A stretch of 43,338 nucleotides of DNA from Paenirhodobacter ferrireducens (GTDB taxonomy: Bacteria; Pseudomonadota; Alphaproteobacteria; Rhodobacterales; Rhodobacteraceae): contig NZ_SAVB01000031.1 of assembly GCF_004022265.1 (NCBI RefSeq), forward strand, positions 1 through 43,338, written 5' to 3'. Positions within the stretch are counted from its first letter, which is position 1. The number at the start of each line of letters is the position of its first letter. Under the pieces are notes generated by a model. That model had not been told where the DNA came from, ran no database searches, and was given only the letters and a program-made list of their open reading frames with translations. Position numbers and translations under genes: made by a program. This document shows, one piece after another, positions 1 to 43,338 of the stretch.

Positions 1-1
1 C

Positions 2-49
2 GAGAAACGCATCGAACAGCGCACCGTGCGCAAGCGGGAGGAAGCGTGA
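2..49 (+). CDS. scoA: 3-oxoacid CoA-transferase subunit A, C-terminal end only
   Basis: Only the last 15 codons are inside the window, in the frame that reads [15 protein letters not shown] and stops at TGA 47-49. This Lys/Arg/Glu-rich tail is what the A subunit of succinyl-CoA:3-ketoacid CoA-transferases usually ends with, and the next gene is the B subunit. The stop overlaps the scoB start in an ATGA-type junction, which indicates translational coupling of the two subunits. The identification depends on the neighbour as much as on the short peptide. The rest of the gene lies upstream of the window. Confidence 0.75.
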
Positions 50-693
50 TGGCCGAAGTGGTGAAGGGCTGGGACCGCAACCAGATGGCCGCACGCGCCG
101 CGCTCGAGCTGCACGACGGCACCTATGTGAACCTCGGCATCGGCATCCCGACGCTGGTGCCGAACTTCATCCCCGCGGGGGTGAACGTGACGCTGCAGTC
201 GGAAAACGGCATGCTCGGCATGGGCCCCTTCCCCTATGAGGGCGACGAGGATCCCGACCTGATCAATGCCGGCAAGCAGACGATCACCGAACTGCCGCAG
301 ACCGCCTATTTCGACTCCGCCACCAGCTTCGGGATGATCCGCGGCGGCAAGATCGCGATGGCGATCCTCGGCGCGATGGAAGTGTCGGAAAGGGGCGATC
401 TGGCGAACTGGATGATCCCGGGCAAGCTGGTCAAGGGCATGGGCGGGGCGATGGACCTCGTCGCGGGCGTCAAGCGCGTCGTGGTGGTGATGGACCACAC
501 CAACAAGCACGGCGAGTCGAAGGTGCTGAAGGCCTGCACCCTGCCGCTGACCGGTCAGGGCGTGGTCGACCGGATCATCACCAACCTCGGCGTGCTCGAC
601 GTGACGCACAAGGGGCTGCACATCGTCGAGCTCGCCGAGGGCGTGAGCGAGGAGCAGCTGCGCGCCGCGACCGAGGCGACGATCGTCGACTGA
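49..693 (+). CDS. scoB: 3-oxoacid CoA-transferase subunit B
   Basis: This 214-residue protein is the B subunit of a class I CoA-transferase, which moves CoA from succinyl-CoA to acetoacetate or another 3-oxoacid in ketone-body and short-chain acid use. The catalytic glutamate lies in the SENG signature (Ser51-Glu52-Asn53-Gly54), which forms the glutamyl-CoA thioester in this family. The glycine-rich GIGIPT and GGAMDLVAG motifs are also typical, and the length is normal for a separate B subunit. The ATG at 49 overlaps the scoA stop; an in-frame GTG at 46 is a less likely start. A strong hairpin terminator follows 24 bases after the stop. The family is clear, but the preferred 3-oxoacid cannot be read from the sequence. 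Confidence 0.92.
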
Positions 694-717
694 CGCGTCC
701 GCTGCACACCGACCCGC

Positions 718-744
718 AAGGCCCCGCCCACCCGCGGGGCCTTT
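718..744 (+). terminator. Rho-independent terminator after scoAB
   Basis: A perfect 10-bp inverted repeat (AAGGCCCCGC at 718-727 with GCGGGGCCTT at 734-743) has a 6-base loop and is followed by TTT. It lies 25-50 bases after the scoB stop and closes that operon. Confidence 0.85.
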
Positions 745-787
745 GCATTCGTCCCCCCGGCCCCCTGTCCCTCCCCGGCCTCCAATC

Positions 788-837
788 GCCCGAAATATCC
801 CGGGGGTGAGGCCGAAGGCCGAGGGGCCAGCGCCCCT
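788..837 (+). repeat. Intergenic hairpin repeat, copy 1
   Basis: This copy begins GCCCGAAATATCCCGGGGGT and continues with GAGGCCGAAGGCCGAGG and CAGCGCCCC. It contains the nested inverted repeats GGCCGAAGGCC and GGGGCCAGCGCCCC. Closely similar elements lie at 35986-36026 (inverted) and 36069-36118, and a damaged-looking start of one at 4041-4061. It has no coding potential and probably belongs to a dispersed REP-like family of this genome. The remaining 100 bases before the gene at 936 show no convincing promoter. Confidence 0.7.
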
Positions 838-935
838 CTCTCCGACCAGTCCCGAAGCGCCGCCCGTCCCGGAAATTGTCTCCATTCCCGCAACAGCATC
901 ACAATTCCGCCTGAATCCCAGAGTATCCGAGGCCA

Positions 936-1919
936 ATGATGCACCTGCACCCCACCTCTGCCCCCTGCGAGCCCCGGCGGCGCGACCGGCTGCTCATTGC
1001 CGCGCTCGTCCTCGCGGTGCTGGGCGGGCTTGTCGGGCTGGTTGCAGGCACCGGCTGGGACGAGATCCGCGATCAGATCGGTGCGGTGCGGCCCTGGCAG
1101 CTTTGCGCGCTCCTTGGTCTCTCGCTTGCGAATTATCTCGCCCGGGCGCTGCGCTGGCACCTGCTCGCACGCCGTCTCGGCCTGCCCACCGATCTCGTGC
1201 AGGATGCCCGCCACTATCTCGGCGGCTTCGCGATGGCAGTGACACCGGGCCGGGTGGGCGAGCTGGTGCGGATGCGCTGGCTGCGCCGCGAAACCGGCTG
1301 GAGCGTGACGCGCACCGCCCCGCTCGCGCTGATGGACCGCGCGGGCGACCTGGCCGCGATGGGGCTCTTGCTCGCGCTCGCGGTCGCGCTGGCCGCGGGC
1401 GGTATCGCGGGCGCGCTGCCGGTCACCGGGCTTGCGCTGGCGGCGGCGGTGATCGCCACCCGCCCGGCGCTGCTCGCCGCCCTCGTCACCCTCGCCTTCC
1501 GCGCGCTCGGCCGCTTCCCGCGCGCCTTCGCCCGCGCCCGCGGTGCGGCGCGCTCGCTCGCCCGCTTCAGCCACGGCCCGACGCTGAGCCTTGCGCTTGC
1601 CCTCGGCCTTGCCGGCTGGGGCGCCGAGGCGTTTTCCTTCCACCTGCTGCTCGGATGGATGGGCGCCGATGTCGGGCTGTGGAAAGCCGTCGCGATCTTC
1701 GTCTTCGCCACGCTCGCAGGCGGGCTCACCGGTGCGCCGGGCGGGCTTGGCGGGGCCGAGGCGGCGATGGTCGCGCTGCTGACGCTCGAGGGCGTGCCGC
1801 TCGCCGTCTCGGTGCCGGCCACCGCCCTCATCCGCCTCACCACACTTTGGTTCGCGATCGCGATCGGCCTTGCAGCCTTCCCGCTCGCCGAACGCGCCTC
1901 CCTGAAAGCCCAAGGATAA
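936..1919 (+). CDS. PF03706/UPF0104-type integral membrane protein, candidate lipid-linked sugar flippase
   Basis: This 327-residue protein is very hydrophobic, with about seven or eight membrane segments. It resembles the membrane domain of lysylphosphatidylglycerol synthases (LPG_synthase_TM, UPF0104). The GGLGGAEAAM motif around residues 270-278 is typical of the C-terminal part of that family, and no aminoacyl-transfer domain is attached. Start candidates are ATG 936 and ATG 939. It sits 10 bases ahead of the DprE1-like gene and probably heads a three-gene operon. Members of this family often accompany genes for polyprenyl-linked sugars. My inference is that it helps move polyprenyl-phosphate-pentose across the inner membrane, in place of the GtrA-like protein of mycobacteria. 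That role is not visible from motifs alone. Confidence 0.75.
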   Translation: MMHLHPTSAPCEPRRRDRLLIAALVLAVLGGLVGLVAGTGWDEIRDQIGAVRPWQLCALLGLSLANYLARALRWHLLARRLGLPTDLVQDARHYLGGFAMAVTPGRVGELVRMRWLRRETGWSVTRTAPLALMDRAGDLAAMGLLLALAVALAAGGIAGALPVTGLALAAAVIATRPALLAALVTLAFRALGRFPRAFARARGAARSLARFSHGPTLSLALALGLAGWGAEAFSFHLLLGWMGADVGLWKAVAIFVFATLAGGLTGAPGGLGGAEAAMVALLTLEGVPLAVSVPATALIRLTTLWFAIAIGLAAFPLAERASLKAQG

Positions 1920-1929
1920 GGGTCTGACA

Positions 1930-3225
1930 ATGGACTGGAAACAGGCAGACTACACTGGCTGGGGCCGCGCCCTCAGCGCCCGGGGCGAGATCGCCCGCCC
2001 CGAACGGCGCATGGCGCTTGCAGGTCTCGACGCCGCTCCCGCCTTTGGCATGCGACGCTCCTACGGCGATGCCGCGCTGAACGCCGGAGGGCGGGCGATC
2101 GACATGACGCGGCTCGACCGGCTGCTCGGCTTCGTCCCCGAGACCGGAGTGCTCTCGGTCGAGGCCGGCGCCCGGATCGGCGATCTTGCCCAGGCCTTCG
2201 CACCGCGTGGCTGGCTGCCTGCGGTGATGCCCGGCACCGGCTTTGCCACGGTGGGCGGCTGCATCGCGCAGGACGTGCATGGCAAGAACCACCACCACGC
2301 CGGCAGCTTCGGCGCCCATGTCAGCGAGATCACCCTGCTGCAGGGCGGAACCGAGATCACCGTCGAACCCGGCACGGCCCTTTTCCGGGCGACGGTGGGC
2401 GGGCTTGGCCAGACCGGGGTGATCGTCGCGGCAAAGCTGCGGCTCACGGCCTGCAAGGGCGACGTCGTGCTGGTGACCGAGCGGCGCGCCCGCGACTGGA
2501 ACGAACATGTGGCATTGCTCGACGGTTCGACCGCCACCTATACCGTCGGCTGGATCGACGCGACGGCGACCGGCAAGGCGCTTGGCCGCGGCATCGTCGA
2601 GGAAGGCGAGACCGGCGCCGGGCTCGTCCGGCGGCGTGAAAAGGCCCGGCGCGTGCCGATGGATGCGCCGAATTTCGCGCTCTCCGCCCCGGTCGTGCAT
2701 CTCTTCAACCGCGCCTATTACGGCCGGGTGCCCGCCCGTGGCCGGACGCTGGTGAAGCCGATCGGCGATTTCTTCTTCCCGCTCGACAAAATCCACGACT
2801 GGAACCGGCTCTATGGCAAGCGCGGCTTCCACCAGTTCCAATGCGTCGTGCCGCTGGCCGCCGCGCCCGCGCTGCGCGAGATGCTGGCCGAGATCGCGAC
2901 CTCGGGCCTCGCCTCGCCGCTGGCCGTGCTCAAGCGCATGGGCCCCGGGCGGGCGGGCTTTCTCAGCTTCCCGATGGAGGGCTATACCCTCGCCGTCGAC
3001 TTCCCGAACCGCGAGGCCGCACGCACCCTCATCGCCCGGCTCGAGGACCGCACCGCAGACGCCGGCGGGCGGCTTTACTTCGCCAAGGATGCGCTCGCCC
3101 GCGGCGCGCAGATCCGCGCGATGTATCCCGAGCTTTCCGACTGGCAGGCCGAGGTGGGCAGGGTCGATCCCGACCGCCGCTACGAGACCGACCTTGTCCG
3201 CCGGCTGAAGCTGAGGAGTGCGTGA
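1930..3225 (+). CDS. dprE1: DprE1-like FAD-dependent decaprenylphosphoryl-ribose 2'-oxidase
   Basis: This 431-residue FAD-binding oxidoreductase is close in layout to mycobacterial DprE1. DprE1 oxidises polyprenyl-phospho-ribose at C2, the first half of its epimerisation to arabinose. The N-terminal FAD domain carries PGTGFATVGG and then DVHGKNHHHAGSFG, matching the flavin-binding region of DprE1. The C-terminal half has LSFPMEGYTLAVDFP and RLYFAKDAL. By alignment by eye, Lys386 corresponds to active-site Lys418 of M. tuberculosis. Ala355 takes the place of Cys387, the residue hit by benzothiazinones. The gene is followed by the SDR partner with a one-base TGATG overlap, as expected for DprE1/DprE2. 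The polyprenyl chain length is not known, so 'decaprenyl' is borrowed from the family name. Confidence 0.85.
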   Translation: MDWKQADYTGWGRALSARGEIARPERRMALAGLDAAPAFGMRRSYGDAALNAGGRAIDMTRLDRLLGFVPETGVLSVEAGARIGDLAQAFAPRGWLPAVMPGTGFATVGGCIAQDVHGKNHHHAGSFGAHVSEITLLQGGTEITVEPGTALFRATVGGLGQTGVIVAAKLRLTACKGDVVLVTERRARDWNEHVALLDGSTATYTVGWIDATATGKALGRGIVEEGETGAGLVRRREKARRVPMDAPNFALSAPVVHLFNRAYYGRVPARGRTLVKPIGDFFFPLDKIHDWNRLYGKRGFHQFQCVVPLAAAPALREMLAEIATSGLASPLAVLKRMGPGRAGFLSFPMEGYTLAVDFPNREAARTLIARLEDRTADAGGRLYFAKDALARGAQIRAMYPELSDWQAEVGRVDPDRRYETDLVRRLKLRSA

Positions 3226-3956
3226 TGGAAACCTGGATCCTCCTCGGCGCGACCTCGGCCATCGCCCGCGCCTTCGCCCGCCGCCTCGCGGCCGAGGGTG
3301 CCACCCTCTTCCTTGCCGGTCGCGACGAAGCGGAGCTCGAGGCGATCGCCGCCGATTGCCGGCTGCGCGGTGCGGCCGGGGCCGAGGTTCTGGCCTTCGA
3401 CGCGCGCGACCCGGCGGGTTACCCAGCGCTGATCGGCCGGCTCGCGGCGCAGGAGGGGGTGCTGAACGCCGCCTCCTTCGTCGGTTCGATGCCCGAACAG
3501 ACGGCGATCGACGCCGAACCGCGGCTGATCGCCGGCGTCATCGCCGACAGCTTCACCGGCCCCGCGACCTTCCTGCAGATGCTCGCGCCGCTCCTCGAGG
3601 CACGCGGCACCGGCACGATCGTCGGCATCGGCTCGGTCGCGGGCGACCGCGGCCGGCTTGGCAATTACGTCTACGGCGCGGCGAAAGCGGGCTTTGCCAC
3701 CTACCTCTCGGGCCTGCGCAACCGCTGCGGCCGCAAGGGCGTGCATGTGCTGACAGTGAAGCCGGGACCGGTCGACACCTCGATGACCTGGGGGATGAAG
3801 ATGCCCTTCATGACCAGCCCCGAGGCCGTCGCCGCCGACATCGCCCGCGCGGTGAAGCACCGGCGCAACGTGATCTATTCGGCACCGATCTGGCGGCTGG
3901 TGATGGCGGTGATCCGACTGATCCCCGAACCCGTCTTCAAGAAGATGTCGTTCTGA
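3225..3956 (+). CDS. dprE2: DprE2-like short-chain dehydrogenase (2'-keto reductase)
   Basis: This 243-residue classical SDR would reduce the 2'-keto intermediate made by the preceding oxidase, giving polyprenyl-phospho-arabinose. The nucleotide-binding start is GATSAIARAFARRL (residues 7-20), the variant glycine motif typical of DprE2 rather than TGxxxGIG. The catalytic set is visible as the Ser in GIGSVAGDRG and as YGAAK (Tyr-x3-Lys). The C-terminal stretch WRLVMAVIRLIPEPVFKKM resembles the membrane-associating tail of the family. ATG 3225 shares its A with the dprE1 stop, so the pair is translationally coupled. The reading frame is open further upstream, but that part lies within dprE1. 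The pathway role is inferred from the pairing and from homology by eye. Confidence 0.85.
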   Translation: METWILLGATSAIARAFARRLAAEGATLFLAGRDEAELEAIAADCRLRGAAGAEVLAFDARDPAGYPALIGRLAAQEGVLNAASFVGSMPEQTAIDAEPRLIAGVIADSFTGPATFLQMLAPLLEARGTGTIVGIGSVAGDRGRLGNYVYGAAKAGFATYLSGLRNRCGRKGVHVLTVKPGPVDTSMTWGMKMPFMTSPEAVAADIARAVKHRRNVIYSAPIWRLVMAVIRLIPEPVFKKMSF

Positions 3957-4010
3957 ACGGGCAGGCAGCCGCGCCGCCGCCAGCGCCGCACGCCTCCGGC
4001 GGGAGGATTT

Positions 4011-4037
4011 GGGCCAGGGAAAGCCCTGGCCCTTTTT
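4011..4037 (+). terminator. Strong Rho-independent terminator after the dprE1-dprE2 operon
   Basis: A perfect 9-bp stem (GGGCCAGGG at 4011-4019 with CCCTGGCCC at 4024-4032) with an AAAG loop is followed by five T. It lies between two convergent operons and would end transcription of the + strand genes. Confidence 0.88.
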
Positions 4038-4040
4038 CTT

Positions 4041-4125
4041 GGCGAAAATACTCCCGGGGGTGGGGGGGGGGGGGGGGGGGGGGGGGGGGCCGCCCCCGCG
4101 CCCCCCCCCCCCCCCCACCCCCCCC
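4041..4125. repeat. Intergenic element with a 28-G run facing C runs of 16 and 8
   Basis: The segment starts like the local intergenic repeat (GGCGAAAATACTCCCGGGGGT). It then turns into 28 consecutive G (4062-4089), followed by a C-rich stretch with runs of 16 (4101-4116) and 8 C (4118-4125). The C runs end two bases before the stop codon of the convergent HAD-UbiA gene. The two tracts are complementary and could form a long G:C hairpin or a G-quadruplex. Homopolymers of this length are also a common place for sequencing or assembly error. The exact length should not be trusted. Confidence 0.6.
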
Positions 4126-4127
4126 TC

Positions 4128-5561
4128 TCAGCCAGCGAACCACTTCGCCCAGAGCCCCGCGGCCCAGAACATCAGGCTGAGCGTGATCATCAGAAGACCA
4201 AGCCCGAACTTGTCCTTCATCGCGAAGACGATTGGGTCGTAATCCTGCTTGCCGAACCAGCCCAGCATCACCATCCGCACGAGCCACCAGCCCATCGGCA
4301 GCATGGCGAGCCACAGCAGCCAGGTGTCGGGGTAAAGCGCCTGCCCCTGCGGCGAGACCGAATAGAGGAAGAAGATCACCAGCGCGCCGGCGACACCGAT
4401 CCCCGCGACGTTCAGCAGGTCGCCCCGGTCGGGCCGGCCATAGCCGCGCCCGGGCAGCCGCTCGTCATTCTTCGCAAGCGTCAGCTCGGTCAGCCGCTTG
4501 ACACAACCAAGCGCGAGGAACACCGGGAAGACGAAGATCAGCATGTAGATCGAGACATCGACCTGCCCCGCCGCGGCCCCCGCCACCACCCGGAGCGTGT
4601 AAAGCGTGGCGAGCGTCGCGATATCGACCCAGCGCATCCGCTTGAGCTTGAGCGAATAGGCCAGCGACAGCACCATATAGAGCAGCACCACGCCCACGAA
4701 ACCCGCGTTCAGCGCCGCACCAAGACCCAGCGCCAGCACGATCAGCCCGGCGCAGGCGATCATGCCGACCCGGATCGGCACCGCGCCCGAGGCGAAGGGG
4801 CGGCGGCATTTCGTCGGATGCAGCCGGTCCGCCTCGAGATCGAGCAGGTCGTTGACGATATAGATCGCCGAGGCCGCGGCCGAGAAGGCGATGATGCCGA
4901 GGACGACCGGCCAGAAGGTGGCGCTGTCGAAGCGATGCGCTGCGATCAGCGGCAGCAGCAGCAGCACGTTCTTCACCCATTGATGCGGCCGCATCGCCTT
5001 CCACAGCGCGGCGGCACTCCAGCCGCCGGGCACCCGCGCCACGGTCTGGCCGAGGGTCTCGAGCTGGGTGACCTCGGCCACCTCGCCCACCACCACCGCA
5101 GCGCGGGCCGCGCGCCAGACTGGCAGATCGGCGGCCTCGTTGCCGGCATAGTCGAAGCCCGCGCGACCGAAAGCGTCGATCAGCGCGCCGGCCTTCGCCT
5201 CGCCCTTCAGGTTGGTGACGCCGTCCGAGGCGAAGACCCGCGCCGAAAGCCCGTAATCGGCGGCCAGCGCCGAGACCAGACGCCGGTCCGAGGCGGAGGC
5301 GAGGCAGACCTCGATTCCCTCGGACATCGCCTCCTCGGCCATCGCCGCAATCTCGGGGTTCAGCGGCATCAGACCGGTGCGCACCGGCGCGATCTCCGCA
5401 AGCTCGGCCTTCAGCCGTGCCGGATCGCGCCAGTATCGCGCCGCGGCGGCGAGCGTGGCCAGCGGATCGCGGCCAAGCCCGACCCAGAATGTCTCGAACA
5501 AAAGGTCCGTCTTCAGGAACGTCCCGTCGACGTCCAGCACCAGCGGCCGGGTATCGGTCAT
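4128..5561 (-). CDS. HAD phosphatase-UbiA prenyltransferase fusion (polyprenyl-phosphate phosphoribosyltransferase candidate)
   Basis: This 477-residue protein has two domains. Residues 1-180 are a HAD hydrolase: motif I is DVDGT (Asp10, Asp12), motif II is LASAS (about 88-91), motif III holds the Lys in LKGEAK, and the acidic loop is GNEAADLP. Residues from about 190 on are a UbiA-type polytopic transferase with the prenyl-diphosphate motif NDLLDLEAD (237-245) followed by KCRRP. Mycobacterial Rv3806c (UbiA fold) attaches phosphoribose from PRPP to decaprenyl phosphate, and a separate phosphatase then removes the 5'-phosphate. Here a HAD domain could supply that phosphatase in one chain. ATG 5561 is two bases after the stop of the transglycosylase gene, so the two are cotranscribed. 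Other UbiA substrates, such as quinone or chlorophyll precursors, are less likely given dprE1/dprE2 next door. Confidence 0.85.
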   Translation of the reverse strand: MTDTRPLVLDVDGTFLKTDLLFETFWVGLGRDPLATLAAAARYWRDPARLKAELAEIAPVRTGLMPLNPEIAAMAEEAMSEGIEVCLASASDRRLVSALAADYGLSARVFASDGVTNLKGEAKAGALIDAFGRAGFDYAGNEAADLPVWRAARAAVVVGEVAEVTQLETLGQTVARVPGGWSAAALWKAMRPHQWVKNVLLLLPLIAAHRFDSATFWPVVLGIIAFSAAASAIYIVNDLLDLEADRLHPTKCRRPFASGAVPIRVGMIACAGLIVLALGLGAALNAGFVGVVLLYMVLSLAYSLKLKRMRWVDIATLATLYTLRVVAGAAAGQVDVSIYMLIFVFPVFLALGCVKRLTELTLAKNDERLPGRGYGRPDRGDLLNVAGIGVAGALVIFFLYSVSPQGQALYPDTWLLWLAMLPMGWWLVRMVMLGWFGKQDYDPIVFAMKDKFGLGLLMITLSLMFWAAGLWAKWFAG

Positions 5562-5563
5562 GG

Positions 5564-6433
5564 TTATCCTTTCAGGGCGAAGACGCAGCCGTCCGTCACC
5601 AGCTCGGGCGGCGAGAGGCACAGCCCCCGCGCCACCTGCCAGGCGGCGAGCACCTTCGGAACGTAATCGCGGGTCTCGGCATAGGGCGGCACGCCCCCTG
5701 CCCGCTTCACCGCGTTCTCGCCGGCGTTATAGGCGGCGATGACCATCAGCGGATCGCGGTCGAATTCCTTCATCAGCCAGTCGAGATAGGCCACCCCGCC
5801 GCGGATGTTCTTGCCCGGGTCGGTGCTGTCGTCGACGTCGAATCGCGTGGCCGTCGCGGGGATCAGCTGCATCAGCCCGACCGCGCCCGAGCGCGACACC
5901 GCATCCGGCCGCCCGCCCGATTCGGTCGAGATCACCGCCAGCACCAGCGCCGGCGAAACCTCGGTACCGATCGTCGCCGCGAGAATATCGCGGCCATGGC
6001 GGTCGGCGATGTCTTGCAGATGCGCCAGACGCGGCGCGCGCACGCTTTGCCCGCCCGGGCCGGAGGAGAGCGCCTCAAGCGCCTTCTGGAATCGCCCGGC
6101 GCGGTCGCCAAGCGTGGGCGAGACCGTCGTCCAGTACCAGCCATAGGAAGACGGTGCGCCCTGCGGCATCACCCCGCCCGGGGTGATGATCTCGGCCCCC
6201 GGCATCCGGGTCACCGGCGCAAAGGGACGGGACGCGGCGGCGGCCAGCTCGCGCGCCTGTTCCTCGGGGTTGATCTGGATCGTCAGGAATCGCTTCGTGC
6301 CCGGCGCGGGCGGCAGCACGCGCTTCGGCTTGAAGAAATTCACGGTCGGTGTGTCATGGCGCACCTCGGCCGCCAGCGGCGCGGCCAGAACTGCCGCGCA
6401 GACCAAGAGAGTCGCTGCCCATCTGCTGCGCAT
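5564..6433 (-). CDS. Lytic transglycosylase of the SLT (family 1) type
   Basis: This 289-residue exported protein cleaves peptidoglycan glycan strands with formation of 1,6-anhydro-muramic acid. The N-terminal 22 residues (MRSRWAATLLVCAAVLAAPL) are a signal peptide. The catalytic domain begins near residue 155, with the acid Glu171 in AVISTESGG. The family motifs GAVGLMQLIPATA (183-195) and NIRGGVAYLDWL (209-220) follow. A longer in-frame start exists upstream, but only ATG 6433 gives a proper signal sequence. The gene points away from the pilus operon across a 352-base gap and is directly upstream of the HAD-UbiA gene. It could remodel the wall for pilus passage, as transglycosylases do for other secretion machines. 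That role is inference from position. Confidence 0.88.
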   Translation of the reverse strand: MRSRWAATLLVCAAVLAAPLAAEVRHDTPTVNFFKPKRVLPPAPGTKRFLTIQINPEEQARELAAAASRPFAPVTRMPGAEIITPGGVMPQGAPSSYGWYWTTVSPTLGDRAGRFQKALEALSSGPGGQSVRAPRLAHLQDIADRHGRDILAATIGTEVSPALVLAVISTESGGRPDAVSRSGAVGLMQLIPATATRFDVDDSTDPGKNIRGGVAYLDWLMKEFDRDPLMVIAAYNAGENAVKRAGGVPPYAETRDYVPKVLAAWQVARGLCLSPPELVTDGCVFALKG

Positions 6434-6785
6434 CTGCGCTGTCCTGCTCGTTGCGGGTCTGCTGCCCTTTGCTCCGTTATCCGCGAGAATCGGAAAAAAA
6501 TCCAGAAGGCGGAACAGAATCGGGCGAAGCCGCGGCCGATTCGCCACCCCGCCCCCAGAAATCCTCCGGGGCGACCTTTTTCAAACCAAAATAAACCAAG
6601 CCAGATCAGAGCGTTAATGGCGCATCCGGGAAAAAGTTCATTTTCCGTAAAAACGCCAGCCCGCTGCCCCAATCGGGCCACGATCCGGGAGCTAACTGCA
6701 CTCATCCCGCAAGGCGAAGCGCCAAGGTAGACACTGGCAGCCAAGGCGCGGAGCAACCAAAAACCAGATCCCAGGAGAGACAGAG
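6434..6785. promoter_or_regulatory. Divergent intergenic region between the transglycosylase and the Flp pilus operon
   Basis: This 352-base stretch has no credible gene and is notably A/T-rich around 6575-6660 compared with its surroundings. It must hold promoters for both directions. GAAAA-AGTTCA-TTTTC (6630-6645) is a small inverted repeat, and a single TTAA lies at 6614. I found no clear -35/-10 pair, no -24/-12 element and no full TTAA-N7-TTAA CtrA box. The ribosome binding site of the first pilin is the AGGAGAG at about 6773-6779. Confidence 0.5.
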
Positions 6786-6995
6786 ATGAAATTCTTCAAA
6801 ATCGCCCGCAAGATCCGCACCGAAGAAGACGGCGCCGTGACCGTTGACTGGGTCGTGCTGACCGCCGCCGTCGTCGGCCTCGGCGCCGCCGCGCTCGCCA
6901 CCATCAGCACCAACACCAAGAAAGCGGCTGGCAATATCGGCAGCTACCTCGGGTCGGTGGATGTCACCACCACCACCCCCGCGGTAGACGGCTGA
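6786..6995 (+). CDS. Flp-like pilin 1
   Basis: This 69-residue prepilin has a basic leader ending in Gly16, then a hydrophobic helix AVTVDWVVLTAAVVGLGAAA. Cleavage after Gly16 gives a mature protein of 53 residues, normal for Flp pilins. The usual Glu5-Tyr6 of mature Flp is replaced by Asp5-Trp6 (residues 21-22). The C-terminus reads VDVTTTTPAVDG, with four threonines (61-64) and a proline, which looks like a possible O-glycosylation site. A good Shine-Dalgarno sequence precedes ATG 6786, and a strong terminator follows. As first gene of the tad cluster it is probably the main pilin, but a pseudopilin role cannot be excluded. Confidence 0.85.
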   Translation: MKFFKIARKIRTEEDGAVTVDWVVLTAAVVGLGAAALATISTNTKKAAGNIGSYLGSVDVTTTTPAVDG

Positions 6996-7021
6996 GCCAC
7001 AGCGGCAAGCATCCGCACGGG

Positions 7022-7047
7022 AAGGCCGCACCTCGGGTGCGGCCTTT
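7022..7047 (+). terminator. Terminator or attenuator after pilin 1
   Basis: A perfect 11-bp stem (AAGGCCGCACC at 7022-7032 with GGTGCGGCCTT at 7036-7046) with a 3-base loop is followed by T-rich sequence. It sits between the first pilin and the rest of the pilus genes. It would make the pilin transcript much more abundant than the machinery transcript. Confidence 0.85.
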
Positions 7048-7202
7048 CCCCTTTCGGCCGGCGCCCCCCGGCTTTTCGCCCGCAGAAGACGCCCACGAGA
7101 TTGCATGCCAGCGCCGCATTTTTGCCAATAAATCCGGTCAGAAAGACACGATGGCGCGGTCGGACGCGTGATGAACCCACCCTGTACAGGAGAGATACTG
7201 CA

Positions 7203-7400
7203 ATGCAGAAGGTCCGCCACAGGCTTCGGAGGCTCCGTTCCGAGGAGGGGGCAGTCACTGTCGACTGGGTCGTTCTGACGGCCCTGCTGGTCCCGCTCGG
7301 CATGGTGGTCGGCACTCTGATCTGGGGGCCGACCGAAAATGCAGCCGAACATGTCGCAAGTTTCATCGGCGCGCAGACGACGCTGGTGCCCGGTAACTGA
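7203..7400 (+). CDS. Flp-like pilin 2
   Basis: This 65-residue protein is a paralogue of pilin 1. Both have a basic leader, cleavage site Gly16-Ala17 and the identical core GAVTVDWVVLTA, again with Asp5-Trp6 in the mature numbering. The rest differs: the hydrophobic helix is shorter, and the C-terminus (SFIGAQTTLVPGN) lacks the threonine run. The mature form would have 49 residues. ATG 7203 follows the ribosome binding site CAGGAGAG; an in-frame start at 7101 would give an unlikely 34-residue extension. It is separated from pilin 1 by a terminator and precedes cpaB by 78 bases. It may be a minor or alternative pilin. Confidence 0.82.
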   Translation: MQKVRHRLRRLRSEEGAVTVDWVVLTALLVPLGMVVGTLIWGPTENAAEHVASFIGAQTTLVPGN

Positions 7401-7478
7401 CCGCATCCTCCCGGCGCAGGCCGGCCGGCTGCCCCTCTGACCGGGACCACCCCGGCCCCGAGCGAAAGGAAGTGTAAA

Positions 7479-8348
7479 ATGCGCCTCGTCGTCGTTCTTG
7501 TCCTCGCTCTCGGCGTCACGCTCGCCGGCGCTGCGGTCTACCTGTTCCAGGGACAGCTGACGCAGTTTCAACAGCAGCGCGACATGCTGATGGCGGTGCA
7601 GGCGAAGATCCCGCCGCTGACCGATGTCGTGATTGCCAAGCGCGCCCTGAAATACGGCGAGCGCTTCACCATCGCCGATCTCGACATTGCCAAGGTCCAG
7701 GCCGACAAGGTGCCCGCGGGCGCCTTCCACCTGCTGACCGCACGGCAGGGCACGCCCGAAGCGCAGCTCGCCGCCTTCCTCGAGGGCGAGACGCGGCCGC
7801 GCGCCGCATTGCGTTCCTTCGAGGCGAACGAGCCGATCCTCGGCACCAAGATCACCGTTCCGGGCGTCGATGCCGGGATCATGGCCAACCTCGCCCCCGA
7901 CAAGCGCGCCTTCACCATCCAGGTCGATGTCGCCTCGGGCGTGTCGGGCTTCCTGCGGCCGGGCGACCGGGTCGACGTCTACTGGTCGGGCGCCGTCAAC
8001 GGCGAGCCGGTGACGAAGCTGATCGACACCAACCTGCAGCTGATCGCCATCGACCAGAGCGCCGATGCCGACCGCAGCGAGGAGACCAAGATCGCCCGCA
8101 CCGTCACCGCCGAGGTCACCCCCGAACAGGTCGCGGCGCTGACGCTGGCGCAGTCGACCGGCAAGCTCACCCTCGCGCTCGTCGGCATGACCAACACCGC
8201 CGAACTCGGCGCGATCGAGATCGACCGTGACCAGCTTCTGGGCATCCAGGCACAGGAAGCGGTGAAGGTCGAGGCGCCCAGGGTCTGCACGATCAAGACC
8301 CGCAAGGGCAGCGACGTGATCGAGACCCAGATCCCCTGCACGAACTGA
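7479..8348 (+). CDS. cpaB: Flp pilus assembly protein CpaB (RcpC)
   Basis: This 289-residue protein is anchored by one N-terminal membrane segment (about residues 3-20) and is otherwise periplasmic. The SAF-like domain follows, with VVIAKRALKYGERFTIADL near residue 50 and the family phrase GFLRPGDRVDVYW near 160. A C-terminal disulfide-like Cys pair is visible in RVCTIKTRKGSD and QIPCTN. CpaB/RcpC is thought to work with the secretin in the outer part of the Tad machine. ATG 7479 follows an AAAGGAAG ribosome binding site. Gene order (pilin, cpaB, cpaC) supports the assignment. Confidence 0.93.
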   Translation: MRLVVVLVLALGVTLAGAAVYLFQGQLTQFQQQRDMLMAVQAKIPPLTDVVIAKRALKYGERFTIADLDIAKVQADKVPAGAFHLLTARQGTPEAQLAAFLEGETRPRAALRSFEANEPILGTKITVPGVDAGIMANLAPDKRAFTIQVDVASGVSGFLRPGDRVDVYWSGAVNGEPVTKLIDTNLQLIAIDQSADADRSEETKIARTVTAEVTPEQVAALTLAQSTGKLTLALVGMTNTAELGAIEIDRDQLLGIQAQEAVKVEAPRVCTIKTRKGSDVIETQIPCTN

Positions 8349-8550
8349 CGCCTCGGGCCCGTGCCCGTCTGGCAACCGACTCTGCCCCGGCGCGGACACG
8401 GGCGGGGGCGCATGAATTTCACCTCACAATCGGTTGATTCTTGCAATAATTAACGCTTTCCGGCACAGTCGGCCGGAAGTGGGCATGCAAGACCCTGAAA
8501 ACGGACACGCGTTCCGGGCAGTGTGACGTGATCGGAGAGGCGAGATCACA

Positions 8551-9984
8551 ATGAAGATCAAGAGGTTCCTGACGGCTTGCGCGCTTGGCGCCGCGCTCGG
8601 GCTTGCGGTGGCGCCGATGGCCCAGGCGGAAACCCTGCGGGTGATGTCGGGCTCGACCTCTGCCCCGCTGAGCGTGCCGATGAACCGCGCCGTGGTGGTC
8701 GAAAGCGATCAGCCCTTCTCGGAGCTGTCGATCGCCAACCCCGGCATCGCCGACATCACCACCCTGTCCGACAAGACGATCTATGTACTCGGCAAGCTGC
8801 CCGGCCGCACCACGATGACCATTCTCGGCCCGGACGGGAAGCTGATCTCGAACGTCGAAGTACAGGTCACCCCCGACATCGCCGAGTTCAAGGAACGACT
8901 GAAGCAGATTCTGCCCGGCGAGAACATCGAGGTCCGCACCGCCAATGACGGCATCGTGCTGTCGGGCACCGTCTCCTCGACCGCCAAGCTCGACCGCGCG
9001 CTCGACCTGGCCAAGCGCTACGCAGGCGACCGGGTGTCGAACCTGATGACCGTCGGCGGCACGCAGCAGGTGATGCTGAAGGTGCGCTTTGCCGAAATGC
9101 AGCGCTCGGTTTCGAAGAACCTCGCGGCCTCGCTCGGCGTGCGCGGCACCGTGGGCGGCGGCAAGGCCCAGACCGGGGTGATCACCGGCACCGGCAACTT
9201 CGGCTCCGCAGGCGCGATTTCGGACGCCTTCGACAAGGGCACGATGCCGCTTTCTGGCGGCGGCACGGGCGCGCTCGGCCTCGGCTTCACCGCCGGCAAC
9301 CTCGAATTCGCGGTGCTGCTCGAGGCGCTCGAATCGAAGGGCATGGTGCGCACGCTTGCCGAGCCGAACCTGACCGCGCTCTCGGGCCAGCAGGCGAAGT
9401 TCCTCGCCGGCGGCGAATACCCGATCCCGGTGATCGACGGCACCAACGGCGGCATCTCGATCGAGTACAAGCCCTTCGGCGTCGAGATGGCGTTCACCCC
9501 GCGCGTCGTCGACGGCGATCTGATCAACCTCGAGATCGCGGCCTCGGTCTCGGCGATCGACACCTCGGTGACGATGTCGAACGGCAGCTTCTCGGTCAAT
9601 GCCTTCAAGAAGCGCGAGACCTCGACCACCGTCGAGATGCGCGACGGCGAGAGCTTTGCCATCGCCGGTCTGCTGCAGGACGACTTCAACGATCTGAACG
9701 ACCAGATCCCATGGCTCGGTGACGTGCCGGTTCTGGGCGCACTGTTCCGTTCGACCTCGTTCGAACGCAAGCAGTCCGAACTGGTGATCATCGTCACGCC
9801 GCACCTTGTGCAGCCCACCCGCGGCGAGGCGCTGGCGCTGCCGACCGACCGGGTCCGCCTGCCGAGCGAGAAGGACCTGTTCCTCTTCGGCAAGACCACC
9901 GGTTCCGGTGCGCCGACCTCCGGCCCGGCCGCCGAGGTTGCCAAGCAGGACTTTTCCGGCTCCTATGGCTATGTGATGGAGTGA
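8551..9984 (+). CDS. cpaC: Flp pilus secretin CpaC (RcpA)
   Basis: This 477-residue outer-membrane secretin is the pore for the Flp pilus. A signal peptide ends near Ala26 (MAQA/ETLRV). Next come the pilus/BON-like N-terminal domains (LSDKTIYVLGKLPGRTTM, then VLSGTVSSTAKLDRAL). The secretin domain runs from about 170 to 430, with VMLKVRFAEMQRSVSKNLA, LAEPNLTALSGQQAKFLAGG and DIPWLGDVPVLGALFRS-like family motifs (here NDQIPWLGDVPVLGALFRST). The gene is preceded by a 202-base gap with an A/T-rich patch at 8410-8460, so it may have its own promoter. It abuts the OmpA-type lipoprotein gene. Confidence 0.95.
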   Translation: MKIKRFLTACALGAALGLAVAPMAQAETLRVMSGSTSAPLSVPMNRAVVVESDQPFSELSIANPGIADITTLSDKTIYVLGKLPGRTTMTILGPDGKLISNVEVQVTPDIAEFKERLKQILPGENIEVRTANDGIVLSGTVSSTAKLDRALDLAKRYAGDRVSNLMTVGGTQQVMLKVRFAEMQRSVSKNLAASLGVRGTVGGGKAQTGVITGTGNFGSAGAISDAFDKGTMPLSGGGTGALGLGFTAGNLEFAVLLEALESKGMVRTLAEPNLTALSGQQAKFLAGGEYPIPVIDGTNGGISIEYKPFGVEMAFTPRVVDGDLINLEIAASVSAIDTSVTMSNGSFSVNAFKKRETSTTVEMRDGESFAIAGLLQDDFNDLNDQIPWLGDVPVLGALFRSTSFERKQSELVIIVTPHLVQPTRGEALALPTDRVRLPSEKDLFLFGKTTGSGAPTSGPAAEVAKQDFSGSYGYVME

Positions 9985-9987
9985 GTG

Positions 9988-10656
9988 ATGCAGCGGGAAC
10001 GTCCGGCACTGCGGTTTGGCCTGATCCTGGCAGCGGCCCTCGCGCTGGCTGGCTGCACCTCCGACCGCGAGGCCGGGGCTGATTACGAGGGCGGCGGCTT
10101 CGGCAACGCCACGATGAACAACACGCTGATGATGAGCGGCGAACGCAACATCGCCATCAGCCTGACGAAGAAATTCGCCGCCGATGTGCAGAACACGGTG
10201 AATTTCGCGTTCAACTCTGCGGCGCTCGACGGCCAGGCGCAGGACATCCTGCGCCGCCAGGCGGACTGGATCAAGCAGTTCCCCGAGGTGCGCTTCCGCG
10301 TCTACGGCCACACCGACCTTGTCGGGTCGGACGCCTACAACAAGGCGCTCGGCCTGCGCCGCGCCCAGGCGGTGGTCGCATTCCTGACCGCGCAGGGGAT
10401 CTCGCGCGCCCGGCTCGAGGCGGTCGTGTCCTTCGGCAAGACGCAGCCGCTGGTCTACACCCAGGCCCCGAACGAGCAAAACCGCCGCACGGTGACCGAG
10501 GTCTCGGGCCTGATGGCGCGCAGCCCGCAGCTGCTGAACGGCAAATATGCCGAGGTGATCTTCCGCGAATACGTGAGCGGCGCGACGCAGATCCCCACCA
10601 ACCAGGTCAGCAACCAGAACTCGGCAGGCGTCGGCATGTCGGGCAGCGGCAACTGA
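9988..10656 (+). CDS. OmpA-family lipoprotein of the tad locus (in the cpaD position)
   Basis: This 222-residue lipoprotein has lipobox LAGC at the end of its signal peptide (MQRERPALRF...ALAGC). It has a C-terminal OmpA-like peptidoglycan-binding domain from about residue 60 to 160, with VNFAFNSAALD, RVYGHTDLVGSDAYNKALGLRRA and NRRTVTEV. The domain should hold the secretin complex to the cell wall. Cluster-wise it sits where cpaD is found in Caulobacter, and no cpaD-like gene is present. ATG 9988 lies 3 bases past the cpaC stop; the GTG at 9985 is in frame as well. A terminator-like hairpin follows, so it may end the first transcript. Confidence 0.88.
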   Translation: MQRERPALRFGLILAAALALAGCTSDREAGADYEGGGFGNATMNNTLMMSGERNIAISLTKKFAADVQNTVNFAFNSAALDGQAQDILRRQADWIKQFPEVRFRVYGHTDLVGSDAYNKALGLRRAQAVVAFLTAQGISRARLEAVVSFGKTQPLVYTQAPNEQNRRTVTEVSGLMARSPQLLNGKYAEVIFREYVSGATQIPTNQVSNQNSAGVGMSGSGN

Positions 10657-10681
10657 GCTTTCCGCAGAACGTCAACAGTCG

Positions 10682-10712
10682 GGGGGGGCTTTGCAACAAA
10701 GCCCGCCCCTTT
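10682..10712 (+). terminator. Terminator-like hairpin between the OmpA lipoprotein and cpaE
   Basis: The stem GGGCTTTG (10686-10693) pairs with CAAAGCCC (10697-10704) around a CAA loop, is extended by GGGG/CCCC across a bulged G, and is followed by TTT. It splits the tad locus into an outer-membrane part and an ATPase/inner-membrane part. The 180 bases that follow hold no clear promoter. Confidence 0.7.
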
Positions 10713-10891
10713 GCATTGATCGTCGCCCGATACCCCACAATTGGAACAATCCGGCCCCAATGTCGCCCAGATTGACCGCGACCTTGAGCGCAGACGGAAA
10801 GGCACGGCATCCGAGTCGTGCCCGGATCGCATCCGCGGCAGGCCTCCCCCCAGCCCCGGGTTGCGACACGCGCAACAAAGGACGTGAGGCA

Positions 10892-12154
10892 ATGACTGCA
10901 GCAGCTGTACTGACCCCTGACCCCGCCCCCATCGTGGCCTGCACGGTGTCCCGCGACGTCTCGAACTTCGACCTGCTGATCGAGGACATGGAAGCCGAGC
11001 TCGGCGAGAGCTGGGGTGATCTCGGCTTCGAGGATGCCATGGTCTTCCTCGGCCAGCCCGATGCCCGGAGCCTCGAATTCATCGCCATCGCCATCGACAG
11101 CGACGACGAGCATGACCTCGCCCGGATCTCGGGTATCATCACCGAGGCGAAGAACCGCGGCATCCGCGTGATCCTGATCGCCGAGGAGGTGAGCCCGATC
11201 GCGCTGCACCAGCTGCTGCGCCTCGGCGCCGACGATTTCGTTCCCTACCCGCTGCCTGAAGGCTCGCTGCACGAGGCGATCGAGCGCCTCGGCCAGTCCG
11301 AGCTGCCGCCCGAGCTGCCCGCCCATGCCGCGCCGCCAAGCTTCAAGCCGACCGGCGGACGCAACGGCGCGGTGCTCGCCGTGCACGGGCTCGCGGGTGG
11401 CGTCGGGGCCACCACCTTCGCGGTCAACCTGGCGTGGGAACTGGCCAATCCCGAAACGAGCAAGAAGAACCCGGTGACGCCGCCGCGCGTGTGCCTGCTC
11501 GATCTCGACCTGCAATATGGCTCGGTCGCGACCTATCTCGACCTGCCCCGCCGCGAGGTGATCTTCGAGCTGCTGTCGGACACCGCGCAGATGGATGCCG
11601 AGAGCTTCGGCCAGGCGCTGCTGACCTTCAACGACAAGCTGCACGTGCTGACCGCGCCCTCGGACATGCTGCCGCTCGACATCGTCGGCGGCGAGGATAT
11701 CGAGCGGCTGATCGAGATGGCGCGCACCAATTTCGACTATGTCGTGATCGACATGCCGAAGACGGTGGTGAGCTGGACCGAGACGGTGCTGAACCAGGCC
11801 CATGTCTACCTTGCCCTGCTCGAACTCGACATGCGCTCGGCGCAGAATGCGCTGCGGATGATCCGGGCGCTCAAGGCCGAGGGGCTTGCCACCGAAAAGC
11901 TGCGCTACATCCTGAACCGGGCGCCGAAATTCACCGATCTGAACGGCAAGTCGCGGGTGAAGCGCCTGGCCGAGAGCCTCGACATCGCGATCGAGGTGCA
12001 GCTGTCGGACTGCGGCAAGCTGGTGACCCAGGCGAATGACCACGGCCTGCCGCTCGCGCTCAGCGCGGCGAAGGCGCCGTTGCGCCGCGACATCCAGAAG
12101 ATCGCCCAGTCGCTGATCGAACGCAACCAGCAGGAGGCGGCAACCGCCGCCTGA
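10892..12154 (+). CDS. cpaE: Flp pilus localisation ATPase CpaE (TadZ)
   Basis: This 420-residue cytoplasmic protein has a receiver-like N-terminal domain (about 40-130, with VILIAEEVSPIALHQLLRLGADDFVPYPL) and a MinD/ParA-type domain from about 150. The nucleotide loop reads GLAGGVGATTFAVNLAW. As in other CpaE/TadZ proteins, the usual Lys of GKT is replaced (GAT). CLLDLDLQYGSVATYLDLP and YVVIDMPKTVVSWTE follow as the Walker B and switch regions. TadZ directs the Tad machine to the cell pole. ATG 10892 is chosen for its ribosome binding site (AAAGGACGTGAGG); the frame stays open for 67 codons upstream without one. Confidence 0.93.
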   Translation: MTAAAVLTPDPAPIVACTVSRDVSNFDLLIEDMEAELGESWGDLGFEDAMVFLGQPDARSLEFIAIAIDSDDEHDLARISGIITEAKNRGIRVILIAEEVSPIALHQLLRLGADDFVPYPLPEGSLHEAIERLGQSELPPELPAHAAPPSFKPTGGRNGAVLAVHGLAGGVGATTFAVNLAWELANPETSKKNPVTPPRVCLLDLDLQYGSVATYLDLPRREVIFELLSDTAQMDAESFGQALLTFNDKLHVLTAPSDMLPLDIVGGEDIERLIEMARTNFDYVVIDMPKTVVSWTETVLNQAHVYLALLELDMRSAQNALRMIRALKAEGLATEKLRYILNRAPKFTDLNGKSRVKRLAESLDIAIEVQLSDCGKLVTQANDHGLPLALSAAKAPLRRDIQKIAQSLIERNQQEAATAA

Positions 12155-12178
12155 ACCGTCGCCGTCCGGAGGTAGATG

Positions 12179-13651
12179 ATGTTTTCCCGCTACAAGAAGT
12201 CGACGCCTGCCACCCGGACCGCCGCGGCCACCGCGGCCCCCCCCACCACCGCGCCGGCCACGGGCTCTGCGCCGCCGCCGCTGCCGAAGGCCGAGACGGC
12301 CAAATACGCGGTGCACCGCAAGCCCGCCCCCACCGCCCAGGCCCCCGCCCAGGCGGTGCAGGCCGAGAAGGACCGCAAGCGCAAGGAGCGTATGGGCGAG
12401 CTCAAGGTCGAGCTGCACAAGCGCCTGCTCGAGAACCTCAACCTCGCCGCGCTCGAACACGCAACCGAGGCCGATCTCAAGTCCGAGATCGCCGCGATCT
12501 CGAACGAGGCGATGGCCGAGATGTCGGTGGCGCTGAACGCGACCGAGCGGCAGACACTCTATCAGGAACTCTACGACGAGGTGATGGGGCTCGGCCCGCT
12601 CGAGCCGCTGCTGAAGGACGAGACGGTCTCGGACATCCTGGTCAACGGCCCGCAGCAGATCTTCATCGAGCGCGGCGGCAAGCTGCAGCTGACCGACGTC
12701 ACCTTCAAGGACGAGAAGCACCTGCTGCGGATCATCGACAAGATCGTCTCCGCCGTGGGCCGCCGCGTCGATGAGTCGAACCCCTATGTCGACGCCCGCC
12801 TCGCCGACGGCTCGCGCTTCAACGCGATGGTGCCGCCGGTCGCCGTCGACGGCTCGCTGGTCTCGATCCGAAAGTTCAAGAAGGACAAGCTCGGCATCGA
12901 CGACCTCGTCCGCTTCGGCGCCTTCACCGAGGAGATGGCCGCCTATCTGCAGGCCGCCGTCGCCACCCGGCTGAACATCATCGTCTCGGGCGGCACCGGC
13001 TCGGGCAAGACAACGACGCTGAACGCACTCAGCTCCTTCATCGACAACTCCGAACGCATCCTGACGATCGAGGACACGGCGGAACTGCAGCTGCAGCAGA
13101 CCCATGTCGGCCGGATGGAAAGCCGCCCGGCCAACGTCGAGGGCCGCGGTGCTGTCACCCAGCGCGATTGTCTGCGCAACGCCCTGCGTATGCGTCCCGA
13201 CCGCATCATCGTCGGCGAAACCCGCGGCGAGGAAGTCATCGACATGCTGCAGGCGATGAACACCGGCCACGACGGTTCGATGACCACGATCCACGCGAAC
13301 TCGGCGCGCGATGCGGTCTCGCGTCTGGAAAACATGATCGCAATGTCGGGCATCGAGATGCCGATCAAGGCGATGCGCTCGCAGATCGCCTCGGCCGTCA
13401 ACCTGATCGTGCAGGCCTCGCGCCTGCAGGACGGCTCGCGCCGTATGGTCTCGATCACCGAGGTCACCGGCATGGAGGGCGAGGTGATCTCGATGCAGGA
13501 AATCTTCCGCTACGAGCGGCTCGGCCTGGCCCCCGACGGCAAGATCATCGGCCGCTTCACCGCGACCGGCGTGCGCTCGCATTACTCGGAACGCTTCCGG
13601 CAATGGGGCTACGACCTGCCGGCCGCGATCTACGATCCCGTTCTCGACTGA
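12179..13651 (+). CDS. cpaF: Flp pilus assembly ATPase CpaF (TadA)
   Basis: This protein of about 490 residues is the secretion ATPase that powers Flp assembly. The first 80 residues are Ala/Pro/Thr-rich and variable. An N-terminal helical domain with LVNGPQQIFIERGGKL follows. Walker A is GGTGSGKTT at residues 271-279, the Asp box is TIEDTAELQLQQ, and Walker B plus His box is RIIVGETRGEEVIDM with GSMTTIHANSARD. ATG 12176 and 12179 are both possible; the second has better spacing from GGAGG at 12168-12172. It follows cpaE by about 25 bases and precedes tadB by 9. Confidence 0.96.
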   Translation: MFSRYKKSTPATRTAAATAAPPTTAPATGSAPPPLPKAETAKYAVHRKPAPTAQAPAQAVQAEKDRKRKERMGELKVELHKRLLENLNLAALEHATEADLKSEIAAISNEAMAEMSVALNATERQTLYQELYDEVMGLGPLEPLLKDETVSDILVNGPQQIFIERGGKLQLTDVTFKDEKHLLRIIDKIVSAVGRRVDESNPYVDARLADGSRFNAMVPPVAVDGSLVSIRKFKKDKLGIDDLVRFGAFTEEMAAYLQAAVATRLNIIVSGGTGSGKTTTLNALSSFIDNSERILTIEDTAELQLQQTHVGRMESRPANVEGRGAVTQRDCLRNALRMRPDRIIVGETRGEEVIDMLQAMNTGHDGSMTTIHANSARDAVSRLENMIAMSGIEMPIKAMRSQIASAVNLIVQASRLQDGSRRMVSITEVTGMEGEVISMQEIFRYERLGLAPDGKIIGRFTATGVRSHYSERFRQWGYDLPAAIYDPVLD

Positions 13652-13660
13652 GGTGGCGCC

Positions 13661-14629
13661 ATGGTCATTTCCCCAACCCCGATCATCTACGGCCTGATCT
13701 TCGTCGCCGTCATCCTGCTCGTCGAGGGCATCTACCTGCTCGCCTTCGGCAAGTCGATCTCGCTCAACCGCAAAGTCAACCGCCGGCTCGAGATGCTCGA
13801 CAAGGGCGTGCGCCGCGAGGAGGTGCTCGAACGGCTGCGCAAGGAGGCGACGCAGCACCTGACCTCGAAAGGCATCCCGCTCTATTCGATCCTCGCCTCG
13901 AAAGCGCAGAAGGCGAATATCGCCTTCTCGCCGAAGGCACTCGTCGGGATCATGGGGCTGTTGTGCGTCGTGGCCTTCCTCGGCCTGTCGCTCGGCACCG
14001 ACGCAAGCGCGCCGGTGCGCGTCGCGCTGTCGATCGCCATGGGCGTCGGCGGGATCTATTTCTGGGTGTCGTCGAAGGCCTCGAAGCGGCTCAAGCTTGC
14101 CGAGGAGCAGTTGCCCGACGCGGTCGAGCTGATCGTGCGCGCGCTGCGCGTGGGCCATCCCTTTTCCTCGGCGATCCAGACCGTCGCGCGCGAGATCCCC
14201 GACCCGCTCGGCACCGAATTCGGCATCATCGCCGACGAGGCCGCCTATGGCCGCAACGTGGTCGACAGCCTGCGCGACCTGGCCGAGCGGCTCGACATGC
14301 AGGACCTGCGCTTCCTCGCCGTCGCGGTGTCGATCCAGCAGACCTCGGGCGGCAACCTCGCCGAGGTGCTCGAGGGCCTCGCCAAGGTGATCCGTGCCCG
14401 GTTCCGGCTGTTCCGCCGCGTTCGCGCAATCACCGCCGAACCGAAATGGTCGGGCGTGTTCCTGTCGGGCTTTCCGCTTGCGGTGCTGCTGATCATCCAG
14501 ATCCTCGACCCGCATTACTATGACACGGTGAAGGAAACGCCGCAGTTCATGCCCGCCGCGCTGATCGTCTTTGCGTTGCTCGGCGCGAACGTCCTGTTCA
14601 TGAAGATCATGACCACGATCAAGGTCTGA
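13661..14629 (+). CDS. tadB: Flp pilus inner-membrane protein TadB
   Basis: This 322-residue protein has a first membrane segment at about 5-25, two more at about 90-130, and a C-terminal pair near 265-315. Between them is the T2SSF (GspF-like) cytoplasmic domain: LPDAVELIVRALRVGHPFSSAIQTVAREIPDPLG-like text and QQTSGGNLAEVLEGLAKVIR are characteristic. TadB and TadC together form the inner-membrane platform on which CpaF acts. The ribosome binding site is GAGGTGG, and the gene is tightly packed between cpaF and tadC. Confidence 0.93.
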   Translation: MVISPTPIIYGLIFVAVILLVEGIYLLAFGKSISLNRKVNRRLEMLDKGVRREEVLERLRKEATQHLTSKGIPLYSILASKAQKANIAFSPKALVGIMGLLCVVAFLGLSLGTDASAPVRVALSIAMGVGGIYFWVSSKASKRLKLAEEQLPDAVELIVRALRVGHPFSSAIQTVAREIPDPLGTEFGIIADEAAYGRNVVDSLRDLAERLDMQDLRFLAVAVSIQQTSGGNLAEVLEGLAKVIRARFRLFRRVRAITAEPKWSGVFLSGFPLAVLLIIQILDPHYYDTVKETPQFMPAALIVFALLGANVLFMKIMTTIKV

Positions 14630-14639
14630 GGAGGCTGCG

Positions 14640-15644
14640 ATGAGCGACATCCTGAACATGCTGACCCGTGCTTTCGGTCCGATGGGGCCGGTCCTGGCGA
14701 TGGCGGTGATCGGCCTTCTTCTCGTCGTCGCCACGCTCCCGGCGTTGCTGAAGAAACAGGCCGACCCGCTCGACAAGCTGCGCGCGACCAGCGAGATGCC
14801 GGCAGCGCCAGCGCGCGACACCGACCGCGGCAAGGCCAAGCCGCAGAAGCTGCGCGCCGACCAGGGCTCGGACAAGCTCGACAGATATGCGGGCTTCCTC
14901 GAGCCGAAGAACAAGGACGAGATGACCGAGGCGCGCAAATGGCTGCAGCGCGCGGGCTATCGCAGCCCCTCGGCGGTGCGCACCTTCCATGCGATCCAGT
15001 TCGCGATGGGGCTTGGTCTGCTAGGTCTCGGCATCGCCTATGCACTCTACATGAACGCCACCGGCCCGGTGCCGCTGACGCCGACGCAGATGATCCTTTA
15101 CGTGCTGCTGCCCGGCGCCTTTGGCTACATCGCGCCCAAACGCTGGGTGAACGCCCGCGTCAACGCCCGCACCCAGGAGATCCAGGACGGCTTCCCCGAT
15201 GCGCTCGACATGCTGCTTGTCTGCGTCGAGGCAGGGCAGTCGCTCGACCAGGGGATCGTGCGCGTCGCCAAGGAGCTGCAGGGCTCCTACCCGGCAATGG
15301 CCGAGGAGTTCGAGACCGTCGCGCACGAGATCAAGGCCGGCCTCGACAAGGCCGTCGTGCTGCGCGCCTTCGGCGAGCGCAGCGGGGTGATGGATGTGAT
15401 GTCCTTCACCACGGTAATGATCCAGAGCCAGCAGTTCGGCACCTCGATCGCCGACGCGCTGCGCCTTTATGCCGCCGACATGCGCGACAAGCGCGTGATG
15501 CGCGCCGAGGAGGCCGCGAACAAGATCCCGACGAAGATGACCCTCGGCACGATGATGTTCACCGTGCCGCCGCTGCTGATCATCCTTGTCGGCCCCTCGG
15601 TCCATGATATGCTTGAGAACTTCAAGGCGATCGGCGTGCACTGA
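14640..15644 (+). CDS. tadC: Flp pilus inner-membrane protein TadC
   Basis: This 334-residue protein is the second T2SSF platform protein. It has an N-terminal membrane anchor, a charged linker (residues 40-95), a membrane pair at about 120-170, and the T2SSF domain with FPDALDMLLVCVEAGQSLDQ and FGTSIADALRLYAADMRDKR. A last hydrophobic segment (MFTVPPLLIILVGPSV) completes it. GAGGAGG-like sequence precedes ATG 14640, and the stop codon overlaps the start of the next gene (TGATG). Confidence 0.93.
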   Translation: MSDILNMLTRAFGPMGPVLAMAVIGLLLVVATLPALLKKQADPLDKLRATSEMPAAPARDTDRGKAKPQKLRADQGSDKLDRYAGFLEPKNKDEMTEARKWLQRAGYRSPSAVRTFHAIQFAMGLGLLGLGIAYALYMNATGPVPLTPTQMILYVLLPGAFGYIAPKRWVNARVNARTQEIQDGFPDALDMLLVCVEAGQSLDQGIVRVAKELQGSYPAMAEEFETVAHEIKAGLDKAVVLRAFGERSGVMDVMSFTTVMIQSQQFGTSIADALRLYAADMRDKRVMRAEEAANKIPTKMTLGTMMFTVPPLLIILVGPSVHDMLENFKAIGVH

Positions 15645-16207
15645 TGTTCCCTTTCCCGCGCAGCCCGGTTGTGGCTGCCCTGCTTCTCGGCCTGCTGGCC
15701 GCCTGTTCGGGCGGTCTGTCTCCTCCGGAAAACAGCCCCTATGCCCCCGGGGCGGCGCAGGGCGAAGGCGTCGACGGGCTGATCGTCGGCCACCGACTGA
15801 TGGCGGCGGGGGAATACGAGCTCGCGCTCAAGGCCTATTACCGCGCCGCGGCCGAACATGGGGCGAATGCCGATGTGCTCTCGGCGATCGGCTCGGCCGA
15901 TCTCAAGCTCGGCCGGCTGAATCAGGCCGAGCAGATGCTGCGCCGCGCAGTCGAGGAGGACCAGACCTTCGTGCCCGCCTGGAACAATCTCGGCGTGGTG
16001 CTGATGGAACGCGGCAAGGTGCCCGAGGCGGCCCGCGTGTTCCAGACCGCTTATGCGCTCGACAGTGGCCAATCGGACGCGATCCGCGAAAACCTCCGCC
16101 TCGCGCTCGCAAAGATGGACAAACCCGCCTATGATCCAGCCCAGGACAAGCCGTTCAAGCTGGTCCGGCGCGGGGCTGGCGAATACCTTCTGCTGACCCG
16201 GCAATGA
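15644..16207 (+). CDS. tadD: TPR lipoprotein TadD
   Basis: This 187-residue lipoprotein has lipobox LAAC at residues 18-21, then an extracytoplasmic TPR region. Three helical repeats are visible (AAGEYELALKAYYRAAAEHG, LKLGRLNQAEQMLRRAVEED, NLGVVLMERGKVPEAARVF). TadD is thought to act as an outer-membrane pilotin or scaffold for the secretin. It overlaps tadC by one base and the next frame by four. Confidence 0.88.
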   Translation: MFPFPRSPVVAALLLGLLAACSGGLSPPENSPYAPGAAQGEGVDGLIVGHRLMAAGEYELALKAYYRAAAEHGANADVLSAIGSADLKLGRLNQAEQMLRRAVEEDQTFVPAWNNLGVVLMERGKVPEAARVFQTAYALDSGQSDAIRENLRLALAKMDKPAYDPAQDKPFKLVRRGAGEYLLLTRQ

Positions 16208-16233
16208 GGTACGAGCAAGAAGGACGCAGACAA

Positions 16234-17100
16234 ATGCGCCACCCGATCCTGTCAACGGCGCTCGCGGGCGCCGCGCTCCTTTTCGCACTCGCCGGTTGCG
16301 GCGGTCGCCAGGATGCCGAGGCAGCGCGGGCGCTGAAAAGCGTGAATGCCGTCGACGAGACGAACCTCTCCGACATCATGCTGACGGTGGGCGACCCGCA
16401 GGAAGCGGTGAATTACTTCACCCGCACCGCGGCCGAGAACCCCGGGCGCATTGACATTCAGCGCGGTCTGGCGAAATCGCTGATCCGCAACGGCCAGCCC
16501 GCCGAGGCGGCGAAGGCCTGGGCCAAGGTCATCACGATGCCCGGCGCGACGCCGGACGACAAGGTCGGCCTTGCCGATGCGCAGATCCGCTCGAACGACT
16601 GGGCCGGGGCCAAGGCGACGCTGAACACCATCCCGCCGACGCACGAGACCTACGAGCGCTACAAGCTCGAGGCGATGGTCGCCGACAGCGAGAAAAACTG
16701 GGCGAAGGCGGACAGCTTCTATGACACCGCCGTCGGGCTGACGACGCGGCCGGGCGGCGTGCTGAACAACTGGGGTTTCTCGAAGCTGACCCGGGGCGAT
16801 GCGAAGGGCGCCGAAAAGCTCTTTGCCGAGGCGCTGACCTACGAGCCGTCGAGCTTCACCACCAAGAACAACCTCGTGCTCGCCCGTGCGGCACAGCGCA
16901 AATATGACCTGCCGGTGATCGAGATGTCGCAAAGCGAACGCGCGCGGCTGCTCTACACCGCGGCGCTGTCGGCGGTGAAGCAGGGCGACGTGACGATCGG
17001 CAAGGGCCTGCTGCAGGATGCGGTCGACACCTCGCCCACCTATTTCGAGGAAGCGGCGCGCGCGCTCGAGGCGCTCGATTCCGGCTCAAAGAAGAGCTGA
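16234..17100 (+). CDS. Second TPR lipoprotein of the tad locus
   Basis: This 288-residue protein has a lipoprotein signal (lipobox LAGC, about residues 19-22) and TPR-like helices throughout, for example AVNYFTRTAAENPGRIDIQRG and SLIRNGQPAEAAKAWAKV. It resembles TadD in design but is longer, and probably also belongs to the outer-membrane side of the pilus machine. ATG 16234 is preferred over ATG 16204: it begins directly with the signal peptide and follows AAGAAGGA, whereas the earlier start adds ten charged residues. It is followed after three bases by the prepilin peptidase gene. Confidence 0.82.
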   Translation: MRHPILSTALAGAALLFALAGCGGRQDAEAARALKSVNAVDETNLSDIMLTVGDPQEAVNYFTRTAAENPGRIDIQRGLAKSLIRNGQPAEAAKAWAKVITMPGATPDDKVGLADAQIRSNDWAGAKATLNTIPPTHETYERYKLEAMVADSEKNWAKADSFYDTAVGLTTRPGGVLNNWGFSKLTRGDAKGAEKLFAEALTYEPSSFTTKNNLVLARAAQRKYDLPVIEMSQSERARLLYTAALSAVKQGDVTIGKGLLQDAVDTSPTYFEEAARALEALDSGSKKS

Positions 17101-17103
17101 GCG

Positions 17104-17607
17104 ATGCTGGCCCTTTCCGCTCCTGCTGCGGCCCTCGTCCTGCTGCTGCTGGTCACCCCGATCTGCCTGTGGGTGATCTATACCGACCTGAAATACATGA
17201 AGATCCGCAACAGCGCCGTGCTGGCGCTGGTGGCGGTCTTTGCCGTGGCGGGCGTGCTGGTGCTGCCGATCGACGTGTGGCTGTGGCGCTGGCCCCATCT
17301 CGTGGTGATCCTGGCGATCGGCATCATGCTGAACGTGATCGCGCATTTCGGCGCGGGTGACGCGAAATTCGCCGCCGCCGCCGCGCCCTTCTTCTCGTCC
17401 TCGCCCGACTCGATCCGGCTGACCGTGATGCTGCTCGCCGGGCTGACGCTCGCCGCCTTCGCGGCCCATCGGCTGCTGCGCGCGATCCCCGCGATGCGCG
17501 CCCTCGCCCCCGACTGGGTCAGTTGGCGGCGGCGCGACTTCCCCTTCGGCCTCGGCCTTGCCGGCACACTCTGGGCCTATCTCGCCCTCGTTGCCGCCCT
17601 CGGCTGA
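17104..17607 (+). CDS. cpaA: Prepilin peptidase CpaA (TadV)
   Basis: This 167-residue type A24 aspartic peptidase of the inner membrane cleaves and processes Flp prepilins. It has about five membrane segments and both catalytic aspartates: Asp28 in YTDLKYMKIRN and Asp86 in HFGAGDAKF (GxGD motif). It lacks the N-methylating domain, as is normal for TadV/CpaA. It is the last gene of the + strand pilus operon, and its stop is only four bases from the stop of the convergent GT-C gene. The stop region forms a small palindrome (GGCTGAG-GG-CTCAGCC). Confidence 0.93.
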   Translation: MLALSAPAAALVLLLLVTPICLWVIYTDLKYMKIRNSAVLALVAVFAVAGVLVLPIDVWLWRWPHLVVILAIGIMLNVIAHFGAGDAKFAAAAAPFFSSSPDSIRLTVMLLAGLTLAAFAAHRLLRAIPAMRALAPDWVSWRRRDFPFGLGLAGTLWAYLALVAALG

Positions 17608-17611
17608 GGGC

Positions 17612-19261
17612 TCAGCCCCGCTCCGGGCGCAGCAGGATATAACCGTCGGTGCGCCGCTCCTCGATCAGGCGCCAGCCCGCGTCCGTGACCGCCTTCAGCA
17701 TCGTCGCGCTGTATTTCGCCTGCGACGGGCAGAGCGGCACCATCAGGTAATCGGCCGCCGCAATCCCGGGTGCACCGGCATAATACCAGGGCGCGCCCCC
17801 CTCGACCGGACGGAAATCGCCGAAAAGCCACAGCCCCGACAGCAGATCCGCAACCAGCACCGCACTGCCGCCATAGCCCGCCGCCTGCAGATCGGCCGCC
17901 GTCGTCTCGAACCAGCCCTGCCCACCCAGCTCGAGCGTGCAGGTGGGCAGGGTCTCGCCATTCAGCACCACGGGCGTCGGCCGGTCTTTCTCCGGCACCC
18001 GGTCGGCCAGCGCGGCGGCGGGAGACCCGGGCTCGGCCCCGGAGATCCTGCGCTGCACGCCGTAGGCATGGGCGGCACCGACCAGAAGCCCTGCCGCTTC
18101 CGAGCGTGCGGTCAGCATCGGCACCAGCCCCTCGCGTGGCATCAGCGCCGCGCGCAGCGGGCTGAACAGCAGGTTCAGCATCGACCCCGCGCCGAGGGCC
18201 AGCGCCGCCACGCCCAGGGAGAGGACCGCCGGGCGCAGCCGCCAGCCCAGCCCGTTCGTCAGGGTCTCCCCCGGCAGCAGCGCCAGCGCCACCAGCCCGA
18301 GCAGCGGCAGCCATTGCGGGTCGTTGCCGAAATTCTGGTAGGTGACATAGAGAAAGCCCGGCACCAGCAGCAGCAGGGCAAGCCCCGCCGCCCGCTCGCC
18401 CGCCTGACGCAGGAAGATTACCGCGAAAAGCGCCAGCAGCGAACCGCCGAGGTACTTCGGCCCGGTCATCACCATCGACAAGCTGTCACCCGGCGCCGCG
18501 CGCGTCTCCGACCCCGCCACCGATATCAGGTCGCGCAGATAGCCCGCCCAGAAATCGACACCCAGCAGCACCGTCGCCAGTGCCGCGACGGCCAGCCCGG
18601 CAAGCAGCGCTGCGAACACCCCCGCCGCCTCGCGCCGCGCCATCAGGCCGATCAGCACGGCGGGGGCGAAGGCGACGAAATAGGTGATCTTCAGCAGCGC
18701 CAGCATCGCCATCGCGCCGCCGATCAGCGCCCCGTCGAGCACCGGGCGTCGGCGCCCGATCGGCGCCATCAGCGCGAGCGGCAGCGCCAGATAGGCCAGC
18801 GCCCAGGCCCAGCGGTTGTAATGCATCGACAGCGCCAGCCCCGGCACCGTCTCGCCATGCACGAGGCCAAGGCACAGCACCAGCACGCAGACCCCGTAAA
18901 GCCAGGCCAGCCCGCCCGGAAAGCGCGAGCACGCCACCCGCAGCAGCGGCCCGAAGAGCAGCGTTGCAACCAGCGCCTGCGCCGCAAGAAAGGCGTGTGC
19001 GAAATCGAGCCCCAGCCGGGCGAACCCCGCAATCGGGGCAAAGCCCAGAATGCCGAGCGGCGTCATGAAATCGCGGTGCGGCAGCTCGCCGAACAGGGCC
19101 ATGCGCAGCACAATATCGACGAGGTGCAGCGCGTCGCCCTCATAGAGGGTCACCGGCAGCCCCTGCCCCACGAAGGGCAGTGCCGCCAGCGCCAGAGCAA
19201 AGACCGCCATCCCCGCCGCAAGCCGCCCCGGCCGCGCCGCCGTCCGCCGTGTCTCCGCCAT
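17612..19261 (-). CDS. Polytopic GT-C-like membrane glycosyltransferase candidate
   Basis: This 549-residue protein has about ten hydrophobic segments in residues 14-420, then a soluble C-terminal domain of about 130 residues that should face the periplasm. The first extracytoplasmic loop carries Glu41-Gly42-Asp43 in TLYEGDALHLVD and then ELPHRDFMTPLG. Acidic residues at this place are the hallmark of GT-C enzymes, which take sugar from polyprenyl-phosphate donors. ATG 19261 follows GGAGAGG; the reading frame extends 50 codons upstream without a ribosome binding site. A good promoter lies at 19296-19324. Position beside the pilus locus and 11 kb from the DprE genes makes an arabinofuranosyltransferase a reasonable guess. 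No close named homologue was recognised, and it might use another sugar or acceptor. Confidence 0.75.
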   Translation of the reverse strand: MAETRRTAARPGRLAAGMAVFALALAALPFVGQGLPVTLYEGDALHLVDIVLRMALFGELPHRDFMTPLGILGFAPIAGFARLGLDFAHAFLAAQALVATLLFGPLLRVACSRFPGGLAWLYGVCVLVLCLGLVHGETVPGLALSMHYNRWAWALAYLALPLALMAPIGRRRPVLDGALIGGAMAMLALLKITYFVAFAPAVLIGLMARREAAGVFAALLAGLAVAALATVLLGVDFWAGYLRDLISVAGSETRAAPGDSLSMVMTGPKYLGGSLLALFAVIFLRQAGERAAGLALLLLVPGFLYVTYQNFGNDPQWLPLLGLVALALLPGETLTNGLGWRLRPAVLSLGVAALALGAGSMLNLLFSPLRAALMPREGLVPMLTARSEAAGLLVGAAHAYGVQRRISGAEPGSPAAALADRVPEKDRPTPVVLNGETLPTCTLELGGQGWFETTAADLQAAGYGGSAVLVADLLSGLWLFGDFRPVEGGAPWYYAGAPGIAAADYLMVPLCPSQAKYSATMLKAVTDAGWRLIEERRTDGYILLRPERG

Positions 19262-19295
19262 CCCAGCCTCTCCGCCAAATTTCCAAGTTTTGGCC

Positions 19296-19324
19296 ACAAT
19301 AGCCGCGCAAGGTCGCGCTGTGAA
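19296..19324 (-). promoter_or_regulatory. Predicted promoter of the GT-C gene, with palindrome in the spacer
   Basis: On the - strand TTCACA (19324-19319) and TATTGT (19301-19296) are 17 bases apart, close to the housekeeping consensus. The spacer contains the inverted repeat CGCG-CAAGGT-CGCG, a possible operator. Transcription would start near 19289, about 28 bases ahead of the start codon. No equally good promoter was found for the divergent AAA gene. Confidence 0.55.
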
Positions 19325-19377
19325 TCCCGATGCCGCAGCGCCGCAGACGCGCCGGCACAGCCATGGCAGGACCGCCG

Positions 19378-20688
19378 ATGAACATGATGGCCTCGAATGT
19401 GATCGCCCCACCGCCGCCGCGCACGCTGGCCGAGGTCGGGCTGAACACGGTGATGATGCGCGACATCCTGCTGAAGACGATGTTCCGCACCAACATGGAC
19501 ACGGCCACCGGCCTGTCGAAGCTGATCTGCCTGCCGCTCACCCTGACACAAGAGCTGATCGACCTGTGCCGCGGCCAGCGTCTGGTCGAGGCGACGGGCA
19601 CGCTGCACGCCAATTCGGGCGGCGAGATGGGCTACCAGCTCGCCGATGCCGGCAAGGCGCGCGCCCTCGATGCGCTCTCGCAATCCGAATATTACGGCGC
19701 GATGCCGGTGCCGCTGGCGATCTACCGCGAGCAGGTGAAGCGCCAGTCGATCCGCAACATCCAGCTGACACGGGCGCAGCTGACTGCGGCGATGGGGCAT
19801 CTGATCCTGCCGCCGACACTGATCGACCAGCTCGGGCCGGCGGTCTCGTCGGGGCGCTCGATCCTGATGTACGGCCCGCCCGGCAACGGCAAGTCTTCGA
19901 TCTCGAACGGCATCCGCGACGCGATCGGCGACCGCATCTTCGTGCCGCGCGCCGTCGAATACGCGGGCCAGGTGATCGTCGTCTATGACCCGATCGTGCA
20001 TTCCGCCGCGGTCGAGAGCGAGGACGACCCGACTGCCCTGCGCAAGAGCGGCAACCGCTTCGACAACCGCTATGTGCTGTGCGACCGGCCCACCGTCATC
20101 ACCGGCGGCGAGCTCAGCCTCGACATGCTCGACCTCACCTACAACCCGACGGCGCGCACCTATACCGCGCCCTTGCAGATGAAATCCTCGGGGGGCGTGT
20201 TCATCGTCGACGACCTCGGCCGTCAGGCGGAACCGCCGCAGAAACTCGTCAACCGCTGGATCGTGCCGCTCGAGGAGAGCCGTGACATCCTGGCGCTGCA
20301 ATCGGGCGAGAAGTTCGAGGTGCCCTTCGACACGCTCGTCATCTTCTCGACCAACTTCCACCCGAACGAGATCTTCGACAAGGCGGCGCTGCGCCGGATC
20401 TTCTTCAAGATCAAGATCGACGGGCCGAGCCAGTCGGATTATCTCAAGATCTTCTCGCTCGTCGCGAAGAAGCGGAAGATGCCGCTCGACGAAAAGGCGC
20501 TGCTGCACCTGCTGAAGGTGAAATACCCCACCATCAACAACGTCTACGCGAATTATCAGCCGATCTTCCTGATCGACCAGATGATCGCGATCTGCGAATT
20601 CGAGGGCATCCCCTACCAGATGTCCCCCGAACTGGTCGACCGTGCCTGGTCGAACATGTTCGTGCGCGAGGAGGAAATTCTGCACTGA
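19378..20688 (+). CDS. AAA family ATPase adjacent to the tad locus
   Basis: This 436-residue cytoplasmic ATPase has an N-terminal domain (about 1-120) that looks like a small helical or winged-helix module (MRDILLKTMFRTNMDTATG, a lineage-specific start). The AAA core follows: Walker A GPPGNGKS at 166-173, Walker B GGVFIVDDLG, and sensor-like IFSTNFHP. It has no signal sequence or membrane segment. ATG 19378 follows CAGGACC; ATG 19363 and the earlier start at 19330 are also in frame. It faces away from the GT-C gene and towards the LytTR gene. The target is unknown. MoxR-like or remodelling roles in pilus function are only inference from place. Confidence 0.8.
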   Translation: MNMMASNVIAPPPPRTLAEVGLNTVMMRDILLKTMFRTNMDTATGLSKLICLPLTLTQELIDLCRGQRLVEATGTLHANSGGEMGYQLADAGKARALDALSQSEYYGAMPVPLAIYREQVKRQSIRNIQLTRAQLTAAMGHLILPPTLIDQLGPAVSSGRSILMYGPPGNGKSSISNGIRDAIGDRIFVPRAVEYAGQVIVVYDPIVHSAAVESEDDPTALRKSGNRFDNRYVLCDRPTVITGGELSLDMLDLTYNPTARTYTAPLQMKSSGGVFIVDDLGRQAEPPQKLVNRWIVPLEESRDILALQSGEKFEVPFDTLVIFSTNFHPNEIFDKAALRRIFFKIKIDGPSQSDYLKIFSLVAKKRKMPLDEKALLHLLKVKYPTINNVYANYQPIFLIDQMIAICEFEGIPYQMSPELVDRAWSNMFVREEEILH

Positions 20689-20695
20689 GGCGCAC

Positions 20696-21529
20696 TCAGG
20701 CGGCGCGCTCCCCGGGCGGCAGCTCGAGGGCTTCGACCTGCGGCAGATAGGTGCGCGAGACCGGCACCTCGGACCCGTCGCACATCACCAGAAGCACCTT
20801 GCCGCGGCGGCGCACCCGGGCGCGGATTGCGGCCCGCGCCACCCAATGCGAGCGGTGCACCTGCAGCCCCTCGACGCCCTCCATCTCGGCCACCGCATCG
20901 GCAAAGCGCATCAGCAGCGAGCGCCGCCCGGTTGGGGTGATGACCTCGACGTAATGGTCGCGCACCTGCAGCCGGATGATCTGGCCGCAATCGGCCTCGG
21001 GCAGGCGCGCGGCAAGGCGCGGGCCGCCCTCGTCGGCGGTCGGGGGGGCGACCACCTCTGCCTCGAGATCGGGCAGCGCAGCCCCACCCTCCTCCTCCGT
21101 CCACATCCGCAACAGGTCGGAGTTCGGGTTGAAGGCGTGGCGCAGGGTCGAAACCGCCATCGAGGCGACAAAGACATAAAGCGCCATCTCGGACAGTTCT
21201 GGTGCCGCGGCACGGTCGGAGGCCACAAGGTCGGTGAGCCACCAGAAGGGCGGGGTCAGCAGCAACGCGGAAAAGAGCGCAAGCAAGGGCGCCTCGGCCG
21301 TGTACCGGCGCAGCCCCATATAATCCTGCACCAGCACCCGCAACACCGCGCCGACCAGCACACCGAACCCGATGATCACCGGCCAATAGAGGCAGCGCAT
21401 GCCAAGGGAGATTGACTGCAGCGTCCCGAATGGTCCGGCGACGATGCCGAAAATCGACATCACGCCCCAGATGACGGGGACGACGGGCTGAAACAGCGCC
21501 CGCTGATACGCTTGGACGAAGGAGGTCAT
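20696..21529 (-). CDS. Membrane-anchored LytTR-type transcriptional regulator
   Basis: This 277-residue protein has about four membrane segments in the first 130 residues (VVPVIWGVMSIFGIVAGPFG, WPVIIGFGVLVGAVLRVLV, PLLALFSALLLTPPFWWL, EMALYVFVASMAV) and a LytTR DNA-binding domain from about 175. The LytTR core is visible in IIRLQVRDHYVEVITPTGRR, GLQVHRSHWVARAAI and DGSEVPVSRTYLPQV. No receiver domain is present, so control is probably through the membrane part. It ends 7 bases from the stop of the convergent AAA gene. Its DNA targets may include the neighbouring genes, but no direct-repeat LytTR site was identified with confidence. Confidence 0.85.
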   Translation of the reverse strand: MTSFVQAYQRALFQPVVPVIWGVMSIFGIVAGPFGTLQSISLGMRCLYWPVIIGFGVLVGAVLRVLVQDYMGLRRYTAEAPLLALFSALLLTPPFWWLTDLVASDRAAAPELSEMALYVFVASMAVSTLRHAFNPNSDLLRMWTEEEGGAALPDLEAEVVAPPTADEGGPRLAARLPEADCGQIIRLQVRDHYVEVITPTGRRSLLMRFADAVAEMEGVEGLQVHRSHWVARAAIRARVRRRGKVLLVMCDGSEVPVSRTYLPQVEALELPPGERAA

Positions 21530-21641
21530 TCCGTCCCGGCCCCCCCGCAGTTAAAGTTTTCTTACCCTGTGCTAGCGCCTCAGCTCCAATCCCGCAACAC
21601 GCTATCGGCGATTTCGCCGGACCGATGCTCTTGCCCGCGGA

Positions 21642-22532
21642 TCAGGCGGTGAGCCCCTCGGGCTCGGGCAATCCGTTGGCGCGGCAACAGGCGGTGAGCG
21701 TGTTCGCCAGCAGGCAGGCGATGGTCATCGGCCCGACGCCCCCCGGCACCGGGGTGATCGCACCGGCAACCTCGACGGCGCTCGCGAAATCGACATCGCC
21801 CACGAGCTTCGTCTTGCCGTCGCGCTCGATCCGGTTGATGCCCACGTCGATCACCGTCGCACCGGGTTTCACCCACGCGCCCGGGATCATCTCGGGCCGG
21901 CCGACGGCCGCCACCAGGATATCCGCGCGCCGGCAGACCGCGCCAAGGTCTTTCGTGCGGCTGTGCGCGATCGTCACCGTGCAGCTGTCGCCCAGAAGCA
22001 GCTGCGCCATCGGCTTGCCGACGATGTTCGAGCGGCCGACGACCACGGCATCGAGGCCGCTCAGCGCGCCCAGATGGTCGCGCAGCATCATCAGGCAGCC
22101 GAGCGGCGTGCAGGGCACCATCGCCTTCTGCCCGGTGCCCAGAAGCCCGACATTCGAGATATGGAAGCCGTCGACGTCCTTCGCCGGATCGATGGCGTTG
22201 ATGACAAGATCGCTGTCGAGGTGTTTCGGCAGTGGCAGCTGCACGAGGATGCCATGCACCGCCGGATCGGCGTTGAGCCGGCCGATCAGGCCGAGCAGCT
22301 CGGCTTCCGAGGTCTCGGCCGGCAGCTTGTGCTCGTAGGAGGTCATCCCGACCTCGACGGTCTGCTTGCCCTTGTTGCGGACATAGACCTCGGAGGCCGG
22401 ATCCTCGCCCACCAGCACCACCGCAAGGCCCGGGGTGATCCCCTGTTCCTCGCGCAGCCGCGCCACATGCCCGGCCACCTGCGCCCGCACCTTGGCCGCG
22501 AAGGCCTTCCCGTCGATGATCGTCGCGGTCAT
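21642..22532 (-). CDS. folD: Bifunctional methylenetetrahydrofolate dehydrogenase/cyclohydrolase
   Basis: This 296-residue enzyme interconverts 5,10-methylene-, methenyl- and 10-formyl-THF using NADP. The active-site pair Tyr50 and Lys54 is in [10 protein letters not shown], the substrate loop is [10 protein letters not shown], and the nucleotide-binding signature is [35 protein letters not shown] closes the C-terminus. Its start overlaps the stop of the chorismate mutase gene by four bases (ATGA). With fhs just upstream it forms a C1-folate pair that charges THF with formate. The stem CGGCGA-TT-TCGCCG at 21606-21619 after the stop is short and lacks a T tract. Confidence 0.96.
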
Positions 22533-22834
22533 GCACCGTCTCCCCTGCCCAGAACCCGTTCCTCGCGCGCGATCGACCAGTCGACCAGCGCACGCCAGAT
22601 GCCTTCGACCAGCCTGGGGTCGAGCCCGCGCGCGGCGGCGGCGGCGGTCGCGTTGCCGACCACCTCCTCGACCCGCGCGGTGATCCGCGCCGGCATGCCC
22701 TCGCCGGGCTTCAGCTCGGCCGCGCGGTCGATCAGCCGGGCCCGATCGGCGAGAAGCGCGACCAGACGCACATCGAGCGCGTCGATCTCGGCGCGCAATT
22801 CGGCCATCGTCGCAATCGTGGAGGGCTCTTTCAT
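22529..22834 (-). CDS. Chorismate mutase, AroQ type II
   Basis: This 101-residue all-helical protein converts chorismate to prephenate on the way to Phe and Tyr. The N-terminal helix reads [20 protein letters not shown], with the Arg of the active site near residue 28. The second part has [22 protein letters not shown], typical of small monofunctional AroQ enzymes. An isochorismate-pyruvate lyase of the PchB kind has the same fold and cannot be fully excluded. ATG 22834 is favoured because GAAGG lies six bases ahead; ATG 22840 touches that site. It is overlapped by folD, an unusual but probably only organisational link. Confidence 0.88.
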
Positions 22835-22900
22835 CGGCATCCTTCGCTGTCGCTCGCCGGATCTATCGCAGCTTCCGCGCCGCGGCTCAAGCCCGCCCGC

Positions 22901-24568
22901 TCAGAACAGCCCCTCGATCTCGCCCGACGGGGTCAGGCCGATGCGCTCCGCCGCGGGGGCTCGCGGCAGGCCCGGCATGGTCAGGATCTCGCCGCAGATC
23001 GCCACGACGAAGCCCGCCCCGGCCGAAAGCCGCACCTCGCGCAGGGTGACGCTGTGCCCGTTCGGCGCGCCGCGCCGTTTTGGGTCGGTCGAGAAGGAAT
23101 ATTGCGTCTTCGCGACACAGACCGGCAGCGCGCCGAAGCCCTGCCCCTCCCATGCCGCAAGCTGGGCGCGCAACGAGGCCTCGGCAATCACCGCATCGGC
23201 GTGGTAGATCCGCTTTGCCACCTCCTCGATCTTCTCGAAAAGGCCCATCTCGTCGGGATAGAGCGGCGCGAAGCCGCCCGGCCCTTCGGCCAGACGCACC
23301 ACCTCGCGCGCGAGATCCTCGGCCCCCGCGCCGCCCTCGGCCCAGTGCCGGCACAGCACCGCACGACAGCCCTGATGCGCGGCATACTCGACGAGCGCGG
23401 CGATCTCGGCCTCGGTGTCGCTGTCGAAGGTGTTGATCGCCACGACGACCGGCACCCCGAAACCGCGGGTGTTGGAGATGTGGCGGCCAAGGTTCGCACA
23501 GCCCCGGCTCAGCGCCGCGACGTCCTCGTGGCCGAGGTCGGCCAGCGCCGTGCCGCCCTGCATCTTCAGCGCCCGCACCGTCGCCACGATCACCGCAACC
23601 GAGGGCACCAGCCCGGCGCTGCGGCACTTGATGTCGAAGAACTTCTCGGCACCGAGATCGGCGCCAAACCCCGCCTCGGTCACCACGTAATCCGCGAGCC
23701 GCAGCGCCGCGCGGGTGGCGATGACCGAACTGCAGCCATGCGCGATATTGGCGAAGGGGCCGCCGTGGACGAAGGCCGGCGTGTGCTCGATCGTCTGCAC
23801 GAGGTTCGGCTGCAACGCGTCGCGCAACAGCACCGCCATCGCCCCCGCCGCGCCCAGCTCAGCGCAGGTCACGGGGCTGCGGTCGGCCCGCTCGCCGATC
23901 ACGATCCGGCCAAGCCGCGCCTCGAGATCGCCCAGATCGCGCGCGAGGCACAGGCAGGCCATCACCTCCGAGGCCGCGGTGATGTCGAAGCCGGTCTGCC
24001 GCGGCGCGCCGTTCGCGACGCCACCCAGCCCCGTCACGATGTCGCGCAACGCCCGGTCGTTCATGTCGATGACCCGCCGCCAGCTGATCCGCCGCGGATC
24101 GAGGCCAAGGCCGTTGCCCCAATAGAGGTGGTTCTCGATCATCGCGGCGAGCAGATTGTGCGCCGCAGTCACGGCGTGGAAATCGCCGGTGAAATGCAGG
24201 TTCATCGCCTCCATCGGCACCACCTGCGCCCGCCCGCCACCGGCCGCGCCCCCCTTCATCCCGAAATTCGGGCCGAGCGAGGCCTCGCGGATGCAGATCG
24301 CGGCGCGCTTGCCGATCCGGCTCAGCCCGTCGCCAAGGCCCACGGTGGTGGTGGTCTTGCCCTCCCCCGCGGGTGTCGGGGTGATCGCGGTGACAAGGAT
24401 CAGCCGGCCCTCGGCACGCGGCTCGATCTCGTCCAGGAAGGCGCGGTCGATCTTGGCGATCTCGCGACCATAGGGGATCAGCGCGGTGTCCGGGATGCCG
24501 ATCTTTGCGGCGACCTCGGGCATCGGACGTTTCGGGGCGGCGCGGGCAATCTCGATATCGGGCAGCAT
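22901..24568 (-). CDS. fhs: Formate-tetrahydrofolate ligase
   Basis: This 555-residue enzyme makes 10-formyl-THF from formate, THF and ATP. The nucleotide loop is [20 protein letters not shown] (residues 63-82, with Lys71). Further family text includes [37 protein letters not shown] and [17 protein letters not shown]. The length is normal. GAGGAGG precedes ATG 24568. It stands 66 bases ahead of the chorismate mutase gene and folD on the same strand. No tetrahydrofolate riboswitch was recognised in the 53-base gap upstream. Confidence 0.97.
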
Positions 24569-24621
24569 CTGGGTCCTCCTCGGCGGAGCCTAACCCGTTA
24601 CGCCAACAGGGGAAAGCGGGC

Positions 24622-25215
24622 TCAGCCGCGGACGTCGGACATCCGCGACCACGCGCGCTGATCGGGGATGTGCAGGCGCAGGCTCTGACCGAGTTCCAGC
24701 ACGCCCGACCGCTCGACCCAGGCGGTGACGCCGCGCCGGCCCTGTGCCGCGGGCTTGTAGCGCGGCCCGGCGCCCGGGTGCACGGTCTCGATCACCTTGC
24801 CGGGCAGCACGCAGGCGCGGTTCTCCATGTCGACGACAAGGGTTGCGCCATCGGGGCCCTGCAACCGCGACGAGGGCGGCAGATGGGTCAGATCGGGCAG
24901 GCCGCGCAGCACGATCGAGGCACCGACCCATTCGGGCGCCAGATGCGGCAGGCGCATGGCGAAGGCGGTCTCGGCCAGCTCCTCCTCGGACAGGATCGTC
25001 AGCTGCCGGGTGTTGGCGATCTCGGTGCCCGGCAGGTGCTGTTCGGTCACGCGCGAACAGCTCCCCCGGGTGCGGCCGGAATGGGCTTCCCCCGTGGCGC
25101 CGTCAAAGCCCAAAACAAGCTGCGACACCGACTCGGACGCCAGCCCCGCGCCGGGCCGCACCAGGCCCAGAAAGACGATCTCGCCGTGAAACTGGGTGGA
25201 TTTCAGCGCAGGCAT
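24622..25215 (-). CDS. MOSC domain protein
   Basis: This 197-residue protein has the MOSC (molybdenum cofactor sulfurase C-terminal) fold. A long middle segment is GTEIANTRQLTILSEEELAE, and the conserved Cys sits in MENRACVLPGK (about residues 130-140), followed by RRGVTAWVERSG. Stand-alone MOSC proteins are thought to handle sulfur or molybdenum-cofactor transfer, but the substrate here is unknown. The start codon shares one base with the tam stop, so the two are translated together. Confidence 0.85.
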   Translation of the reverse strand: MPALKSTQFHGEIVFLGLVRPGAGLASESVSQLVLGFDGATGEAHSGRTRGSCSRVTEQHLPGTEIANTRQLTILSEEELAETAFAMRLPHLAPEWVGASIVLRGLPDLTHLPPSSRLQGPDGATLVVDMENRACVLPGKVIETVHPGAGPRYKPAAQGRRGVTAWVERSGVLELGQSLRLHIPDQRAWSRMSDVRG

Positions 25216-26009
25216 CAGGCGACCCTCAGGATCAGGAAGAGACGGCGGAAGGGGAAGAGCACGGCCCCGTCCGGCTCGGCCGGATAGGCGGCGTCGAGCG
25301 CGCCCTCGTAGCGCACCAGAAAGCCCGCAAGCTCGCTCTCGTTCAGCTTGGCCGCGAAGGGGCGCAGCGCGGTCGCCTCGGTGAAGCGGCGCACCGGATG
25401 CACCGCCCCCTCGGGGGCCAGACGCTGAATGTAATCGGTGGTCCAGACGTCGACCTCGCCGAGCGGGGCGAGCATCCGCGCATAGTCGAGCGGCGGCGCC
25501 ACCGGCGGCACCCAGCCGGTGAAATCGAAACGGTCAGGGAACATCTCGGCGGCCAGATCGCGCAGGAAACGATGCGAGGGCGCGCCCCATTGCATCGGCA
25601 TCTGCACCGCCAGCCCCCCCGTGGGCGCCAGCAGCCCTGCGAGCCGCGGCAAGAGTGTGGCGTGATCGTCGAGCCAGTGCAGCGCGGCATTCGAGAAGAT
25701 CAGCGCCGGCGGCTTGCCCGGCTCCCAGCTGCGGATGTCGGCAAGGTCGCAACGATGATAGGCGCCGGTCGCCGCCGCCTTGCCGATCATCGCGGGCGAG
25801 GCATCGACGCCGACGATCTTGCGCCCGGGCCAGCGGTCGGCGAGCGCCGCCCCCACTGCCCCCGCGCCACAGCCGAGGTCGATCACCTTGCCGGCGGGCA
25901 GCTCGCCCACCCGCGCCATCAGATCGAGCGCCGGCCGCACCCGCAGATCGCGGAAGCGGCCGTAGCTTTCGGGATTCCAGTCGGCGCCTTCGGTGCGAGA
26001 CCGGGCCAT
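25215..26009 (-). CDS. tam: Trans-aconitate 2-methyltransferase
   Basis: This 264-residue class I SAM-dependent methyltransferase begins DWNPESYGRFRDLRVRPALD, the usual start of Tam proteins. The SAM motif is KVIDLGCGAGAVGAAL. NAALHWLDDHATLLPRL and GGLAVQMPMQWGAPSHRFL are family text. Tam methylates trans-aconitate, a by-product that inhibits aconitase. It begins 16 bases after the ftsH stop and is probably cotranscribed with ftsH. Confidence 0.9.
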   Translation of the reverse strand: MARSRTEGADWNPESYGRFRDLRVRPALDLMARVGELPAGKVIDLGCGAGAVGAALADRWPGRKIVGVDASPAMIGKAAATGAYHRCDLADIRSWEPGKPPALIFSNAALHWLDDHATLLPRLAGLLAPTGGLAVQMPMQWGAPSHRFLRDLAAEMFPDRFDFTGWVPPVAPPLDYARMLAPLGEVDVWTTDYIQRLAPEGAVHPVRRFTEATALRPFAAKLNESELAGFLVRYEGALDAAYPAEPDGAVLFPFRRLFLILRVA

Positions 26010-26024
26010 CGCCGCCGCCCCCGC

Positions 26025-27920
26025 TTACGCCGAGGGTTCCGGCGCGGCGTCGGGCCCCTTGGCGGGTTTCGTCTTCGGCACCGAGGTGACCGAAGGCAGG
26101 CCGCCCGGCGTGTTGCCGTCGTCGCCGTGGATCGCCTCGCCCGACATCACCTTGCGGATTTCCTCGCCGGTCAGGGTCTCGTATTCCAGCAGCCCCTGCG
26201 CCAGACGCTCCCAGTCCTCCTGGTTTTCCATGAGGATGCGGCGCGCCTCCTTGTAGCCGGCGTCGATCAGTTCGCGGACCTCTTCCTCGATCAGCTCCTT
26301 GGTCTTGGTCGAGACCGAGAAGCCGCCGGTGTTGCCCTGATAGCCTTCATGCGCCTCGGAATAGTCGATGTTGCCGACCTTGTCCGACATGCCCCAGCGC
26401 ATCACCATCGCGCGGGCAATCGCCGAGGCCTGCATGATGTCGCCGGCCGGGCCGTTCGAGACGTGTTCCTCACCCCATTTCAGGATCTCGGCCGCCTTGC
26501 CCGCCATGGTCATGGCGATCTTCTGCTTGGCCTCGTCCTTGTGGTAGTTCAGCTTGTCCATCTCGGGCAGCGACACCACCATGCCAAGCGCCTGACCGCG
26601 CGGGATGATCGTCGCCTTATAGACCGGGTCGCATTTCGGCAGCTTCATCCCGACGACAGCGTGGCCGGCCTCGTGATAGGCGGTCATTTCCTTCTGCTCG
26701 GGGGTCAGCACCATCGAGCGCCGCTCGACCCCCATCATCACCTTGTCCTTGGCCTGCTCGAAGTCTTCCATGGTGACAAAGCGACGACCGACGCGGGCGG
26801 CCATCAGCGCCGCCTCGTTCACCAGGTTCGCGAGATCGGCGCCCGAGAAGCCCGGCGTGCCGCGCGCGATCACGCGCAGATCGACATCGGGGCCGACCGG
26901 CACCTTGCGGGCATGCACGGTGAGGATCTTCTCGCGGCCTTTGATGTCGGGGTTCGGCACGTGGATCTGCCGGTCGAAACGGCCCGGACGCAGCAGCGCG
27001 GGGTCAAGCACGTCCTTGCGGTTCGTGGCGGCGATGATGATGATGCCCTCGTTCGCCTCGAAACCGTCCATCTCGACCAGAAGCTGGTTCAGCGTCTGCT
27101 CGCGCTCGTCGTTGCCGCCGCCGATGCCGACGCCACGGGCACGGCCCACGGCGTCGATTTCATCGATGAAGACGATGCAGGGCGCGTTCTTCTTCGCCTG
27201 CTCGAACATGTCGCGCACACGGCTTGCGCCGACGCCCACGAACATCTCGACGAAGTCGGAGCCCGAGATGGTGAAGAAGGGCACGCCCGCCTCGCCGGCG
27301 ATGGCGCGGGCGAGAAGGGTCTTGCCGGTGCCGGGCGGGCCGACGAGCAGCGCGCCCTTCGGGATCTTGCCGCCGAGACGCGAGAATTTCTGCGGGTTGC
27401 GCAGGAACTCGACGATCTCCTCGAGCTCTTCCTTGGCCTCGTCAATGCCTGCGACGTCATCGAAGGTCACGCGGCCCTGCTTCTCGGTCAGAAGCTTGGC
27501 CTTCGACTTGCCGAAGCCCATGGCGCCGCCCTTGCCGCCGCCCTGCATGCGGTTCATGAAGAAGATCCAGATCCCGATCATCACGATGAAGGGCAGCCAG
27601 ACGCCCAGCAGCGACATGAAGCCCGACTGCGCCTGCTTCACGACATTGACCTGCACGCCCTTGTCGATCAGCTTCTCGGCGATCTCGTCCGCCTCCGGCT
27701 TCACCGTGGAATAGGTGGTGCCGTCGGCGATCTGATAGCGCACGTCCTCACCGTCAAGCTGGACGGACTTGACCTCGCCCTTGTTGACGGCGGTCATGAA
27801 TTCCGAATAGGCGACCTGCCGCGCATTCATCGAGGCCTGCCCGTCTCCGAAAAGGTTGAACAGCGCGAGAATCAGCAGGAACAGCACGGCCCAGAAGGCC
27901 AGATTGCGTGCGTTGCCCAA
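26025..27920 (-). CDS. ftsH: ATP-dependent zinc metalloprotease FtsH
   Basis: This 631-residue membrane-bound AAA+ protease degrades misfolded membrane proteins and regulators such as RpoH. Membrane segments lie at about 8-24 and 105-122, with a small periplasmic domain between. Walker A is GPPGTGKT (194-201), Walker B FIDEID, the second region of homology ends RPGRFDR (311-317), and the zinc site is HEAGH (416-420). The start codon is TTG at 27920, with GGAGG five bases ahead; this gives the standard N-terminus. A heat-shock-like promoter overlaps the end of tilS. The Pro/Lys-rich C-terminal tail is short and typical. Confidence 0.97.
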
Positions 27921-27973
27921 GGGGAACCTCCAGAATAGACGGGGACCGGTCTCCGCCGGGCCTTTACCGGGTG

Positions 27974-28002
27974 AAAATAGGGATTACGCGGTCAGGTTCA
28001 AC
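27974..28002 (-). promoter_or_regulatory. Predicted RpoH-type promoter of ftsH
   Basis: On the - strand GTTGAAC (28002-27996), 13 spacer bases and CCCTATTTT (27982-27974) match the sigma-32 pattern CTTGAAA-N13-CCCATnT well. The same bases can also be read as a sigma-70 promoter (TTGAAC, 16 bases, TATTTT). The -35 part overlaps the tilS stop codon. Transcription would start about 45-50 bases ahead of ftsH. Confidence 0.55.
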
Positions 28003-29221
28003 GTCTGATTAGCGTCTCCGCAAATGCGCCGCAGTCAATTCGCGCTTTCCAGCCGTTTTCGAGCCCGGCCAGCGGCGCCGCGATCAGCACGCCACCGTGC
28101 CAGACGGCGGGGGAGGCGAGCAGGCTTGCACGCGGCAGTCCGGTCTCGCGCCAGTGCGGACACAGGGCAAGCCCGCCCTCGCCAAGCACCGCGATCTCGC
28201 GCCCCGGTGCTGCGGGGCCGGTCAGGACCCAGCGGTCCCAACGCTCGCCCGCGGGCACCCGCAGCGCGGCGACCGCCGCCGCCTCGCGGGTCAGGCGCAG
28301 CGCATCGCGTCCCATGCGGATGCGGCAGCCATGCAACGTGCGGTCGCCCGGCACTGCCAGCCCTGCGAGCAGATCGGCCACCTTGGCCGCACGCGGGGGG
28401 TAATCGCTGCCCGAGATCCAGCGCAGCGCGGCGTTCAGAAGCCGCCGCTTCAGCTCGGGCGGCAGAGCGTCGAACCCCGCCCGCGCGATCACCACGTCGC
28501 CCGCGGGGGTCGTCACCGCCGCCTCCACGAAGCGGCACAACGTTTCGCTCAGCACCGCATCGGCGGCGGCAAGGTTGCGCACCACCGCGCCCAGCGTCGC
28601 GGGCGTGATGCCAAGGGGCGCGAGCGCGGCAAGCGCCTGCCGCGCCCGCACCCGGCCGAACCGCGGATTGTCGTTCGAGGGATCGTCGATCCAGCCAAGC
28701 CCGCGTGCGCGCAGCGCCGCGCGCAGGTCGGCGCGGGTCACGCCCAGAAGCGGGCGGTGCCAGGTGACCCCCTCGGCGACGAAGCGCCGCCGCATCCCGG
28801 CAAGGCCCTCGAGCCCCGCCTCCCGGCCAAGGCGCATCAGGAAGGTCTCGGCCTCGTCATCGGCGGTATGGCCAAGCGCGACATCGGCAATCCCGCGCTC
28901 CCGTGCCCAGGCCCCGATCAACCGCAGCCGCGCCCGTCGCGCCGCGTCCATCAGGTTGCCCTCGGCCGCGGCGCCCTCCCAGTTCAGCACGCTGTGCGGC
29001 ACGCCAAGACCGGCGCAGATCCGGCCGACCTCGGCCGCCTCCTCGGCCGAGCCCGCGCGCAATCCGTGATCCACCGTCACCGCGGCAAGGTCGAAACCCG
29101 CCTCATGCAACCCGACCAGCAGCGCCGTCGAATCCCCGCCGCCGGAAACGGCAACCCCGACACGCGGGGGCGCATCGGGGCCAAATGCCTGTTTCAGGAT
29201 CGCGGGCAGGTCCGGCGTCAC
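27998..29221 (-). CDS. tilS: tRNA(Ile)-lysidine synthase
   Basis: This 407-residue enzyme converts C34 of the CAU-anticodon tRNA-Ile to lysidine, which allows AUA decoding. The PP-loop ATPase motif is VAVSGGGDSTALLVGL (residues 23-38). HTADDEAETFLMRLGREAGLEGLAGM and the ending of the N-terminal domain with DDPSNDNPRFGRVRAR are diagnostic. The start codon is GTG at 29221, overlapping the cpoB stop (GTGA), so it is translationally coupled to the Tol-Pal operon. The C-terminal domains are diverged but of the expected length. Confidence 0.94.
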   Translation of the reverse strand: MTPDLPAILKQAFGPDAPPRVGVAVSGGGDSTALLVGLHEAGFDLAAVTVDHGLRAGSAEEAAEVGRICAGLGVPHSVLNWEGAAAEGNLMDAARRARLRLIGAWARERGIADVALGHTADDEAETFLMRLGREAGLEGLAGMRRRFVAEGVTWHRPLLGVTRADLRAALRARGLGWIDDPSNDNPRFGRVRARQALAALAPLGITPATLGAVVRNLAAADAVLSETLCRFVEAAVTTPAGDVVIARAGFDALPPELKRRLLNAALRWISGSDYPPRAAKVADLLAGLAVPGDRTLHGCRIRMGRDALRLTREAAAVAALRVPAGERWDRWVLTGPAAPGREIAVLGEGGLALCPHWRETGLPRASLLASPAVWHGGVLIAAPLAGLENGWKARIDCGAFAETLIRR

Positions 29222-30063
29222 TGGCAGCCGAGGCTCGCCTGTGCCGAGGACACCTGCCCCGCCGCCTGCGACGAGGGGAAGCGGGCCGGCACTTCGGCCA
29301 GCGTCGCGCAGGCCTCGTTCTTCTGACCGAGCTCGCCCAGCGACTTGCCGAGTTCGAGCAGGTTGTCGGCCGCGCGCTTGCCCTCGGGCGCCGCCGAGAA
29401 GGCGTCGAGCCAGGCCCGCGCCGCGCCCGGAACGTCGCCCGCCTGATGCAGCGCGTCACCGCGCAGATACATCGCGTCGTCGGTCAGGGGGCCACCCGGA
29501 TAGGTTTCGGCAAAGGTCGCAAAGAGGTCAGCGGCGCCGCGAAAGTCACCCTGACCGAGCACCTCCTTGGCCCGGTCGAAATCGCTCTGCTCGTTCATTG
29601 CGAGATCGCCACCGCCCGAGGAGGAGGAGGCGGACCCGGTGCTCGGCGCCGAGGGGGCCGTCACCGCGCTTGCGGCCGGCGCAGCGCCACCAAGCGGCGC
29701 GCCCTGGCCGACGCTGGAGGGATCGCATCCCTCCTCGAGCTCGCAGACGCGGAACTCCAGATCGCCGACCCGGTTGGTGCCGTCCTTGACGACCCGGTCG
29801 ATGCGGTTCTGCAATTCCTCGGTGCGGGAGGTGAGCGTGCTCAGCTCGGCCTCCATCGTGTCCATGCGCTGCAGCGCCGAGGCCCCGCCCGCCGCCTGCA
29901 TGCCCTTCGCGCCCGACGCCACCAGCTCCGAGCGCAGGCCCTGAAGCTGGGCCGACAGCTGCGCGAGTTCCGCGCGGATGTCGGCCAGCGTCTGTTTGTC
30001 GGCCGCATGGGCGGGCGCTGCCAGCGCCAGCGCCACGGCCGCCCCCAGCATCACCCGCCGCAT
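29218..30063 (-). CDS. cpoB: Tol-Pal coordinator CpoB (YbgF)
   Basis: This 281-residue periplasmic protein has a signal peptide (cleavage near AHA/ADKQ, residue 20), an N-terminal coiled coil (residues 22-100, ADIRAELAQLSAQLQGLRSE and MEAELSTLTSRTEELQNRI), and a Ser/Ala/Gly linker at about 125-150. A C-terminal TPR domain follows (FDRAKEVLGQGDFRGAADLF onward). This is the layout of YbgF/CpoB, which links Tol-Pal with cell-wall synthesis at division. It starts four bases after the pal stop. Confidence 0.93.
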   Translation of the reverse strand: MRRVMLGAAVALALAAPAHAADKQTLADIRAELAQLSAQLQGLRSELVASGAKGMQAAGGASALQRMDTMEAELSTLTSRTEELQNRIDRVVKDGTNRVGDLEFRVCELEEGCDPSSVGQGAPLGGAAPAASAVTAPSAPSTGSASSSSGGGDLAMNEQSDFDRAKEVLGQGDFRGAADLFATFAETYPGGPLTDDAMYLRGDALHQAGDVPGAARAWLDAFSAAPEGKRAADNLLELGKSLGELGQKNEACATLAEVPARFPSSQAAGQVSSAQASLGCQ

Positions 30064-30067
30064 CAGA

Positions 30068-30601
30068 TCAGCTCCCCGCGCCGAGCGAGATCACCGTGAC
30101 CGCGCGGCGGTTCTTGGCATAGCAGTCTTCCGACGAGCACACCGCGAGCGGGCGTTCCTTGCCGTAGGAGACGGTGCGAAGACGCGAGCCGGCGACGCCC
30201 TGCGAGATCAGGAATTCCTGCACCGCCGAGGCGCGGCGCGCACCAAGCGCGAGGTTGTATTCGCGGGTGCCCTGTTCGTCGGCATGGCCTTCGATGATCG
30301 CCGAGTACTTGCCGTGCGCGTTCAGCCACTTCGCCTGGCCGGCCAGGATGTTGCGGGCCTCGTCGGTCAGCGTCGACTGGTCGACCACGAAGTGCACCAT
30401 GTCGCCGACGGCGGCGTTGAAATAGGCCGGCGAATTCGGGTCGCTGATCGAGCCCTGCGAAACCGAGCCGTCGCCGGTGCCGCTGCCGTAAGCGCCGCCC
30501 GGATCGACCACGCCATTGCCCGAGCCGTATTTGTCGGGGTTGTTACAGGCCGCGAGGCCGAGGACTGCCAGCAGGATCACTGCCTTGGGTGCGAAGTTCA
30601 T
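30068..30601 (-). CDS. pal: Peptidoglycan-associated lipoprotein Pal
   Basis: This 177-residue outer-membrane lipoprotein has lipobox LAAC (residues 16-19) and a Gly/Ser-rich linker. The OmpA-like domain contains VHFVVDQSTLTDEARNILAG (with a V/F variant), IIEGHADEQGTREYNLALG and NRRAVTVISLG, including the residues that grip diaminopimelate. Pal ties the outer membrane to peptidoglycan and is released by TolB. The gene lies 68 bases past tolB, with its own predicted promoter and a small GCCC-GAAA-GGGC hairpin in the leader. Confidence 0.96.
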   Translation of the reverse strand: MNFAPKAVILLAVLGLAACNNPDKYGSGNGVVDPGGAYGSGTGDGSVSQGSISDPNSPAYFNAAVGDMVHFVVDQSTLTDEARNILAGQAKWLNAHGKYSAIIEGHADEQGTREYNLALGARRASAVQEFLISQGVAGSRLRTVSYGKERPLAVCSSEDCYAKNRRAVTVISLGAGS

Positions 30602-30634
30602 GTGTACCGCCTTTTGAGTTTGCCCTTTCGGGCG

Positions 30635-30663
30635 AAGGTAACAGGTTCGGAATGCCTTGTGAA
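30635..30663 (-). promoter_or_regulatory. Predicted promoter of pal
   Basis: On the - strand TTCACA (30663-30658) and TACCTT (30640-30635) are 17 bases apart, in the gap between tolB and pal. The -35 is good and the -10 is weak. It would allow pal-cpoB-tilS to be expressed above the level of the upstream tol genes. Confidence 0.4.
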
Positions 30664-30669
30664 TCGGCC

Positions 30670-31989
30670 TCAGGGCAGAAGCGGCGACCAGGCCGGATCG
30701 GAGGCCCCGCCGGCGTTGCCGACCTTCTTCAGGTTCCGCCCTGAAATGTCGATGGTGAAAAGCTGAGCGCCGCCGCCCGCACCGGGGCTTTCGCGGGTGA
30801 ACATGATGACACGGCCGTTCGGCGACCAGGTCGGACCCTCGTCAAGGAAGGAGGCGGTCAGCAGCCGCTCTTCCGAGCCGTCGGTGCGCATCACGCCGAT
30901 GAAGAAGCGTCCGCCCGCCTGCTTGGTGAAGGCGATCATGTCGCCGCGCGGCGACCAGACCGGGGTGCCGTAACGGCCATCACCGTAGGAGATCCGGGTC
31001 GGCTCGCCGCCGCCCGCGGGCATGATGTAGAGCTGCGGGCCACCCGAGCGGTCGCTCTCGAAGACGATGCGCGATCCATCGGGGCTGAACGACGGCGCGG
31101 TCTCGATCGCCGGCGAATTCGTCAGCCGGGCCGGCGAGCCGCCCGAGGCCGACATCTTGTAGAGGTCGGTGTTGCCGTTCTGCTCGAGCGAATAGACGAT
31201 CGAGTTGCCATCGGGCGAGAAGCGCGGCGAGAAGGTCATCGTGCCGGGCACTTCGGGCAGCAGCTGGCCGCTGACATTGCCGACGTTCATCAGCTTGATC
31301 CGCGGGAAGCCGGTCTCGAAGGTGGTATAGAGAATGCGGTCGCCGGTGGGCGAGAAGCGCGGGGCCAGCACGATCGTGCTCGAATCCGTGAGATAGTTCA
31401 CGTTCGCCCCGTCGTAATCCATGATCGCGAGGCGTTTCAGGCGCTTGTCCTTCGGCCCGCTCTCCGAGACATAGACCACGCGGCTGTCGAAATAGCCGCT
31501 TTCGCCGGTGATCCGGCTATAGATCACGTCGGCCACCTTATGCGCGAGACGGCGCCAGCTTTGCGGGCTGGCCGCAAGCTGCTGGCCGTCGCCCAGCTGC
31601 TGGTTCGAGTAGACGTCGAAGAGGCGGAACTTGACCACCACCTTGCCGCCCGACGTCGACACGCCGCCGACGATCAGCGCCTGCGCGTTGATCGCCTGCC
31701 AGTCGGCATAGCTGACCGGGGTGTCAAAGCTCGAGAAGCGCTGCAGATAGGCGTTCTCGGGGATCTGCCGGAAGAGGCCCGTGCCGCTCAGGTCGGCATT
31801 GATGACCTGCGAGATCTGCGCCGCCATCTCGCCCGCGCCGCCGGTTTCCGCGACAAAGCTCGGCAGGGCATAGGGCAAGGGCTCGATCACGCCCTCGTCG
31901 ATCTCGATGTGCAGCGGACCCTGCTGCGCCAGCGCCGCCCCCGGGCCGATCATCAGCGCCGCCAGCGCGGCCAATGCAAAACGGAACAT
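30670..31989 (-). CDS. tolB: Tol-Pal beta-propeller protein TolB
   Basis: This 439-residue periplasmic protein has a signal peptide ending ALA/QQGPL (about residue 21). An N-terminal domain (22-160) binds TolA, and a six-bladed propeller follows with repeats such as [40 protein letters not shown] and [23 protein letters not shown] 31989 begins the signal sequence; the frame is open further upstream only as a shadow. It follows tolA by 107 bases and contains all elements of the family. Confidence 0.96.
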
Positions 31990-32096
31990 GCTCTTTTCCC
32001 TGGCTTGGGCTTTTGCCCGTTGTATCCAATTTCTGCGTCGCGGCACATCACAAGCGGCGGAGAGCCGGATTTTTCCGACTCCCTGCGGCGCACGCG

Positions 32097-33506
32097 TCAC
32101 TTCATCCTCATCTTGTTCGGGTCGAAGACGATCTCGATCTGCTTCCACCAGCCGTATTTCTCGGCGGGCAGCGGGAAACCGTCGGAACCACAGCGCACGA
32201 TCGCGCGGCGGGCCGCCTCGAAGGCCTGTTTCGCCGCGGCTTCCGAGCCGCCGGTGAAGCCCTTCATCTTGATCGACTTCACGTCGGGCTTGCCGTTCTG
32301 GCCCATGTCGACGAGCACCGTCACCGTGGTGCGCAGCGCCTCCGAGCTGAGCGCGCCGGTGTTCCAGCACGCCTTCACATCGACGATCAGCGCCTCTTTC
32401 TCGCCGGCAGTCACGGGCGGGCCGTTCTCGGCGATGCCGAGGCCACCCGAACCGGTGCCGGTTTCCGAGGTCATCGCCTCGGCCAGCGCGTCATTGACCC
32501 CGCTCGCGCTGCCCGACTTGCCGGAGGCGCCCGATTTCGCCGGCGTGCCCGAAGCCTTGTCGGACGCCTTGTCAGTGGCCTTGCCGGTGCCCTTGTCCGT
32601 CGCCTTGCCGGTGCCAGAGGCCTTGTCCGTCGCCTTGTCCGCGGGCTTGGCCGCAGGCGCCTTGTCGGCGGGCTTGTCCGAGGCCTTGTCCGTGGCCTTG
32701 TCGTTCGAGGCGGTCTTGGTCTCGGCCGGTTTCGTCTCCGCGGGGACGGGCTTCGCGGGCCGCGTCTGCGGGCGCGGCACGCTGGCCGGCGCCGAGGTCT
32801 TGGCGGGCTCCTCGACCGGCTTCGTCTCGGGCGTGATCTCGGTCGCGGCCTCCTTCGGCGCGGCCTCGGGCTTCGGCTTCTCGACCGGCTCGGGCTTCGG
32901 CGTGTCGGCGGGCTTCGTCTCGGCGACGGGCGCCTCGGCGACCTTCGCGTCAGGCTCCGGCGCGGGCGCCGGGGTCGGCGCGACGCGTGGCGCGGGCCTT
33001 GCCACCGGGCGCGGCGAGAAATCGGGCGAGGTCGTGTCCTGCGGCTCGACCACCGGCGGCATCATCGTCGGCGGCACCTCGACCACCTCGGCGGGCGGCG
33101 TCGGCTCCGCGACCGCGGTCATGTCGGGCTGCGGCTCGGGCGCCGGGGCGGGCTTCGAGGGCGGCACGGGCGAGGATTGCGGCGCGGGCGCGGGCGCTTC
33201 CTCGGCGGGCGCCGGGGCGGGCTCGGCGGCCGCGGGGGCGGGTTCCGGCTGTGCCGGCGCATCGGTCGCGGCCGAGGCCTCGCCGCCCGCGGGCACGGCG
33301 GGTTCGCTGTTCGCGCCCTGTTTCGGTGCGGCGGCGGCGATCGCGTCGAACTCGGCCTGCGAGATCACCGAGACCTGCGTCATCTGCACCTGTTCCTGCG
33401 GCTCCGGCGGGAACCAGTCGGTGCCAAAGATCGCCAGCAGAATCACCGCGATATGCAGTGCCGCCGAGACCTCCGTGCCGATCTTCTCTGCCCTGTCCAT
33501 GCGCAT
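32097..33506 (-). CDS. tolA: Tol-Pal inner-membrane spanning protein TolA
   Basis: This 469-residue protein has one membrane segment near the N-terminus (about residues 16-30, [13 protein letters not shown]). A very long Pro/Ala/Glu- and then Lys/Ala/Asp-rich middle (residues 55-340) crosses the periplasm. The C-terminal TonB-like domain from about 370 has [20 protein letters not shown] and ends near [14 protein letters not shown]. TolA links the TolQR motor to TolB and Pal. Two starts, ATG 33506 and 33500, are six bases apart. The middle is low in complexity and would differ in length between strains. The C-terminus is poorly conserved in general, so the call depends strongly on gene order. 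Confidence 0.9.
32553..32705 (-). repeat. Degenerate Lys-Ala-Ser/Thr-Asp-Lys repeat within tolA
   Basis: About a dozen short imperfect units translate to KATDK, KASDK, KPADK and KGTGK. At the DNA level the word GCCTTGTC (reading the + strand) recurs every 12-24 bases. This is a likely site of unit gain or loss. Confidence 0.7.
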
Positions 33507-33512
33507 GGCGCG

Positions 33513-33998
33513 TCAGTTCCCCGAAGGAGCCTTGCCCGTCAGCGAGGGGCCGCCGGTGTCGGTGACCAGAATGATGTTGTTGAAGCCGCCCGCGTTCAGC
33601 GCCCCCATCACCTCGACGACGCGCGAATATTCGATACCGCCATCGGCACGCAGGTAGATCTTGTCGCTGTCGCGCTCCTGCGCGATGGCGTGCAGCCGGT
33701 CGACGAGTTCCGCCTCGGGCACCGTCGAGTTCATCAGCGACACCGTGCCGTCAAGCTGCAGCGAGACCGTCAGCGGCTCTTCCTGCTCGGTCGGCACCGC
33801 CTTCGCCGCCGTCTTCGGCAGCTCGAGCGGCACGCCCACCGTCATCATCGGCGCCGCCACCATGAAGATGATGAGCAGAACCAGCATCACGTCGACCATC
33901 GGCGTGACGTTGATCTCGCCCATCACGGCGTGCCGGCCCTTGCCCCCGCGCCGGCGGCGTCCGCTGCCACCGGCCTTCTTCATCACCCCCGCGCCCAT
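33513..33998 (-). CDS. tolR: Tol-Pal motor protein TolR
   Basis: This 161-residue ExbD/TolR protein has a basic N-terminal tail (KKAGGSGRRRRGGKGRH) and one membrane helix with the proton-path aspartate: INVTPMVDVMLVLLIIFMVA, Asp36. The periplasmic domain contains KIYLRADGGIEYSRVVEVMG. Starts at ATG 33998 and ATG 33983 are both possible. It begins three bases past tolQ and ends six bases before tolA. Confidence 0.95.
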   Translation of the reverse strand: MGAGVMKKAGGSGRRRRGGKGRHAVMGEINVTPMVDVMLVLLIIFMVAAPMMTVGVPLELPKTAAKAVPTEQEEPLTVSLQLDGTVSLMNSTVPEAELVDRLHAIAQERDSDKIYLRADGGIEYSRVVEVMGALNAGGFNNIILVTDTGGPSLTGKAPSGN

Positions 33999-34001
33999 GG
34001 C

Positions 34002-34697
34002 TCAGGCGTCCAGCTGGCGCGAAAGGATGGTGGCGAATTCGTCGGCGAAGGCCTCGTAACCCGAGGTGATCTTGTCGGCATCGCCCGAAAGCTTGTTGTA
34101 GAAGATCACCGCCGGGATCGCGGCGATCAGGCCGATCGCGGTGGCGACGAGCGCCTCCGAGATGCCCGGCGCCACAACGGCAAGCGAGGTGTTCTGGGAG
34201 ATCGCGATCTCCTCGAAGGCGACCTTGATCCCCCAGACGGTGCCGAAGAGACCGATGAAGGGCGAGGTCGAGCCCACCGTGGCGAGGAAGCTCAGCCCCG
34301 AGTTCAGGTTCTCGGCCTCCTTCGCGATCGCCACATCCATCGAGCGGTCGATGCGCGCCTGTGCGCCAGCGATCAGCTCGCCGTCATGGCGGTGCGAGCG
34401 GCGCCACTCGAGCATGCCGGCGGCGAAGATGCGCTGGCTCGCGCCCTCGGGCGAAGGCCCGATCTGGTCGAAGAGCTCGTCAAGCGGCTCGCCCGACCAG
34501 AAGGCGCGATCGAAGGCATCAGCCTCGGCGCGCGCGGCGCGGAAGGTGATGAATTTCCGGATGATGATCGACCACGACCAGAAGCTGGCCATGGTGAGCA
34601 TAATCATCACAAGTTTCACTGTCAGCGATGCGCGCAGGAAAAGTGCAAGCAGCGAGAAATCGATCTCCTGCCCCATCGCAAGGGTTTGCTGGTCCAT
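34002..34697 (-). CDS. tolQ: Tol-Pal motor protein TolQ
   Basis: This 231-residue MotA/TolQ/ExbB protein has three membrane helices, at about 10-40, 130-155 and 165-190. LNSGLSFLATVGSTSPFIGL and GLFGTVWGIKVAFEEIA, together with GISEALVATAIGLIAAIPAV, are family signatures. With TolR it uses the proton gradient to energise TolA. ATG 34697 is preceded by a 163-base gap from ybgC without a clear promoter. Confidence 0.96.
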   Translation of the reverse strand: MDQQTLAMGQEIDFSLLALFLRASLTVKLVMIMLTMASFWSWSIIIRKFITFRAARAEADAFDRAFWSGEPLDELFDQIGPSPEGASQRIFAAGMLEWRRSHRHDGELIAGAQARIDRSMDVAIAKEAENLNSGLSFLATVGSTSPFIGLFGTVWGIKVAFEEIAISQNTSLAVVAPGISEALVATAIGLIAAIPAVIFYNKLSGDADKITSGYEAFADEFATILSRQLDA

Positions 34698-34860
34698 AAT
34701 CGTGCCTTTAGGCGTTCACTGCTCTCGGTCGAAGCCGTTTTCGCGGCTCTCTTAACAGTGATTCTATCCGAGGTTCAGGGGGAGCGCCATAACATCTGCG
34801 TCATCGCGCCACGGCTGATGCGGCATTGCAGCAGATGCAGGGCTCGTTCCGGCCCAGGTC

Positions 34861-35262
34861 TCAGTGCAGCGAGGGCACCAGCCGCTGGCGCAACTCGGCC
34901 GGCAGACGCGCAGGGGCGCCGGTCTCGCTCAGGCACACGATGGTCACCGCGGCGGTGAACAGCTTCTCGCCCGCGCGCCAGACCGCCTGCTCGAGGATGA
35001 GTCGCGCGCCCGCCACAGCGGACAGCCCGGTCGTCACCGTCAGCTCGTCGTCGAACGTCGCCGGCCGCAGATAGTCCGCCTCGACCCGGCGCACCGCGAA
35101 GACAAGGCCGTGATCGCGCTTCAGCGCGACCTGATCGATGCCGAGGCTGCGCACCCATTCGGTGCGGCCGCGCTCGATGAACTTCAGATAGTTCGCGTAA
35201 TAGACGATGCCGGCAAGGTCGGTGTCCTCGTAATAGACCCGGACCGGGAAGTGATGCGTCAT
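34861..35262 (-). CDS. ybgC: Tol-Pal associated acyl-CoA thioesterase YbgC
   Basis: This 133-residue hotdog-fold thioesterase carries the family core VYYEDTDLAGIVYYANYLKF (residues 9-28), with the catalytic Asp13. The histidine found after the Val-Tyr pair in E. coli YbgC is a tyrosine here, a change I believe is common in alphaproteobacteria. It hydrolyses acyl-CoA or acyl-ACP and is encoded with tol genes in most proteobacteria. The start overlaps the stop of the preceding gene by four bases. Confidence 0.92.
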   Translation of the reverse strand: MTHHFPVRVYYEDTDLAGIVYYANYLKFIERGRTEWVRSLGIDQVALKRDHGLVFAVRRVEADYLRPATFDDELTVTTGLSAVAGARLILEQAVWRAGEKLFTAAVTIVCLSETGAPARLPAELRQRLVPSLH

Positions 35263-35918
35263 GCCGTGCCCTCCGGCCGCGGCGCGGCCAGCCGGGCGGC
35301 GAGCCGCAGCGCATGGCTCGCGTCCTGGGCGACGGCGGGCAGCACCGGGTCATAGGCGGCACGAATCAGCGCCGCCACCTCGGGGCGCAGCACCGTCACG
35401 CCGCGCGCCGTGGCAAGCGGCGGATGGGCGGCAAAGGCCGTCTCGCCCCAGAGCAGGATCATCTGCACCGCCTGGCTCAACGCGATGGTCTCGGCCGGCA
35501 CCTCGTCGAGCGCCGCATCCATCCGCACGAAGGCGAAGCACGCCCGGATCGCCCCCGCCGCATCGAAGCGGAAGACCCGATACTGGTTCGCCCCCGCCCC
35601 CTCGAGCCGGGCAACGAGATCGCCGAGCCCCTCGATCATCCGGTCGAGGTTCGGCACCTCGAGGAGCTCCTGCCAGTCGCGGAAGAAGAAGATCATCAGG
35701 TTCGCGCCAAGCTCGGGGTCGGTCTCGGCCATCTGATGGCCGGCCAGCGTCACCACCGCCTCGACCGCGCCCTTCACCGTGGCAAGGGTCGACGCATCGA
35801 CGCCGAAGACCACCGGCACCACCGGACGCCCCCAGCGGGCAAAGAGATAGCCCCCGCCCGCGCGCGTGAACATCGCCGCGATGTCATCGGCTTTCAGCAT
35901 CCCCGTCTCGTCGCTCAT
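35259..35918 (-). CDS. Conserved-looking protein of unknown function ahead of ybgC
   Basis: This 219-residue protein is not recognised. It has no signal peptide or clear membrane segment and is rich in short hydrophobic beta/alpha stretches, for example GGGYLFARWGRPVVPVVFGVD, ANLMIFFFRDWQELLEVPNL and GAIRACFAFVRMDA. It could be a globular cytoplasmic enzyme or adaptor. ATG 35918 follows GGAGGGG; an open frame continues upstream into the repeat region. It overlaps ybgC by four bases and so heads the tol operon. Coupling with ybgC suggests a role in the same process, but the function is open. Confidence 0.75.
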   Translation of the reverse strand: MSDETGMLKADDIAAMFTRAGGGYLFARWGRPVVPVVFGVDASTLATVKGAVEAVVTLAGHQMAETDPELGANLMIFFFRDWQELLEVPNLDRMIEGLGDLVARLEGAGANQYRVFRFDAAGAIRACFAFVRMDAALDEVPAETIALSQAVQMILLWGETAFAAHPPLATARGVTVLRPEVAALIRAAYDPVLPAVAQDASHALRLAARLAAPRPEGTA

Positions 35919-35985
35919 CGGCCCCTCCGCAGATCGGCGCCACCCTAGGCCATCGGCCCGGCAAGGAAAAGGCCGGGTAAAGGAG

Positions 35986-36026
35986 GCGCCCCCCTCGGGC
36001 TTCGCCCTCACCCCCCCCCGGGAAAT
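35986..36026 (-). repeat. Intergenic hairpin repeat, inverted copy
   Basis: Read on the - strand, the segment runs from TTTCCCGGGGGGGGGTGAGG to GGCGAAGCCCGAGGGGGGCGC, matching the copies at 788-837 and 36069-36118. It has a longer G run (nine) than the others. With the next copy it forms a large inverted repeat. The gap 35919-36296 (378 bases) otherwise holds the hairpin CCCGGC-N9-GCCGGG near 35957-35977 and the ileS promoter region. Confidence 0.68.
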
Positions 36027-36068
36027 CTGAGGCAATTGGACGCAAAAACTTCTCGGCGCTTTCGCCTT

Positions 36069-36118
36069 GCCCGAAATACCTCGGGGGTGAGGGCGAAGCC
36101 CGAGGGGGCAGCGCCCCC
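36069..36118 (+). repeat. Intergenic hairpin repeat, direct copy
   Basis: It begins GCCCGAAATACCTCGGGGGT, then has GAGGGCGAAGCCCGAGG and ends GGGCAGCGCCCCC. It is the best-kept copy, with two nested stems (GGGCGAAGCCC, GGGGGCAGCGCCCCC). It lies just upstream of the ileS promoter. Confidence 0.72.
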
Positions 36119-36127
36119 AACCGGCGC

Positions 36128-36156
36128 TTGCCGCGCAGGCCGGCGCCGCCTATAAG
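36128..36156 (+). promoter_or_regulatory. Predicted promoter of ileS
   Basis: TTGCCG (36128-36133) and TATAAG (36151-36156) are 17 bases apart. Transcription would start close to 36163, leaving a leader of about 134 bases before the ileS ATG. The leader contains a 16-codon ORF that begins at about the start site. Confidence 0.55.
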
Positions 36157-36163
36157 GCGCGCC

Positions 36164-36214
36164 ATGACCCGGCTTGTGCACATCATTCGTCGAATTACCG
36201 GCCCGGCGCTCTGA
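36164..36214 (+). CDS. Possible leader peptide of ileS
   Basis: A 16-codon ORF reads MTRLVHIIRRITGPAL and contains three Ile codons, two of them adjacent. It begins one base after the predicted transcription start and so would be translated leaderless or nearly so; no Shine-Dalgarno sequence precedes it. The stop codon lies in a perfect 12-base palindrome (CTGACGCGTCAG, 36211-36222). A G/C hairpin follows at 36248-36266. This arrangement fits translation-coupled attenuation by isoleucyl-tRNA level. It is short, and chance cannot be excluded. Confidence 0.3.
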   Translation: MTRLVHIIRRITGPAL

Positions 36215-36247
36215 CGCGTCAGGGTGGCCGGGACTGCTGCAAGCCGC

Positions 36248-36266
36248 GGGCGCGGGCTGCGCGCCC
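36248..36266 (+). terminator. Possible attenuator hairpin in the ileS leader
   Basis: A perfect 7-bp stem (GGGCGCG with CGCGCCC) around GGCTG is followed by CCCTTCCTTC. The tail is pyrimidine-rich rather than a true T run, so efficient termination is uncertain. It lies 30 bases ahead of the ileS start. Confidence 0.35.
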
Positions 36267-36296
36267 CCCTTCCTTCAAGCCGAGGATCTTCTTCCG

Positions 36297-39203
36297 ATGT
36301 GCGCTGACACGCCCGAAACCACCGTCGACTATCGCGACACCGTCTTCCTGCCCGAAACCGAGTTCCAGATGCGCGCGGGCCTGCCCGCGCGCGAGCCCGA
36401 ATGGCTGGCCCGCTGGGAACGGCTGGCGATCTATGACCAGCTGCGCGCCAAAGGCAGCAATGACGCCCGCCCCTCCTTCGTGCTGCACGACGGCCCGCCC
36501 TACGCGAACGGCCACCTGCACATCGGCCATGCGCTGAACAAGACGATCAAGGACATCATCGTGCGCAGCCATCAGATGATGGGCCACGACAGCCGCTATG
36601 TCCCGGGCTGGGACTGCCACGGCCTGCCGATCGAATGGAAGATCGAGGAGCAGTATCGCGCCAAGGGCCTGAACAAGGACGACGTCGACACCGTCGCCTT
36701 CCGTCAGGAATGCCGCAAGTTCGCCGAGAACTGGGTCACCGTGCAGCGCGAGGAGTTCAAGCGGCTCGGCGTGACCGGGAACTGGGCCGATCCCTATCTG
36801 ACGATGGATTTCCATGCCGAGGCGGTGATCGCCGAGGAATTCATGAAATTCCTGATGAACGGCACGCTCTATCAGGGCTCGAAGCCGGTGATGTGGTCGC
36901 CGGTCGAGAAGACCGCGCTCGCCGAGGCAGAGGTCGAATATCACGACCATACGAGCCACACGATCTGGGTGCGGTTCCGCCCGGTTGCCGGGCTTGACGG
37001 GGCGGCGGTGGTGATCTGGACCACCACCCCCTGGACGATCCCGCAAAACCGCGCGGTCGCCTATAACCCGGGCATCGCCTATGGGCTTTACCGCGTCGAT
37101 GCGGCGGACGAGAAATCGACCGCCGTCGCGGGCGAGCTTCTGGTGCTGGCCGATGCGCTGGCGGAAAGCGTGATGACCGCGGCGAAGGTGACGGGCTTCA
37201 CCCGGCTGCGCGACGTCGCGACCTCCGAGTTTGAGGGCGTGGTGCTGAAGCACCCCTATGCCGGGCTCGAGGAGGCGCAGAGCGAGTGGGATTATGACGT
37301 GCCGATGCTACCCGGCGATCACGTCACCGAGGACGCCGGCACCGGCTTTGTCCACACCGCCCCCTCGCATGGCGACGACGACTATCAGCTGGGCGTGAAG
37401 TTCAGGCTGCCGATGACCTACAATGTAGAGGCCGACGGCACCTATCGCACCGACCTGCCGATCTTCGGCGGTCAGGCGATCCTGGATCAGGACGGCAAGG
37501 AAGGCCCGGCGAACGTCTCGAACATCAAGCAGCTCGCCTGGGCGGGTGCGCTGCTGGCGAAGGGCAAGATCAAGCACTCCTACCCGCATTCCTGGCGCTC
37601 GAAGGCGCCGGTGATCTATCGCAACACGCCGCAGTGGTTCGCCGCGATCGACCACACCCTCGACGACGGCATGGGCAGCTATGGCGACACCATCCGCGCC
37701 CGCGCCCTGCGCTCGATCGAGGAGCTGGTGAAGTTCACCCCGGTCTCCGGCCGCAACCGCCTGCACTCGATGATCGAGCACCGGCCGGACTGGGTGCTGT
37801 CGCGCCAGCGCGCCTGGGGCGTGCCGCTCACCTGCTTCACCAGGAAGGGCGCGAAACCCACCGACGCAGATTTCCTGCTGCGCGATGCCGAGGTCAACGC
37901 CCGGATCGCCGCCGCCTTCGAGGCGGACGGCGCCGATGTCTGGTATGTGCAAGGTTTCAAGGAAAAGGTGCTCGCGGGCATCGTCGATCCGTCGGATTAT
38001 GAACAGGTCTATGACGTGCTCGACGTGTGGTTCGATAGCGGGTCGACGCATGCCTTCGTGCTGCGCGACCGCGCGGACGGCACAAAGGACGGCATCGCCG
38101 ATGTCTATCTCGAGGGCACCGACCAGCACCGCGGCTGGTTCCATTCCTCGCTGCTGCAGGCCTCGGCCACGATCGGCCGCGCGCCCTATCGCAACGTGGT
38201 GACGCATGGCTTCACGCTCGACGAGAAGGGCATGAAGATGTCCAAGTCGATCGGCAACACCGTCGCGCCGCAAGAGGTGATCGACGAATACGGCGCCGAC
38301 ATCCTGCGGCTGTGGGTGGCGCAGACCGACTATACCGCCGACCAGCGCATCGGGCCGAAGATCCTGAAGGGCACCGCGGACAGCTATCGCCGGCTGCGCA
38401 ACACCCTGCGCTTCATGCTGGGCGCGCTGGCGGGCTTTGACGAGGCCGAGCGGGTCGAGCGCGCCGACATGCCCGAGCTCGAACGCTGGATGCTGCACCG
38501 TCTGGCCGAACTCGATGCCGAAGTGCACGCCAACTACCGCGCCTTCAACTTCTCGGGCGTGTTCCAGGTGCTGTTCAACTTCTGCACCGTCGACCTCTCG
38601 GCCTTCTGGTTCGACGTGCGCAAGGACGCGCTTTATTGCGACGCGCCCGACAGCCTGCGCCGGCGCGCGGTGCGCACGGTGATGGACCTGCAGTTCTATC
38701 GCCTGAGCACCTGGCTTGCGCCGATCCTGCCCTTCACCATGGAGGACGTCTGGCTCAGCCGCTTCCCGTCCGAGGATGGCTCGGTCCATCTGCAGGACTT
38801 CCCGGCGACGCCCGCCGACTGGAAGGACGCGGCGCTCGCACAGAAATGGGAGGGCATCCGCCGCGCCCGCCGTGCGGTCACCGCCGCACTCGAGGTGCAG
38901 CGCACCGCCAAGGTGATCGGCGCCTCGCTCGAGGCGGCGCCGGTCGTGCATGTCGAGGACGAGGGCCTTGCCGCCGCGCTGCGCTCGGTCCGCTTCGATG
39001 ACCTGTGCATCACCTCGGCGCTGACCGTGACCACCGATCCGGCGCCGAACGAGGCCTTCCGCCTGCCCGAGGTTCCGGGCGTCGCGGTGGTCTTCGAGAC
39101 CGCCGAGGGCGAGAAATGCCAGCGCTGCTGGAAGATCCTGCCCGACGTCGGCACCCACGCGCATGCCCATACCTGCAAGCGCTGCGACGCCGCGCTCGGC
39201 TGA
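36297..39203 (+). CDS. ileS: Isoleucyl-tRNA synthetase
   Basis: This 968-residue class Ia synthetase has HIGH at 75-78 (in NGHLHIGHALNKT) and KMSKS at 647-651. The editing domain lies between them, with WTTTPWTIPQNRAVAYNP and GTGFVHTAPSHGDDDY. The C-terminal zinc knuckle is formed by Cys941/Cys944 and Cys960/Cys963 (CQRCWK, CKRCD). This is the bacterial IleS type. ATG 36297 is taken as start; an in-frame open stretch of 41 codons upstream includes the leader region and does not look like synthetase. A strong terminator follows. Confidence 0.97.
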   Translation: MCADTPETTVDYRDTVFLPETEFQMRAGLPAREPEWLARWERLAIYDQLRAKGSNDARPSFVLHDGPPYANGHLHIGHALNKTIKDIIVRSHQMMGHDSRYVPGWDCHGLPIEWKIEEQYRAKGLNKDDVDTVAFRQECRKFAENWVTVQREEFKRLGVTGNWADPYLTMDFHAEAVIAEEFMKFLMNGTLYQGSKPVMWSPVEKTALAEAEVEYHDHTSHTIWVRFRPVAGLDGAAVVIWTTTPWTIPQNRAVAYNPGIAYGLYRVDAADEKSTAVAGELLVLADALAESVMTAAKVTGFTRLRDVATSEFEGVVLKHPYAGLEEAQSEWDYDVPMLPGDHVTEDAGTGFVHTAPSHGDDDYQLGVKFRLPMTYNVEADGTYRTDLPIFGGQAILDQDGKEGPANVSNIKQLAWAGALLAKGKIKHSYPHSWRSKAPVIYRNTPQWFAAIDHTLDDGMGSYGDTIRARALRSIEELVKFTPVSGRNRLHSMIEHRPDWVLSRQRAWGVPLTCFTRKGAKPTDADFLLRDAEVNARIAAAFEADGADVWYVQGFKEKVLAGIVDPSDYEQVYDVLDVWFDSGSTHAFVLRDRADGTKDGIADVYLEGTDQHRGWFHSSLLQASATIGRAPYRNVVTHGFTLDEKGMKMSKSIGNTVAPQEVIDEYGADILRLWVAQTDYTADQRIGPKILKGTADSYRRLRNTLRFMLGALAGFDEAERVERADMPELERWMLHRLAELDAEVHANYRAFNFSGVFQVLFNFCTVDLSAFWFDVRKDALYCDAPDSLRRRAVRTVMDLQFYRLSTWLAPILPFTMEDVWLSRFPSEDGSVHLQDFPATPADWKDAALAQKWEGIRRARRAVTAALEVQRTAKVIGASLEAAPVVHVEDEGLAAALRSVRFDDLCITSALTVTTDPAPNEAFRLPEVPGVAVVFETAEGEKCQRCWKILPDVGTHAHAHTCKRCDAALG

Positions 39204-39226
39204 GCCGCAGGCAAATCCCGCACTCG

Positions 39227-39252
39227 AAGGGCGCCCCATCCGGGCGCCCTTT
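39227..39252 (+). terminator. Rho-independent terminator after ileS
   Basis: AAGGGCGCCC (39227-39236) pairs perfectly with GGGCGCCCTT (39242-39251) around a 5-base loop, and is followed by T and pyrimidines. It separates ileS from the SRP RNA gene. Confidence 0.85.
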
Positions 39253-39292
39253 CGCATTCCGCCAAAGCCCTTCGTTCCGTGCAAGGCCGGGG

Positions 39293-39321
39293 TTGCGAAT
39301 CCGGCACGGCTTGCCTATATG
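39293..39321 (+). promoter_or_regulatory. Predicted promoter of the SRP RNA gene
   Basis: TTGCGA (39293-39298) and TATATG (39316-39321) are 17 bases apart, and the RNA would start about seven bases later, at 39328-39329. This agrees with the 5' end deduced from the closing stem. Confidence 0.6.
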
Positions 39322-39328
39322 ACCGCTT

Positions 39329-39425
39329 GAGAGGTTGGCGCGGGCGAGCGCCTCGCCAACCCGGTCAGGTCCGGAAGGAAGCAGCCGCAACGAGCCCCGC
39401 TTGGGTCGATGTCCAGCCTCTCACC
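39329..39425 (+). ncRNA. ffs: Small signal recognition particle RNA (4.5S type)
   Basis: The conserved core GGTCAGGTCCGGAAGGAAGC (39362-39381) followed by AGCC is the Ffh-binding domain with its GGAA tetraloop. Outer arms close: GAGAGG (39329-39334) pairs with CCTCTC (39417-39422), and GGTTGGCG and CCAGCC strands extend the helix. The length of about 97 bases is normal for the short bacterial SRP RNA. With Ffh it directs membrane proteins to the translocon. The 3' end is approximate. Confidence 0.93.
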
Positions 39426-39524
39426 CCTCCCCTTCCCCGCAGTCGAGACGACAGCCGTTCAGGGCTCCCCCTTGGCGATTCAGCCTTTGCCTCGGCGCGG
39501 GGGCGGTGCGATGCTTGTCCCATC

Positions 39525-40445
39525 ATGCGCATCGCGACCTTCAACCTTCAGAACCTGAAACTGCTGAAATCCGCAGACGGGCCGCAGCTGCACGGGGCAT
39601 GGGACAGCGACGCCCCAGAGGAGACCGGCCTCGACGCCATCGACCGGCGCCTGACGGCCGAGGTGCTGGCCACGATCGACGCCGATCTTCTGGCGCTGCA
39701 GGAGGTCTATGACCTTGCGACGCTCGAGCATTTCTATCAGCGGTTCATGCTTCCCGCCGGGCTGCGCCCCTATCCCGAGCGGATCTGCCTGCCCGGCAAT
39801 GACGGCCGCGGTCTCGACCTTGCCCTCCTTTCGCGCCGGCCGCTTGCCGAGCTGCGCAGCCATGCCGCGCTGACGCTCGATGACTTCGACATCGCGCCGC
39901 CGCCGGGCGTCGACCCGCTCGCCCCCGTCTTCCGCCGCGACTGCCTGATGGCGACGGCGGGGCAGCTCACCCTGTTCCTGTGCCATTTCAAATCGCCCTA
40001 CCCCGATGTCGCCACGGCCTGGACCACACGCCGGCTGGAGGCGCTGGCGGTTCGGCGGCTGATCGAGCGCTATTTCGAGGCGCCCGCCGCGGGGTTGTGG
40101 CTGATCGTCGGCGATCTGAACGAGCCGCATGGCGCCCTGCCCGGTGCCGAGCGCGCCATCGCGCCCTTGGAGAACGGCTTCACCGTCAACCTGATGGAGC
40201 GCCTGCCCGCCTCCGAGCGCTGGACCTATTTCGACGTGCATTCGGGGCGCTACGATTGCCCCGACGCCCTGCTGGCCTCGCCCGCCCTTGCGCACGTCTT
40301 TCCGCAGGCGGTGCCCGTGATCCTGCGCGCGGGACTGGGCCGCGAGGCGCGGCGCGACACCAGCGCGCGGCTTTCGGGCGTCGGGTCGCACCGGCCGCAT
40401 GCCAGCGACCATGCCGCGGTGATGATCGACCTGCCAGGCCTGTGA
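39525..40445 (+). CDS. Endonuclease/exonuclease/phosphatase family protein
   Basis: This 306-residue protein has the DNase I-like EEP fold. It begins MRIATFNLQN with Asn7, has the metal ligand Glu60 in LALQEV, the motif LIVGDLNEPHG, and the catalytic HASDHAAV near the C-terminus. There is no signal peptide. The family covers nucleases and phosphoesterases, so the substrate is open. ATG 39525 is the first start that gives the family N-terminus; the longer open frame would run through the SRP RNA. It sits between ffs and a SleB-like gene, with no clear promoter of its own. Confidence 0.85.
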   Translation: MRIATFNLQNLKLLKSADGPQLHGAWDSDAPEETGLDAIDRRLTAEVLATIDADLLALQEVYDLATLEHFYQRFMLPAGLRPYPERICLPGNDGRGLDLALLSRRPLAELRSHAALTLDDFDIAPPPGVDPLAPVFRRDCLMATAGQLTLFLCHFKSPYPDVATAWTTRRLEALAVRRLIERYFEAPAAGLWLIVGDLNEPHGALPGAERAIAPLENGFTVNLMERLPASERWTYFDVHSGRYDCPDALLASPALAHVFPQAVPVILRAGLGREARRDTSARLSGVGSHRPHASDHAAVMIDLPGL

Positions 40446-40490
40446 CCGCCCCTGACCGCGCGGCAGACCGCCGCCCCCGGCCCGCATCCC

Positions 40491-40519
40491 TTGGCGCGAC
40501 TCGCGCGCTCTGGTATTCT
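40491..40519 (+). promoter_or_regulatory. Predicted promoter of the SleB-like gene
   Basis: TTGGCG (40491-40496) and TATTCT (40514-40519) are 17 bases apart, with a TGG just ahead of the -10 (extended -10 form). It is in the 120-base gap before the gene. Confidence 0.5.
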
Positions 40520-40565
40520 GCGCGTCAACGAGGGCGAAACGCCCCGGGCAGAAAGCAGGCACATC

Positions 40566-41054
40566 ATGGCATTCGTCACACCGGGCATGCGCGGCACCCT
40601 TGTCCTTGCCGCCGCACTGGGCGCATTGGCAAGCTGCGGGCATACGCCGCTCGATTGCATGGAGCGGGCGATGTATTTCGAATCGAACCGATCGAGCCGC
40701 GACGGCATGGTCGCGGTGGGCAGCGTGGTGATGAACCGCGTCGAGTCGCGGAAATATCCGAATTCGGTCTGCGGCGTGGTGCGTCAGCGCGGCCAGTTCG
40801 CGCCGGGGATCATGACCAAGCGGATGAAGGACAAGACCAATGTCCGCGAGGCGGCACAATCGGTGCTGCGCGGCGAGCGCCACCCGCTGATCGGCGACGC
40901 GCAGTTCTTCCACACCGCGAACCGCAGCTATCACTACGACAACATGAATTACGTCGTGACCACCGGCGGCAACGCCTTCTACGAGCGCCGCCCCGCCGCC
41001 TATGTGACCCAGCCCGTGCCCCTGCCCCCGATCGAGGGCATCACGGGGCGCTGA
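40566..41054 (+). CDS. SleB-type (Hydrolase_2) cell wall hydrolase, putative lipoprotein
   Basis: This 162-residue protein has a signal sequence ending in LASC (lipobox, Cys at about 24), then a single Hydrolase_2 domain. The family core is LDCMERAMYFESNRSSRDGM (with the catalytic Glu in YFES), VGSVVMNRVESRKYPNSVCGVV and GDAQFFHTANR. Relatives act as peptidoglycan hydrolases or lytic enzymes. ATG 40566 is favoured because it starts the signal sequence. It is short for a stand-alone enzyme, but the domain looks complete. Confidence 0.85.
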   Translation: MAFVTPGMRGTLVLAAALGALASCGHTPLDCMERAMYFESNRSSRDGMVAVGSVVMNRVESRKYPNSVCGVVRQRGQFAPGIMTKRMKDKTNVREAAQSVLRGERHPLIGDAQFFHTANRSYHYDNMNYVVTTGGNAFYERRPAAYVTQPVPLPPIEGITGR

Positions 41055-41168
41055 GGCGGTGGCGCGCCCGGGTGGTGGCGACATCGCCCGGCGCCCGGCC
41101 CCGTCACGCGAATCTCCCGCGGAAGCTGCGAACTGTGCTATTCTGCCGCAGCCAGTAGGGAGGTTCAG

Positions 41169-42011
41169 ATGACCGACGCACAGGCCATTTCCGATCATTG
41201 GGGCAACGGCGACGTCTATTCCAGAATTCTGGAGGCGATGCGTCAGGCCGGGATCGCCCCGGAGACCGTGACGATCGAACAGCTCGCCCCGGTGGATCAC
41301 TTCCACGCAAGGGGCTTTCAGGCCACCGTGGAACTTGCCGAGATCCTGCCGATCCATGCGGGAGACCGCCTTCTCGACATCGGCTGCGGGATCGGCGGGC
41401 CCGCCAGATATCTTGCCCGACGCTTCCACTGTCATGTCGACGGCATCGACATCACGCCCCCCTTCGTCGAGGCCGCCAACAGGCTGAGTGCGCTCGTCGG
41501 GATGCAGGACGCGGTGGAGTGCCGGCTCGGGGACGGGCAAACGCTCCCCTATGGCGACGCGACCTTCGACGGCGGTTACGCCCAGCACGTCACGATGAAC
41601 GTGCCCGACCGCGGCGCCTTCTTCGCCGAGGCCTTCCGGGTGCTGAAGCCCGGCGCCTTCTTTGCGCTGACCGAACACGGGCTCGGCGAGGTCGGCCCCC
41701 CGCACCACCCGGTGCCCTGGTCGAAGGACGGCAGCGGCGCCTATCTGATGCGCCCCGAAGACACCGTCGCGGCACTCGAACGGGCCGGGTTCACGCAGAT
41801 CGAGGTGACGGATACCGGCGAGAGATACCTGCAAAGCTACCGGGCCGCGATCGCGCTGGCGGAAACAGGCCAGGCCCCGGTTTTCGGCCTGCACATCCTT
41901 CTGGGCAAGGAGGCGCTGCAGATCGTGCGCAATACCGCGCGCAACATTGAGGAACGCCGCACCCACCCGGTTCAGATCCTCTGCCATAAGCCGGCGCCGG
42001 CCGGGTCCTGA
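41169..42011 (+). CDS. Class I SAM-dependent methyltransferase (small-molecule type)
   Basis: This 280-residue methyltransferase has motif I RLLDIGCGIGGPARYLARRF and then HVDGIDITPPFVEAANRL. LPYGDATFDGGYAQHVTMNV and AFRVLKPGAFFALTEHGLG follow. The N-terminal part (DHWGNGDVYSRILEAMRQAG) and the VDHFHARGFQATVELAE stretch resemble sarcosine/dimethylglycine and related N-methyltransferases or tocopherol-type enzymes. The substrate is not deducible. ATG 41169 follows GGGAGG, and an extended -10 (TGCTATTCT, 41136-41144) is 25 bases upstream without a good -35. It stands alone between the SleB-like gene and dnaX. Confidence 0.82.
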   Translation: MTDAQAISDHWGNGDVYSRILEAMRQAGIAPETVTIEQLAPVDHFHARGFQATVELAEILPIHAGDRLLDIGCGIGGPARYLARRFHCHVDGIDITPPFVEAANRLSALVGMQDAVECRLGDGQTLPYGDATFDGGYAQHVTMNVPDRGAFFAEAFRVLKPGAFFALTEHGLGEVGPPHHPVPWSKDGSGAYLMRPEDTVAALERAGFTQIEVTDTGERYLQSYRAAIALAETGQAPVFGLHILLGKEALQIVRNTARNIEERRTHPVQILCHKPAPAGS

Positions 42012-42054
42012 GCGCCCCCGCGCCCGCATCGCACCGCCGACGCCCCTCATCGGT

Positions 42055-42082
42055 TTGACTTGGCCCGCCCCGCGACTAGACT
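42055..42082 (+). promoter_or_regulatory. Predicted promoter of dnaX
   Basis: TTGACT (42055-42060) and TAGACT (42077-42082) are separated by 16 bases, close to the housekeeping consensus. The start would be about 17 bases ahead of the ATG, right before the GAGAGGAG ribosome binding site. Confidence 0.6.
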
Positions 42083-42105
42083 GCGCGCCGACGAGAGGAG
42101 CACTC

Positions 42106-43338
42106 ATGTCCGACACGCCCGCGACCGGCTATCAGGTCCTTGCCCGCAAGTATCGCCCCGCCACCTTCGCCGATCTGATCGGTCAGGAGGCGATGGTGCG
42201 CACGCTGAAGAACGCCTTCGCCTCCGACCGCATCGCCCATGCCTTCATCATGACCGGCGTGCGCGGGGTCGGCAAGACGACCACCGCGCGGATCATCGCC
42301 AAGGGGCTGAACTGCATCGGCGCCGACGGCAGCGGCGGCCCGACCACCGAACCCTGCGGCGTGTGCGAGCATTGCCGGGCGATCGCCGAGGGCCGCCATG
42401 TCGACGTGATGGAGATGGACGCCGCCTCGCGCACCGGCGTCGGCGACATCCGCGAGATCATCGAATCGGTGCATTACCGGGCCGCCTCGGCGCGCTACAA
42501 GGTCTACATCATCGACGAGGTGCACATGCTGTCGACCTCGGCCTTCAATGCGCTCCTGAAGACGCTCGAGGAGCCGCCGGCGCATGTGAAATTCATCTTC
42601 GCCACGACCGAGATCCGCAAGGTGCCGGTCACCGTGCTCAGCCGCTGTCAGCGCTTCGATCTGAAGCGGATCGAGCCCGAGGTGATGATGGCGCATCTGG
42701 CGGGTGTCGCGGCGAAGGAAAACGCCGAGATCGCGGGCGACGCGCTGGCGCTCATCACCCGCGCGGCCGAGGGCTCGGTGCGCGATGCGATGTCGCTCCT
42801 CGATCAGGCGATCGCCCATGGCGCGGGCGAGACCACGGCCGAGCAGGTGCGCGCGATGCTGGGGCTGGCCGACCGCGCCCGCGTGCTCGACCTTTTCGAC
42901 ATGGTGCTGAAGGGCGATGCGGCGGGCGCGCTGACCGAGCTGGCCGAGCAATATGCCGACGGTGCCGATCCGATGGCGGTGCTGCGCGATCTGGCCGAGA
43001 TCACCCATTGGGTCTCGGTCATCAAGATCACCCCCGAGGCCGCCGAGGATCCGACCGTGCCGCCCGAGGAACGCACCCGCGGCCAGGCGATGGCTGCGGC
43101 GATCCCGATGCGGGTGCTCTCGCGGCTGTGGCAGATGCTGCTGAAGGCGATCGAGGAGGTCTCGGCCGCGCCGAACGCGATGATGGCGGCCGAGATGGCG
43201 CTCATTCGCATGACCCATGTGGCCGACCTGCCCGACCCGGAAACGCTGATGCGCAAGATCCAGTCCGGCCCCGGTGCCGGCGCCCCGGCGCCGGCCGGGC
43301 GCGGCCCCGCCCCGGGCGGCGGGCCGGTGCACGGCCCC
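42106..43338 (+). CDS. dnaX: DNA polymerase III subunit gamma/tau, N-terminal part
   Basis: The gene starts at ATG 42106 and runs out of the window after 411 codons without a stop. Walker A is GVRGVGKTT (51-59). The zinc module has Cys70, Cys84, Cys87 and Cys90 (PCGVCEHC). The DExx motif is IIDEVHMLS (135-143), and the sensor 1 region reads FIFATTEIRKVPVTVLSRCQ. Domain III ends near residue 370, and then the Pro/Gly/Ala-rich linker of tau begins (PGAGAPAPAGRGPAPGGG). This is the clamp loader ATPase of the replisome. The rest lies downstream. Confidence 0.97.
   Translation, partial: MSDTPATGYQVLARKYRPATFADLIGQEAMVRTLKNAFASDRIAHAFIMTGVRGVGKTTTARIIAKGLNCIGADGSGGPTTEPCGVCEHCRAIAEGRHVDVMEMDAASRTGVGDIREIIESVHYRAASARYKVYIIDEVHMLSTSAFNALLKTLEEPPAHVKFIFATTEIRKVPVTVLSRCQRFDLKRIEPEVMMAHLAGVAAKENAEIAGDALALITRAAEGSVRDAMSLLDQAIAHGAGETTAEQVRAMLGLADRARVLDLFDMVLKGDAAGALTELAEQYADGADPMAVLRDLAEITHWVSVIKITPEAAEDPTVPPEERTRGQAMAAAIPMRVLSRLWQMLLKAIEEVSAAPNAMMAAEMALIRMTHVADLPDPETLMRKIQSGPGAGAPAPAGRGPAPGGGPVHGP

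Follow-up and report, generated by a model that had tools for sequence, protein, structure and literature searches.

A candidate D-arabinofuranose transfer module coupled to Tad pilus islands in Rhodobacterales: possible O-arabinosylation of Flp pilin tails by a new GT-C family

D-Arabinofuranose (D-Araf) is best known from mycobacterial walls. The mycobacterial decaprenyl-phosphate-arabinose pathway has DPPRS-like, DprE1-like and DprE2-like homologues at the locus described here, whose candidate transferase shares the GT-C fold of the mycobacterial AftA, AftD and Emb arabinosyltransferases with no sequence match to their structures. The GT136 three-component pentofuranose systems, as described in the sections of Kelly et al. 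2024 (PMC11127046) drawn on here, have in common with our locus a UbiA-type phosphoribosyltransferase joined to a HAD phosphatase, a GT-C enzyme, a flippase candidate and a step of epimerisation, for which DprE1/E2 are proposed in the case of Araf. The likeness to TfpW of group IV Pseudomonas aeruginosa lies in the sugar, proposed to be D-Araf, and in a GT-C gene found beside type IV pilin genes, according to the part of PMC11841053 used here. The sequence-only reading that preceded this analysis knew of no Tad pilus with arabinofuranose; in agreement with it, searches of open-licence papers, those on R. capsulatus Tad pili and on arabinosylated pili included, gave no title or abstract opening that described an arabinosylated or DprE-linked Tad pilus, and the word tad is absent from the main text of PMC11127046.

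The tad island and the module at its flanks

The window, i.e. the whole stretch of DNA analysed, corresponds to positions 1-43,338 of the forward strand of Paenirhodobacter ferrireducens contig NZ_SAVB01000031.1 (GCF_004022265.1). RcpC/CpaB, Flp prepilins and a prepilin peptidase occur there together in a Tad/Flp (type IVc) island, whose tad genes span positions 6786-17607 (Table 1). The prepilins were recognised by eye (GAVTVDWV) and by similarity between genomes, while the translations listed as CpaC/RcpA, OmpA-like lipoprotein, TadZ/CpaE, CpaF/TadA, TadB and TadC carry putative names, given by similarity and synteny. To the left of the island lie the PF03706, DprE1-like, DprE2-like and HAD-UbiA genes, which the sequence-only reading had placed beside the tad locus at or near these positions; to the right lies the GT-C gene, convergent with the prepilin peptidase gene. 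The C-terminal VTTTTPAVDG that it reported for pilin 1 is likewise present in the translation. The lytic transglycosylase and the AAA ATPase are the edges of the island and stand outside the Araf module. The same arrangement is met again in many genera and is thus more than chance.

Table 1. Features of the tad island and its flanks in the window
Feature	Coordinates	Strand	Basis
PF03706 / TIGR00374 flippase-like membrane protein, 327 aa	936..1919	+	Pfam E 8e-43, TIGR00374 E 5e-20
DprE1-like FAD oxidase, 431 aa	1930..3225	+	NCBIfam NF053785 E 7e-110
DprE2-like SDR reductase, 243 aa	3225..3956	+	adh_short E 3e-27, NF053786 E 6e-47
HAD-UbiA fusion, 477 aa	4128..5561	-	NF006088 E 2e-154, above cut-off
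SLT-type lytic transglycosylase, left tad-island edge	5564..6433	-	PF01464 E 7e-29
Flp prepilin 1 (candidate acceptor), 69 aa, ending in VTTTTPAVDG	6786..6995	+	GAVTVDWV, by eye/similarity
Flp prepilin 2, 65 aa	7203..7400	+	by eye/similarity between genomes
RcpC/CpaB	7479..8348	+	PF16976 E 2e-26, above cut-off
CpaC/RcpA secretin	8551..9984	+	putative; similarity, synteny
OmpA-like lipoprotein	9985..10656	+	putative; similarity, synteny
TadZ/CpaE	10892..12154	+	putative; similarity, synteny
CpaF/TadA ATPase	12176..13651	+	putative; similarity, synteny
TadB	13661..14629	+	putative; similarity, synteny
TadC	14640..15644	+	putative; similarity, synteny
TadD-like TPR lipoprotein	15644..16207	+	TPR families, synteny
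Second TPR protein	16204..17100	+	TPR families, synteny
Prepilin peptidase (TadV/CpaA)	17104..17607	+	PF01478 E 5e-7, above cut-off
GT-C glycosyltransferase, 549 aa	17612..19261	-	predicted fold; no Pfam/NCBIfam family
AAA ATPase, right island edge	19330..20688	+	synteny

Epimerase genes of the DprE1/DprE2 type, as required for Araf, are present as judged by similarity at the family level. The DprE1-like protein scores 368 bits against the NF053785 cut-off of 500 and matches the PDB DprE1 structures with an E value of 2e-71, the GKNHH and AKD stretches being aligned. The dprE2-like gene, whose start overlaps the end of the dprE1-like gene, encodes a protein with 160 bits in NF053786 (cut-off 250), which scores higher in the general SDR family PRK07102 (266.5 versus a cut-off of 267). 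As neither protein reaches the NCBIfam DprE1/DprE2 equivalog cut-offs, they are labelled DprE1-like and DprE2-like. These scores would also suit a sugar other than D-Araf, e.g. Ribf, or a GT-C enzyme with a different polyprenyl-phosphate donor that merely neighbours the DprE block, and a GT136 enzyme takes two pentofuranoses (PMC11127046, in the sections cited above); we nevertheless hold such readings to be very improbable, since GT-C and DprE1 co-vary almost perfectly and a DprE1-like gene is retained next to a DprE2-like one, both being needed for epimerisation to Araf.

The HAD-UbiA fusion carries the three-component feature of a UbiA-type phosphoribosyltransferase with a HAD phosphatase domain (NF006088). 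It matches decaprenyl-phosphate phosphoribosyltransferase families at E 7e-44, below their cut-off, and the phosphoribosyltransferase structure PDB 8j8j at E 6e-27, and in Pfam its UbiA part lies above the cut-off and its HAD part below (23.3 versus 27). By homology, its activity is predicted to be that of a polyprenyl-phosphate phosphoribosyltransferase plus phosphatase. The PF03706 protein, a candidate flippase for polyprenyl-phosphate-Araf, occurs in 28/28 DprE1-holding loci (of 40 loci from GT-C-positive genomes), with a weak match in locus L098.

The protein encoded after the prepilin peptidase gene had been described as GT-C-like and polytopic, with EGD in its first outer loop. Both points are borne out by the predicted structure, which shows a GT-C glycosyltransferase fold (pLDDT 93), assigns the model to the GT-C class and places E41-G42-D43 between predicted helices 11-31 and 41-57. 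A conserved acidic residue after transmembrane helix 1 is a feature of GT-C enzymes; here D43 is kept in 61/61 rows of alignment A2, which takes in 60 of 80 named loci, and in 33/34 of alignment A1 (one gap), while E41 is kept in 60/61 and 32/34 rows, respectively. The literature on other GT-C enzymes describes such a residue as catalytic. The structural comparison with Emb proteins proposed beforehand, made among the structures listed by VIA-align, gave a fold common to EmbB, AftA and AftD, and protein O-mannosyltransferases are among the best matches. Single-sequence searches of Pfam, NCBIfam and PDB returned no family and no structure match for the GT-C protein, of which 339 relatives were found. 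The PDB matches from a profile of relatives were just two, weak and unconvincing.

In the pathway that we infer, from enzyme activities and sugar to flippase role, acceptor and biological use, the flanks of the tad island would act together. HAD-UbiA would form polyprenyl-phosphate-ribose from PRPP and then remove the 5-phosphate, the DprE1-like and DprE2-like enzymes would convert the product into polyprenyl-phosphate-D-arabinofuranose, and the PF03706 protein would flip the latter to the periplasm. There, we propose, the GT-C protein transfers Araf from the polyprenyl-phosphate donor. The likeliest acceptor would be a Tad pilus part, above all the Flp pilins, whose C-terminal tails bear Ser/Thr residues and would be modified before or during assembly. 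Perhaps the sugar shields the pilus from phages, by analogy with what is reported for TfpW.

Distribution of the module and of tad loci

Of 120 genomes from the family, 35 carry GT-C (36 hits, once a fragment row of genome G070 is removed) and 32 carry DprE1 orthologs, all within those 35 (Fisher 5e-26, a statistic that ignores kinship). The orthologs comprise 31 strong matches and a contig-end fragment of G069, whereas any DprE1 match occurs in 63 genomes, the others being seven of a second type (including the GT-C genome G112) and weak FAD-oxidase matches. On a tad tree of 92 of the 102 RcpC genomes, 89 with CpaC, the distribution of GT-C implies 11 changes or more, 6 of them on supported branches. 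All 6 independent pairs show DprE1 changing in the same direction as GT-C (the count being 5 or 6 across 200 random pairings, with a median p of 0.03). For this test G019, negative in the 120-genome count, was scored as DprE1-positive, since the block is cut off by the end of its contig.

Conservation of the block beside tad loci, a search suggested by the sequence-only reading, was indeed observed, as 28/36 GT-C hits and 24/31 DprE1 hits lie within 12 kb of RcpC. Moreover, 20 GT-C-negative islands, chosen for long contigs and not randomly, all keep the tad genes in order without GT-C, PF03706, DprE1, DprE2 and UbiA, and retain the lytic transglycosylase (20/20) and the AAA ATPase (19/20). RcpC is common anyway (102/120), and therefore its presence in 33/35 GT-C genomes says little. 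GT-C, DprE1 and HAD-UbiA occur together in 30/120 genomes (counting G052, in which the HAD-UbiA match covers the UbiA part alone and is below the cut-off), all 30 with RcpC, and in 0/18 RcpC-negative genomes (Fisher 0.006, again ignoring kinship). The island is devoid of a UbiA gene in 7 genomes, 5 of which have another HAD-UbiA elsewhere. G117, the sole genome with GT-C and DprE1 and no RcpC, also lacks HAD-UbiA and carries a deletion scar fusing DprE2 to a TPR gene. Two genomes count against the pathway proposed above: a genome search of G079, which has GT-C and DprE1, found no HAD-UbiA, and in G102 the GT-C is a distant one and DprE1, HAD-UbiA and RcpC are all absent.

Taken with the predicted GT-C fold, this co-occurrence, synteny and joint two-sided absence make the coupling of an Araf-transfer module to the Tad island well supported. 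The absence of the module from both sides of colinear islands in all 20 inspected, and of the three genes as a set from RcpC-less genomes, argues against Araf side chains on a polysaccharide of the cell surface (O-chain of LPS, capsule or exopolysaccharide), as in Citrobacter-type three-component systems, for which adjacency to tad would be an accident of inheritance. We consider this explanation unlikely, though it is the one that the characterised three-component system would favour, O-antigen being its acceptor (PMC11127046, same sections), and two further observations given below are in line with it.

Pilin tails and the Rhodobacter exceptions

The pilin compared in each genome was the one most similar to pilin 1 of the window, although in some genomes the major pilin may be a different one, and the tail features were picked after the tails had been looked at. 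On this basis, Ser/Thr residues among the last 12 number 3.79 in GT-C genomes versus 2.51 (uncorrected p 4e-5), an enrichment that falls short of significance (median p 0.25-0.5) when phylogenetically independent pairs are compared, which is one of the two observations consistent with a polysaccharide acceptor. Tails free of acidic residues follow GT-C in 3.9 of 6 pairs, with 0 opposite (p 0.125, not significant). The tail motif, at 15/33 versus 7/57 uncorrected, shows no association in independent pairs (0.6 for, 0.5 against). In G052 and G070, GT-C is present, yet the pilin tails (SQAPN) resemble those of GT-C-negative genomes.

The second observation comes from Rhodobacter, whose genomes keep GT-C and DprE1 where tad lies elsewhere: in six loci GT-C has the AAA gene as its neighbour on one side, and the 10 kb on the other side contain no tad gene. 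The parts of the module are dispersed yet kept, and Rhodobacter capsulatus has all of them (GT-C, DprE1, UbiA, tad). More generally, the position beside tad could be inherited synteny. The possibility raised beforehand, of a DprE block away from tad and served by another glycosyltransferase, was found in its first half: in the two blocks inspected by eye, of R. capsulatus and R. viridis, no other glycosyltransferase was recognised, and both genomes retain the same GT-C. Nor were polysaccharide genes recognised by eye around these blocks, which speaks against a polysaccharide acceptor.

Could the acceptor be another envelope or Tad-machine protein (pseudopilin, secretin, OmpA-like lipoprotein) rather than the Flp pilin? 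The same locus evidence fits, the Flp tails of some GT-C genomes are nothing special, and the O-mannosyltransferases among the best structural matches point to proteins, even if a shared fold shows no function. Still, with no specific candidate, and with the one TadE match of the genome itself on another contig, we find it more improbable than a polysaccharide.

Because the tail enrichment is not significant and the Rhodobacter parts are dispersed though kept, we only infer the Flp pilin as acceptor. The earlier idea that the arabinosylation logic applies to Flp pilins therefore stands for the pathway and its coupling to tad, and falls short for the pilin-tail signal after phylogenetic control. 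On balance, we lean slightly towards both flanks being one Araf pathway whose acceptor is most likely a Tad pilus part, first of all the Flp pilin tails. For the fuller proposition, that a widespread system of Rhodobacterales O-arabinosylates Tad pili by a new GT-C family placing D-arabinofuranose on Flp tails, as a unit gained or lost across a 12-kb island, the chances appear evenly balanced.

Comparison with known systems

If true, the Tad/Flp pilus bearing D-arabinofuranose would be a second pilus class using the pathway, a GT-C family that counts hundreds of members and has no annotation would acquire a function, and Rhodobacter capsulatus would offer a workable model. It would also suggest that pili coated in this sugar arose more than once, perhaps against pilus-binding phages.

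We see the system as a variation on those already known for pentofuranose transfer and for pilin arabinosylation. In the same bacterial family, a second DprE1-DprE2-UbiA type (L273-L276) likewise groups HAD-UbiA, DprE1-like and DprE2-like genes, and L273, the single cluster analysed in this respect, encodes a GtrA-like protein; however, none of its seven DprE1 genes lies within 12 kb of RcpC, just two sharing a contig with it and five being on RcpC-less contigs. Mycobacteria use a separate phosphatase, in contrast to the fused HAD-UbiA found here, and the GT136 systems have an O-antigen acceptor and a MATE-family flippase, whereas our block contains a PF03706 protein and is linked to tad (both after the sections of PMC11127046 cited above). 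Finally, TfpW serves a type IVa pilin, as far as the cited part of PMC11841053 describes it, while the candidate acceptor here is a short Flp (IVc) pilin, and the module flanks a whole tad island on both sides.

Gene order and identities of the encoded proteins

The window is contig C23 of a 4.07-Mb genome. An arrangement of DprE-like genes beside the tad (Tad/Flp pilus) genes, from which the sequence-only reading had proposed a D-arabinofuranose (D-Araf) glycosylation system tied to the pilus, was borne out by our analysis, with the DprE2 frame as listed.

Features of the tad island and of its two flanks in the window
Feature	Position	Strand
CoA-transferase gene	46-693	
PF03706 membrane protein	936-1919	
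DprE1-like	1930-3225	
DprE2-like	3225-3956	
HAD-UbiA fusion	4128-5561	opposite
Lytic transglycosylase	5564-6433	
Two Flp prepilins	6786-6995, 7203-7400	
RcpC to TadD, TPR protein, prepilin peptidase	7479-17607	
549-aa membrane protein (GT-C)	17612-19261	opposite
AAA ATPase	19330-20688	

A tract at 4062-4125, in the spacer that separates dprE2 from the UbiA gene, begins with 28 consecutive G (4062-4089) and continues with C-runs of 16 and 8; it may reflect misassembly, form a hairpin or be prone to slippage. Elsewhere in the window's own genome, contig C49 yielded two matches (G000:C49:26144-26272 and C49:38495-38788), one to TadE and the other, weak and under cut-off, to RcpC; the tad island lies on a different contig.

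The DprE1-like protein matched NF053785 (E 7e-110) and, nearly at full length, DprE1 crystal structures (2e-71), with the GKNHH and AKD stretches aligned, and its DprE2-like neighbour matched NF053786 (6e-47) while receiving a higher score from a general SDR family. Both scored under the curated equivalog cut-offs, hence their names. The HAD-UbiA fusion exceeded the NF006088 cut-off and matched structure 8j8j, a decaprenyl-phosphate phosphoribosyltransferase. The PF03706 protein, matching the flippase-like family TIGR00374 over cut-off, is a candidate flippase; a GtrA-like protein beside DprE1 in the one tested cluster of a second DprE1 type (locus L273) helps this assignment a little.

Predicted fold and conserved residues of the GT-C protein

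No match to the 549-aa sequence was found in Pfam, NCBIfam or PDB sequence searches. A model built from a 61-row alignment had pLDDT 93 and pTM 0.92. Foldseek ranked ALG3 and AftD first, both at about 8e-4 with no other match reaching E 0.001, followed by AftA, EmbB and ArnT. The comparison with Emb proteins suggested earlier was carried out, EmbB scoring 7.4 in VIA-align, along with Pmt1 (12.9), ArnT (12.7), AftA (12.0), AftD (10.3) and AftB (5.3); judged by title, all top 42 rows were GT-C enzymes or complexes containing one. GT87 was matched by 10 of the 61 members (best E 3.5e-5), the window's protein not being among them.

In the same alignment G42, D43, D64 and R150 are kept in 61/61 rows, E41 and H62 in 60/61, and in a wider one of 34 rows, distant copies included, D43 is kept in 33 (one gap) and E41 in 32. 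An acidic residue at the D43/E41 position is described as catalytic for GT-C enzymes in a passage of PMC11127046.

An 83%-identical copy occurs in G046, the nearest surveyed genome (same genus), and in Sinirhodobacter hankyongi NZ_RCHI01000026.1, probably the same record. Distant relatives lie at L101 8940-10619 (G057), near genes resembling by eye a sugar ABC transporter, and at L100 3870-5483 (G102); no tad or DprE match was found in either fetched stretch, L100 being a 5.8-kb contig. One stop codon each interrupts the GT-C frame, as fetched, at L209 8663-10222 and L232 10001-11596; both sequences were kept unaltered.

Linkage and co-occurrence across the family

The survey covered 120 genomes of the family, drawn from 119 genera. 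GT-C was found in 35 of them; the 32 that carry DprE1 orthologs all belong to these 35, and 85 genomes have neither. The three GT-C genomes devoid of the ortholog are G019, whose contig begins within the block, at DprE2; G112, carrying a second-type DprE1 and a HAD-UbiA; and G102, with its distant GT-C on a 5.8-kb contig. HAD-UbiA is present in 32/35 GT-C genomes (31 over cut-off, and G052 by its UbiA part) against 14/85 others. Seven GT-C genomes have no UbiA gene in the fetched island (G007, G024, G063, G079, G112, G116, G117), five of them possessing another HAD-UbiA elsewhere; none was found anywhere in G079, G117 or G102. On a quick RcpC+CpaC tree of 92 genomes with many weak forks, GT-C must change state at least 11 times (6 forced by supported branches), and DprE1 follows GT-C in 6/6 independent pairs (median p 0.03).

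Conservation of the block beside tad loci, a check proposed by the sequence-only reading, was also seen. GT-C lies within 12 kb of RcpC in 28/36 hits; in 27 of them it is encoded on the opposite strand, about 10-11 kb downstream. The remaining eight comprise three with RcpC on a different contig (G114, G069, G064), two with an island split between RcpC and CpaC (G003, G036), a tad deletion (G117), a second distant copy (G057) and G102. DprE1 is equally close in 24/31, the seven exceptions being on another contig (G012, G060, G064, G080), in G036, in G103 (16 kb away, past the opposite end) and in G117. The search yielded 339 GT-C relatives, of which 80 named ones were retained; on its far side GT-C is flanked by the prepilin peptidase gene in 71, with 70 of these genes lying within 1 kb.

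The second DprE1 type was detected in 7/120 genomes (L273-L276 from G101, G112, G107 and G041; also G011, G078 and G084), never within 12 kb of RcpC, only two sharing a contig with it (55 kb, 3.7 Mb). It clusters with DprE2-like and HAD-UbiA genes in all four fetched loci, and in L273 also with a 578-aa protein without family assignment.

All 20 inspected GT-C-negative islands have the transglycosylase and the RcpC-to-prepilin-peptidase genes complete and in order, with the AAA gene next in 19, and lack GT-C, PF03706, DprE1, DprE2 and UbiA altogether. Thus, two gene sets about 12 kb apart are gained or lost jointly while the tad genes between them stay constant.

In G117, a deletion scar (L095 9023-10237) joins the N-terminal part of DprE2 and the tad TPR gene in one reading frame; RcpC, CpaF, pilins and HAD-UbiA were not found, and GT-C, DprE1 and the prepilin peptidase gene are retained. 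In six Rhodobacter loci GT-C adjoins the AAA gene with no tad on its other side. R. capsulatus (L166, L277, L279) and R. viridis (L164, L278, L280) have UbiA-transglycosylase-tad apart both from PF03706-DprE1-DprE2, which sits beside genes resembling by eye the window's CoA-transferase genes, and from GT-C-AAA, a layout that reads as relocation of the block from UbiA to prepilin peptidase. Five similar Flp pilin genes and a different sixth stand in tandem ahead of RcpC in R. viridis (L278 4776-7061).

Possible acceptor and relation to known systems

All module parts are kept in R. capsulatus and R. viridis despite their separation, and RcpC and DprE1 are present, one as a fragment, in 9/9 genomes whose GT-C is off tad, by a partial tad set or at a contig end. 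The pathway is thereby retained, but physical linkage becomes a weaker argument for the acceptor. Ser/Thr residues in the last 12 of the pilin number 3.79 in 33 GT-C genomes against 2.51 in 57 others (p 4e-5), a difference without significance in independent pairs. Attachment to a polysaccharide seems rather unlikely. RcpC occurs in 30/30 genomes with GT-C, DprE1 and HAD-UbiA, and the three occur together in 0/18 RcpC-negative genomes (p 0.006, ignoring kinship). We lean slightly towards the Tad pilus, chiefly its Flp pilin, as the acceptor.

Three-component pentofuranose systems, as outlined in part of Kelly et al. 2024 (PMC11127046), consist of a phosphoribosyltransferase-HAD enzyme, a MATE flippase and a GT136, with DprE1/E2 proposed there for Araf. 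For group IV pilins of P. aeruginosa, sections of PMC11841053 state that TfpW attaches alpha-1,5-linked D-Araf homopolymers and tie it to phage evasion. At the level of search listings in the open-licence literature, no arabinosylated Tad pilus came up. The chemistry is a known one, with a GT-C family nameless in the libraries searched; what is new is its location at a Tad island.
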